DNA from: Arcuatula senhousia | Lineage: Eukaryota > Mollusca > Bivalvia > Mytilida > Mytilidae | Direction of reading: 5' to 3' | NCBI GenBank assembly: GCA_963971305.1 | Contig: OZ020309.1 | Location: forward strand, 5,821,001 to 5,885,000 | Length of the DNA stretch: 64,000 bases | Shown here: positions 1 through 64,000 of the stretch, piece by piece | Numbering within the stretch: position 1 is the first letter of the stretch | Layout of the letters: each line of letters opens with the position of its first letter | Translations under genes and position numbers: made by a program | The notes under the pieces: generated by a model | Database searches by the model: none | What the model was told of the DNA's origin: nothing | Seen by the model: only the letters and a program-made list of their open reading frames with translations

Positions 1-920
1 CATTACAGTATAAATTTGATCTGTTCTCCAAACTTTTTTAACACATTAAGGGCCAAATAAGCACCTTAAAGCCCCTACCCCTTTGTTAAGATAAATTTCA
101 TACCATAAACTGTGTAAAAATGTTGACATTTAGTGAATTTCCCAGAAAACAATAAATGCTGATACGTGCAATGAAGAACACACAGAAATTAATCAGTATA
201 TTTCAAAGTGTCAAATCGAGCACAGCTTGCATGCGGGCAAACAAAGTGCCCGCCTGAACGTACAGCTCTACCGAATCTGTTCCCACAAAAAAAATGCCTA
301 ATGCTGATATTGGTTATTCATGTCTTGACCACAGTGAATTTGCAAATAATTACCAATTTTGCTAGTCGCATTTCATTAAAATATCTATGTAATAAGAAAA
401 AAGGAGAAAAAATATTCTGCTGACGATGAGTTGCTATATTTTTAGTAATAATTTGTTTTTATTTGAACGGTTCTACTTTTCTCTTTTACGTTCAATTGAC
501 CCAATCATCCCGCCCTAAAGGTCTAGAAAATGCACCAAAATAAAAAAAATAAATACGATGATTGCATATCATTTTTTCATTGCATCGTTTCAAAATCAAA
601 TACTTTGTACCCTGTCTTAGAAAATTAAACAATTAAGCTAAACACGTTAATATTACACGTCTTCAGTTCAAAATATTTCATTCGGGTGACTCTTGATCTT
701 AAACAAAAACGTACATCGCACATGTTTTAGGTAAACAAATATTTGTACATCATAAAGTGTCAAAGTCCTTTCGGGAATGGGGTTCTTTAGATGTTAAGTT
801 TTGATTTCTAAACGGTTTTATTCTTCAACAACATGCGCGGAACTTTGTCATATGAGTACAAAAAGAAGATCCATCTATTCTGTTTCATTTTATAATGTTG
901 ACGGTTTTTGTTTTGTATTT
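1..920. other. No gene seen
   Basis: AT-rich sequence with only short frames of low-complexity composition. If the RNF213-like gene continues leftward, this would be intron. Confidence 0.6.
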
Positions 921-1292
921 GTACACAGGAAATATCGCAACATATGTTCGAAAACATATGTTCATCTTATGTTTGGTTGCCCATATGATAATCATATGTT
1001 TTCAAACATATGTTAAACATATGACGAACATATGTTTAACATATGGTAACAAACATCATAAAATTTAAAATGTGAGTCATGCATTGGCAATTCATTTAAA
1101 ATGGTTTTCTTCATTTTTTTCTTAAACATATGTTTATCAGATGAAAACATAAAACACATGATGAACATATGTTTTCAAACATATATTTATCATATTGGCA
1201 CCAAACATAAGGTAATCATATGTTAAACGTAATAATAGCATTATGCTTCTTTAAACATATGGTTAACATATGTTGCAAGTTTTCCTGTGTAC
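921..1292. mobile_element. Small MITE-like palindromic element rich in ACATATGT
   Basis: Terminal inverted repeats GTACACAGGAAA...GCAACATATG (left) and CATATGTTGC...TTTCCTGTGTAC (right) bound 372 bp. The interior contains more than ten copies of AACATATGTT or one-base variants in both orientations, so it can fold on itself. No target duplication was identified. Confidence 0.6.
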
Positions 1293-2227
1293 CTGTGTAA
1301 TAATATTATGCTGTGCTCGCATTTAGGCAATGCCTACTCCATATTAATAGATAAATACTGACAAATCTTGTTTCTTGTCTTAAAAATACAATACAAAAAA
1401 TGGTAAAATGGTTAATTTGGTTATGCTGTATATCGATACTTCAAGGAGTAACCTTTCATTTACACTGTTATTTAGGTTTTATACGGCATACATATGTTGA
1501 CTTGTCATGAAGAAAGCAGTACATTTGTTTTATCAGATACTTACTATTTTTCAAGAAGCGCATTGCAGACAAAAATGGTTAGTATCTCGGGGAAACAAAT
1601 GTACTGTTTTCCGAGTGGCCAGTATGCAAATGTTTTATCATACCATATTGGTACACTCAGTAACTAAAACCAAGCCTTCTGTGAAATTTCTATAGTGTAA
1701 TATAGCCGCGCCATTTTCAAATCATCCATGTACCATTTTCCTAGATATAATTAAACTTTTGTATACGACTCACTACAAAATAGTTAAAATGTTCATCTAT
1801 ATCTAAGAGGTTGTCCAAGCAAAATCCCGGCGATAGCTTGCACTTGACAATTCTTTTTTTTCAAAACTTTTCATTGATTTCACATCAGGTTAACATCCAT
1901 CCCCCAAAACAAATACAGATTTTGGGTTTATTGAAGTGATAACTTAGATATGATTTATACAGAATGCATTGACAATATGCAGAAAAAGGGAGATAACTCT
2001 TGCATATTTACAAAATTTGGTCGCTTTCTACATGAACTTCAATGCTGAATCACAAGTCATCCATGCTGCTTTCAAAGGAATCCTGGTGATTTTTGTTTAC
2101 ATATGAGACCAACAATACATTAAAACAATCAATTTGCTGGGGCAAAATTCTGTAGGCTTTTGCATTATTTCTACATGGACAGCCTCTTAATAGAAAAAAA
2201 ATGATGTACATTAAAAATATTACCTCG

Positions 2228-2395
2228 AAGATCCCCCAAGCTCACTTAATCGTTCCCTTTCGATTGAAGCTAGTGATCGTTCTGAATCCGTCCATCTTAT
2301 AAAAGTAAATTCATTCTGAGCAGGTAAAGAATTGTTTTCTCCCCGTACAGCATTTTCCAAGGTAATGTCATCATTTTCCATACACCAAATGATTG
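2228..2395 (-). CDS. Possible further exon of the RNF213-like gene
   Basis: A 168-nt open stretch lies between TTTTTTAG and CGAG|GTAATA. It encodes IIWCMENDDITLENAVRGEN, then TFIRWTDSERSLASIERERL. Good splice signals, a charged non-repetitive composition and the correct strand make it a candidate exon downstream of exon g. No RNF213 motif was recognised in it and its phase cannot be checked, because the end of exon g is unclear. Confidence 0.3.
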
Positions 2396-2867
2396 CTAAA
2401 AAACAAATGTTCTTCAACGATAGTCACATTCATATTTTGTGGATGCAGATGTCGCATTTCAACTAAAAAATATCAATACTTAAACTTTTGAGTAAAGTGT
2501 ACACACAGGACATAAGCTTAATCTCATTATTTAGAAAAATTCCAAACATTTCCTATGCAAAATGCAAAATAACTCAACAGCTAGGGCTAAACAACAATAA
2601 AAAGTTCAGGAAAAGTACAAAGGTTTGTGCAAATTTAATTGTTTTCGTTAAGATGTATATGCATATACCAAAGAAAAGCCTCTCATTATCAGCAAATTAC
2701 TTAAATAATTGAAACGCAGACCGACAAATTCGTTGTAAATGGCTGTGGAAAAATGAACACAATATCTAGAAAATAGATAACAAGTTAGATAAAATAATTT
2801 ATAGTTAAAATTCTCTTCTGATGAAAAAATATACCAGGTTTGTTTCCTTGTACTGCTCATGGGCGAT

Positions 2868-3035
2868 ATCCTCGGTGCTTGATTTGGCTTCCCTGTTCAA
2901 ACCTTTTGGCTTTTAGTACTTTTCATTCAATACTGTTGGTTTTTGACCTTCCAATGTTTTGATTCAAATGCTGCTAATGAGAGGTTACTCCTTGACATGT
3001 CGATATACAGCAAAACCAAATTAACCATTAATACA
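2868..3035 (+). repeat. Dispersed 170-bp repeat ('tcctcggtgct' family)
   Basis: It contains ATATCCTCGGTGCTTGATTT, then GTTTTGATTCAAATGCTGCT and CCTTGACATGTCGATATACA. Relatives lie at 53850-54020 (+), 43900-44075 (-), 54905-55035 (-), 1395-1460 (-) and about 11205-11280 (+), making six copies in the window. Confidence 0.65.
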
Positions 3036-4379
3036 GTCGTTTTGGTACTGTATTTTATTAGAGGATAGTATAGTTAAGTATCTTCGGGTAAAATATCAAA
3101 ACGATGCTAACTGTTGTTAGCCACGATGCAAACAATTTGTAATTTTGTGACTTATTTGTTGCTTTACTTTTGAATCATTGTTAACTTATATTCAATGATA
3201 ATGATTTTCTATCATTTTCGGGAAATGAGTGTGTTAACAGATGAGATCATTTTCTGACAATATCGTGATATCTTTTTCATGGTCGTTTATTGTTTTTTAC
3301 CAAATTATTGGAATGGAAACTAAAACTATACAATTTCGAATTTAACCCTCGTTGTGTACTTGTAACAGCTGGATTTGGTAAGAAGCAGAGGTACCAATGG
3401 ATTTCTGATTGTCAAAAGTCCGAAAGGGCAGAGACAAAACCAGTAAACACCAACAAGAACGGGACAAAAACAGGAAACATATTGAAAGTAATGGTATGTT
3501 CCACAATTTGACTTCTACTTCATACCCTGCTGGTCAATGTTCCTTTATATCTTATCTTTTTATCTGATATTGATGCAAAAAAAACTTTTTTTACCGCTCA
3601 TTTTTAATATTTTTTCAGTGAGTAAGTTTTTGTTGATTACTTTCTCAAAAAGCACGTGTTGGTGAGTGAAGTTGATCAAAAGTTTGATCTTAACACCATA
3701 CAGTACTTAGAATGTAGTTTCTTCGACCTTTTTAATGAATTCTGTTTCACTGTATTATCATGTGAATGTACATTTTAGCAAATGCACTCGCTGAAGCACA
3801 TGCGATAGGCCAATGAAATTATAACAATATTCTCTTTTAACATAAATAAAAAATCACCAATAATAGAAATCAATTAATGTGCCATTCAATATATAAACAG
3901 TAACTCTAACTCGAACTGGAGTAGTTACTCGATTATTGTCATGAAAATCAATCTTTAGAGTTTAGCAAAATTTCACCTTGAACTTGAAAAATAATTCGAA
4001 GTCGAGTCGTAACCTAAACTTTAACTGAAACTCTAGCTCCAAATTAAACTCGAACTTGATGATTACAAACACCAGTTTTTGATTTGGGAATTTCAATTTA
4101 TGAATTGACTCAAGATTGTTTTATTCCTTCAAGGAAACATGTAATAGAAATTGATTTATAAGAAATGACCACAAAATTTGTTCTGTCTATTGTGTAATAT
4201 GTTCTTTTCATAAACAATGAAAGATCCTTAGTGAGCACGCTCACATACCCCACACGTTCCGCTATTGGACTATCAATGTTATCCTTGAGGAATTAGTATC
4301 GAGCTACAGGAATCAATAATATTGAATGATTGTAAAAGTGAATGTGCAAGTATTTGAATACATGTATCATAACAAAGTT
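3036..4379. other. No gene seen
   Basis: AT-rich. It holds the SINE-like fragment at 3375-3482 and a loosely repetitive 'ctcgaact' stretch near 3905-4060. No splice-flanked coding stretch was found on the minus strand. Confidence 0.55.
3375..3482 (+). repeat. SINE-like repeat fragment
   Basis: A 5' part of the family: GGTAAGAAGCAGAGGTACCA, then AAACCAGTAAACACCAACAA and GAACGGGACAAAAACAGG. It produces a spurious small open frame. Confidence 0.65.
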
Positions 4380-5180
4380 ATACCAAATTTCTAAGTCCAA
4401 AGGGCTATAACTCCAACAAAAATTTGGGGATATAAAATTCCTGTTTACATGCACAACTACATATACTGTACTTCTTGCATACCAAGTTTCATTAAATTCT
4501 GTTCAGTAGTATTTTAGGAGTTGCGTTCACAATCTGTAATCATGATTTAGGGCCATAACTCCCACAAAAATTCCTGGTGATGTGCACTACTACATATGGT
4601 GTACTTCTTGCATACCAAGTTTTGTTAACTCCAACTCCAACAAAAATTTGCGGATAAAAAATTCCTGGTAATATGCACAACACCATATGGTGTACTTCTT
4701 GCATACCTAGTTTCAATAAATTCTGTTCAGTAGTTTAAGAGGAGTTGGGATTACAAACTGTTATCATGCTTTTTTGCAAATTTCTAAGTCCAAAGGGCCA
4801 TAACTCCAACAAAAATTTGCTGATAAGAAATTCCTTGTAATATGCACAACTACATATGGTGTACTTCTTGCATACCAAGTTTCGTTGAATTCTGTTCAGT
4901 AGTTTAAGAGGAGTTGCGATTACAAACTGTTATCATGATTTTCTGCAAATTTATAAGTCCAAAGGGCCATAACTCCTACAAATATTTGCTGATCAAAAAT
5001 TCCTTGTAATATGCACAACTATATTTAGTGTACTTCTTGCATACCAAGTTGCGTTAAATTCTGTACAGTAGTTTAAGAGGAGTTGCGATTACAAACTTTG
5101 ATCACAGACGGACAGACGGACGGACGGACGGACCAGTCAAAAACATTATACCCTTCGCAACTTCGTTGCGTTGGGTATAA
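4380..5180 (+). mobile_element. Pearl-like element (tandem core, ACGG microsatellite, terminal hairpin)
   Basis: Four to five imperfect 150-180 bp units share the phrases CCAAAGGGCCATAACTCCAA, then TATGCACAAC, GTGTACTTCTTGCATACC and GAGGAGTTGCGATTACAAAC. They are followed by GACGGACAGACGGACGGACG (5107-5133) and a hairpin around CGCAACTTCGTTGCG (5156-5170). This tandem-core, ACRG-microsatellite and inverted-tail layout is known from bivalve pearl elements. It adjoins exon g of the RNF213-like gene. Confidence 0.65.
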
Positions 5181-5189
5181 TTATTCACC

Positions 5190-5916
5190 AAAATGGCTTT
5201 CCTTCTTCAAAAACAGTTGGCAAATAACCCGTATATACATTGCGTTGTGTATACGTTTGACTATAGCTATACAAAACAATTGTACCTTCGTCTATCTCGT
5301 CAGGAGCATGGTGTTTTAATGCCTCTCTGGCAAGTTCGATTGAATATAAGTTTGAAATTTCGTCTAAGAATTTTTGAACTTTTTCTGTCTCTGATTCATT
5401 TCCATTTGTTTGTCTTGACTCTTCAGTCCGATTTATGTCTTGTCTTTGAACATTTTGTTGTTCTATTTGTTGTTTTGCCGCTGCCATAGCCTTTATGATA
5501 TTTTCTTGTGTACATCCTTTTTTTATGTCTGACAACAGTGGATAGATCAGCGAGGAAGGTTCTTCGTTTGATCCAACCTTAGCAAGTTCTTGTTGTAGTA
5601 TCATTATTTGGTCGATGGTAAAAAAGTTTAATAATTGAAACTTATTCCTTTTTTGGTCTATATAATGCACCCATTGAGAGTGGCAGTCCTCCAGATATTC
5701 TCCAATTTTCGAAATGATCGAACTGACATCTTGTATATTACTGTCTAAGCAACCCCTCAATGTCACTTGATTATCACCAGTTCCAAAATTTATGTGAAAG
5801 CATGCAGCTCTGCTTTTATCGCAAAGAATTTGAACATACCACTGTGTAAAAAATACACAACCCCCATTTACCAGTTTGGTGTAAATATTGGAAAGGATAA
5901 CCACTGCATCTAATAT
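5190..5916 (-). CDS. RNF213-like: RNF213-like gene, exon g (3' boundary unresolved)
   Basis: The acceptor CATCTTGTAG before 5916 gives ILDAVVILSNIYTKLVNGG in frame with exon f. Further conserved stretches are WVHYIDQKRNKFQLLNFFTI, then QIMILQQELAKV and SDIKKGCTQENIIKA. These match the 'W--F---KR----YLNF-T-EQL-YL--EL' region of RNF213, just before its AAA+ core. The frame stays open to a TGA at 5185-5187. The true donor may be near there (TG|GTGAAT) or up to about 60 nt earlier. Pearl-like repeat sequence begins within 15 bp of the frame's end. Confidence 0.83.
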
Positions 5917-6501
5917 CTACAAGATGTAATTCAAATGTGAATCAAATATTTGCTATATTAGAATAAACATGAACGTGATCAGAAATAACTCAAATATTAA
6001 AGAAAGATAGCTTTTAAAAGTAAGACAGAATTTTAGCACTTGTTTACATCCTCATCTGTATTCAGCTGAACGATATTACACAAACTTATTTTCACGATTT
6101 CTCATGATTTTTACATGCCACGATTTTTCGTAGCTTCATTGTCATTGATCTAGTTTAGGTTTTATAGCAAATTGTCTTCCTTGCAGACAATCTTCATATT
6201 GATTAAAGTTTTAACCATGAAAATCGATAATTTGATATTCAATTTCGTGTTTAAAAAGACACAGTACAACATGCTCAAAATCTCATTTCATATTATTCAT
6301 GTTCAACAGTTGCATATCTTTTATTCTCTGGGTTAACCAAAACAAGTAACTACATGTAGTTAAATATTAGTACTTGCGTCATGACAATAGATAGATAACT
6401 GATAATAATGTAAAAGGCAGAAGATTTTCATTTCAAATTGTAAATTTAAGAACAAACGATACGGAATATATGAAAAAAATTATAAACATCATTCATTTTA
6501 C

Positions 6502-6663
6502 CTGCATGAATCTGTCTATATGTTCTTTTCCTTGTTCATCTTTTCCAGCTACAAGCATTAGTCTAGACTGTAGATCAATGAGATGTTCGTACGTGTACCT
6601 ATTTCTTGGCAGTTTTTTGCCTTCATATTCTGATACTTTAAGTTCCATTACTTCATTTAAAGT
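6502..6663 (-). CDS. RNF213-like: RNF213-like gene, exon f downstream of the giant transposon
   Basis: The exon has 162 nt (54 codons), phase 0 at both ends, between ACCATTTCAG and ATGCAG|GTAAAA. It encodes TLNEVMELKVSEYEGKKLPR, then YEHLIDLQSRLMLVAGKDEQ and a HIDRFMQ end. The L--L-S-LML--GK---- pattern follows the exon-e segment in RNF213. The phase matches exon e exactly, so the gene is continuous across the transposon if the intron is removed. Confidence 0.9.
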
Positions 6664-7401
6664 CTGAAATGGTTATAATTTAAAGTGTTAACTAAACAAA
6701 GTCTTGTTTTTATGTTACATACTTATGCTGAAAACTATGATATAAGATTTTATCATATTTTAACTTTGACATCAGTGAAACGCCACATACATCTAGTGTT
6801 TTAATTACAACATTGCATTTTTTGGGGCAGACATACCGGAAAAATTGAAGATCGCAATAGTCCTGAACTGGTACAGGCATTTCAAAAGAACCAGGTTTTA
6901 TGGTCAAAAGATAATCATTTATATTATTTAATTTTGTTAGTTGAGTGTTAAATATCCAATCTTCTCTTTTAGTTGATATTATAGGCACGATGTTCAAGCT
7001 TGCCCTATTTCAATTGGTTGAAACAAAGCAGACAGCAATCATTTTAACAGGCCTTTGTGACAGAATATAAGTTTCTTATGCACATTAATAAATGGGTGGT
7101 GGAATAATCGATATCATTTTGTTTTAGTTTTTTTCTTTGTTTTACACTAGAGGCCGAAAGCCACCAGTCGGTGCAGAAAGACACTATGACACATGAACTA
7201 ATGTTCCATTGCATATACTGTAGGTTCATTATTTTTCGTGGGGTATCAATTTCCGTTGTTTTTTTGGCTGGCCTTGATCCATATATTTTGATATCTCACG
7301 AAAAGTAGATATAGCATTTATCTTTATGCTGCAGAATTTATAACAACGAATATTATTAATTTATATTTTTTACTTGATTTGATTAGTTGAATCATACCCA
7401 C
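6664..7401. other. RNF213-like intron sequence between exon f and the giant transposon
   Basis: The minus-strand frames here (6710-6997 and 7044-7229) lack splice signals and RNF213 motifs. With the element removed, this joins 41427-42567 to give an intron of about 1.9 kb. Confidence 0.6.
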
Positions 7402-8640
7402 AGGTAGTAATGTGTCATATCGTACAATGTTTGGTAAAGGGATTTTGTCATGGTATGGTAAAGGGAGGTCATGGTTTGTACAAGGGATTTATTTCTAAAA
7501 TATGTAAAAATACCTTTAACACGATAAATTTTGAAAAGGGAAAATATAAAATTCCCTAATTTTACTTGATTCTCCCAACAATATGCGTTTACTGTTAAGT
7601 TCTCACACACATTTAAGCAAAACCAGGATTTATTTCTCTTGTAAACTACTACAAGAGGGTCGACCCTCTTCAAAACGTTTTGAAAGAAGGTCTACATCTA
7701 AGGTTTCAAAATATAAATCGACATCTGAGGTACGACCCTCTCAGAAAGGCTTTACAACAATGTAACTATATCCGAGGATAGAGGGTCGACCCTCTCAGAA
7801 AGGCTTCAAAACATTGAATAACTACCTACCCTTTCAAAAAACGTAAAACGAATGTGTATCTGAAGGATGATGGTCGACCCTCTCAGAAAAGGGTTCAAAA
7901 GAATCGATAGCTATTTGAGGGTCGACCCTATCAGAAAGGCTTCAGAACAATCGATAACTATCTGAGGGTCGACCCTCTCAGAAAGGCTTCCAGACTATGT
8001 ATCTGAGAATAGAGGGTCGACTCTCTGAGAAAGGCTTTAAAACAATCGATAGCTTTCTGAGTGTCGACCCTCTCAGAAAAGGGTTCAAAAGAATCGATAG
8101 CTATTTGAGGGTCGACCGTATTAGAAAGGCTTCAGAACAATCGATAACTATCTGAGGGTCGACCCTCTCAGAAAGACTTCCAGACTATGTATCTGAGAAT
8201 AGAGGGTCGACTCTCTCAGAAAGTCTTCAAAGCCATAGATAACTATCTGAGGGTCGACCCTCTCAGAAAACTTTAAACAAATGTGTACATGTATCTGAGG
8301 GTAGAGGGTCGATCCTCTCAAAAAGGCTTCAAAACAATTAATAGTTCCTCTTAGAAAAGCTTCAAAACAATGAATAACTATCTGAGGGTCGACCCTCTCA
8401 GAAAGACTTCCAGACAATGTATAAATATCTGAGGGTCGACCCTCTCAGAAAGGCTTCCTGACAAAGTATAAATATCTGAGGGTCGACCCTCTCAGAAAAG
8501 CTTCAAAACAATGAATAAATATCTGAGGGTCGACCCTCTGAGAAAGGCTTTAAAACAAAGGACAGCTATCGGAGGGTTGACCCTCTGAGAAAGGCTTTAA
8601 AACAATGCATTATATCTGCGAGTCGATCCTCTTGTAGGGA
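7402..8640 (+). repeat. Left inverted arm of the giant transposon
   Basis: The outer 250 bp (7402-7655) holds the tip, two TCATGGT..GGTAAAGGGA motifs and a unique block ending near 7655. The inner 1 kb is an array of a roughly 47-bp unit, each unit containing the palindrome GAGGGTCGACCCTC or a one- to three-base variant followed by a TCAGAAAGGCTTCAAAACAA-like spacer. About 19 palindromes are visible, for example near 7657, 7780, 7966, 8154, 8250, 8384, 8432, 8478 and 8526. Open frames across the array are satellite translations, not genes. Confidence 0.85.
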
Positions 8641-9387
8641 GTCAAGCTTATAGTTTGAACATTTTTGAAGTAGAGCATTTAGGGACCACCACATTGAAAA
8701 GACCGGGATAAACTACGTATCACACTCAAGCTTTGAGGGGGCTTTCTTAGACATTCATAGAATGATTCAAATTAAATTCATGTTAAGTTAGCCGTCTTTA
8801 AATGAATAAAAACAAATTAAAAGGAACAATATTTTCCGTCTTTCAAAATATAGTCAACAATTTGGTAATGTTTGTATAGATGTATTTTGTCTTTTAATGC
8901 TATAACTAGAGCTGCTAACTATATATATATTTAAAAATCATTAAGATTAAAATAAGTTTTATTTAATTGATAATTAAATCGACATTTCGGGTGAAACAAT
9001 TAATATGAATTTCATACAACGATAAATAATACTGAATACATTTATACATTTTAATACATTAAAACATAATATGGTGTTAACCTTATTCTGTATTAACCAA
9101 TAAATTGAACATGAAAAGTTCTAAATACATTCTCTTCACTATAAATATATTTTCATTATTCAATTACTACCCATACAAAAATCTTCATTTACTTTTCATA
9201 TCTTCAAAAAACAAAACAGATCAATGGGTGAAATATAACGCTTAAGTTTTGCCTTATCAAATGAAAAGAAAGTGCAAACATTTCATTACAATAGATTCTA
9301 AAAAGCTTGATGATATATTTACTTGACAGCAAAAAGGTATACAGATGATTTAATTTTTAACAGTTAATAATAACACCATACATAAAA
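8641..9387. other. Space between the left array and the ParB-like stop codon
   Basis: AT-rich DNA with no open frame of note. It should contain the 3' UTR and polyadenylation site of the ParB-like gene. A reverse-strand AATAAA lies near 8958-8964. Confidence 0.5.
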
Positions 9388-10187
9388 TTAAATCTTCAAA
9401 TGGCAAGGCTTCAAAACCCTCTTAACTTTGTCCATGGTGAATTCAACAAGATATCCTAAAAAAACAGACAAAATTATATATGTATTGGCTGTTATCATGA
9501 ACCAACTAACAATTTTGAAAAAAGTTTTTTTGTGTTTTTAATAATTTTGCTGAACTACATTTAAAAGGAAGTTAAATCACATAAATTCATCAAGACATGT
9601 AAGATGGACCAATTTTTATCTGCTTAAATACTTCACCAATATCACTATATTCAATATTTCTATCAATCTGCCAGGATTTTGTTGTATTTATGATTCTTGA
9701 TATTCCGTTAGTTGAATTTCTAATTTCTAATATTCACTATTAGCCCCTTTGACAGCTCATTCATTGTGTTTATTTTATAATTGTTTCTTCTCGGAATATC
9801 TTCCTACCCCCATGTACAGGTTACTCAAAGTTATAATTATTTGGGTTTTACATTGTTCAAGTTCGGCATATTTGGGTTTTATTAGTGGTACGATATGCTC
9901 TTCATATTCATATAGTATTTGCACTTTCAATCTTTGTGATGTAATTAAGAACGTCTCTGATGAGTCTCGAATAGACAAATGTTCTTCGGGTGTAGCAAAA
10001 TGTAATTCTTGGAACTTTGTAGCATTGTTTATTCTCAATTGCTTATTTCTTTATTTTTTCTTGTATTTTTAAAGTACACACCTGTTTTTTTCTCTCCGCG
10101 AACTATAGCATCATACCATGTGTTGTCCTCCTTCCAGAAGGCTTGGATCTTTTGATCAACAGTATATTCCTTTATCATACATGTACC
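9388..10187 (-). CDS. Tudor-like C-terminus (exons 16-17 of the ParB-like gene)
   Basis: Exon 16 (10187-10082) and exon 17 (9455-9388) together encode residues 661-717. The pattern IQAFWKEDNTWYDAIVRG, then GYLVEFT and V.RVL, follows the Tudor barrel layout of strand, D/E-x-x-W-Y-x-A, and a V-x-F strand. Aromatic residues W and Y suited to a cage are present. The usual Y-G-N turn is replaced by MDKVK, so methyl-lysine or methyl-arginine binding is uncertain. The stop is TAA at 9388-9390. Confidence 0.62.
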
Positions 10188-13100
10188 CTAAAGTAACAAA
10201 TCATATATATAAAGTATACATAAAACATTCAGTTAGTTTCTAAAACATTTATTCTAAAATTAATAGTTTTCTGATTTTAATAATTATATACTGATTTCAA
10301 AAAATCATATTTGATACCATGATCAACAGAAATCTTTATTGAAGACAAACATTTCAAGGAGAATCTTTCATTTCAGTCAAAACGAGAAATCTGTGAGCCA
10401 ATGCTTACTAGTGATGAATCCCGCTTTCACAAATACAAAGTTTACAGCAAACAAGAAGTAAATGCTTAATGGATCCAAAAATGTATTAGCAACCTAGGAG
10501 TTATAGTTGCTGCGTTATACATGCAAGTGAATGAAAAGTGTTACAGATTTTTATTAAAGTTTTCGGTAAACATGAAGTAGATGTCTGATGGAACCAAAAA
10601 AAAAACGAATCCCTAAATACAACATGCCCATATCAAGCTTGTTAAAAATATCAGCAATCTAGGAATTAATACAGTTGCTAAGTAATGAGCAAATAAAAGG
10701 CGGGTTGGAATAAAAGTTTGACGGAAAAATTTATAAAGATTTCGTTAAACAGGAAGTAGATGTCTGATTGACCCGAAAACATACCCCACTATGTATCATG
10801 TCCATATAAACCTTGTCACCAAATATGAAAAACATAAAGCACTAATAGTAGATGAGTTACGAGTTAACAAAATGCAGGACGGAAACACTGCATGTTTTAC
10901 TATATTGTACATACCTCTTTGGATTTGGCGTTTTGCTTGTTTTTAGTGTTTGTGTCCGTATTGCTTTCCTGTAAAAATATTTATAAAACGTCTGAGCACA
11001 ATCAAACTTTAGCATATTAAAACTAAACACAACTACTAGCTTTGTTAGCCCTGTCGATACTTTTTCTATACCTCCGGTTGCTATGTTGCACAGTTGAATC
11101 AACTTTTGGGTATTAGGACTTGTTGGATACAAATTTCAAATTATTTTTTAAAGTTACTTAATCTTTTTAAAAAGCAGCGGATTATTTCCTTGTTTTGCAC
11201 AGGATCAATATCTTCTGCGCTGAATTTGGCTTTTTATAAACTTTTTAGTAAGGTGTGATACTTCTGTTTATTGAATAAATCTGAGAAGAAAGTTTTCTCT
11301 TCAGCCAGGACAGCATTACTTAACATATTTATTTTTCGTTTTATCTACAATCGCTTTATAACTATGTATTTTCTTTTAATTTTTATACAAGTAAATTGAC
11401 TCAACAATAGTTTTACATTAAAAAGTTTTTCTTTGAATAAATCACATATTTTGTATTGACAGTTCTGCTTTTGTATTAGAATTTTTTGACAAAATGAAAT
11501 AAGATGCTTTTTACAGTGCTTTAGATCTCTGATTTTTGTTAGTCAATAATGCACACTTCAAAGCTTAAATTATCTAACACATCCAGGTGTATTAGTTTTT
11601 TGACAAACAACACAAACCTCTATTCTTAAAGTCTTTCTCGGTGAGGGATTAAGATCCACACATGAGTTAACAATATCATCTTCTGCCATGCCTGAAATGA
11701 AACCCATATGATCCATGAGAATGTTTCATTCATCTTAAATCAGTAAGGACAAAATGAAGAAATAACGTAAACATTCCTTACATTTGACATTTTTCATAAA
11801 AATAATCATATCTTGTGAAACAAACTATGGCATATATAATGTTAAGACTTTCCTATCTAAAATTAAAACAAAGAATGAATGAACCATAGCCACTGCTCAC
11901 TCAGTATTCCTACGGCTCCCCCCTAAAAGTCGATAAACTGGAAATAGATATCTGACAGACCTAATTCTAGTCATCGTGATAAAAGTCATTATACTGATAT
12001 CATATACTCAGTATCAGTACTAGTTAAGTTGGTGTGATGAGTAGCTGCAGAGAAAACCAAACCTTCACGAAAATTCTCAACAAAACACCACTAATGTTGA
12101 AGATTGATTAAGTCAGTAAACAGAAAGTAGATATCTAACAGACCCAATGTCGTATCTCTCGGTAAAGGACCTCATACTGATGCCACATACTAAAACATCA
12201 AGTCCTTGGACCTCTGGCTTTGTACTTGCTGGGAAAAGAGTTTCACCAGTTATGTTGAGGACAGACATTAGGGATGAACAGAGGAAAACCAGTATATTTT
12301 CTGGTAATATAATACGATTAGATTAAGGATTCTCGCTAATCTTGTATTTCTGTCATTTTTTTTCGGAATCCTCTGGACTTTACCTTTAAAAAAGGGGTTA
12401 AAATTTTTGCCCACGAACCCCTATTTTCTTGTAATCAGTTTCATTAATATGTCATAAAGAAGCTTTATCAAATCCTTTTTATTCTGTCATGGGTTTAACA
12501 GCTTATAAGTGCTAATGCTAAACCTATGATAAAGTCAGAGAAAACGTTTTCCCGCCAAAACTTTAACGTCTCCAATTATCTTGAACCTATCAAAATGTTT
12601 TGCTTCTTATATACCATTTACTATTGTCTTTCAATTAAGGCATCATGAGTTTGAAACCTATTTATTTTCAATAATTAGTAGTGAACATCCTTAACACATA
12701 CTTGTCACGGTTTCCTGCTGCTTTCTTTTCTGTGCAACATCACGCATCTTTCGAATTTCAGCATACATGTTGGCCATCTTTCTCTAAATTACACATGGAT
12801 AATCGATAATAAAAATGACATTGTTTTGATAGAAATGAATTACACTATACATTTTATAAAAAGAATGGTAAATGTTTGAGTATAGGAAGAATTTAAATTG
12901 CCATTTCTTTAATGTTGGTTGTGTTGCGTACATCTATTCCACATCTCTTTTATCTCGTCTATAATTTGTGTAGTGTAAACATATTTTTGTTAAAATGGGT
13001 GTTCAATAAAACAGTGACCACATCCTCACCATTTGATAGGGCATGGTGTCATAGTTGAGGATTTTGTCTATTTACCACTGCAAATTATTTATGCTGCTGG

Positions 13101-16100
13101 TTGATTGATTGACTATCAAATATATTAATTCCATATATATGTATTTATTCCTAAAGTGCAATGCATAAAATACAAAGATCTATAATACTCGTTTCGAAAA
13201 AGTTAACTACCTTGTTTTCCACACTTTCAGACATCAAAACTTTGTTTTCTGATCTTATGTCCTCGATTTCTTTTCTCATCTTTTCTATTTGAACTTCTTT
13301 CCCCTGAGCAATATTCTATAAAGATTGGATAAAAAAGACATACATGTATTTTCACATCTGAATATATGAATATTATTACAATAAATAGTTACATCATTAA
13401 ACTAGATTAAAAGATACTACATTTATGACATTAACTAGGTTCTTTTAAGTAATCATTATGATATCCAAGTCTAACTGTAAAAGGAGATAATTTCGCACGG
13501 TTTAAATTTCGTGTTTTCAGTCCATCAAAATTCATTTACAAGGTTTTAGTTTCGCATTTTATTAGATCATGGAATATTGGGTCCTTCTTAATTAAATGTA
13601 ATTTACGCGAGGGGATATTTTTGCGATTTTGCGACAATGAACCCTTCCCGAAAATTAAAGTATTTGTATTTAAACAACAACTTAAATAAATAAGAACAGA
13701 TTTATGCACTGGTTGAGTGTGCATGCACCTAAGCGCAATTTCATTGCCTTGAAATTAAATGATTAACTCTAATCCTGTCCATGCATTTTTCACTTGTTTT
13801 AGTAAATTCAGTGTAAAGCAATGTTACTATTCATTCACGTTATCGGTTAAACTCAGTAATAAGTAATCAACATTCAATTTCTATTTCGTCTTTCCTAGTA
13901 TGGGGCATAAGCTATCCCATTAGTTCAACTTTGCTCCTGAAATACACTCTTACCTCCAATGCTTTAATCTTTCCTTTAAGGATACGATTTTCCTTTTCCA
14001 AGTTACTCTTTTCAGTGAGCTATAAAAAATTAAAAAATATATGAACAAAGCCCAATACAAGAAAACTATCTTTGCATTTAAATTTATGGGGAAGAGTATT
14101 TTAATAACTTTAACCAACTAGAAAATGAGACAAAGCCTACACTACCTCGAGTTAGCTTCTTAAAATTGGAGTTACACATGTGAAAAATGTTGTGTAAAAG
14201 TTAAAATTAATTAAGCTTTAGGGGGAGTTGCAGATAAGTGTTGGTACCATGACTTTACAATATTTTTATATGTAATGTTGTTGTTATTTTTTAACAGATT
14301 GTTTTCTTAAGTAATATATGTTCTCTTATAATATTAACCAGGTTCTTTTGTTCAACTACCTGACCCGGAGATCAGAAACAAAACCCGCAATTTCTTTCGA
14401 AATTCCTTTTGTTACCAATCATTGTGGTCTTAAATTGTTATAAAGGTTTAATGAATTTCCAAATAACACCAAATGGAATTCTTTTAACAGACTGTTTTTT
14501 TTTAATATATCCCATCTACGAAAGCAGGGAATATATAGTCTCCGAGTCGGTCAGTTCGTCCGTTCGTCCCAAATATTGAAAGATTGGGCATGTTCATTTT
14601 CCTTTTCTTTTGTCTTTATTCAAATAAAGATGTCACCTGTTCACTGTCAATGTTTACTGTCATGCCTTCTTCTTCTGTTTCGCTATCTTCTTCATCCATG
14701 ATATTCTGAAAGAAACATTTAACAAAAGATTGAACATTTTGCTTTAACAACGGGAGGGGGTAATTTCCATTATAAATGTGCGGCTCAAAAGGATCTACTT
14801 TAAAATGGGATGTGCAATATGTGAAGCGAGTGGAATTTTAAGATATTGCGTACAACTCTACACAAATAGACTTATATAAAGTAAAATAATATTTCTTCTG
14901 AACAATACGGCTAAAGCTGGTGTAAGAAAAATTATAAAAATAGTAAAAGTTCTTGAACTGGATACGCATGTTTTAGTAGTGATATACATGTATATGGTGT
15001 GGGTGTTGAATGTAGGTTTGTCACGCATCCTCCTGTTAAACGAAATTTGACCGTTTCTATCTTTGACCCATCTTACACTGTTATTAAATATTTGCACTGT
15101 AATTCGATCTGCATTGGATTTTTTTTCTTTTTAATGTTCTCTATTTAATGGGTAATGAATTTAATTCTTCTAGACAGCCTCGTGCTTTTTTACCCAAAAA
15201 AAGTTACAGCATACCTCCCCAATCTGCATAATCTCTGTCTCTGTCTTGTCACTTTTTCTTGATGTTTTCTCATTTGTTCTTAAATGGAAGATGTTTAAGA
15301 CATTAGGCATTTGAAATATGAACATATATTTTTATTATTCCTATATACAATAAAAAAGAATCTGCGATGGCGTTGTTAGTTTAAGAGCTAATGCCGATAA
15401 GATTTGAACAGCTGCACGTTGATATCTTCCAATTTTGGTTTGGTTGTTTTTTGTCTTGATGCATTCACTTGACCATAAAACCCCATCGATATAGTAAGTG
15501 TCCAAAAAAACTTTTTGACACTGTTCATTTAGCGAAAGCGAAAAGTGGTCTAACTATGCCCATACATTCACTGAAACTATACTTTAACTTGTTATATCTC
15601 CTTAACCCCAGACAAAAACATTAAATTGTCATAGCGATTTTTTTTTTCTGGCTGCTTGACCTTATTATAAGTGCTTTCTTTCACAATATCATACAAACCT
15701 AAAAAGAAAAAAGGGTTACCTGAACATAAAATGATATAAAAAGTTAACTAGTTTTACTTACTTCTCTTTCAGTTCTTTGCACATTAACCCGAACTCTTTA
15801 AAACTAATTGCCTCTTCTGTGTTTGCTCTCTGGATTGTCAGCATTATTTCCTCTTCCTTCAGGCCATCCAAAGATTTCATCTGCCTTTTACTTACTGGCT
15901 TCTTTGTTTTTTCCTCCATTCTTTTTGAAAACTCTTTAACTTCTAGCCAAACAGGTGTTGCAAGTTTTGCCAAAGCAATGTCAAAGCGAAAGTTATTATT
16001 TAACTGCTTTCGCTGGAAGTATAAATATAATACCTGTATATATCATACATTAAACCTCAAAGCTTAAACATGTTAAATAAAGGTAAAAAACAAGTGTGGC

Positions 16101-19100
16101 CACTAAAAGTATGTCTTGCCTGTCAGCACTACTGTAAAACTAATTCACAATCTATCGAGGCATTTAGTACACTATTACCCAAGTGTCGGCATACTAAATA
16201 CCAGATGCTCAAGTATAATACTTTTCAATTAATTCATCAGACATCCACAAAAGTCTTAAAGAGGCTTACAACCCCACAAAAACTAAGTTGACAAAGTCCT
16301 TGAAGTGTGAAATTTGGGTCAGGATCACATGGCATGATGTCAGTTGTGTAGACCTTCATCCTAAGTGTGAGACAAAAATTATAAAGAACTTGGAAGATCA
16401 ATCTCAATAAATAAATTTTAGAAAATTATTAGTTGCATTTGCATTGAAAGAAACTTGGGTTTATTTTCTTGTAAACTTTTATAAAAGTCAAAAGAATTTG
16501 ATTTCATTAACAATTATAGTTTAAACTATACGCCTAATATCTTAATGAAAGTATTATCGAATCCAGTTTAAACCAGAATACAAGAATGAAGTTTATGTAC
16601 ACTTTGCAGTTGCAAGGACGCCACGTGCAATGTGATTGACAGGTGTAAAATTAATACGCCGATTCAATTAACCGAATATATCAAAAAACAATATTTATAA
16701 GTATTAATTGTAATATTTCTTTGGTTTATAGAAGCAATAAACTAAATTTTTAATGGTACACATTTTACATAATCCGCAAAGCGGATTATTCAATGTGCAC
16801 CATGAAAATTTAAGTTTATGGTTCAATAAACCAAAAAAAAATTATTTTCAAATGAAATGGTTGGTAAAACCAGGTTTTATGGCGCGCCAAACATCCAACT
16901 TCAATTACGATCTAAGGGTCCGGTAGTTTACACAAAACATAAGACGGTTGCCGCATGTTTGTTTTTTTGCATGTCATAATGTGGTTGTCGTAGGTTCTCT
17001 TGGTTTTGCCTTTTTTTTATTGTGGTTTTTAGAATTTAAATGCTAATTTGTATTTATTTCCCTTCTTATTAAATCATTTTTTTTATTTTACACTTACACT
17101 TTTAACTCCTGTAATGTTTTCCAACTCTGTCTTCCATTTATTGACGGTGTCTCTTTGATTGGGAGTCCTTTCTTGGTCAATTGCAACTCTTGTGTCCATT
17201 CCTCCTATTTGAAACAATGTACATCGAAAGCACTCTACCCTCTTAAAGAAATTTAGCTCCTTGCCAAGCTTGTGAATTGTGTTGTGGTCCATACCCACAC
17301 GTTTAGCCTCTGCGGGGGTCAAATCGCAATAAACAACACATAAACGTTTTAAAAAGTCTTCTCTATTTTGAAGATCTTCTTCTTTTATGATGTTCTGAAG
17401 TGCAATTCTTGAATGATTGCCCCCGATCGTCTGAAATTTCAGGCCACTAAAATCTGTTGGTAACTCTTTAAACCCTGGTAGATTAACAGCCATCAATGTG
17501 AAGTAACTAGCTGGTCTTTCTTTAAATTCTTTTGTCAAGTCTTCTACATGCTTGTCATCTGCTGGTCTTAGTAGCTTGTCAAAAGTTGGTTCCACCAGTT
17601 GCTCCACATTGATGATATAGTATCCTGAAATTCAATTTTTGAACAGTCCCTATAAAAATTGATGATTTATTCTACAAGATGGGCTCCTCATGGGGGGTAC
17701 CAGAAATCAAGTAATCAGCATTTTTTTGCTAAAGTAATCAAATAATCATATATTTTTTACAAATGTAATCAAAAACTTTCTCCTTATGGGAATCAAATAA
17801 TCAAAAATTTAAACCTTGGTAATCTAATAATCATAAAATATTTGCTCTTGTAATCAAGTAATCACCTTTAAAATGGCATGGGAATCATGTAATCAAAAAC
17901 CCCATGAGAAGGCAAACAAGACAAAAGTTGGTGACTATTGGTTTATAGCCATTGTTGACCATTGTTCTACAGTAAAGGCGTTTTTGCTGGTTCTATATAT
18001 ATTAAAATGTACAATTTTTTCAATAAAACAAATAACAGTTTTTTATATGGCTTAAATATATGGCAATGTTATAGTGGGCTCATATTTAATTTATTCCACC
18101 ATTAATTTTGAGGCTACTTTGAAGAAGAAGAGTTCACAATAATGTATAATTTTGCCTTGCTAGTTTCATTTCTTTCTGTTTAATTGACCGTCTGACTTAA
18201 TTTGACTTCTAAATTATCAATATATCGCTCTATATTTGTTTTCATTCTAAACTAAGAATGAAAGGTTGTACAAATTTTTAAGATATTTTATCGTATACAA
18301 ATAAATCAGAAATCCAAACTTTCAAAAAAGAAATAAAAACAAAAACAAAACATCCATTCAATACTTTTTGATACGCCTGTGTGCATTTCTTCTTTTCAAG
18401 AATAATCAGAGGCAATAATTATGTTCTTAAAAGTTTATTTGCATTGTTTATGTTAATTTTACTACTACCTTTAAACTTTTTCTTAATTCCTTCCTGGAAA
18501 TCACAGGGAATGTTGATCAAGTTATCTATGAAAATAAATACAAATAATAACTATTGAAATCTGTGAGCGAGGGCATTGTAACTATCTTACTTTTTGGTCT
18601 GTTTTAATATTACTATAAGTAAAAGAGAAAAGTTACAATAAGTGTGATGTTATTAATCTTTAATACAGACACATGCAGGTGAAACAGTATTAAGTGTACC
18701 CAAAGTGTAAAGTAATGCATAATTTCGTCCTACAAAGTTGACTCTACATACTTCATAAATCATGATGTGCTTAACAATATGCAAATTAAAATTCTTAAAT
18801 ATCTTGCATAGTTTTTAAGACATTGAGCTTAATAAGTGTAAAAGAAAAAAATAGAATAAAGAAAGGGCAATAACTCCTTCATGTGTTGTTGGATATTCTT
18901 CAAAATTTCAGGGCAAGTAGATCTATGGATGCTGATACAAAACCTTTTTTTTTATATCTGTAGCTATTTTGGAATTGCAAAGCTGAAAAAGCTGCAATTT
19001 ACCTCTATGTAATATGTTCTCTTTTTTTTTGCCACAGCGGTCATGTTTTACAACAAATCAAAAATCCCCACATCAGTTCTAAGCATCTAATGCTAAAAAA

Positions 19101-22100
19101 CTATCAAACTAAGTATGTTGTCAGAAAAGTTAGTTAACATACGACAGACAGACGACGGACGCCGGGCCTTCGTCTGGTGAGCTAAAAATTAAATCTATTT
19201 TACTACAGAAATATTTGTTTACGATATTCATTTAGTTAAAACTGGTTATTTAAAAAAGGCATCATTTTATATTTGAAATCTGTGAAAGTTGGTTTTAGGC
19301 GCGGGAAAGAATTTTTTTGGAAATATTAACAAACTTATGTAGAAAATAAATATATTATTCATTTACCATTAGATGTGCTAGTCTCCCCTGTTTTAGCTCC
19401 TAAATTTTCATTTGCGCTTCTGTTCCTTGTAGCATTTATTGTGTTTTCTTGTCTCGTTGACTTTGCTTGTTCTATAAAAATAAAAGATAAAATGCTGTAA
19501 GGAATTTTAATTGATATAGAAGAGAATAATACATCAAATCGGAATAAGCTTAGATTCAAGAGATTATCCTGCTTAATTTTTTTCCGCGCTATTTAGTTTT
19601 CGAAGGCGTCGCGACAGAATATTTTTTTTTTCATTATCAGCATTATTTTTTACAGCAAAAATCCGTCTTCAGAATATTTTTTTTCTTACCCTCAGCTGCC
19701 AAAATATTTTTTTAATCAAAAATAATTTTCAGAATATTTTTTGGGGAAAAAACCAAGCCCCCCTCCTTCAAGTTAAATGGTCGGTCCCTTATAATACATA
19801 TTCAAAAAGACTTTATAATAACATTGGAATAAGATTTATGCTTCAAATAAAATAAATGATCTTTCTTACCTGAATATTCATTCTTATCAGTTTGATCTGT
19901 TTCAATGGCTGCATCTTCAATGTCATCTAAATTACATGTCACTGTGAATGGGTTACGTTGTTCTGTTATGCTGGAAACCCGGTGAATCTGCATGCATAAA
20001 AAAATTAATAGGTAAAAAGATTAAACATATTAGTACAGTAGTAACAATAATAGTTTATTTCAATTTTCGAGTGGTGTAATTATCATTGCCAATTTTATGA
20101 AATGAAGATAGATTGTAAACCATTCAAGAGGGGGGTCAAGGGGGGGTCCAAGAACACCTTAACAGGGAATTGATTTTCCCAATAACAGATAACAGAGAAT
20201 TGATATTTTTGGACTGACCATTTCAATTTAGCTAACATACTATTTTTAATAACAGATAACATACAATTATATTATTCAATAACAGGTAACAGTAAACTGA
20301 ATTTCTTCAATAACAGTTAACACAGAACTGGTCAATAACAGTTAACATTAAATCTGATATCTGCAATAACAGCTAACAGAGAACCAATTTAAGCCAATAA
20401 CACAGGAACAGCTAACCCCCTTGCCCCCCCTCATTCAACATTAAAGGCACGCAATGTATTGTCTATAAAAACTTATTTTAAACAAAGAAAGAATGTGTCG
20501 GGGTCCATATGACACGGATGCCCCCGCTGGCCCATAACAGGAAGTAGATTTCTGACAGGTCTGAAAATTGCTTAGGACATACAGTTTGTCATACTGACCC
20601 ATCCTACCAAGTTTCAAAACATTCCAGTATACAGTTCATGAGAAAAGCTTGACGGAAATTTCATATAATGTTCACATATTTTCTCATCGGCCTAAGTCCC
20701 AAACAGGATTCGGGAAGTAGATGTCCGACAGGTCTCAAAATCGCTTAGGACGTATAATTTGTCATACTCAACAATTCTACCAAGTTTCAAATCATTCTGG
20801 TATACAGTTCTTGAGAAAAGCTTGACAGAAATTTTCACATCATGTTCACGTACTTTAAATTTGGCCTAGGTCCCAAACAGGAGGTAGATGTCTGACAGGT
20901 CTCAAAATCGCTTAGGACGTATAGTTTGTCAAACTAAACCATCCTACCAAGTTTCAAATGATTCTAATGTATGGTTCCCGAGAAAAGCTTGACGGAAATT
21001 TCCATAGTCAAGTTCACATATTTTAAAATTGGCCTAAGTCCAAAACAGGAAGTAGATGTCTGACAGGTCACAAAATCGCTGAGGACGTATAGTTTGTCAA
21101 ACTAAACCATCCTACCAAGTTTCAAATGATTCACATGTATGGTTCCCGAGAAAAGCTTGACGGAAATTTCCATAGTCAAGTTCACATATTTTAAAATTGG
21201 CCGAAGTCCAAAACAGGAAGTAGATGTCTGACAGGTCTCAAAATCGCTGAGGACGTATAGTTTGTCATATTGAACCATCCTTCCAAGTTTCAAATCATTC
21301 TCATGTATGGTTCTTGAGAAAAGCTTGACGGAAATTCGTACGGACGGACGTACGGACATGAGTAAAACTTAATGCCCCCCCCCCCCGACATGTCGTCGCG
21401 GGGGGCATAAAAAAGACTGTCAACACTGTTTGGTATTGTATTACTTTTAAGCATATGGAAAATACAAATAAAGTTGGTGTATCTTAATCATCTAAAAAGG
21501 GTCTAATTGAATTTGTAAAGGTTTACAAAATTTCATATTCATGAGATCTGGCCCCGCCTCAAGCATGTTTATGTCAACTTTTCTGGTTATATATATTGCA
21601 TGAAGACATATTTTGTTTCACATATCGCATCTAAACCAACATGACCAACAATGAACAGTATCTTACCATTGGTGAGATCAGCTGCGTCATCAACCAAATC
21701 GGTAATGCATGAAATACCAATTAATCTACATGTAGCAGATTTCCTCAACGTTTTACTGTATGTTTGAACTACAAAATATTTTTTGACATCATGTTGAATG
21801 TTTTTTTTCTCCTTTTTTTTTCTTTTTCTTTAATTGTACATGTTGTATATCCTGCTCAGTACCATGAGCGATTTTTGACAATAAAAAATATTTGATTTGA
21901 TTTGTTTCAAGTTTACTAAAAAGTTAAGTCTTAATAATAACGATTAAAGCTATTCTGAGTACCCAAAGGTCATATAGACTTATTGGAACCCCATGTGATT
22001 GAAGAACAACACAACAGATAGAACTTTGTACCCGTAGAATGTGCTACTCACTTCATAGTGGTAGGCTTCATTTGGTCAATGACAAAGTATTGAGGAGATG

Positions 22101-25100
22101 ATATATAAACTGTGACTATAGCAATATAGGTGCACCAACCAATTGGTGGAATATACGTACTAAAGAAAGAAGAAAGAAAGATACTTATACTTTTTTAACT
22201 TGACTCTTTATTTCTTTATCAATATGACAAAAATGCTAATATGTCCTTTAAATTCATATTTGACCGACATTTTGTTTTCTACACACTTTACCAAGGTAGA
22301 ATATTTTTTTTAATAGTTCATTATTTAGGGAGGTGATAGGTTTTTTTTAACAAATAAATAAAATAAAATAAAATAAAATAAAATAATAAAATAAAATAAA
22401 ATAAAATAAAATAAAATAAAATAAAAAATAAAATAAAATAAAATAAAATAAAATAAAATAAAATAAAATAAAAAATAAATAAAATAAAATAAAATAAAAT
22501 AAAATAAATTTTTTTCAGGAACATGTTAACAAAAAATGCTTTAAAATTTTGTAAATGTTTTAAAGCAATATTACCATTATACATTTATTTTGATCATATT
22601 ATTTGTTCATATGTATTTACCTTTAATCCCTTTAACTTCTTTCCACTTAAGCAGGAAACTCGTTCTGGTGTGTAGATTTTCCTTGAATCGTTGTGCGACG
22701 CCATTTGCTCTCCAGTCAAATTTTCCCAGGTGTAACGTAATGGTGTTCTGTGCACCAAGAAAGATCTGGATAGAATTTCAAAATATAAAATTATCAAGAC
22801 AGTTTATATGCCTTGAATCGTTGTGCGACGCCATTTGCTCTCCAGTCAAATTTTCCCAGGTGTAACGTAATGGTGTTCTGTGCACCAAGAAAGATCTGGA
22901 TAGAATTTCAAAATATAAAATTATCAAGACAGTTTATATGCGAGGAAGATTAAATGGTTTGTTTTTAAATCAAAAAGTAAAAAAAAATACAGAATAATCA
23001 ATTAAAAGAAATAAAAAAATAATAAAACTAAAGGAAAAAAATAAAAATAAAATACATGTAATACATGTATACAAAAATAAAATTACAATATAACTGATTA
23101 TGAAAAAAAATGAAAACGAATCTATTAAAAAAGATAAATTATGAAATTGGAAAATAAAATGAATTTAGACAAATATAATTTAGAAAAAAATATAAATCTC
23201 ATAATAAGGTAAATTTTGTAGTAGGCTTTTTATTCCCAAAATGATTGGTCAATTACAGTAGTAGGCGTGGTTTTATATAACCATGGACACACATGAATCT
23301 GCGGCGAAATAGTTCTAGTTTATTGAACATTTATTTTTTTAAGATTCGAAAAATTAACTCATTGAATTAAATCGAATATTTAAAAAGGACCGAGAACAAA
23401 AAAATCCGTTACTTCATTATTTCAAATAAAAAAAAATAGAGATAGTCTGCCCGAGTATTTCTCAAAACGAACTGGTTATTTGTCGATAAGAAATTTTTAT
23501 CTATTTGTCTGGCTATCATTTACGCATGCATAATTATCACACCATGTGGTCATTATATCTGATTTAAGAATGATACAATTTATTTTTTTGGTTTTTCTGA
23601 TTTTAAGTTTTTGTGCATAACCCTTCAGCCTATAATTGTAGTTCAAGAGGAAAAAATAAGAAAACTTTAAAGAAGGGGCATGTACATACTTTTTTCTATA
23701 TGAGTTCATCATAGTCAAATTAATGTAATAAACAGGTTTTGCAATATAACCCTTTTCTCAAATTGGATTATTTCCCATCTGATTATACATCTAACATATT
23801 TGCAATTCTTATGTTCCTCTTTCTTTTTTTTAAGGTTTTAAACAAAATTAATAAAAATTGCAAACTTGATAAAATATTTCAAGTCGAAAGATTAATGAAA
23901 GAAAAGAAGATTGAAAAAAAAATAATTAGTTTTAAAGATTGAGCTTTCAAAACTTCTTCATGTACATTAGAATAAACAGGTCTGATTTGTTTTACATATG
24001 TTTCACTATACAAATAATTAGTTTCAATCGTTTTAGTCTATGAATTAGAAGCTACGTGGTCATTTTATCAAATAAGACAGGCTGCGATACAGTAAAAAAA
24101 CTGTTTGCACAACATGAAATTTGGTTAAGCGCACAGTATTTTATTTGCGTAAATACTTTTCTTTTAATTTATCATACATGTCATAATACATGCATGCATG
24201 TGTATCTTTAATATTAAATTTAAGTATGTTTGATTTCATTTCCACACGGCATTTTTCATAAAACTGTGTATTCTTTTTTTAGTTTTAGTTGGATATTTAA
24301 CACTAGAATTGTCAATTGAATATTAATGTTCCTAAAGCATGAACAAAATTAATATATTTATTTAGTTCGTATACTTAGCTTGGATATATGATTTAAATCT
24401 TTTTTTAATCAAAATGTAATGAAAAAAAAAAGAAAATTAGAGCCGGACAAATAGACACTGCCTACATTTAAAAAGTTCTTGGTTTGCTCCTTTCAGGTCT
24501 GAAAAATTCATGAATCAATTTTTGAACTCTTTTCGGCACCATTTGAAAAGATGGTGTAAATAAACCATGCTTCACCTTCTTCGAAAGGGGTGACAAATGG
24601 TTATCCCGTGTATGAAAATGGAAAGCAATGCATGTGAAAGTCCCCTATAAAGTTATATAGGAGTTAAAAGGAAAATATATAAGAAACAAAAACAAAATTA
24701 TTGACAGTGCATAAATATATTATTTTAACTTTAATTCAAACAAATAAAGAAGGAAATGTAAAAGAAAGTCAAATGTATTTAAAAGCTTATATTTCCATAT
24801 TCTCTGTTTTCATTTTTTGTGAAAACATGCACATGATTGTTTTATTCGTTATATTGCAGAAAGTACTTTAAAATTTAGTTGCGAATTTACGTGAATAAAA
24901 CTATATTTACCTTCACACATTGTTCATTATTTGACTTCTCTATATCCGTTACTTTTCCAATTTTTAATCCATTTTTATAGAGCTCAAATGTATCCTTATC
25001 TTTTTGCAAAGTCCACATTTTGGCACTGTCGGTGTAGAGTCCACTCGTCATATTTAGGCACTGTACTGATGGTAAGAGAGTTTTATCGGACGAAATGCGC

Positions 25101-25114
25101 TTTTGAATATTCAT
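9388..25114 (-). CDS. ParB-like / coiled-coil / Tudor-like protein (17 exons, 717 aa, intact)
   Basis: The exons, in transcription order, are 25114-24911, 22765-22621, 19962-19870, 19471-19367, 18525-18469, 17624-17098, 16353-16270, 16012-15762, 15278-15215, 14705-14637, 14019-13954, 13315-13211, 12783-12702, 11691-11618, 10968-10915, 10187-10082 and 9455-9388. The phases agree throughout, for 2154 nt including TAA. Residues 1-117 are of unknown type. Residues 118-201 are polar linker. Residues 202-345 are ParB/Srx-like. Residues 378-490 are mixed helical. Residues 511-533 are acidic. Residues 534-612 are coiled coil. Residues 643-660 are Lys/Asn-rich. Residues 661-717 are Tudor-like. The least certain junctions are the acceptors of exons 3 and 7, where pyrimidine tracts are weak, though only those sites keep the frame open. 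A role in binding the palindromic arms or chromatin is speculation. I know no named homologue. Confidence 0.78.
10435..10870 (+). repeat. Degenerate pearl-core relic
   Basis: Three diverged units carry AAC(A/T)(A/G)GAAGTAGATGTCTGA-like phrases at about 10450, 10570 and 10750, related to the core of the element at 20510-21412. No microsatellite or hairpin tail was seen. It lies in intron 15 of the ParB-like gene. Confidence 0.45.
11925..12290 (+). repeat. Second degenerate pearl-core relic
   Basis: Two units share AAACTGGAAATAGATATCTG and AAACAGAAAGTAGATATCTA phrases followed by acagacc, and are again related to the 20510-21412 core. They lie in intron 13 of the ParB-like gene. Confidence 0.4.
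12702..14019 (-). CDS. Coiled-coil exons 11-13 of the ParB-like gene
   Basis: The exons at 14019-13954, 13315-13211 and 12783-12702 encode about 83 consecutive residues rich in K, E, I, L and M with heptad-like spacing (LTEKSNLEKENRILKGKIKALE, then IEKMRKEIEDIRSENKVL). Two of the three junctions are phase 0, so the exons extend one uninterrupted helix. Dimerisation of the encoded protein is a reasonable inference. Confidence 0.7.
16718..16835. repeat. Hairpin (short foldback)
   Basis: TTGGTTTAT...GGTACACATTTTACATAATC CGC is mirrored by GCGGATTATTCAATGTGCAC C...ATAAACCAA, giving a 118-bp near-palindrome. It lies in intron 6 of the ParB-like gene. Confidence 0.7.
17098..17624 (-). CDS. ParB/Srx-like domain exon (exon 6 of the minus-strand element gene)
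   Basis: This exon encodes residues 202-377. A YYIINVEQL strand opens the domain. It is followed by a LLRPADDKHVEDL segment, equivalent to the R..d..v..L box of ParB N-terminal domains. Next comes QTIGGNHSRIAL (residues 266-277), equivalent to the G.hR..A nucleotide-binding box, then VVYCDLTPAEAKRVGMDHN. The order of elements fits the ParB/sulfiredoxin fold. The usual bacterial GERR form of the box is replaced by GGNHSR. CTPase or nuclease activity cannot be judged from the sequence. Confidence 0.68.
17695..17905. repeat. Short repeat of 'gtaatcaaataatca'
   Basis: Six to seven variants of GTAATCAAATAATCA spaced about 30 bp apart, in intron 5 of the ParB-like gene. Confidence 0.75.
18865..19187 (+). 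repeat. Pearl-like tail fragment
   Basis: The segment begins AAAGGGCAATAACTCCTTCA, a phrase shared with the 4380-5180 family. It ends with a GACAGACAGACGACGGACG stretch and a CGGGCCTTCGTCTGGTGAGC tail. It has only one unit. It lies in intron 4 of the ParB-like gene. Confidence 0.4.
20150..20420. repeat. Short repeat of 'aataacagataacagagaat'
   Basis: Eight or so variants of AATAACAG(A/T)TAACA spaced 25-35 bp apart, ending in a C-rich stretch, in intron 2 of the ParB-like gene. Confidence 0.75.
20510..21412 (+). mobile_element. Pearl-like element in intron 2 of the ParB-like gene
   Basis: Five units of about 165 bp contain AACAGGAAGTAGATGTCTGA, then CAAAATCGCTTAGGACGTAT, a TTTGTCA phrase and GAGAAAAGCTTGACGGAAAT. 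They are followed by ACGGACGGACGTACGGAC (21341-21358), a C-run and the palindrome GACATGTCGTCGCGG (21388-21402). The architecture matches the element at 4380-5180, but the core sequence differs. Confidence 0.65.
22350..22507. repeat. (AAAAT)n microsatellite
   Basis: About 30 units of AAAAT, slightly interrupted, lie in intron 2 of the ParB-like gene. The open frame on the minus strand, rich in F, I, L and Y, is a repeat translation. Confidence 0.95.
22681..22940. repeat. Perfect 130-bp tandem duplication covering part of an exon
   Basis: 22681-22810 and 22811-22940 are identical over 130 bp. The first copy contains the acceptor and first 85 bases of ParB-like gene exon 2 (22765-22621). The second copy, upstream in transcription, repeats the acceptor and exon start but has no donor. 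It is therefore a decoy exon fragment. Confidence 0.9.
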
Positions 25115-25266
25115 TATTTGTTGAGGTACAAGACATGCGCAGACGTAACAAAGAGGCCAAATAATACGCTTAACTTAGCGAAGTACACGGATTTGATTAC
25201 TGAATATACGGTGTTATTTCCCTCATTTTATATCAAGTTAAAAAAAGATGGTTTTTCTTTTTGAAA
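25115..25266. promoter_or_regulatory. Bidirectional promoter between the two element genes
   Basis: Only 152 bp separate the two divergent start codons at 25114 (-) and 25267 (+), so the core promoters of both element genes must lie here or overlap their 5' UTRs. The segment contains an ATGCGCAGACGTAAC motif near 25135-25150, resembling an NRF1/CRE-like site. No clear TATA box is visible for either direction. Confidence 0.55.
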
Positions 25267-25984
25267 ATGGATGCCGGAATGATTTTGGGCGAGGGTTCTG
25301 TAACTGAGTCTGTTACCGAGCATATTTCAAACGCATTAGATTCATCTGATATTCGTGAAAAAACTTCATTTGATTTCTCGTTGGACAGTAACTGCGAAAA
25401 TGTTAAAGGGATAGATGAAGACATATTCAACGAGTCTGTTAGTACTGAGCATATTTCAAACGCTTTAGATTCATCTGATATTCGTGAAAAAACTTCATTT
25501 GACTTTTCTTTGGAAAATAGCTGCGAAAATATTAAAGGGAGAGTTGAAGACATATTCAATGATTCGAATTCATCCTTCATCCGCGAAAAAACATCATTTG
25601 AAGTCACCATTGATAGCAGTCGAGAAAATATTCCGCATGATATTGACTTTTCACTGAATGATTCAACTTATTCTGAATCTGAACAGTTGAAACCTAGTAC
25701 TAGTAAATTCGGCGACATTCCATTGTCCCCTATTGCAAAGGATCTTGATTTTGCAATTTATGAATTCGAAGATTCAAATACACCGCCACCAGTGAGGGCA
25801 CCAAGTATAGGTTCTGAAGGCCTGTTTGAAGATACGTTGAAAGAAGATAGTAGTGACGTTATATCTATTGTTTCTTCCGCTTTAGAAACAAGTGGTTCAT
25901 CTACAGAATCCCTACCGTTCGGACATTTGGAATATGAAGAGCCAATTTTGACAACAAGTACACCTTTAAAAAAGAGACGAAAAG
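25267..25984 (+). CDS. Transposase exon 1: acidic N-terminal repeats
   Basis: The ATG at 25267 is preceded by GAAA, and an in-frame TTG two codons upstream is not needed. The exon encodes 239 residues rich in Ser, Asp and Glu. A 43-residue unit (TEHISNALDSSDIREK and following, from residue 17) occurs twice almost identically, with a third shorter copy starting at SSFIREKTSF. The exon ends with a basic KKRRKG motif, a possible nuclear localisation signal, at the GT donor at 25985. If that donor is not used, the frame continues with CYCSKCG and a terminal H before a stop at 26055. Confidence 0.75.
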
Positions 25985-28900
25985 GTAAGAGCTATTGCTA
26001 CTGTTCTAAATGTGGTATTACTTCCTGGCAAAGTATATCTACATACCATGATTGAGTTCACAACATAGGAACAAAAAGTACATAGATTTTACGTAACACC
26101 GGGAGGGTGGCTGTTTAATCCAAATTTATATAAGAATTCCTAATCATATTCCCAATCATAAGTATCTTAGACTAGGGCATGTCTAAAGATGGTCTATGTT
26201 GAGGATCCAGTTTAGGGGGGGGGGTAAAACTTGTTGATGTTTTTGTGCTAATTGACATAATTTTTGTCACTTTTGGTGGGAGGATGGGAGGAGGGCGCCT
26301 TTCCTTTGATCCGTACCTGGACAAATCTTCCTCTTAATTCATGTAATTATGAATGTTTATCGAATACGTCTTACCTTTATACATCGCAAATTTTCAAATG
26401 GTTATAAATCACTCATAACAAGGTGAGTTTCCGTAAAATTGATTTTTGTAAATATTTGTGCTTCAATACAAAAAATAAGAAACCGAAACAAAACATCATC
26501 CGGCCAAATTTGTTTACTTTTTTTCCTTACTGGACAAAACATCTTCTTTTTTCCTATAAGCAAATGCCTTACGACGTGAATCTTGGTAATTTTGTTCATA
26601 TTAATGACGTAATTCGTTAGCATTTAAAATATGCAAATGTATTGACCAAATTGATCTTTGTTGATCTTATAGCAAAGTTTTTTTAAATGATAGTTTTGAT
26701 AATGGAAAAGAGTACATTAAAAATACATATACGAGGGGGTATTACCGGCTATCGTTTCCGGTGGCAAACTGAAGACAGTCCAAAAAAATTACAGTGTATG
26801 AAAGACATATAAGAGGACAATAAAATTGATAAGGTAGACGACAGACTAGGAATAGACTGCCGTCTACCATTTCCACATATTTTTCCTTTTGTTTGTTAAA
26901 AGTCAAACACAGTTAAATTTGTTTGGACTGTCTTGATCTTGCCAGTGTCAGGGTGGTTCCAGGATTTAAGTGTTGTTGTTTTTTTGCCGTCGAGCGTAAA
27001 GCGAAGTACGAAATTTATGTGGATTTTATGAGAGAAAAAAATAACAAACAAACAAAAACAAAAACGAATAATTGCAAGTCACCTAAAAATGAAATTATTC
27101 TTTTGCATTTTTTTTTTTATTTAATGCCACGTGTTCGTCCGCCTACCTTCTTTTATTTATATGCATACACCGTAAAACTTATGTTTATGTTTTAAAACTC
27201 TGTAAAAGTTCAAAGTTCAAAATTCAGAAGTTGTAAAAGTTAAAAGTTCAAATTTCACTCAAAATTCAGAAGTTGTAAAAGTTAAAAGTTCAAATTTCAC
27301 TCAAAATTCAGAAGTTTTTTTGGATGTTATCCTTCTTGAAATACGCGCAATTTGTAAACCTGACCGTTTTTAAAAAGTTGTCCACCTCGAATGGATCGGG
27401 GTACGAGCGATTAAATGTCTTTTTTTATATATATGGCACAGGATACGATTACGGCAAAACCGTAACAATAAGAAATTCTTATTGTTACGGCAAAGACGAA
27501 TATCGGGAACGGATGACGGGACGGACACCGAATCATTTATGACCGTAACAATAAGAATATTCTTATTATTACGGCGGCACTTATTCTTACGGCATGGACG
27601 ATAAAATTGGCATAATGATATTTACCATAGACATAGACCTGTATATTAAATACAGGTCTATGCCATAGATAATTAGATATTTTATAGTTAACTTCTTTCG
27701 CTGTTATTAATAATAATTGAATTAAGTGACAATAAAAGAATAAAAGAATAAATTCAGCTCATCAGTAGTTGGCATTGGAAAACATTCTCCGGGCTCTTCT
27801 CTTTGTTGAATAAAATTGTTTGCCGTAGTGAGTGCCCCGGCTAAAGAGAACTCGATCTCTTCTGTATACACTCCTATGTTCTTAAAAAATACATCTAATA
27901 CTTTTAAATTGTAAACAATGGATGGACCGGATCAAAATTTTCGGTTTTGGGAAAAAATTAAATCATAGACCATGCTTTAAAACTCAAGATAGATGTAGAC
28001 GTACAACTTGTTATCGTCTGTGGTGGATGTCTTGAATGGTTTCACCAGAAATACAAAACCCGAAATCCACTTATTGGTTGTGTTGCATGTGCAATAAGTT
28101 ATCAGAAAAAACTTCGAGTTAAATTTAAATTATAAGAATTTTTTGCCTGCTTGGATTGTATAAATTAATAAACTCTTTATTTCATATCGTCGTTATATGG
28201 ACCTATATCTATTTGCCGTAATAATAAGTGCCGTAACAATAAGAAAATTCTTATTGTTACGGTCGTAAATGATTCGGTCTCCGTCCCGTCATCCGTTCCC
28301 GATTTTCGTCTTTGCCGTAACAATAAGAATTTCTTATTGTTACGGTTTTGCCCAAATTTGCCGTAACCGTATCCTGTGCCTATATATATAAAACATTATT
28401 TGATGTCATGTTGAAATATGTTTTTATCTGTGTCATATTTTTTTCTTGTTTTCGTTTATAATTTAAACATTTTATTTATTCCTCCATGTTATTATTACAG
28501 ACAAGTCGAACGTAGACTGCAGAGAGTCTAATTTACTGAAGAAAAAGCTTTCCTCTTCTGCCATTAAGAAGGTGTTCGAAGACTGTGGCTGTAAACGACC
28601 TTGTATAAACAAAGATTACTTCGATAAGGTTTTGCTAAAAAGATTAAGACTTTCATTCTGGGGACTAAATAAGCAAGAAAAGACAAAATGGATGTTGGAA
28701 AAGTTTGCAGATTTTCAGTCAGCGTCACCAAAGTTATTAGTTTTTAAAGTGTCTGGGAAAAATGTCTGTCGGAAGGCATGGTTAAACATCTATGGAATTC
28801 CAAAATCAAGTTTCTATAGATACAAGGCTAAGTGGTTGACCAACAGATTAGGAAGTGAAAATACATGTACTCTGCGCTCTCTGAAAGAAAGAAAACAAGC

Positions 28901-31900
28901 TGCAATAACTTGGCTCGGTGAATATATTGCTAAAAGAGGGGAACATCCACCACACAAAACAGAAGTATGGTTGCCTTTTGGATTGAGAAAGAAAGAGATA
29001 TATGAAGCTTATAGAAATGAACAAATTGTTGATATGCGGCCTTTCGTATCAAACATGTCATTTTACAAGATGTGGAAATCATTTTATCGACATGTTAGAA
29101 TGAGACCGGTAAGTTAAGCACAACTAAAAGCATGCAATGAGCGTTTGATTTGATTAGCTATAACTCCATAGTCTGACATAACTATAAACCCATTGGCATA
29201 TATAGCAACATTATATATATGTGGACGAAATTTAAGAAGCACTGATCATTCAATTTTTTTAACATATCTTTATTAAAACCACTGCTCGGGTAGTGGTAAT
29301 TCTTCTTGTCCATTAATATATTTCATATCTAATTTTAACGTTTGTCCAAGTGTGTCAAAATGTGTGTATAATCAACATGTTTGAAGAATGATTACTCTTA
29401 AAATGAAAATGTTTATATTTAACTTAATTCCTAAGTTAGTCTGATCCGGTGTCAACACGTTGTGTTAAGAAACACTAAGGGAGCGACCATTGGAGTTTTA
29501 GGGGGGAGACTATGGTGAAATTTGAAATAAAAATAACCAGAAAATAAAAAGGCAGGACAGTGCATTGAATTTGTTCCCAAAATAACTGGTTCTGGTTGGC
29601 CATGTGTTTTAAAATTTGACAATGATATGCTTTACCGTTAAACTATATATGGAATTGACTTTGGGAGTTCCCCTTTTTTCATTTAGAAATAAGGGCCCAA
29701 AAGAGGAAAGAAATGCACCTTTTTTTTATTTCTAGACCGATATTGAATTATTTGTTTGCATGTCAGGTAGTGGATAAAAAAAATGAGGATTAACCCCCCC
29801 TTTTCCGTTTTGAAATTAGGGGCAAAAAGGAGCTAAATCGATTTTTTTCATTCATTTTCCGATTTCAAAATTTATTTTGCTTATTAATTCCTGTCAAATA
29901 GTGAATTCACAAAATAAAGGATTAATTTTGTGTTATACCCTCCCTCGTATTGCCGTTAAGGGTCAAAAGGGTCAAAATGAAAGTTCGTATAGAAACCTTT
30001 AATTATGGGCCAAAAGGGGAAATATATTTGTAACTGTAATTTATTTTGGTCTTCTTTTGAAAACAAATTGAAATCCTTATGAAATGTGGATGAAAGGTCC
30101 ACCAAAGGCTGCATGTGTAAAAAAAACTTTGTAAATCCAGAGCAATTGACTATCCATATTGGGACTCAAATGTACAGGGTTCGACATGTTACGATCCTGT
30201 CAGGCTCCGCTTGGCGAAGCTTTTATTTCGTAAATTAAAAAGCAGGACATGCATGAGGAAAATATCCCTAGCTAAGCCCCCACTCCACTTAAAATCAAAT
30301 TAACATCTATTACTGGCTATAAGTTTTTAAAACTCTAGTCAATTTTCCCAAGGCATAAGTTGAGCTTATTCATGATTTTAACTCCAATTGCACATTAATA
30401 AACTTAACTTTTAATTAAGCCCCCGTTTTCATTTGATTTATTGTAAGTTTTATACATTTTTGATGAAACACTTATGACGAGTCTTAAAAAGGTATAATGG
30501 GCATCAGTCGTTGCAAAACTTTGTTGAATGTTTTAATTGAATAATTATATTGATAAGATGTGCATTGATACTTAATAATCTTAGCTATTAGACTAAATTT
30601 TTTTAATGATTTTTATTTTATAGACAAACCTCTTTACTAAATGTACCGTCTGTGTAAAGCTAGACCGGGCTTTACAGTCTCAGCTAAACCCAACAAAAAG
30701 GCAAGAAATTTTTAGAGAGAAGCAAGAACATCTTCACAGAGTAATGTAAGTGTATTTTAAGTATTAATACATTCTATAATGTATTGATTGATAAATGTAT
30801 TTTAACGTAAATTGTTGGATGAGGCAACAATGACATAATGTTTATTCACTTCGAAGATAAAATCCAAATACTGTAGAAGAAAATGAGATGTGGAATAAGT
30901 GTACGCGACACAACCTACATTATAAACGTATATTTTAAATATCCACAATGGAAAACAGCCAGCAGCCTTCAATGTGACCAGCGGTCGCTGCTCGCTGTCT
31001 TTATCCAAATACTGTAGTTTACATTTAAAAAACTTAGCCAAACATATATATGTATGCCTTAAGTGACAAGCGAACAGTAATGAAAATAAACTCCATCAAG
31101 TCCTTTTTTTATTTAGGGTTGAAAAGCTCGCATACTATCGTAGACGAGAAATCTCAAGAAGACGACCAGATAGATTCGTGAGTTTGATTATTGACGGCAT
31201 GGACCAGTCAAAGACAAGTCTTCCACATTTTAAGGACAGGAAGGGTAAAGTAAGTAATGATAGTCTTGAAATAAAAATGGTTAAGGAGTTATCAAATTTA
31301 AATCTGGTTGAATTATTCTAAATTGTAAAGCTTTTTATAGATGTTTTCTTTGAACACGTACTTAGATGTAAGTAGGAATTTAAAATATTTTTGTATGTTT
31401 TTGATCAAATCCTTAGTATGCTTAAACAAAGTATCCCAATAGATTCGTTACTACAGAGGTTGCTGGAACTACATCGATTTCCTTGGCAAAGCGTCACGTT
31501 TGACACAAAAAATTGCTAACACAAAGTTATGTTGCTCCTCTGTTGCTACTCAAGAAGTTTCATGGTAGAAACCATGCACACGTAGACAAATTTGAGATTT
31601 CTACCTCGCAGATGATGGCAGATGTTGGTTTGTCATAGAGTATTGTTTTGTCTTCTTTTACCGTATTTAACACACTGCATTTGAAATAAGCAACGCGACG
31701 GGTTTGCTTTAGCAGGCAGGAACCGCTTACTCTTCCGGAGCACTTGTGTTCACTCTTGGTACGATTTGAGTTCGCTTTATTGATTTCCATTCGGTTTAAT
31801 TTGTGGTTTTGTTTTTATAGGTTTTGTATTTCCTCGTGCTATTCTTGTTCGTGTTTACCGATTTGGCTTTGCCATTTTGAACTTTTGACACTAGAATGAC

Positions 31901-34900
31901 CCATTGGTGCCTATTTGCTTATTTGTAATATAATTCATGTTGACCATTACATAACATTTAACATTTTTGAAACTGTACGAACTCTGATTTTTTTAAAGGA
32001 TTTAGCATCAACCCTTCCATTGAAAACCCACATTTCAGCTGTAATAAGTCACGGAACAAATCAGAGAATGGTATTTTCAGATATATATCAATACAAACAC
32101 GACTCCAACTTGACGCTTAACATATTGATGAAAGTACTCTGGGAACTTTCAAAGGTAAAGTTATATATAAAACAAGTTTCTCGCTAACAGTCAGAGTATA
32201 AAACTCAAAAATGCAAAAAGGCTTGTGCCCCTTAATTATAAAGCTAAATACTGAAATAGGTCTATGCAATTAAAATATATTATGAAGAAGACATTCTTAC
32301 ATTTTCATACACTAATATAAAAAAAACGTTTTTGGGAGGCAGAAAATAAAACTATGACTACTAACTACTATTAGAAATGATATCTATCCACTAATAGGCA
32401 ATGGTCATGATGGTATATGAATACAATGCCATGTCTGTATGTTAAATCAGTTAGACCAATTACTAGTGACTTGAAGAGGGGAATGTTTGTTCTTTGTAAG
32501 ACATTTTTGCTTGTTACATTTTTTTCTCATGATTAGCATTATCTTATATGACAGCAATCCTTCTCCAGAGTATTTTTTTCACCTCAACGCTACCAATACC
32601 AAATTTGTTTTTTCATCAATACTCAGATTCATTTTTTTGTGAAAATACAAAGGCTACAGTTAATATTAAGTGTTACATGGTTGTTGCGTTAAATGTTAAG
32701 GTTAATATGAAGATCTGGGTAAAATTGAAAAAAAGGACTTTATGAATGAAGCGAATTTTCAGAATAGCGGTGATCAAAACAGCGACTTTTCTGATTACAT
32801 CGAAATTGCGACATAAAATTTACAGGTTAACATATATAAAATATGCACAGAAATATTGTTTTATAAAGAAAAAGAGGGTAGTTATTTGTATATTTTACTT
32901 TGATTTGCCTTTTTATACATGTATATTTTAAATTTTATGTAAGGAATGTTTTAAAAAGGTCATTTTTTCGAAAGTATATTTTTTGTACATGCAATGCCAA
33001 TGATTCTTACATTTGATTATAGGAATATGACCTGATAAAAATGTTTTATAGAAAGATTGAATAAATATTAAATGTATTAGGAATAAAGCACTATTATATT
33101 TTTAAATGATTTATCTAAAAGCTAACATACATATTTCGATTACTTTTTTGAATTTCGCAGGGTAAACCTCTCCCGCCTGTGCTGTATATACAAGCTGACA
33201 ATTGTTTTAGGGAGAATAAAAACAGATACATTCTTTCTTTCCTTGAGCTATTGGTCCACTTAAAGATATTCTATGAGGTAAGTGTTATGAATACTTTATA
33301 TATGTCTACATTGGCATATAGAAATAGGACTTCTAATGAACTAATAGACCTATACTAAGAAATCAGTGAATGTTAAACAGAGGTAAATTCAAATTTAATT
33401 CTATGAATTTCTGTTTTCATGATTGAAAAGTTTTAAATTCAGGCAATTAAATTAATATAAAAGTTAAACATAAATTTAGGGTCAGCTGTTTGATAAAGTC
33501 AAAATTTGTTGTTGTCAAAGATTTGTTATTTTTCCCCAATGACCAGTTATAAATGTTTATTTATTAATTACCAGGTTCGAAACATGATAGTCTGTGAAAA
33601 TGTATGCTTATCAGAAGATCTTTATAGTTGCAATGATCCGTATAAATTATAGCCAATTCCCAGTGTGATCTCATTATTAGGATTAGCGTTTAATGATAAT
33701 GTTATGCAGATTTGTCAGAATTCTCTATGGTGTATTTTCAAGTACATGTCAAAGGTGTGGAAGGGCACAAGTGGCAGCTTATCAATAAAAATGACCTATT
33801 TTATTTCTTTGATATGTTAGTTATGCTTGCTGTTTTCTTTTTTCTTGATTGTCAAGATATGTAATAAAATTATTTCTCTGTAATGACTCAGCAGCTACTC
33901 GAAAAAAAATATAAGAAAATACCGATACCAATTATTTTTAGGTTTTTTTCCTTATTATTTGCTTAAATTTAACAAAAATATTATTTTTCAAAAGCAGTTT
34001 TGAACATATTAGTGAATGTTAATTTTACAGCAATGAAAATGCTGATTTAATTGCAAATATTATTACACCAGTTCATATTTAAATGCGAGTGAGATTGATA
34101 TCGGTCGTTATCATCCTTATTAAAAAGTTAGTTATAAAAACATTTATTTTAGTTAACGAGTGATAGGCTCATACATTTTGCTAATTCTAAAGTTAATAAG
34201 AGACAGGTCGGAAAGGATTTTTTTTAAACAAAAGCTATGTGAACAATAGAGAAAAAGATCTTCATCTTTGTAAAATGTAAAAACTGGGCGTTAAACTTTA
34301 ATTTTGATAAATAATCCATGTAAAAGAAACGTTTATTAAATCCATGATATGAAATAAAGCAATTACAACATAACATTGCACACCCGATGTTAAAGATATA
34401 GGATCTATGATTTTGGCAATTTTTTTAAAGTATTTATTTCATTCATTATAGCTTTACTTCATCAAAATATAAGGTGAATACATGAAAATTTTGCAATTCA
34501 TGAAATAAATTAGCTTAGAATTTTGATTTAAAAGTTGTTTTTGAATATTATCTGCCAGACAGAAATTCAAGTGTTCCACCCAAAGGCATCAATGACATGC
34601 CAATCAAATTACACTTAAATGTCTTATCCAATGGTTTTGACCTATTTTCAAAACATTTCACAGGATCATGATTACCTCTGACCAGAGCACACATGTTTTC
34701 TTTGTTAGAAAGTTGATTGACAGCATATGGGGAGTTACACAGTAAATTACATGCATTCTTGAAGCAATTAATGCTTAATTAATGTACCTGATTAAGATTT
34801 TATCTATCATAATTGATAAGTTGCAATATCTTAAGAACAAAATGCAAACAAACAAAATTTCACAAAAATGGTAGATCCTATCACTTTAAAAAAGTTGAGC

Positions 34901-37011
34901 AAGTTGTTAATAAGCTCTAACTTTTTAATTCTATAAAAACAAACGGATACATTTATTTAACCACATTTCCTCAAAATTCAACATAAAAAGTAATTAAAAA
35001 ATCTCTATTCTTAAGACTAAGACTATTAAGCTATTTGATATCAGAGAATGTTCATAGTAAAACCTTAATGAACTTTACAGTTACTCTGGTCAGCCGTTAT
35101 CAAAATAGCAACACAGAAGAGATAAATTGATTACAAGCTCTATGATGTTCCTTACAATTCGCAGATGGTCGTGAGAAAGATCTACACGTGTGGAACTGAC
35201 CAGTCTAGACTAATAAAATTAATCATTATTTCTGACCTATAAAACAGCCAATTAAAACTTTTTTTATCTGAATTATTGCCCAGAAAACAGTTTTCCATTT
35301 TTTAATGTTTACAATATTTTCCACCATCTGAGTTAAAAATTGCTTAAAAACTTTCAAAATTGTTATTCTGAATGGTATTGAGATGCAAAAAATGTCTGAT
35401 TAAGAGATAAAACAGAAACCCATTAAATTGTATAAAATGTAGGAGAATGTGGACGCAAGGGACTTATTAAGTAAAAATAAATAAAAAGAGATTATCTAAA
35501 CTATTTTAACTACAAGACCATCGTATAAAATCTGTCAATGTGCAAAGTAATAATTAATATCTTACATAACATATTACTGGAAGATTGGGTAATAATTTTG
35601 ATTGATAGACACTAATCCGGCAAAATTTATTACTCATTGTGTCACTATGAATAATCATGGTACAAATCCACTTTTACGGTTGATATATTTATAACATCAA
35701 AATACCAATATTATGTTACAAGACTACCACAGATAAAGGCTTGACGTTGCTTCTTCATTTTCCATAAAATTACGACTTTTATGTTTGTCCTTTTAGAATA
35801 GGGAAAATAAAAACAAATGTATTGTCCCCACAAAAGAATACACTAAAGACCAAATTTGATAAGTTATAGTGTCCTAAGATGAAATTGTTTTCAAGACAAT
35901 TTTCATAAAAATATCGAAATAGATTTCCCCTGGTTTGTTGTAAGAAAACATGTTTTTTTTTCAGGTGCAACTGTCATTTCTTCAGGTGGGACACACACAC
36001 GAGGACATAGATCAAATGTTTAGTGTGTTTTCTGATAAGCTGAACCACACAGATGCATTGACATTGGACGATTTTCACAAGCTTTTATACAATGCCCAAA
36101 GCCTTGAAAGTTGTTTTGACATAAGTGGGTGGCTGGAACCTTATCTGGCTGGCGTAAAATATCACACGAAATCAAACATATTTCGATTTAGATTGCTAGA
36201 GCCGACTGCAAAAGTCAATGTATTTTACCGCCGGAGTACTCGACATCCATGGAAGACTCTTAAAAACGGTTTCTTCAAGATATCCAATGGAAGATCCGTT
36301 TTACCACAAAGGTCGCCCGAGGTTTTGCTATTGTCTCTCGATAAAGTTGACATCCAAGCTTTAAAAAGGGGGTTTGCGATTTGGAAGAACTATTTTAATG
36401 AAGGTCAAAAGCAATGGTGGTCAGCATTTTTAAGAGACTTAGAAAAACTGGATAGAAGTAAAGCTCTTCTTACTCAAAAGTCGAAGAGAGGTTGTCAGTG
36501 GAAGATGCCGATGTTCAAACATTATGATAAAGCAGCTCTCGAGCAAGAGGATGTCTCAGACCCCATACCAGATGACTTGAGAGGGATGATCAATGCTGAG
36601 CAAACAAATGAAGAGGTAGGTGTTTTCGTTTTAAGATTGCATTTATGACAAATATTTCCTTATTGACCGGGTTTGTTAGGGGTCCTATTTCGGTTTCTTC
36701 ATTAAACAAGAGCGAATATTAGGTGTGAATACAATTTAGTAATATATGCTAATACAAAATTATAGATCTAAAACAATATATTTCATTTAGAATTAAGAAA
36801 TATAAGAAAAAGCCAAGTGACATTCGAATCCCAAAGTCCATTAATGAGAAAATAAATCACGAAAAATATATTAACTACAATATTATAAGCAACGTACAAT
36901 TTCGTGAAAAAAAAATATGTAAAATCTACAGATGCTTATAAAAGGAAAAATATAAACATATTATCTTATATTTTTTTACTTGTTTTCTTACAGATTTTTG
37001 TGAATAATTGA
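25267..37011 (+). CDS. DDE/RNase H-like transposase, DUF7869 type (8 exons, 840 aa, intact)
   Basis: The exons are 25267-25984, 28501-29108, 30624-30745, 31117-31249, 31999-32154, 33161-33277, 35965-36615 and 36994-37011. All have GT-AG junctions and phases that agree, giving 2523 nt with no stop or frameshift. Residues 1-240 are acidic, low in complexity and internally repeated. Residues 241-442 hold a Cys-rich CGCKRPC motif, a W/K-rich segment and a GKNVCRKAWLNIYGI motif. Residues 443-482 carry a CTVC motif. The catalytic-type core has LIIDGMDQ (D509), IQADN (D592) and VGHTHEDIDQMF (E631/D632), spaced 83 and 39 residues apart as in DDE enzymes. The C-terminal 200 residues are basic and aromatic. 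The GHTHEDID motif and its context are those of proteins annotated DUF7869. That it mobilises this element is inferred from its position between matching arms. The exon-5 acceptor (AG 31997-31998) could instead be a few bases downstream. Confidence 0.83.
27195..27318. repeat. Tandem repeat of 'aaaattcagaagttgtaaaagtt'
   Basis: Three units of about 45 bp, two of them nearly identical (AAAGTTCAAATTTCACTCAA and AATTCAGAAGTTGTAAAAGT), in intron 1 of the transposase gene. Confidence 0.85.
27435..28380. mobile_element. Nested foldback/MITE with CCGTAACAATAAG palindromes
   Basis: The ends are GGCACAGGATACG at 27435 and CGTATCCTGTGCC ending at 28380, flanked on both sides by TATATAT, which may be the target duplication but is also low-complexity. 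Each arm of about 170 bp contains self-complementary stretches such as CCGTAACAATAAGAA joined to its complement. The middle has another hairpin around AGACCTGTAT (27638-27665). It lies in intron 1 of the transposase gene, so it inserted into the giant element. Confidence 0.75.
28501..29108 (+). CDS. Transposase exon 2: Cys-rich and DNA-binding-like region
   Basis: The acceptor TTATTACAG ends at 28500, and the donor CCG|GTAAGT is at 29109. The exon encodes about 203 residues. A DCGCKRPCINKDYF motif is followed by a helical W/K segment (FWGLNKQEKTKWML), a VCRKAWLNIYGIPKSSFYRY segment, and a basic stretch ending MRP. In DUF7869-type proteins the equivalent region precedes the RNase H-like core; a role in DNA binding is inferred. 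Confidence 0.8.
29470..30080. repeat. Dispersed repeat related to 56510-57240
   Basis: It shares, in opposite orientation to the copy at 56510-57240, the recurring pattern of 'AAATAAGGGCCCAAAAGAGG' followed by an AT-rich stretch. It lies in intron 2 of the transposase gene. Confidence 0.45.
31605..31890 (-). repeat. SINE-like repeat copy, diverged
   Basis: A reverse-oriented relative of the AGAAGCAGAGGTACC family, with CTTACTCTTCCGGAGCAC and AACGCGACGGG blocks recognisable. It lies in intron 4 of the transposase gene. Confidence 0.65.
33278..35964. other. Transposase intron 6
   Basis: A 2.7 kb AT-rich intron. No coding stretch or clear tandem repeat was seen. Confidence 0.55.
35965..36615 (+). 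CDS. Transposase exon 7: GHTHEDID catalytic motif and C-terminal domain
   Basis: The exon has 217 codons, entering and leaving in phase 0. VGHTHEDIDQMFSVFSDKL supplies the putative third acidic residue. It is followed by a region with W, R and K clusters (KQWWSAFLRDLEKLD, CQWKMPMFKHYDK) and an acidic tail, then a six-codon last exon at 36994-37011 (IFVNN, stop). No disruption is present. Confidence 0.82.
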
Positions 37012-38165
37012 GACAAGGAGTGGAACTGACGATGACGGACAATTTGCCCCAAAACTACACGTGTACTGATGATATTGTGGTTTATGAATATACGTTAATT
37101 GAATAGTGTGTCTGTAGTAAGCAAATGTAATACATTGTTGCCATTGAAAACAATCATATGAATGATAATTTTATCAGAATATTTTTACCAGTTTTTAGTT
37201 TATTTATAACACTGTTTGAAATCAATATATATGTGTTTGTGAACCTATTTCCATTTTGTTTTTGATGGTAATATTTTTCGTAACATGAATGTAGTACAAA
37301 ACTTTTTAAATATTTCTGTTTCATATAATGATAAACTCAACAACCTTCTCGAGTTGTTTAGTTGTCAGTGAATCCCTGTCCCATGAACACATTTTTTTTC
37401 ATTTTTCCAACATATCACATATTTACAAACAAAATATTTGAAATATGTTTTCAAAAAAGTTACGTATAATCAATCATATTACTTTTTTATATTTATTTAA
37501 CACTTTTCATGAGATTACATTTTAAATATCTTTATTCCCCAAAACCAGTTATAATATTATAAACATTACTTGTGTATATAATGCGGTGTTTTATATCAAC
37601 TCAAATATTGAAATATTTGTTTTCAATGAGAAAACAATATCCTATAAATGTACATTGAACTTGTTTGTACAAAATATTTTATGTAACTATTTCACTTCGA
37701 TGAACTGTATTAAAAAGTTGTGAAATGTTATAAATATATAAGAAACATCTTTTAATGATGTTATGATGAATTTTACACTTTGAAATTGACACAAAGATTA
37801 AGTCTAAATTGAATCTTGACTTGATATAAAACAGTTCAGCAGTTATGTCAAAATAATATTTTATTATTTATTGGTGAAAACAACTCGATTAAGAAGAATT
37901 TTAAAGAAGAAACATTAAATTGACTTATACTTTTGTCAAAGTTTGAATTAATACAAATCATTTTAGAACATTCTTCCAAAACCATAGATCTATGAGGTTT
38001 CCGTTTATAATACCAATTTTCTAACATGCATGAATACAAATAGATGTAGAAATTATATTTTTTTTGGTGGTTTTGTTGTAAATTTTCTTAAGTTTATATT
38101 GCAGATTAAATATTTTATATTTAATGTTCCTGTCTTCACCATTGTCCATATCGGACCTGTATAGA
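37012..38165. other. Transposase 3' flank
   Basis: AT-rich DNA between the transposase stop and the right palindromic array. It presumably includes the 3' UTR. No frame is supported. Confidence 0.5.
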
Positions 38166-41100
38166 TTTCACGAGGGTCGACACTCTGTAAAAGTATCAAT
38201 TATTGTAAAAGTATTGTATTAACAAGAGTGTCGACCCTCTGATATTAAATCATAATAATACTACAAGAGGGTTGACCCTCTTGTATTAGCACAATTGCAA
38301 GAACCCTCCATTACGAACTTTTCGAGAGGGTCGACCCTCAAATAGTTATCAATTATTTTTAAGCCTTTCTCAGAGGGTCGACCCTCTATCCTCAAATATT
38401 TGTACATTGTCTGGAAGCCTTTCTAAGGGGGTCGACCCTCAGATAGTTACCCATTGTTTTGAAGCCTTTCTGAGAAAGGTTGACTCCTATCCTGAGATAT
38501 CTATATATTGTTTTAAAGCCTTTCTGAGAGGGTCGGCCCATGGATAGCTATTCATCGTTTTAAGCCTTTCTGAATTTATGCATTGTCTAGAAACCTTTTT
38601 GAGAGGGTCGACCCTCAGATATCTATACATTGTTTTAAAGCGTTTTTGAGAGGGTCGACCCTCAGATATCTATACATTGTTTTAAAGCGTTTTTGAGAGG
38701 GTCGACCCTCAGATATCTATACATTGTTTTAAAGCGTTTTTGAGAGGGTCGACCCTCTATACATTGTTTTAAAGCGTTTTTAAGAGGGTCGATGATCAGA
38801 TATCAATACATTGTTTTATAGTGTTTCTAAGAGGGTCGACCCTCAGATAGCTATCGATTGGTTTGAACCCTTTTCTGAGAGGGTCAGCCCTTATTCTTCA
38901 GAAACACTTTCATTTTACATTTTTTGAGAGGGTCAACCCTCAGATAGTTAAACATTGTTTTGAAGCCTTTCTGAGAGGGTCGACCCTCTATCCTCGGATA
39001 TATATACATTGCTGTAAAGCCTTTCTGAGAGGGTCGACCCTCAGATATCATTTCATTGTTTTGAGGGCTTTGATTTTGACCTTCTTTCAAAACGTTTTGA
39101 AGAGGGTCGACCCTCTTGTAGTAGTTTACAAGAGACAGAATTTGATTTTTTTGCTTATGTGTGTGTGAGAACTTACCATCTGATGACAGTAAACGCATAT
39201 TGGTGCGAGAATCAAGTAAAAATAGGGAATTTTATATTTTCCCTTTTAAAAATTTATCGTGTTCTTTATTTCAGTATCAAATAGTGAGGAGAGCTGAAAG
39301 GAATTGAACATGATGATAAAGGATTACTGTGTTAGCTTTAAATCTGCTTAGTTGTGCTTATTAACTAAATTTAAATTGTGTCATGGTTTGGTAAAGGGAA
39401 CAGAAAATTGTCATGGTTTAAACCATTATGTCATGGTTTATCACATTTTCTAAAGTTAGGAGATCGGACAAATTATTAGGTATTTTCTGCTGTTTTATTG
39501 TGTTTGGCGACATACTGTGTTTCCGTGTTTCTTAATACGCATCTTTAACCCCCGAAAAAATCATTGGATCGTTTCTTGGAATTTATAAATCGTTACCTTC
39601 AGTAATAGCATATAAAAGATATATATTTTTATATATATAATTTAAATCCTTTTAATTGCTCTAGACCGTCACTAAGCCAACAACATATACTAACCATCAG
39701 GATTACCATTGAACAATTAAATATGAATATGGTTATTGTAAAATGTATAAGCTTCTAAAAACAGTACAAGCTACTGCTGTATGATAATATAAAAATATTA
39801 TGGATGAAGCAAACGTTTCTCTAATACAATAAGCACTGCTGTTGCACTGAATAATATTATTATGGATTAAGCAACATATTCCCTGAGATATGCAAGAAGC
39901 AGAGGTACATGTACCAATGGGGTATCCATAACTGAATGTCAATCAACAACGCGAACTCCACTCAAAACGAGAATGAACTCAGGTGCTCCGGAAGAGTAAG
40001 CAGTTCCTGCTTGCTATAGCACACCCGTCGCGTTACCAACAGTCAATTCAGTGCGTCAAAGAAGCAGAGGTACCAATGTGGTATCCGGATGTCAAAAGTC
40101 CGAAAGAGCAGACACAAAACCAGTAAACACCAACAAGAACAGGACTAAAACAGACAACATGTAAAACATGGAAAAACAAAACAACTGAATATCAATCAAC
40201 AACGCGAACTCCAGTCGAAACAAGAGTGAACTCAGGTGCTCCGGAAGAGTAAGCAGTTCCTGCTTGCTATAGCACACCCGTCGCGTTGCCAATAGTCCAT
40301 TCAGCGTATCAATTCCGGTAAAGGAAGACAAATCAACACCCTATGACAAACCAACATCTGCACTCATCTGAGAGATTGTCAAATCCGGTAAAGGAAGACA
40401 AAACAAAACTCTATGACAAACCAACGTCTGCACTCATCTGATGCCCTTTGCAATAGTTCAGTTGGTAGTGAATATCATTTAAGTTATGGAATGTCCTTCT
40501 ATTAATACTGAAAGGAAAAGCTTCATTGATAGGGAGTAGAGAGCTTTTAGTATATATATTAGCGGCAATAAACAAAATCATGCATTAAATCTAATGCCTA
40601 GTCAGTGTTTTCCTGTATACCTTTGTGTCTATTTTGACTTTGAGTTTCCATATTAAATCCCATATCATTTCTCGAGCGATGTTATTGTCTCAGCTTATGC
40701 CTACATCTAAAATGGGAGTCTCGAAATGATATGGAACATGATATGGCAATTTCTGTATGATAATAATTATCTCATGATTACTCTAACATGTCTTATGAAT
40801 GACATACAAATTTTACTGTTATAATTTTTTTGTAGGAGCGGTAGATATGTATATTTGTAGTATGCATTATTTTGGTAATATGTATATGACCAGTTTAAGG
40901 TTTAAAACATAATTGTTAGCTCATATGATTGAATAAGATTTAAAATATCATTTTTAAATATCCCTTGACCAACCCATGACCACCCTACACTAAACCATGA
41001 CGTCCCTTGTACAAACCATGACAAGTAAAAAAAAAAATATTTTTGCGATGCATGCTTTGTAAGCGTTTAATTACGCTGAACAATGTGTCAAAAGATTGTA

Positions 41101-41426
41101 TGCACAGTAAATGATTGTTGTTGGGCAACATCTGGCTTTTACTTTTGCTTGGAACATAAAATGATGTTATTTTATCAATTGAACAAAACTATTTTTCCTG
41201 AATGGTTTAGCGAGTATATTCCATCATTTACATGTGCAATGTTTTAGTATAAATATATCTTGCCCTTAAAAATGCCCGAAAACGCCTTTTGTGCCCGGAA
41301 AAAATTATGATTTCATTTTTGCAGACGACATAATGCAAATATCCCTTGTACAAACCATGACGCCCTTGACTAAACCATGACAAAATCCCTTTACCAAACG
41401 TTTTACGATATGACACATTACTACCT
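38166..41426 (-). repeat. Right inverted arm of the giant transposon, expanded by about 2 kb
   Basis: This is the inverted counterpart of the left arm. It has about 19 copies of the GAGGGTCGACCCTC palindrome between 38166 and 39115, then the conserved block at 39060-39290, then the tip at 41341-41426. Between 39300 and 41340 it holds about 2 kb absent from the left arm: extra TCATGGTTT/GGTAAAGGGA motifs (39381-39442 and 40965-41030) and SINE-like repeat copies (39893-40440). Unit-by-unit similarity, including shared variant units around 38860-38990 and 7780-7900, shows that the arms descend from one sequence. Confidence 0.82.
39893..40440 (+). repeat. SINE-like repeat, two copies in tandem
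   Basis: A shortened copy (39893-40060) is followed by a full one (40062-40440). Shared phrases are AGAAGCAGAGGTACCAATG, GCTCCGGAAGAGTAAGCAGT, TTCCTGCTTGCTATAGCACA and CCCGTCGCGTTGCCAATAGT. A 70-bp tail segment around CCGGTAAAGGAAGACAAA is repeated twice. They lie in the extra 2 kb of the right arm of the giant transposon. Confidence 0.8.
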
Positions 41427-41993
41427 ATGATACCAGGTGACCTGGTGATATTTTTTGATATTGACTTGGGACGTGCAAAAAAATGATATTGCACGGTCAC
41501 GTTTCATTCGAATCTGGGATTGTTTCATTCCCCGGCCGAGAAGACACCCAAAAGGCAAAGCAGAAATTTTAAGTAAACATATGCAAATAACGACTCTCAA
41601 ATGAGAATTTCAGCAGAGAGGACTGAATTCCCAAGCAACGATTTGTTCATTTGTTGATTTGGCAATTGTAGATTAAAATTGAACAACTCTTGGAATTGGA
41701 ATTCAGTCTCATCAACAAAATAAAGAATATGTCAGCTGCCTTTCCCTAAAACAGTAAAAAGTTACCAAAGTCATTGAAAGTTCACTAGTGGATGGAATAG
41801 AAATTTAAAGGTTACTTCTTCCATCTTACTACCCACACAAAACTATTTATCTTTTTGAAATGCTAGGTTTTCAGTATGAGAAATCTTAACACTATACAAA
41901 TTGATTGATCACTACAGTCATTACAGTTTGCAGATCACAATTACATGTAAGCATAACATTTTAATTACCAAGAATGTTGAATTAATAATATAA

Positions 41994-42095
41994 CAAATAT
42001 AGCCTTCAACCACGGTCGATACGAAAAATATCGACCTGAGATATGCATATCGACCTCTCGTATCGACGTACTAAAAGGCTATATTTGTATCATAT
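41994..42095. repeat. Hairpin (short foldback)
   Basis: ACAAATATAGCCTT at the left pairs with AAGGCTATATTTGT at the right, with complementary TCGATACGA blocks between. It lies in the RNF213-like intron about 570 bp outside the giant element. Confidence 0.7.
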
Positions 42096-42567
42096 AAGAA
42101 TGCACGATCTTATCAATTTGCATTAAACCACAAAAATTGGTACCCACTATAATAAATGAATCCACAATATCTTAATTTTTTGGATATATCATTGTATTAT
42201 CTAACATTCTTTTAACCGATGTTGCCGATTTTAAATATATTCTCCTCATTATCAATATTACTTCGATTTGTTTACAAAATTAGTATTGCTACATTACAAA
42301 TAAATACAACAAAGTAACACGTGCTGCTTTTATATTGTTGTTTTTGTATCTTTTCTTTTTGTTGTTTCGAATCGACTGTATTCGTCTTTGCCATTCTGTG
42401 CTTGCGTTTTGACATTCAAATACCTCATTATTAAAGTCGTTGCTTCTATTGTAACTACTTTTTACATGGCAATGTACATCAAACATACTGATTTTTTCAT
42501 GCGTGCAATTATATTTGTCAATTTACTACCATCTTTTCAATGATTTTTTTGCAATACAGATACTTAC

Positions 42568-42720
42568 CATGGACTTAAAGGTTACCGTTCCTCCTATATT
42601 CCCAACATAATAAGATCCACTTTTATTTATTTCTTCAACTTGAGATAACGATGTTACTTCTACAGACCCATGCGTGCGGCTAACATTTTTCAGCCAATCT
42701 AAATTTCGGTTCGTATCAAC
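42568..42720 (-). CDS. RNF213-like: RNF213-like gene, exon e upstream of the giant transposon
   Basis: The exon has 153 nt (51 codons), phase 0 at both ends, between TTATTATAG and ATG|GTAAGTAT. It encodes VDTNRNLDWLKNVSRTHGSV, then a VTSL..VEEIN...YYVGN segment, matching the NLEWLK-V--SHGSVE--SL---IN--G-Y- stretch of RNF213. Its donor opens the intron that contains the giant transposon. Confidence 0.9.
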
Positions 42721-43000
42721 CTATAATAAATACTTACAAATACAATGTAAGCATTTGTAATGTCGGGAAACATGGAGAAAACATTTCTTCTTGTTTTGCC
42801 ATCTTCTGTTTTTTAAATTACAAACTTTATGCAAAATATTCAAAAGGTATGATTCCCGACCAAGAATTTTTCTGTTATAACCATTGAAAAAAAGAAGTAA
42901 CAAGCAATTTAACATTATTTACAGTATGGTCGCATGCCCGGTCAATAGATTTTACAGACACGAATTTAAAGTCAAGTTTATATACACCTTGATAAATATA

Positions 43001-43147
43001 CAATAATAGTTCACTGACTCGACATAAAATTTTTATACGGATGAGGCTTAGAAACAGGAAAACGCGAGGGTCTCCCGAGCGTTTTCTTGTTTCGAGCCGA
43101 ATTCGTATAAATACAATTTTATGTCGAGTCAGTGTACTATTATTGTG
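43001..43147. repeat. Hairpin (MITE-like)
   Basis: AATAATAGTTCACTGACTCG with the adjoining ACATAAAAT pairs with the block ATTTTATGTCGAGTCAGTGT ACTATTATT, and the inner arms GAAAACGC and GCGTTTTC also pair. A fragment of the same family is at 47670-47700. Confidence 0.7.
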
Positions 43148-43899
43148 TTTATACTGCAATATTTTTTAATTTTCTTTGGAGTATTCTTTATTTAAAAAAA
43201 CACAAATAAAAAAATCGATAAATGATCCTACCGCAGGCCCCTCTTCTAATATGATCATAACACCTATGTCGCAAGGTAAGAGGCACACTGTTTAACATGG
43301 AATGGTTTATGTACTATGATACAAATGTTTATGGTCTAAAGTAAATTAATGTAATGAAATTTGAAAAATAAAATAAAATAAAAATAATATATTTATACTG
43401 AAGCATAAATTTAAAATTGAAAATTGAATGCTACCGTTTTTTAACTAATATGCACCTTACATGTAAGAATGCAGCTTAATATCATTATGCTAGAAATAAA
43501 AAAAAATAAAAATAATTGTTTTTCTTGGAATAGAATGTAATAAATTTATTTAATACATTCGGCGTTAAAAATATTAAGATTACATATTTTTATCAAAAGT
43601 ATTTTAAATTCGGGTATTCAATTCAGCGCATTAATATTTACACCTGTCAATCAAAACGCACGTGGAGTCCGTGCAACTGCAAACTCAACTAGCTCTCTCT
43701 ATATATGTTGTTTTATAACCGGTTTATACGGATTCGATAGTAGTTGCCTACATAAATTGGGCATATCTAATTACATGATAGAACATCCAATTATTTCCCA
43801 CCCATTTTTTAAGTTTATAGTTTTTAATGTTCTTTCAACGCACACCTAACAAATACTTATCTTAAATTGATTTATACGGGAATAAACGGCTTATTTTAT

Positions 43900-44075
43900 G
43901 TTGCCGATTTCAAAATTTCAAGGAGTAACCTCTCATCAACAGCATTCACGTCAAAACATTGGAAGATCAATGACCAAAACTATGAAAATGCATTTGTACA
44001 AGTAATCAATACCAAAAGGTTCGAACAGGAAAGCCAAATCAAGGACCACGGATATCTGTATTCTAATTCCTTGCT
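43900..44075 (-). repeat. Dispersed 170-bp repeat, copy
   Basis: A reverse-oriented copy: TTCAAGGAGTAACCTCTCAT, then AAAACATTGGAAGATCAATG. The open frame running across it is therefore not a gene. Confidence 0.6.
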
Positions 44076-45045
44076 TCCGTCCTGACTTCTCAATCCGAGT
44101 TGCATGAAAATTTTCACATACTATCCTTTTTAAAATTATATATTAAATAATTGGTGATGTTTGTGGTTTTAATCGTCATTCCGGACCATGAAAATTCTTT
44201 AACAGCATTAGGAACAAATTCGTAGAGATCTCTGCTAGAGCGAATAACCCGCTTTCGATCTGTGCTCACTAATACCAATATTCATTTTCCCACTCATACG
44301 AAAGTTTTCTTTTATTTATACATATTTATTAGAGTTTTGATTTAATTCTTTAATGTAGCTGATGTGTCCTAGAATGCACCCCCCCCCCCCGTAAAAAAAA
44401 CAAACACTGTGTATGTATAGAGGTTGTACTGCTAATTTTGTGATTTACAAATTATCATGTTCCATAAAACAATAATATAATCAGGTATCCCTTATAAAGG
44501 GGCTTGTGTGGCGGAATCTTCATGCTTGAATATCACACTATCGGTCATTAGCCAATTGCCAATAAAATTCTTCTTTTCTAAATATTTGTACCATACTATA
44601 TTCGACCTTGTTTTACAGCATGCCTCGGTAAGGGGGCGTGTACTAAAAGTGATATACTGTCACTGACCGTATATCACATATCGATATACGGTCACTGTAA
44701 TTTGACTGCTCAAATAGACCGATTGCAGTATACAATGTAAAGGTAATTATCGTTTATTTGTGGCATTTTCCTTTGATGTTTGCTGGTTAAGATAACTTGT
44801 GCCACAAACTGGCTGTGATACAAAAATAACAGGTCAATTGACGTTGCTATGCATAAACGTCGCGTTTATATGTTCTTTCTTGTCAATTTATGAACGAAAA
44901 TATTGGAACGTCATTCACGGAATTGCCGCATCACGACCTTCGATAAAATAGATTTTTCATATCATGAAATGATTTGGACAAAGGTAGTTAGTCATGAATA
45001 AATCGGTATTGCCTATAAAAGAAATATAAGTCATTTAGTTTTTGA

Positions 45046-45126
45046 GATGGATTTTATCACGGCTTTACGCATTAGGATCGCTCTTCCGGGCTCGACCGAT
45101 ACTTGCCGTGATCAAATCCATCTAAA
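45046..45126. repeat. Hairpin (MITE-like)
   Basis: AGATGGATTTTATCACGG pairs with CCGTGATCAAATCCATCT around a 45-bp loop, in an RNF213-like intron. Confidence 0.7.
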
Positions 45127-45359
45127 AATCAAAATGCTTTATATTCCTTGTAAGTAATTATTTTAGAATAATATATCACCCATCAAGTTGTGGAATGACT
45201 GGCAGCCTTAAAATTTTAAATCGTAGGTGTTGAAAATGTAGTTTTGTTTACAATAGTCTTCATTGCTCTTTCAGTAAAATTTTGCCTGAATTCAATGATT
45301 CTTTGTTAGGCCAAAATAAAAATGATGTAGCGAAAACAAATGGGGCTCGTTTAGGGGGG

Positions 45360-45545
45360 GGGGGGTACCAATATCCCATATCCCCGTAAATTTTTCACCA
45401 AATATCCCATATCCCCAAAAGTGTTTTCCAGTATCCCATATCCCTGTAAATAAAATGGACTTAAATATCCCATATCTCAGTAAGTTTTGCCTCAAATATC
45501 CCGTATCCCATGAAAAAATTGTGTGATTATCCCATATCCCAATAT
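45360..45545. repeat. Short repeat of 'aatatcccatatcccc'
   Basis: Five to six copies of (A)TATCCCATATCCC spaced 25-35 bp apart. The minus-strand frame with repeated GIWDIG is a translation of it. Confidence 0.85.
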
Positions 45546-45623
45546 ACCCTTAACAAGCCTCACAAATCACTCAACCCAAAATAACTTTTAAACAGTTTTT
45601 AAAAAGTACATTTAACTTTTTAC

Positions 45624-45844
45624 CAGTTTTATCATTAGATCTGGATTTGTTTCAAGCTCCTTCCAAACTTTTCTACACAGACCATGAAATTCTTCAAAAT
45701 GTACTTTCTTGCTCAGATTGAAAATGAGTGCGGCATATCCTGTTGTAGCAGAGTGAAAACAGTTGACCTTGTCGATTTCCATGTCCCCTTCACCTGCTGA
45801 TATGCTAGCCAAGTCCACAAACACCTTCAGTTCCTTAAGATCAG
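45624..45844 (-). CDS. RNF213-like: RNF213-like gene, exon d with the FVDLASISAG block
   Basis: The exon has 221 nt after TTTCCATAG, leaving in phase 0. It encodes DLKELKVFVDLASISAGEGD, then a segment with CFHSATTGYAALIF and VWKELETNPDLMIKL. The ELKVFVDLASISAGE-D-D-V-CFH-A pattern is strongly conserved in RNF213 proteins and is the firmest identification in this gene. Confidence 0.92.
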
Positions 45845-47225
45845 CTATGGAAAAGAAAAAAAAATGCACTCGGTTATCAGTGTTCAGAGACTGTAAACCT
45901 AACCAATATTTTGTTACATGTACATGTTTAAATGATTTCTCTGATATCTTATCTATACAAGCCATAAAAAAAAACGATACCAAGGCTTTTTTATTTTTTT
46001 CATAGTTGCACGACAATGTCTGACTGTAGCTTGTCATATATATAGAATGAATAATTTTTCCTTCAAAGGAAATGAATAACATTTTTCTGTGTCGTCAAAT
46101 AACGTCAATTTTGACGTTTTTTCCAAAACAAGAAAAAGTGAAAAAAATTCTCATGAATGAAAAGTGAAAATTTTAACCTCGATTATGAAATGAGTCATTT
46201 CTTACAAGAGAAACAAAAAAGGTGCTCAAAACTGAAACTGCAAATTTGAAAACCGATTACAACAGAGAAAACTGAAACATTAAATTGTACAGGGTAATTT
46301 GCATTTTCATGGCGTTGAAATCTCATTTTTTTTACTCAAACCTGATAAAGCCAAGTCATTTCTTACAAACATTTACTGCTGCAAATCACTTCCCTACACA
46401 TCAACGACAAAAAACGTGAAGAAGTCAAAACCACGGTCTATCTCATATCCGTGCTAGAAACTGGTTATTTTTTGCAAAGTTTATACTGAACTTACACAAT
46501 TAATGGATTTGATTTGAAAAAAGCAATCAAAGCACCAGAAAAGCTTTTTTTGAAAAATAGCGCTAATACAAGGCAATTACCGAAAGTAGCATAATTTCGA
46601 TTAAAGGATTGTTTTTCTAATTTTGAAAATTTGTGTAACTTTAAATGATAAAATCGGTAGTTTTTATTTAATTCCTGCTTAGTTTCTTTTTTAAGAAGTC
46701 AACGTTAAGTTTACTTTATTAATTTTGATATCGTTTCTATTTGTGGCTAGTATATTAATTAACTAGCTAAACTAAACTACATATCAGACATTAAGAAAGA
46801 ACTGTAGCTAAACAACAGATTGGGTATAGGTTCCCCAATGGGCAAAACGTGTTACCTTGACGCAAACATTTTTTTTTTTTTCAAGACGTTCATACACTTC
46901 GGATTCTTTCTTACCTCATAAATTTTATAAGGTGCAAGTTTCATGACATTCTACATGTACATGTATGCTGTAAAGCCAATTTTATTTTAAAATTCCTGGG
47001 TTTTATTCAATTGTGACATTGACCTTTCACCAATCAAACGGTTTCTTTGTTATCTGTGTGAACTCTATCCAAACACATTCAAACGTTATGCTGTGAAAAC
47101 CAATGTCACATAAGAATTTCTAAATGTTTCACTGACGGTAAGACGGACTTCATAAACTAGAATCTAAACCGTTTGAAAATAAAAAAAAATCACTTTCTAA
47201 TTTATTCTATAAATTTTCTACTTAC
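45845..47225. other. RNF213-like intron
   Basis: Continuous non-coding DNA between exons d and c. The plus-strand frame at 45763-46005 partly shadows exon d. The phases of the neighbouring exons leave no missing exon. Confidence 0.6.
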
Positions 47226-47376
47226 AGATTGTATCTCTTAGCCAATCGACCAATGGTTTGCATTGACAAAATGTATCTAAACATTTTGCCTGATTATCTT
47301 GAATTCTTTTTAGGGTTTCACACGTTGCAATCATTGTTTCATCAAAACTGTTCATTTTTGTATCAGCATCTTCATC
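47226..47376 (-). CDS. RNF213-like: RNF213-like gene, internal exon c
   Basis: The exon has 151 nt between TTTAAG and T|GTAAGTAG, entering phase 0 and leaving phase 1. It encodes about 50 residues including CETLKRIQDNQAKCLDTFCQ and PLVDWLRDTI. This matches the conserved short segment directly before the FVDLASISAG block in RNF213. It was found by splice-site and phase matching, as the exon is too short to stand out alone. Confidence 0.82.
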
Positions 47377-48744
47377 CTTAAATTAAGATACTTAATAACA
47401 TGTAACTCATTATCTGATCCTTTTTTAAGGCTACGTATATGTATGCCTGTTTAGAACCAGCACAGTTACATAGGGCAATACATTCTATTTCATTAAAAGT
47501 TCCCATTTCACAGAAAGATTTTAAAACTTTGTATTGCATTCGTTATAATTGAGCGATCAATTTGAATGCATATACATGTATGTGATATAAAGGAAATGAA
47601 AATATGTTCATTAAATTGTACAACAAGGTCGTCGCGTTTTACCGTTTCTTAGACTTATCCGTAAAAGTGTTGTATGTCGAGTCAATGTACTATTATTGAA
47701 CATATACAGATTAACTAGTAAAAACATTTCTCATTTGGTCTCATGTAAATAGTTGTTACTTCTGAGAGCATTACAAAACAATACATAGTCCCTTCAGGCC
47801 CCATATGTCAATGTCCAAAGTTAATAACTCCAGTAAAATAAGACATGCTTCAAATAAGCAGAGCAGAACGAAACGTAAACTTGATCTGTAAATAATCAAA
47901 ATACTTGACATTTAGAGAAAAAAGACTTCTGTAAGTTTTCAAAATTCAAGAGCCCATTTCTCCCTTTAAAAAACTTGACCTAATTCATCACGGTAGATCC
48001 GTCTACCATAAATATGTACACTATTATAGTATTTACAAACAAGTACAAAACTGAAATATGTGTGAATTTTCAAAGTTTGAAAGACCATATTTCCCATTCA
48101 AACTTGCAGACCATAATAAGTAGCACTCTTGATCTTAACTAAAAGTTACAACAAAATACCGAACTGGAGTGACCAATCTCCTATACTAAAAGGAAAGACA
48201 AAACAAGGCAAAGATATTCCATGGAAATTGAAGACTGAAATGATCTTGCAGGTATTTCAAAAGAAATTGTAAGTACCACCAGGTTTTATGGCGTGAAGCC
48301 TCCGTTTTGTATTACGATCATAGGGACAGATACCACAAACGAAACACGGTAGTGAGACACAATACCTAGATGGATAACCAAATCCCGATTTGGTGACTTT
48401 CAAATCTCATTTATTCCAAAGAACTTGAAATAAAGAAAACTTAAATCTAGAAGGTCCGCTTCATATTTGGATTTAAAACTAGGTTGGCTTTGTACAAAGC
48501 TTTACATGTATGACGAACATATAGTCAACTTTTCTGTTTCGAGTAGCAACATTCCGTCCGCTCAAGCCTATTGAATTTACGTATCACAACTGATTCGTTT
48601 TTCCAGAGCTGGCAAGGTGTATTTTGACTTTCTTTAAAGAGAGTCATGGCTGACACCATTTAACGTTGCTCCCAGGGTTTTGTCATTCAAAGAATCTTAC
48701 GGATGACATCATGTGCTTCAAGATAAATACGGTATTTCCGTTTC

Positions 48745-48985
48745 TCATTTGACGCAGATGTTGGTTTTCTTTTACCGGATTTGACTAACACTTAATGGAT
48801 CGACGATAAAGCGACTGGTGTGCTAAAGCAAACAGGAACTACTTATTCTTCCGGAGCATCTAAGTTCACTCTCCTTTCAAATTGATGTCACGTTTCAGAT
48901 TGCGGTTGAGCTGTTTTATTTTAGTTTGTTGTTTGTTTTGAGGTTTTTGTTGTCGTTCTTTATGTTTACCGATTTAGTCCTAAGA
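48745..48985 (-). repeat. SINE-like repeat copy, degenerate
   Basis: A reverse-oriented old copy: CGCAGATGTTGGTTTTCTTT, then TTCTTCCGGAGCATCTAAGT and the following GTTCACTCT align with the family. It lies in the RNF213-like intron at 47377-49102. Confidence 0.6.
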
Positions 48986-49102
48986 ATTCTTTTTTAAAAC
49001 TAGTTTTATTTGATTGATGTTTCTAAATTAATACTAGAATTCTGAAGAAAAAAAAATAGAACATAATAACATTACATAACGTTCAGTAGACAAACTACTT
49101 AC

Positions 49103-49674
49103 AAGATCTATAATTTTCTGAATTGATCGGAAATTTCCTTTTAAATCAAACTTTTTAACGACGTTCATTATCGCTTTGGCACTGGTAAGGCATTGCTTCA
49201 ACTTTTTGTATCGTCTAAATTGATCTAGTCTACTTTCTATCCACTTGTTGTTTTCAGTTGTTGAAACTATCTCAAATTCTTGTCTAAGAGACGGTTCATT
49301 ATCTGTCTGAATAGTTTTAATGAGTTGGATGAACGTTATATCACCAGAGTACAGCTTTGAAACCAAATCATTCCACTCTTCATACACATGATTCCAAACA
49401 TCACTTATGATTTCTTTTACATTAACTGAGTTATTCTTATCCTTGCAAACTTCCATACCTCTGGTATACCAAAGTTTCATAAACAGTTTACTTCGTTTAC
49501 ATTCCAGGATACTTTGAATTATATATAGTTCGTGTTCATCCAGCCCAAACATGTTGCTTGTTCGTTGAGGGTGTTCTTTTTCCATTTCATCAATGCTTAT
49601 TATCTTCCATACTTCATTCAGTATAATATGCTGTCTGTCGATGCCACGATTGTCCGGTATATTTTCAAGTTCAC
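49103..49674 (-). CDS. RNF213-like: RNF213-like gene, internal exon b
   Basis: This 572-nt exon begins GELENIPDNRGIDRQH after TTTTAAAG and ends KIIDL before GTAAGT. It contains a W-rich segment (VWNHVYEEWNDLVSKLYSGDITF) and KWIESRLDQFRRYKKLKQC, then AIMNVVKKFDLKGNF. The last two segments correspond to the helical stretch of vertebrate RNF213 that lies N-terminal to the 'FVDLASISAG' block. The role is structural, in the large E3/AAA+ protein. Confidence 0.8.
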
Positions 49675-50021
49675 CTTTAAAATGAAAAATGTCCAATGAA
49701 AACAATCCAGAAGTCTTATATCTTAGATTAATTATACATTCAAAAGGAAAGAAACAACATCACAATATTCTGTGATTTATTTAAAATTCTAATATGGGTC
49801 CCCAGAAAGAACAATAGAAACCATGGCAACAAGGCATGTTTAAATTCCAATAAAACACAGGTCGACGTCACGTTTCATTTTGCGCTAGAAATGGCGACGT
49901 CATTATATGATTTTAGGCTGAAATTGCCGACGTCATAAAGGATCATTTGCACATAAACGTAGCAAGAAACAACACAATGCATGCAATGGCTTCTGTAGCA
50001 TTGTACACTATAGGTCTTTGA

Positions 50022-50115
50022 AATATTATAATAGAAATAATTCATGTCCGGTCGTGGTTAAATCTCCAATAAACCACAGGCGGCCATGAATTATTTCTTA
50101 AATATAATAATATAA
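50022..50115. repeat. Hairpin (MITE-like)
   Basis: AAATATTATAATAGAAATAA TTCATG pairs with CATGAATTATTTCTTAAATA TAATA, with inner GGTTAAAT/CCACAGG variants. It lies between RNF213-like exon b and the foldback at 50876. Confidence 0.65.
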
Positions 50116-50875
50116 TATAATGCTCATAACAAGACGTCTAAAAGGTATCATGTAACTATTCAATCAAACAGTTATTATTAACACAGGTATAAAAAAAACT
50201 TTTAATCATTAGAATGTAGTGCTAAGAAACATTTCAAATGGAATGAGCAATTCTTATCAACGAATGTTGTTAACAGCCTTTTAACCATATATGAGACCAG
50301 TATTCGCCTCAAATGTAAAGGAATAGGCATAACGGGTTTTAGTTTTAGTTTTATATATAAAAAATCTTTTAAGACATACATTTGTTGAACCTATCAATAT
50401 TGCTATTTAAAACAAATACACAATTACACACTTGATAGTATAAAGTTAATTTTTATCTACTTAAAACATTATTTTTCAAATACTTTCAACCTTTTTATCT
50501 TTTATATTAGAAGTAAATTAAATGACTTATATATATTAGCAAAAACCTGTATGAGTTTTTTTTATTTTAGGTTTTTTACATCATGAAAAATTTACAAGGC
50601 CGGAGCTATCATCATGATCATATCATGCATTTAAAGAATGATCTGCACGTGTGGCAGATAAAGAAACAGTATTCATACGGGGCATAACAAATGAAAAATC
50701 CGGGGAATGTACACATTTCTTTAACCATGTACAAGACAAGAAAATTGCCGAAACAGATATAAATTCGAATCGGAAAAAGTTACAGTTTGAAAAAAAAAAT
50801 CCGAAAGCATTAAAACTTTACATAAATAACCAAGAAGGGACGAGTCAATGACAAAATTAAATCGAAATAAACAAA

Positions 50876-52433
50876 GCATTCACTACTTAATGTAGGTCTT
50901 GTGTGGGTTTAAATCATATCTTATGGGGGTGCATTTATTCAATAAATTTTTACCTGGAGCTTCATACCTCATATCGAAAGCCTGTGGATAATAGTAGCCC
51001 AGTCCGCGTATACATTCGATACTTAATCATGTTAATGTAGGCTTAGTGTGGGTTAAATGTACGATGTATTTCGCATATTCCTTTTTAAATAAACGACATT
51101 CATATGTATTTGTTTTCATTATAAAGCTTTATTTTGAGTACTAAATATCGTATATCCACAATTTTCACATTTTTCGGGTGAAAAAAAGTGGGTTAACTAC
51201 AACTTCTATATATTAATACATATGTAAGGAAAAGCGGATAGAAGAGTGGTAACTAAAAGTGTTCACCAACATGTCAGTTGAGGGGAATAATTAGGAAAGT
51301 TACTTCGTATGGTTATCTTAATAATTTTGCATCTTTTTAGAACGAATCTGCAATCTGACGGTTCTGTAAGAGTTTTCTGGTTTTCTTTAAACTTAGTTTG
51401 TTGCTTTTTTAATTCGAGTCGCTACTGTCGATCGCGACTACCACACGATCACTTGAGCTATTCATGCTGAATCCATAATCGATTGGTGACTTTAAAAATC
51501 TCAACTCGCTCGAACAAGATGCACATTATTCATCAGGTGAGGGCGTGCATGATATTTTGTTGCTCATTTTGTAGATCGGACTTCCAACATTTTTACCCAA
51601 GATTTACTGAAGATGAGATAAATTCTCGATATGCAGCACCCAAATTGACGTAGCTTCTTTTTAACTTTTACGTTGTTTTCGACCTTTGACTTCTATATTT
51701 AAAAATATAAGAGGTAATTCAAAAAAAATATAAAGGTTCATCACGACAGTTTGAACTTTTTTCAAGAAAATCTTAGTATATGTTCAACTCAAAAGGCATA
51801 TTATAAATACAAATAAAGTATAGTATGACCCAGATATTGACACACATTATCACATAGGCACATTTAAATGTATTTAGTTGATGATAGCAAGGTTTTTGCA
51901 GTATGAATTTTTTGGGTTCAAAATGCATTTTGAATAAGAACTAACTTTCCCAATTGTTCCCCTCAACTGACATGTTGGTGAACACTTTTTGTTATCACTC
52001 TTATGTTCGTCTTCCTGGTCTAGGCCGCTTTCCCCACACAAATTAGATCCCTATTGGTAACTTTTTTCATGAAATCCAATCCCGCTTTGCCTTACATATG
52101 TATTAATATATAGAAGTTTTAGTTAACCCACTTTTTTCACCCGAGAAAATGTGAAAATTGTAGATATACGATATTTAGTACTCAAAATAAAGCTTTATAA
52201 TGAAACAAATACATATGAATGTCGTTTATTTAAAAAGGAATATGCGAAATCCATCGTACATTTAACCCACACTAAGCTTACATTAAGTATCGAATGTATA
52301 CGCGGACTGGGCTACTATTATCCACAGGCTTTCGATATGAGGTGTGAAGCTCCAGGTAAAAAATTATTGAATAAATGCACCCCCATAAGATATGATTTAA
52401 ACCCACACAAGACCTACATTAAGTAGTGAATGC
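50876..52433. mobile_element. Foldback element, 1.56 kb
   Basis: The left arm (50876-51303) and right arm (51943-52433) are near-perfect inverted copies, starting GCATTCACTACTTAATGTAG at the left and ending with its complement. About 640 bp of unrelated DNA separates them. The small frames in the arms are mirror images of non-coding sequence. No target duplication was seen. It lies in an intron of the RNF213-like gene. Confidence 0.75.
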
Positions 52434-52639
52434 TTGTAATGAAAACAACATTTAAACTACATGTAAACATTGAAATTTTACAGTGTGAACGCATTTCTGT
52501 TTAATGCGAGTGCAGTCCACATTTTAACTACCATGAGTTTAACTCAGTGTGAACGCAGTCTAAAAGCATCTTTTCGGTTTTTTTATTTATCAGTTTTTGT
52601 AGAATTTTAACGCTATATTCGACATATAATGGCATAATC

Positions 52640-53165
52640 CTACTTTAAATCCAGGTGGGACTAAAGTGGATTCCACAAAAAAAAAACCGTTGCATTTCTA
52701 TACTATATATCAATCTTGTTTTAATCCCACCCACAATGGAAAAAAACATTACTTTCATATATAATTTTTTTAGAAAAGTGTCTTACATATTAATCTTGTT
52801 TTAGTCCCACCCATATGGAAAAAACAGTACTATTATATAGAAGGTGGGACTAAAACAGGACTAATATAAAATAGGCGATTTTTTATAGAAAAGTTTCTTA
52901 TATATTAATCCTGTTTTAGTCCCATCTTCTTTATAAAAGTAACGTTTTTTTCCATAGGGGTTGGACTAAAACAGGATTAATATATAGGTGATTTTTATAG
53001 AAAAGTTTCTTATATATTAATCCTGTTTTATTCCCACCTTCTATATAAAAGTAATGTTTATTTTTTCATAAGGGTGGGACTAAAACAGGATTAATATATA
53101 GGCGATTTTTATAGAAAAGTGTCTTATATAGCGTTTTTATAGAAAAGTGTCTTATATATTAATAT
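52640..53165. repeat. Palindromic minisatellite ('tcctgttttagtcccacc')
   Basis: Alternating copies of AATCCTGTTTTAGTCCCACC and its complement are separated by TATAGAAAAGTGTCTTATAT and ACGTTTTTTCCATA-like spacers, forming a chain of about five inverted pairs. Confidence 0.8.
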
Positions 53166-53294
53166 AGAGGCGATTTATAGACAATTTTAATAATTATAAC
53201 TATAGATTATAATTAAGTCATTCTTAAAAACGCCTTGAAAATGGTTTTCTTTTGGGGATAATGCCATCAGCAAATAGGGGCTTGGAATGTTTTG

Positions 53295-53730
53295 GGGGTA
53301 CGCAAAAAAGAGAAAAATGCTACTTTGACCTTGACCTTTGAACTTTGACATGACCTTGACCTTGTTGTTTTCAAAAAGAAATGGCAAAAAAGAGAAAAAT
53401 GCTCCCTTGACCTTTGAACTTTGACATAACCTTGACCTTGTTAATTTCAAGAAGAAATGGCAAAAAAAGTAAAAATGCTACTTTGACCTTGACTTTTAAC
53501 TATGACATGGCCTTGTTCTTGGTATTTTCAAGAAGAAATGGCAAAAAAAGAGAAAAATGCAACTTTGACCTTGACCTTTGAAGTTTGACATGACCTTGAC
53601 CTTGTTATCTTCAAGAAGAAATGGCAAAAAAGAGAACATGCTACTTTGACCTTGACCTTTGAACTTTGACATGACTTTGACCTTGTTTTTCTAAGTTGAA
53701 ATGGCAAAAAGAAAAAAATGAGAAAAAATA
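53295..53730. repeat. Tandem minisatellite, ~85-90 bp unit
   Basis: About five units of CTTTGACCTTGACCTTTGAA, then CTTTGACATGACCTTGACCT and AAGAAATGGCAAAAAAGAG. The minus-strand frames rich in KVK and FF are translations of this repeat. Confidence 0.9.
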
Positions 53731-53849
53731 TATGACTATGACACGAATTCACTTATATATTTCTCATATTTTGTTATTAAAATTTCCGAACCTTAAATTA
53801 AAAATTGTTTAAAACACCACGGTTATTTTCTTGTACAAGATTGATCAAT

Positions 53850-54020
53850 ATCCTCGGTGCTAGATTTGGCTTTCCTGTTAGAACCTTTTGGATTTGATTA
53901 CTTTTCATTTATTCAAACATTTTGGTTTTTTGACCCAATGTTTTGATTCAAATGCTGCTTAGGAGGGGTTAATCCTTGAAATATCGATATACAACATAAC
54001 CAATTATCTGTTGTTAACCC
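53850..54020 (+). repeat. Dispersed 170-bp repeat, copy
   Basis: Aligns along its length with 2868-3035 (ATATCCTCGGTGCTAGATTT, GTTTTGATTCAAATGCTGCT). It lies just outside the left end of the CACTA-like element. Confidence 0.65.
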
Positions 54021-55216
54021 TTTTGGTAATTGTATTATGAAAAGCTTTTGGTTGCACCAGTATGGCATTACTAGGCGCAACTACCATATCAAAATGTTCA
54101 ATGGAGTAAGTGAAATTGTATTATAATCTTTCGTCTGTAACACTACTGGCAAAAAAATACGACTGTCTGTACCATAGCCAGGCGTTATGTAACTGATAAT
54201 TCAAAATATTAACCGTAAAGTACTGTCAAAAAGACTATTTGCATCTGTCATAGTTGGGACAGCAGTTTCTATCGACTGCATCAAACATATTTTATTTATT
54301 TCTGTTAAACAATGACTGACCCAACATTTTCTTAGTTGTGTCAGTCGTTTAACAAATATTTCAAATTAAATTAAGTTGGTTCAGTCCTTTTACGGTTGTT
54401 CAAACTTAAAATGCGTTGGGTCAAACACTTCACAACTGATTCAACTTATGTTGCGTTTGTACAGTCCTTTACCTGTGTTCCAACTTATAATGCGTTGGGT
54501 GAAACACCTTACAACTGATTAGTCAGTCTTTTTAAAACTCTGAGTTGGATCAGTCATTGTACACCTAATACAACTATTTTGTGTTTGATCAGTAATTTTA
54601 GACACATGAAAACTTCATAAAAGTTTAGTTAGTCATTTGACCATTATTTCAACTTTTTACATGCTAGTCACATAATAAGGGAGTGTCCATCTGTTGCTGG
54701 CAGTTCATACGAAAAGAAAGACTTTTTTCGTTTGTTTGCTTTTGTGTGTGTCTGTAGACCCTCGACAACTCCGGAACCTCAACCTCTTTATTCTATGATG
54801 ATTGAACTCATTTTCTCAGGACTTTTTCATTCAAAAGGATATTTATAACCCTTAATACAAGCAGAAAAAATATTCATAAATAAATTAAGATGGAAAAATA
54901 CAATATCAAAAACGGTTATAAAACGGTTAATTTGGTTTTCCTGTATGTCGATATTTCAAGGAGTAACCTCTCATCAGCAATTGAATCAAACCATTAGAAG
55001 ATCAAAAACCAGAAACATTGAACGAAAAGTACTCATTAATAACGAAATGAAAAAAGACAATAATTGATTATTGTACATAAAACAAATAAGATGATTTAAA
55101 AATGTTATCATAATTATTATTCCGTCGACAGTTCTAATGGCTGGCTTTTCCAGAAGCAGTCGAAACTGGTTTATATGATTGGCCGCGATGACTACGTCAG
55201 GTGCCATATTCTCGAA

Positions 55217-55535
55217 AGAAGCAGAGGTACCAATGGGGTATCCGAATATCAAAAGTCCGAAAGGGCAGAGACAAAACCAGCAAACACCAACAAGAACGGG
55301 ACAAAAACAGACAACATGTAAAACATGGAAACACAAAACAACTGAATATCAATCAACAACGCGAACTCTAGTCGAAACCAGAGTGAACTCAGGTGCTCCG
55401 GAAGAGTAAGCAGTTCCTGCTTGCTATAGCACACCCGTCGCGTTGCCAATAATCCATTCAGCGTGTCAAATCCGGTAAAGGAAGACAAAACAACACCCTA
55501 TGACAAACCAACATCTGCACTCATCTGAGAGATCG
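55217..55535 (+). repeat. SINE-like repeat copy
   Basis: A nearly full copy of the AGAAGCAGAGGTACCAATGG family, with the GCTCCGGAAGAG and CACACCCGTCGCG blocks and the AAAGGAAGACAAAACAACAC tail. It lies inside the CACTA-like element. Confidence 0.8.
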
Positions 55536-55659
55536 AAATCCCATATTTGTCTATAAGTGCATGATGTCTTCCGTAAAATTTCTTGAGTGAAGACAGCAAC
55601 CGAGGAGCAACATAACCCTGTGTGAGCAATTTTTGCGTCAGACGTGTCGACATTGATTC

Positions 55660-56190
55660 ATGTACATGTTATTTCCCTTTCGTGGCCACTTGTGCGGGTT
55701 CTGGGTGGCGAATAGGCCCGCAGCAGCGCTAAGCTTGTCTGTAAATCTCCACTAAAGAGCGCTCAGAAACCTGACATCGGATCAGGCCGCTTTGCCCACA
55801 AAGCGACTGGGATGTGTGCCCCAGGTGGTTGAATGGGGCAGCCCTGACATCGAGAAATGCTGGGTCGTCAGGCGATAATGTGGCAAACCTGACCGCAAAC
55901 CATAGTGGTGCACCGTGTTTGGGATAAATGTCACGTTCCTCGCACGTTAAAGAACCCTGCTGCAGGTCTCGGTAAGAGTAGGACCGTAGGATCCCCATGC
56001 AGGAGGCTAAATTTCCCGTCCCTACCCATCACTCCTATTTTTAGTGGCAGTCAAAACTCTCCTACCCGATTGGCCTTGTGTCCCCATTTCCTCCACTTCA
56101 TCATCATTTCATGTTCATTGCATCACCACTTTCATGTCACGTTCATCTCCAGGATATAGCCGAAATCGTGTGAGTAGAGCAATAACTAAC
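55660..56190 (-). repeat. GC-rich dispersed repeat (SINE/LINE-derived?)
   Basis: The base composition is far richer in GC than the surroundings. On the minus strand it contains GGGTTCTTTAACGTGCGAGG, a phrase resembling conserved cores of invertebrate SINE-like repeats, together with GGGGCACACATCCCAGTCGC. No intact reverse-transcriptase frame is present. It is inserted in the CACTA-like element. The class assignment is tentative. Confidence 0.45.
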
Positions 56191-56509
56191 TAAGCCTTTC
56201 GTGGCCGTCTCCCCAGTTGACCTGAATTTGTGCTGGTTGAAAGAAAAGCTCTAAAACTAACGGAGCACGACAGGAAGAGCTGAAAATACCCGATATTTTC
56301 CTTCTTTTAATAAAAAAAGCTATACACAGCGCAGCATGATACGACCACAACATTTCAAACCCTTGGCGATTAGGCCCAATATGGATAGTCAATTGGTCTG
56401 GACACATGCAGTCCATGGTGGACTGACAAAGTTTTGATACATGAAGCCTTAATAAAGTTTTCACCCACATTTTACGAGAAATTTCATTTTTTTTTCAAAG
56501 ACGGAACAA

Positions 56510-57240
56510 AATGAATTAAAGTTACAAAAACATTACCCCTTTCGGTCCCTATTTATGGGTATCTGCTACTTCTTGGGACCCTTTTGGCCCATCATGGCAT
56601 TAAGGGGAAAGGGATGTCACAAAATTAATCCTCAATTTAGTAAAATTATTGCTTGAAAAGAAAAAATTAATTACCAAAATCCATTTTTGAAATCGGATAA
56701 TAAATAACAAAAAAAAATCAACTTTGAACCCTTTTGGTCCCTATATTCATAAAGAAAAAACGGCCACCCTAATAATTAATTCTTCATTTCGTATTCACTA
56801 CTTGACAAGACTTAACTTAAATCAAAAATCAAAATCAGGTCACAAATTAAAAATCATTTTTGCGCCTTTTTGGTCCCCTTATTTAAAAAAAAAGGATCCT
56901 CAAAGTCAATTCCATATATGGTTAATGGTAAGGCATATTATTGTCTTAGCTAGCCAGAAACTAAGTTGTGGGAACAAATTAAATTTTAAAATCTTTTGCC
57001 CCTTTAGGGCCAATAATTTCTAAACGAATAAAGAAATGAAAGAGGGACTTTCAAAATCAATCCCCTATATCTGTTTTATTGAAAGGAAAATCATTGTCAA
57101 ATTTCATAACAATCGGATAACTAGGACTAAAGTTATTGTTGGAACACTCAAGTAAACAGACAACATCGACAACGACGACGACCACGACGGCAGCATCATA
57201 CCATAATACGTCGGCTTTTTTTTTCGGTCGTATTAAAATG
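56510..57240. repeat. Dispersed repeat with (GACGAC) tail
   Basis: It has three loosely repeated units around TTTGGTCCCTAT, then a GACAACGACGACGACCACGA stretch and CATACCATAATACG. A similar repeat lies inverted at 29470-30080. It is within the CACTA-like element. Confidence 0.45.
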
Positions 57241-58047
57241 ACTAGAAATTGAGATACATATCTAAAATGATTTACATCACGTAGTTAGTTTTATAAACAC
57301 GACAAACCTTGTGTAGCCCGCTAGCCGCAACCAGGACTCGCGGGTGTCTTGAAACAAGAACTGCTTAACCTTTTGGCCCACTTGGGTTCATGTTTTTAGC
57401 AGTCTACGCGTTGGTTCATGTCTCGCATGTGTCTCATGTTTTTATATAGATGTCTTTAGATAAGTACTTTCTAACCAATTAATTCCCAGTTCGTCAGATT
57501 CGCCGCTGAGAATCTGGTAGGTTTTTAACCACCAGATTTCTCATCACGTTAACATTTTTTACATCACCGTGTTTCTCAGGAACATGTTCCATAATCCATA
57601 GAATCTAGTTTTTTTTTTATAACAAAGATTAAAAGTGTGTTAAAAAGGGACAATTGCTTTTTCGGAATATTTATCAATATTAACAGATTAACAGAAGATT
57701 TTTTACAATACTGTTTAATATAACAAAAAAGAACTAGAACACACAAATTGTTGATTTTTGGTAAGTACAATAAACATGTCAAAAAATTTAGTACATTAAA
57801 CACTATGGCCGTTACATACCCCACTGAGACCTGTCCAGTCATGCACGGAAATTCAAAATGTACAATTTACAATAAACAAGACTTTTATCTCAGAAAATAA
57901 AGCATTTACAATTAAAAAAGTTTATTTACAAATAGTAAATTGTTTTAAAATAAGCTATAATATAGTTACTGTAAACAAATAAATAAATAAAAATATATTT
58001 TTTTTTAGTTACTATATTTTTGCAATCAATCATAGACCTTGACAGTG

Positions 58048-58048
<1 letters not shown>

Positions 58049-58075
<27 letters not shown>
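58049..58075. repeat. (TA)n microsatellite
   Basis: About 13 uninterrupted TA units inside the CACTA-like element. Confidence 0.95.
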
Positions 58076-58078
<3 letters not shown>

Positions 58079-58214
58079 CAAGTCTATAAATCCATGTTAC
58101 TAGTAATTATAACTTTCTCTACTTCTATAATGTATTCTAGATTGCATTCTTTATGTGATTTTTTTCAAATAAACTGTAATATCTTTTTTCTGTTTTGAAC
58201 ATATGAGCTAGAAA

Positions 58215-58650
58215 AGTCTTTTATTTGATCCTAGCTTGTTGCATATTACATTTATACAAGTTGAAGCGGACTTGCATGTGGTAATATTTCTTGTCTCCCT
58301 TTTTATATTTGATCATTTAACTACTTATCTAATAAATTGCAGATTCATTAAACTTTAATATCATTTACTTTAAAATTTTTATTATTTTATTGTATGAGAG
58401 GAAAACGTTACATATATTTGTATATAAAACTATTCTTTGCAACTTAATACACACGTTGAGCCGAACTTTAGTGTATTTATACTTTTGCCTCCCTTTTTTA
58501 TTTTTGATCAATTAATTTATGATCTAATACTTTACAAATTCATTAAATTTTATATTTTTCCTTTGAAGAATATATTATATTCTTGCATAAAAATAAAATA
58601 AAATAAATGATTTACAGGAATATAAAGCATTTTTGCAACTTAATAGACAC
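58215..58650. repeat. Diverged tandem repeat, ~190 bp unit
   Basis: Two to three copies align through GCAACTTAATACACACGTTG, then TCTCCCTTTTTATATTTGAT and ATTCATTAAACTTTAATAT. They lie in the CACTA-like element. Confidence 0.6.
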
Positions 58651-59274
58651 GTCGACACCTTTAACATTTCCTGATGTTTCTGAATCTTGCTCAAGGCCGA
58701 TCCGTTCATTAGCAATACACATCCAAATTGGAATGTTTACATCAATTATTGTTGGAAAGGTAAGATGTTCTTTAACATGTCATTCACGGGTTGTTGTAAA
58801 TGGGATAGTGTTAATTTCTAAAGTTTATAAACTGGTTCAACCCAGAAACAGTCTTTGCAAAATCAAAATTTGCGGCGTGTCTTTCATTTCGATGCTGGAT
58901 GAGACCATGTGTTGCACTTTTCCATTTGTGATTAAAATAACCAAATTTAATGCGTTTTCATCAAAATAACAATATCAAAACAACATCCATTATTATTTTT
59001 TTGTAATTAAAGGAAGGAAGATGTTTTCTCCCTTGAAGCTCCAGTCGTCTGTCCCTCGGGTAGAAGATGTTTTCTCTCCGTGCAAGCTACAGTGTATGAC
59101 TGTGTGTCTCTCTGGGAGATATTTTTTAGAAGCCCCATCCCACCCCCAAAAGTATTCATTAGCGATGACGTGTTCTGCACGGAAACACCGACCACCTGTT
59201 TCTGTTTTCAACCCGTGAAATTTGGAATCATGTGTAGAAAGATACGAAATTATGAAAAATTGATATTATACTAA

Positions 59275-59811
59275 CATTTTTACACACAGATAAGATTAAA
59301 CGATACATTATAATAGCATAATACTTTTATGCATTGAGTTATATCAAGAATATTTTCCAAACAGGAAGTAGATGTATTGCTACATACCTGCACAAAATGG
59401 TACATGTATCTGTGGCGGATCCAGAAATTTTCAAACAAGGGGGAGGGGGCGGTACGCTGGTCCTAGATCTTAAAACGAAAGAATATGGAATATGTGCCAA
59501 AAAGACACGAGCCACATATTGAAATGATTTAAATAAATGTACAAAAGCAAAATTTCACTGCGTGTGAAGCGCTTTTCTGGATTCTGTCTTCTAGTGTGTA
59601 TTGTTTAAATCGATGAAAGTATTATACTAGCATTTTTACACACAGATAAGACAAAACGATACATTTTAATAGCGTCATGCTTTTATGCATTGAGTTATAT
59701 CACCAATATTTTTCAAACAGGAAGTAAATGTATATAGAGTTGCAACATATATGCACAATAGGGTACATGTATCTGTGGCGGGTCCAGAAATTTTCAAACG
59801 GGGGGGGGGCG
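59275..59811. repeat. Direct duplication ~180 bp, copies about 358 bp apart
   Basis: 59275-59455 and 59633-59811 share ACACACAGATAAGA, TTTTATGCATTGAGTTATAT, then CAAACAGGAAGTA and ATGTATCTGTGGCGG(A/G)TCCA. Both end in a G-run. They lie inside the CACTA-like element. Confidence 0.75.
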
Positions 59812-60067
59812 CCATGTACGCCGGTCCGGTTTCTGCAACATGTACGAAGTATATAGCTCAGAAAAATAAGTAGCAAATAGTGTGGCCGCAAGTTTAAGAT
59901 GTTTAATTCCGTCCGTCTGTTGCACGTTAAGTGACCATCTGTAACAGATGAATATACTAAATTGTAATGACAACATTTGTATTTAAAATGATTTAAGTCG
60001 TGTATTATCAATCTGCTTATAAATTTTTTTTGGTTTATACAAATAATGTGTGTGTACATGTTATAAA

Positions 60068-60312
60068 AGAAGCAGAGGTACCAATGGGGTATCCGAATGT
60101 CACAAGTCCGAAAGAGCAGAGACAAAACCAGTAAACACCAACAAGAACAGGACAAACGCAGACAACATGTAAAACATGGAAACACAAAAACAACTGAATA
60201 TCAATCAACAACGCGAACTCCAGTCGAAACAAGAGTGAACTCAGGTGCTCCGGAAGAGTAAGCAGTTCCTGCTTGTTATAGCACACCCGTCGCGTTGCCA
60301 ATAGTCCATTAT
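60068..60312 (+). repeat. SINE-like repeat copy, 3'-truncated
   Basis: Same family as 55217-55535, ending after GCGTTGCCAATAGTCCATT. It lies inside the CACTA-like element. Confidence 0.78.
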
Positions 60313-62004
60313 AAACTTTCATTTCTTTTCATAAATTCGTGTTTTCCGTTTGAAATGATTAAAGTGATGATTTTTTCAGGGTTTGTAATCTGGTTCAAGT
60401 ACAGGTGTGGCTAATTAACCTGCATCCCAGACATGTAGTAGATAATATACAAGTCGATCACAATAAACATCCTGTCAGCTACTACATGTATGTGGTCATA
60501 CTCAGTGGGACACGTGCAGCGGGACAACCATGTTTTTTTTTATAGATTTTGTTTTGATCGGATCCGGACAAAATATCTATCGCTTAAAGGTGGGGAGACA
60601 AAATATAATTTAATTGTGAGCAATTATAATTTTACTCGTGTGCAATAATAAAACTTTAGGTTCACACGGAAAACTAAAATCGGATTACAGTGAAGGTGGC
60701 GGAGTCGAAACGTATAAGATGGTTACTGTTACACACAGTATCTTTACAAACAAAAGTGAAGAACCAAGAAATAGTATGTGGTTTTTTTTTCATAGAATAA
60801 AAACCTTAATGCCCTGTTAACCTGTTTTCGTTTTTTTAACACGAATTAGCATTTTATTTTTTAACAGCCAGTCTAATTTAATTTAATTGTCAAACTAAAT
60901 TAATTAAAATATTGTGCCCCTTTAATACAGAACTTGTTTGTCACACTGGAGTCTTTATGAAACATTCTTTAGAACTGAGGGCTTCAGACCCTGGTCGGAC
61001 AGGTTCCTAATTTGTATATTTTTTTTATATTCGTACATACCTGCTTATATGGATCATTTGTTTTTATTCAAATTGATCTATATATGTGACTTTTATTTCA
61101 GCTTGTGCGTTTTATATTATTTATAGGTTGCTTTGGTCCTAATGGACGTAATTATGCTAATAAAGTTAATAATTGTAATTTTTTTATATTCCGATATTGG
61201 TATATGACTTAAGTAAGTATAGGGTCCGATATCGCAAACTACGGGGTTAAGCACATCTGATCATATATCTGTTTACCCACTTAATCTCCAAGCAAAGTAA
61301 AAAAAAAGAACAACAAAATATAAAGGATTTCTTTTTTTCTATTTGCATTGCTCAAACTCAAAACGAATTTTGATGAACCGCAGGATAAAAAAGAAATGTC
61401 CATCCCTATTAAAATTAGAATAACGCTCCCTACAAATAAGACTTACCAAACACATTTTAAGTTGAAATAGTTGTAAATGACTTACTTAACTTTTATAGTT
61501 TGAATGTTTCTTAAATTACTGATCAAACGCAAACTAGTTGCATTAGGTGTACAATGACTGTCCCAACTTAAAGAAAGTTTTAAAAGTTGTAAAAGGACTA
61601 ACCCAACGCAATTTAAGTGCAATCAGTTGTTAGGCGTTTGACCCAACGCATATTAAGTTGGAACAATTGTGAAAGGACTGTATCAACGCAACCTTAGTTG
61701 AATCAGTTGTGGAGTGTTTGATCCAACGCATTTTAAGTTGGAACAACTGTAAAAGGACTGAACCAACTTAAATTAAGTTGAATTAGTTGTTAAAGGACTG
61801 ACATAACTAAAAAAAACGTTGAGTCAGTCCTTGTTTAAAAGAAGCAAATAAAATTTGTTTGATGCAATCGACTAAAACTGCTGTCCCAACCCTGACAAAT
61901 GCAAACGGTCTTGTTGACAGTACTTTACGGTTATTATTTTAAATTATCAGTTGCATAACGCCTGACTATGGTACAGACAGTCGTTTATCTTGCCAGTTGT
62001 GTAA

Positions 62005-63284
62005 GTGGTAATTCAGATGGAAAATGTAGCTCACAGTAAGCGCCAGATGCATGCATTCATTTTTAGCATCCCTATATTCACCAACCATACCAATAGGATT
62101 AAATTAATGTACGTGGCACCTGTCTTCAAGCAGGAATGAACTTAAACCATGTTTCTATTAGTCGTCATCTATGCGATGAATGTAGGTTCAAAGTGTCATT
62201 CGAAGCATGGATTGTACCATCACAGGACGACCTATCATACTAATATGGTTGTTGTTTCACTTTTCAGTAATCGAGAATGGACTTTTTTGTTAAGCGGAAT
62301 CGAACGCCAATGCTGCTGCCCAGGTACGGTATATAACGTAAGCCATGCTCACCTCGAGCTCTTAAGTGAGTTAAAAATGTGGGACAAGAGATATTTATGA
62401 AAAAAAATGAAGTCGAGGCGGTGCATATCCTTACCAGTTGGTAGTTTAAACATATTTATTTATCCTGGATTGGGAAACAAGCTTAATGCTTCTATAAATC
62501 CCTCTCCAGTCAGTTGTTAAGCAAGAAGCACACGGCATGGACTGTACACCCTAAGTACAGGACGCGAAATGAGGTCGCAATCTATGAAGACTTATATAAA
62601 TGAACAATATAAAAATATCAGACGATGATGTTATGTTACTCGACACCTTATCTTCCATACGTATCACTCAAACTATCAACAATTGATGCTCTGTGAAACA
62701 CTTTTTTTATGCTACGTACAATATCAAAATAAATTAAATGAAAAAAAGAAACCATTCTTTCCCAAATCATTGTTAAAATTTGAAATTGCTTAAGGTTTCT
62801 TTCCTTGTATATTCCGTTTGACAGCTGTTTACGAAAAGCAAAATTAATTCAAAATCACTGGATTCGTTTGTGGCAAAATAAATACATGGACAATAATCAA
62901 AAAACAAATGCCCTCCCTTTAAATTTCCTTTCTCCTACAACTTTACATGTTAATCTTTTATCATTTTATCATTCAAGACATTCAAGGAACACTAGATGAC
63001 AGTCCAATATGCTTTCACTTTTAATCACTAGACCTTAAAGAAAATTTTCTATAATAGTTAATCTCCTATCACAGAATCACTGCAATAACTGTGATGCAAA
63101 ATAGAGGTAAATTTAACCCAAAAGTCGGGACCATTGCGATTTCAACATCTTAAATATATGTACTCATATATATATAGTGATATAATTATATATCACATCT
63201 TTTTTTTGTATTTCATTGATCTTTTGCGTTTGATAATCCCTGTTCGGCAATTTTGTCTGCCGTTTTGTATTAACATAAACTTAC
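62005..63284. other. RNF213-like intron right of the CACTA-like element
   Basis: No coding stretch with splice signals was found. Short frames at 62149-62400 and 62805-62999 have no recognisable content. Confidence 0.55.
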
Positions 63285-63584
63285 CACGATAAAAGAGACT
63301 GCAAAGTTGTTTTAAGTCTTGTACTAAGATAGCTGTTTCGAAATACAGTTTGAACTCAAGTTCTCTGTATGATAAAATTTTCATCCAATGCATTGGTTCA
63401 TTCTTCAACTCTTTCATATCATAAATAATAAAAAACTGTTCTATATTCTCATTAAAAAGCTCTAAATCTTGTAATTGAATTCCTCCATCTACCAACTGTC
63501 CACAAGCTTGTTTAAGGATTTTGATAAAACGTTTCATTAGTTCCGTATTTTGTTTGGATATTTTTTGCAGTAAATCTTGGTGAT
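63285..63584 (-). CDS. RNF213-like: RNF213-like gene, internal exon a
   Basis: The acceptor TATTATAG precedes 63584, and the donor CGTG|GTAAGTT lies at 63284-63283. The 300-nt exon encodes HQDLLQKISKQNTELMKRF through LCSLFYRG in the only open frame. It enters and leaves in phase 1, which matches the next exon at 49674. It is all-helical. Assignment to RNF213 rests on this phase match and on the downstream exons rather than on a motif of its own. The gene's 5' part lies beyond the right edge. Confidence 0.65.
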
Positions 63585-64000
63585 CTATAATATAAGAGCA
63601 GACAACAATTAATAAAATAATTTCTCTACTAAACGAAGCAGAAGAAATAAAACATAACTTTTCCTATTCGTTCAAATCATTTTTTCCTTTTTTATCATTC
63701 CACGGTGTTTTCAAAATGCAACTACATGTATTCAGATCAATGAAGCTACAAAGCTACACTTCAGATTAAAAACGCTACTATTCAGATCCATTTGCAGAAG
63801 TAAAGAATAACAGAATGAACAGTTCCGTTCTTTTTACAAAGGGTCTCTTGCCAATTTGGTTACTTTTATAAAAGATCTATAAAGTTAAGGTATACAAGTT
63901 GTTCATAATACTCCTATCACAGAATACAACTCAAAACGTACGGAATAGTTTCAAAAATTTTGGAAAAGGTCTCCATCCTAGTACAAAATTTAAGCAGGTA

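Follow-up and report, generated by a model that had tools for sequence, protein, structure and literature searches.

A 34-kb element of the bivalve Arcuatula senhousia combining a predicted DUF7869 transposase, a ParB-like gene and palindrome arrays in both arms: a possible end-pairing transposon

Limits, arms and palindrome arrays of the element

The window analysed here is a 64-kb stretch of Arcuatula senhousia DNA, which harbours a single copy of a large element with inverted ends, located at an RNF213-like intron. The match between these ends extends precisely up to a 5-bp direct repeat (ATACC), found on the plus strand at positions 7394-7398 and 41430-41434, and we therefore set the limits of the whole element at 7399-41429 (34,031 bp). 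The original prediction of one inverted-ended stretch is thus correct, with its proposed extent of 7402-41426 enlarged to the ATACC flanks, which represent candidate target site duplications. Both ends of the element begin with CA(C/T)AGGTAG, and the 21-mer AGGTAGTAATGTGTCATATCG is present in perfect copies at 7402-7422 (+) and 41406-41426 (-). The inverted tip match as a whole (7399-7488 vs 41429-41341) reaches 91% over 90 columns. This one copy displays the inverted terminal repeats and candidate flanking target duplication of a DDE-type transposon, in agreement with the single insertion proposed earlier. Two terminal GTCATGGTTTRGTAMAGGG-like motifs at 7447-7486 (+), with right-end counterparts at 41343 and 41363 on the minus strand, are candidate transposase-binding repeats.

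The left arm, defined by TRF units and inverted matches, is a long inverted repeat at 7399-8632 (+). Its segment 7518-8500 matches 39263-38318 of the right arm in inverted orientation (76.7% over 1011 columns). The right arm is broken by approximately 2.1 kb into an inner part (38172-39263, minus strand; best match at 38318-39263, palindromes beginning at 38172) and an outer part (41341-41429, minus strand), the latter corresponding to the tip match. The interruption (39264-41340) contains GTCATGGTTT motifs in inverted orientation, at 39380 (+) and 40962-41004 (-). Dispersed repeats were also observed in this interruption, at 39930-40441. The long arms and matching tips anticipated from the first inspection were thus recovered, and so were the arrays, as TRF identified 47-bp tandem units in both arms.

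These units are centred on a perfect 14-bp palindrome, GAGGGTCGACCCTC. Counting sites with up to three mismatches, we found 37 near-identical copies in the two arms, compared with 0.29 expected from shuffled sequences, and none elsewhere in the window. The left array (7655-8631, +) comprises 19 sites, nine of them exact, and the right array (38172-39115, -) 18 sites, including 10 exact ones. The arrays are located at the two ends of the element, with none in the intergenic region shared by its two genes. The palindrome is more conserved than the remainder of the unit. In a gap-tolerant count over five rotations of the unit, four had their highest conservation in the 14-bp window lying one base off the palindrome; the fifth, whose cut falls close to the end of the palindrome, gave 0.86 vs 0.80. 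This count supersedes a spacer-anchored, fixed-frame count. There, one-base insertions put some units out of register and the palindrome has been lost from two units, which explains why conservation showed no excess (0.175 vs 0.160 mismatches per base).

Two divergent genes

As predicted, two divergent multi-exon genes with open frames and consistent phases are found between the arms, although the modelled proteins have 845 and 660 residues rather than 840 and 717. The DUF7869 gene (25267-36648, +) was modelled from the sequence with seven exons (25267-25984, 28501-29108, 30624-30745, 31117-31249, 31999-32154, 33161-33277 and 35965-36648) and GT-AG introns. Its 845-residue product matches the Pfam family DUF7869 (PF25273; E=1.2e-67) and, over residues 240-840, a Mytilus DUF7869 protein at 59%. 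Structure prediction points to an RNase-H fold with an acidic triad, as in DDE transposases, consistent with the DDE-like character initially attributed to this protein; we consider it a predicted DDE-type transposase with putative catalytic activity. A search of the PDB sequences with the DUF7869 profile yielded one chance-level hit (E=0.59). At E≤1, Pfam, which includes a model for the KDZ (Kyakuja-Dileera-Zisupton) transposons, returned DUF7869 alone for the window protein, Mytilus P0001 and Branchiostoma P0007, and no other named transposase family was retained at this threshold. A PHD finger split over intron 1 was also rejected, as it scored 15.2 bits for a cut-off of 24 and is absent from Mytilus P0001. 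DUF7869 is named in no paper found in the literature searched.

The adjoining ParB-like/Tudor-like gene is located on the minus strand at 9388-25018. Its sequence-based model is open and in consistent phase over 16 exons (25018-24911, 22765-22637, 19987-19870, 19471-19367, 18525-18469, 17624-17098, 16012-15762, 15278-15215, 14705-14637, 14019-13954, 13315-13211, 12783-12702, 11691-11618, 10968-10915, 10187-10082 and 9455 to stop). The 660-residue protein is collinear with Mytilus P0052 from the first part to the last (39%), which bears out the ParB-like/Tudor-like gene proposed beside the DUF7869 gene. An earlier 609-residue model (start at 22704, in another frame near 22.7 kb) was dropped, as the Mytilus N-terminus matched the 660-residue version. 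The donor after the second ParB-like exon (GTTAAA) is weak; a stronger one, GTAAAT, breaks the frame.

The protein is organized as a ParB-like domain with predicted DNA-binding helices, a coiled coil and a weak Tudor-like tail. Sequence comparison and modelling place a ParB/Srx-like N domain (GGNHSRIAL, AKRVGMDHN) in the exon at 17098-17624 (-), and the exon at 15762-16012 (-) aligns with a stretch of the Mytilus protein fitting the DNA-binding helices of ParB (model range 173-437 of P0052). The predicted fold and profile comparisons thus suggest the succession of N domain and DNA-binding helices that is typical of the ParB family. The Tudor-knot signature of the Mytilus relative is just below threshold (20.5 bits for a cut-off of 20.8).

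Searches with signatures gave little for this protein. A PHROGs ParB match was obtained from the trimmed Branchiostoma domain only, and none from the full-length ParB-like proteins, the window exon, or the trimmed Mytilus or window domains. The 609-residue model matched no Pfam family at E≤1, and in particular no methyltransferase family, the latter being true also of P0052 and P0053; the trimmed domains matched no Pfam ParB model at E≤10. NCBIfam searches gave nothing useful, and the ParB profile found one chance-level hit among the PDB sequences (E=0.5). Foldseek with the ParB model returned 236 matches at E≤10, none of them at E≤0.001, with no ParB among the 50 matches listed. In an alignment made by eye and partly with hhalign, GGNHSR and HNTIH stand in place of GE(78)RR and E(111)NLQR, the CTP-hydrolysis motifs of ParB (PMC8494293), which are thus lacking in the ParB-like protein.

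The start codons of the two genes are separated by 248 bp (25019-25266), likely a divergent promoter. This shared region, the palindrome, the target duplication and the right-arm interruption were not part of the original prediction.

Proposed mechanism and competing explanations

We favour, as the somewhat more probable account, an autonomous cut-and-paste transposon in which the DUF7869 transposase acts at the tips and a ParB-like clamp loads onto the 37 arm palindromes, thereby holding the far ends together. By analogy with bacterial systems, the element would carry its own ParB/parS-like end-pairing apparatus: GAGGGTCGACCCTC would be the putative operator of the ParB-like partner, as parS, NBS or OB are for ParB, Noc or KorB. 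ParB dimers on the 19 and 18 sites would bring the two arms together over a distance of 34 kb, upon which the transposase, predicted to act on the tips, could assemble a single complex on both of them, and the Tudor-like tail might tether this complex to chromatin. Since the CTP-hydrolysis glutamates of Bacillus subtilis ParB are replaced here in the by-eye alignment, the pairing clamp is predicted to bind the nucleotide without fast hydrolysis, or to need none. In its fullest and more tentative form, our proposal is that of an animal transposon with a bacterial-style partition kit, namely a ParB-family clamp with a chromatin-reading tail and one parS-like array of 14-bp palindromes per arm. 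ParB would load, spread, bridge and pair ends 34 kb apart, lifting the usual size limit of cut-and-paste transposition, and DUF7869 would represent an unnamed transposase superfamily with 5-bp target duplications.

An alternative that we regard as unlikely, albeit worth serious consideration, is that DUF7869 alone mobilizes the element, with the ParB-like partner serving as regulator or silencing antagonist; it would spread from the palindromes and set the chromatin state, its Tudor-like tail reading marks, without pairing the ends. KorB, a ParB-family clamp, is indeed described as silencing promoters at distances of up to 1.5 kb (PMC11790492), and an algal ParB accessory protein fused to a DNA methyltransferase is suggested to modify the transposon that carries it (PMC12477816). 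The sub-threshold Tudor-knot of the Mytilus relative also suits a chromatin-related role. However, the arrays occupy the ends of the element rather than the intergenic region that the genes share, a layout that fits end pairing better than promoter control.

It is less probable still that the ParB-like gene travels as cargo, with the arrays a satellite-like by-product of array growth unlinked to it. A word-limited search of 5.8 billion proteins identified relatives of the ParB-like protein in Mytilus and Branchiostoma only; none was found for the oysters Saccostrea and Magallana or for Solemya, although DUF7869 proteins of the clade that includes the window protein occur in these genera, and the fixed-frame count would also agree with cargo. 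Conversely, the known relatives come from genera whose DUF7869 proteins group in the clade of the window protein, the gene keeps an open frame through 16 exons, collinear with its Mytilus relative, and the gap-tolerant count places the best-conserved window, in most rotations, one base off the palindrome. The suggestion of a conserved partner, as opposed to passing cargo, gains indirect support from this shared clade, from the common intergenic region and from arm palindromes of the kind bound by ParB, and is weakened by the three genera devoid of detected relatives. Finally, we deem it very improbable that the ParB-like gene belongs to the host as an ordinary gene, beside which the element landed or which it recently captured. 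In Mytilus, one relative (LOC143051911) carries an ordinary locus annotation on an 86.5-Mb sequence, but a bivalve host gene would be expected in other bivalves, and the gene lies wholly within the arms.

Neither a viral nor a bacterial source was found, as the corresponding searches were empty. In virus contigs, the DUF7869 and ParB patterns gave 38 and 496 stretches, respectively, with no confirmed locus, and none of 94 pattern stretches for ParB relatives in prokaryote genomes was confirmed. Palindrome pairs had no match in viral or prokaryote genome contigs, and the best tblastn hit of the domains to phages and plasmids had E=2.

Cut-and-paste transposons are usually short, and the element bears on the question of how very long ones join their ends. 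It offers a candidate answer legible in the DNA, with a gene for a site-loading clamp and, at each end, a likely array of its sites. If the end-pairing account is correct, a principle of bacterial chromosome segregation operates within an animal transposon, and DUF7869, a Pfam domain of unknown function, gains a role as a transposase family. The putative binding can be reduced in vitro to one protein and one 14-bp site.

Comparison with known systems

In a reading by eye of the 42 ORFs with 90 residues or more, no protein-primed DNA polymerase B or capsid gene of the Polinton/Maverick type was recognized. Like the element described here, KDZ transposons are eukaryotic DNA transposons of large size that carry accessory genes, reaching ~30 kb in algae (PMC12477816), but their target duplications are reported to be 7-8 bp long (PMC12730594), compared with 5 bp in our single copy. 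Galileo and other long-TIR transposons similarly have long inverted arms with several protein-binding sites; the transposase of Galileo, in contrast, is described as P-element-type with a THAP domain (PMC3688188).

The ParB, Noc and KorB CTP clamps share with the ParB-like protein the predicted N domain and DNA-binding helices, as well as arrays of a short perfect palindrome comparable to parS, NBS or OB. They differ in the GERR and ENLQR glutamates, replaced here according to the by-eye match to GGNHSR and HNTIH, and the protein of A. senhousia further stands apart by its Tudor-like tail and animal host. Unlike in ParABS systems, no ParA-like exon was noticed in a by-eye reading of the element.

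Close systems are also Sola1-1_Ec32 of Ectocarpus and related algal giants. As presented in excerpts of PMC12477816, this 21.5-kb Sola1 transposon encodes a ParB-like accessory protein on the strand opposite the transposase gene, similar proteins are cited from green and red algae, and the authors suggest that such accessory proteins bind their own transposon. The partnership between a transposon and a ParB-like protein alone therefore has a precedent, and the claim that the element is of an undescribed kind is only partly right. Sola1-1_Ec32 nevertheless differs by its Sola1 transposase and its brown algal host, whereas Pfam gives DUF7869 alone at E≤1 here, and by a partner joined to a DNA methyltransferase, in place of which the A. 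senhousia protein has a coiled coil and a Tudor-like tail. Palindromic arrays, which go unmentioned in those excerpts, are present in both arms of the A. senhousia element.

Limits of the element and arrays in its arms

The central observation is that a ParB-like gene lies within the element, and that arrays of a short palindromic site, the kind on which ParB-family proteins nucleate, occupy its two arms and nowhere else in the window. The inverted repeats proposed in the original prediction were borne out, with matching arms and a perfect 21-mer common to both tips, part of a 90-column inverted match (91%; 7399-7488 vs 41429-41341). A 5-bp direct repeat, ATACC, abuts this match on each side (7394-7398 and 41430-41434). 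Since the match ends exactly where ATACC starts, the element is best drawn at 7399-41429, i.e., 34,031 bp. Minus-strand exons on either side of it, 49034-49759 and 5185-5916, match neighbouring parts of the RNF213 chain (6tay residues 680-824, E 2.6e-7, and 1060-1193, E 4.6e-7, respectively), which places the element in an intron of an RNF213-like gene.

Inward of the tips, the left arm (7518-8500) aligns in inverted orientation with the right arm (39263-38318), with 76.7% identity over 1011 columns. An insert of ~2.1 kb (39264-41340) splits the right arm. It harbours additional GTCATGGTTT motifs in inverted orientation toward its two ends, as well as dispersed repeats also present elsewhere in the window, and is perhaps a nested non-autonomous relative. 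Dispersed repeat copies at 40058-40386, 55215-55541 and 60066-60310, one of them within the element, share 94-96% mutual identity. Outside the element, an inverted repeat of ~360 bp (50874-51237 and 52082-52435, 95% alike) possibly represents a separate foldback-type element.

Both arms contain a tandem unit with a period of 47-48, whose centre, GAGGGTCGACCCTC, equals its own reverse complement. At ≤3 mismatches, 37 such sites were found in the 64-kb window (0.29 expected), all of them within the arms (left 19, right 18); 19 of the 37 are exact. When 38-40 units were aligned with gaps allowed, conservation reached 0.92-0.94 for the palindrome vs 0.78-0.79 for the remainder of the unit in four of five unit cuts, the top 14-bp window being the palindrome displaced by one base. 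The fifth cut, which breaks the palindrome near its end, yielded 0.86 vs 0.80. With a cruder fixed-frame count the two did not differ (0.175 vs 0.160 mismatches), a result explained by several units that are shifted by one base and by two from which the palindrome has been lost. By eye, the outermost site of each array (7655 and 39102) and an inner site of the right arm (38267) have longer palindrome-like surroundings of the CTACAAGAGGGTCGACCCTCTTGTAG type, perhaps the ancestral source of array growth.

The two genes and their relatives

Both element proteins have their nearest relatives in Mytilus, which makes a bivalve host likely. A profile search, which covers only proteins sharing short exact words, collected five ParB-like relatives, three from two Mytilus species and two from Branchiostoma. 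In the latter two, the ParB part is followed by a charged, partly coiled-coil-like region and by a segment judged Tudor-like by eye; no Tudor family was matched in Pfam. An exact, likely recent 130-bp tandem duplication (22681-22941) spans the start of the second ParB-like exon.

The DUF7869 tree comprised 22 rows, namely the window protein and 21 of 51 DUF7869 proteins, restricted to named animals. Five Branchiostoma proteins group with the window-type bivalve proteins in a single clade (98/97), which thus includes both genera with ParB-like relatives. Oysters and Solemya also belong to it, yet the word-limited profile search returned no ParB-like relative for them. Outside it fall the proteins of corals, a sponge, a crinoid and a gastropod, together with another group of bivalve proteins. 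The C-terminus of the Antedon DUF7869 protein (P0018) appears Tudor- or chromo-like by eye, resembling a reader domain fused to a transposase, with no Pfam confirmation. The first DUF7869 exon harbours an in-frame 129-bp duplication (25314-25559, 90% alike) that repeats 43 residues, and plus-strand segments of intron 1 (25985-26020 and 27978-28110) are jointly PHD finger-like, at a sub-threshold score.

Possible roles of the arrays

The sequence displays the parts; what each of them does in the model that we consider most likely is inferred. The DUF7869 protein would act as the transposase at the tips and GTCATGG-type terminal motifs. The ParB-like protein would load on the arrays and bridge the arms, thereby pairing ends 34 kb apart, and its Tudor-like tail would link the complex to chromatin. 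The main alternative is regulatory: a ParB clamp might spread from the arms, shielding the element from silencing or controlling its genes.

Comparison with known systems

The claim of an undescribed kind of element held in part. A ParB accessory has already been published for giant transposons; its partner in the algal element is a methyltransferase (PMC12477816), whereas the ParB-like protein described here has a Tudor-like region instead. The same source presents the Tudor domain of a Gypsy element as the first to be reported from a TE. According to PMC12730594, KDZ target duplications are 7-8 bp, which sets our element with its candidate 5-bp duplication apart. The same paper gives 5-bp duplications for hAT5 families as well, but Pfam revealed no hAT family in the window DUF7869 protein at E≤1. 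The name DUF7869 was not found in the open-licence papers searched. As far as our searches reach, the novelty lies in the animal host, the predicted DUF7869 transposase, the Tudor-like replacement of the methyltransferase partner and, chiefly, the palindromic arrays in both arms.

The ParB-family sites parS, NBS and OB are all palindromic. ParB-family proteins nucleate on short sites: parS has 16 bp in two half sites (PMC8494293), the Noc site NBS is also 16 bp long (PMC8429893), and OB serves KorB, a CTP clamp which reaches distant promoters by sliding (PMC11790492). Should the arrays turn out to be the ParB operator, the novelty might be categorical.
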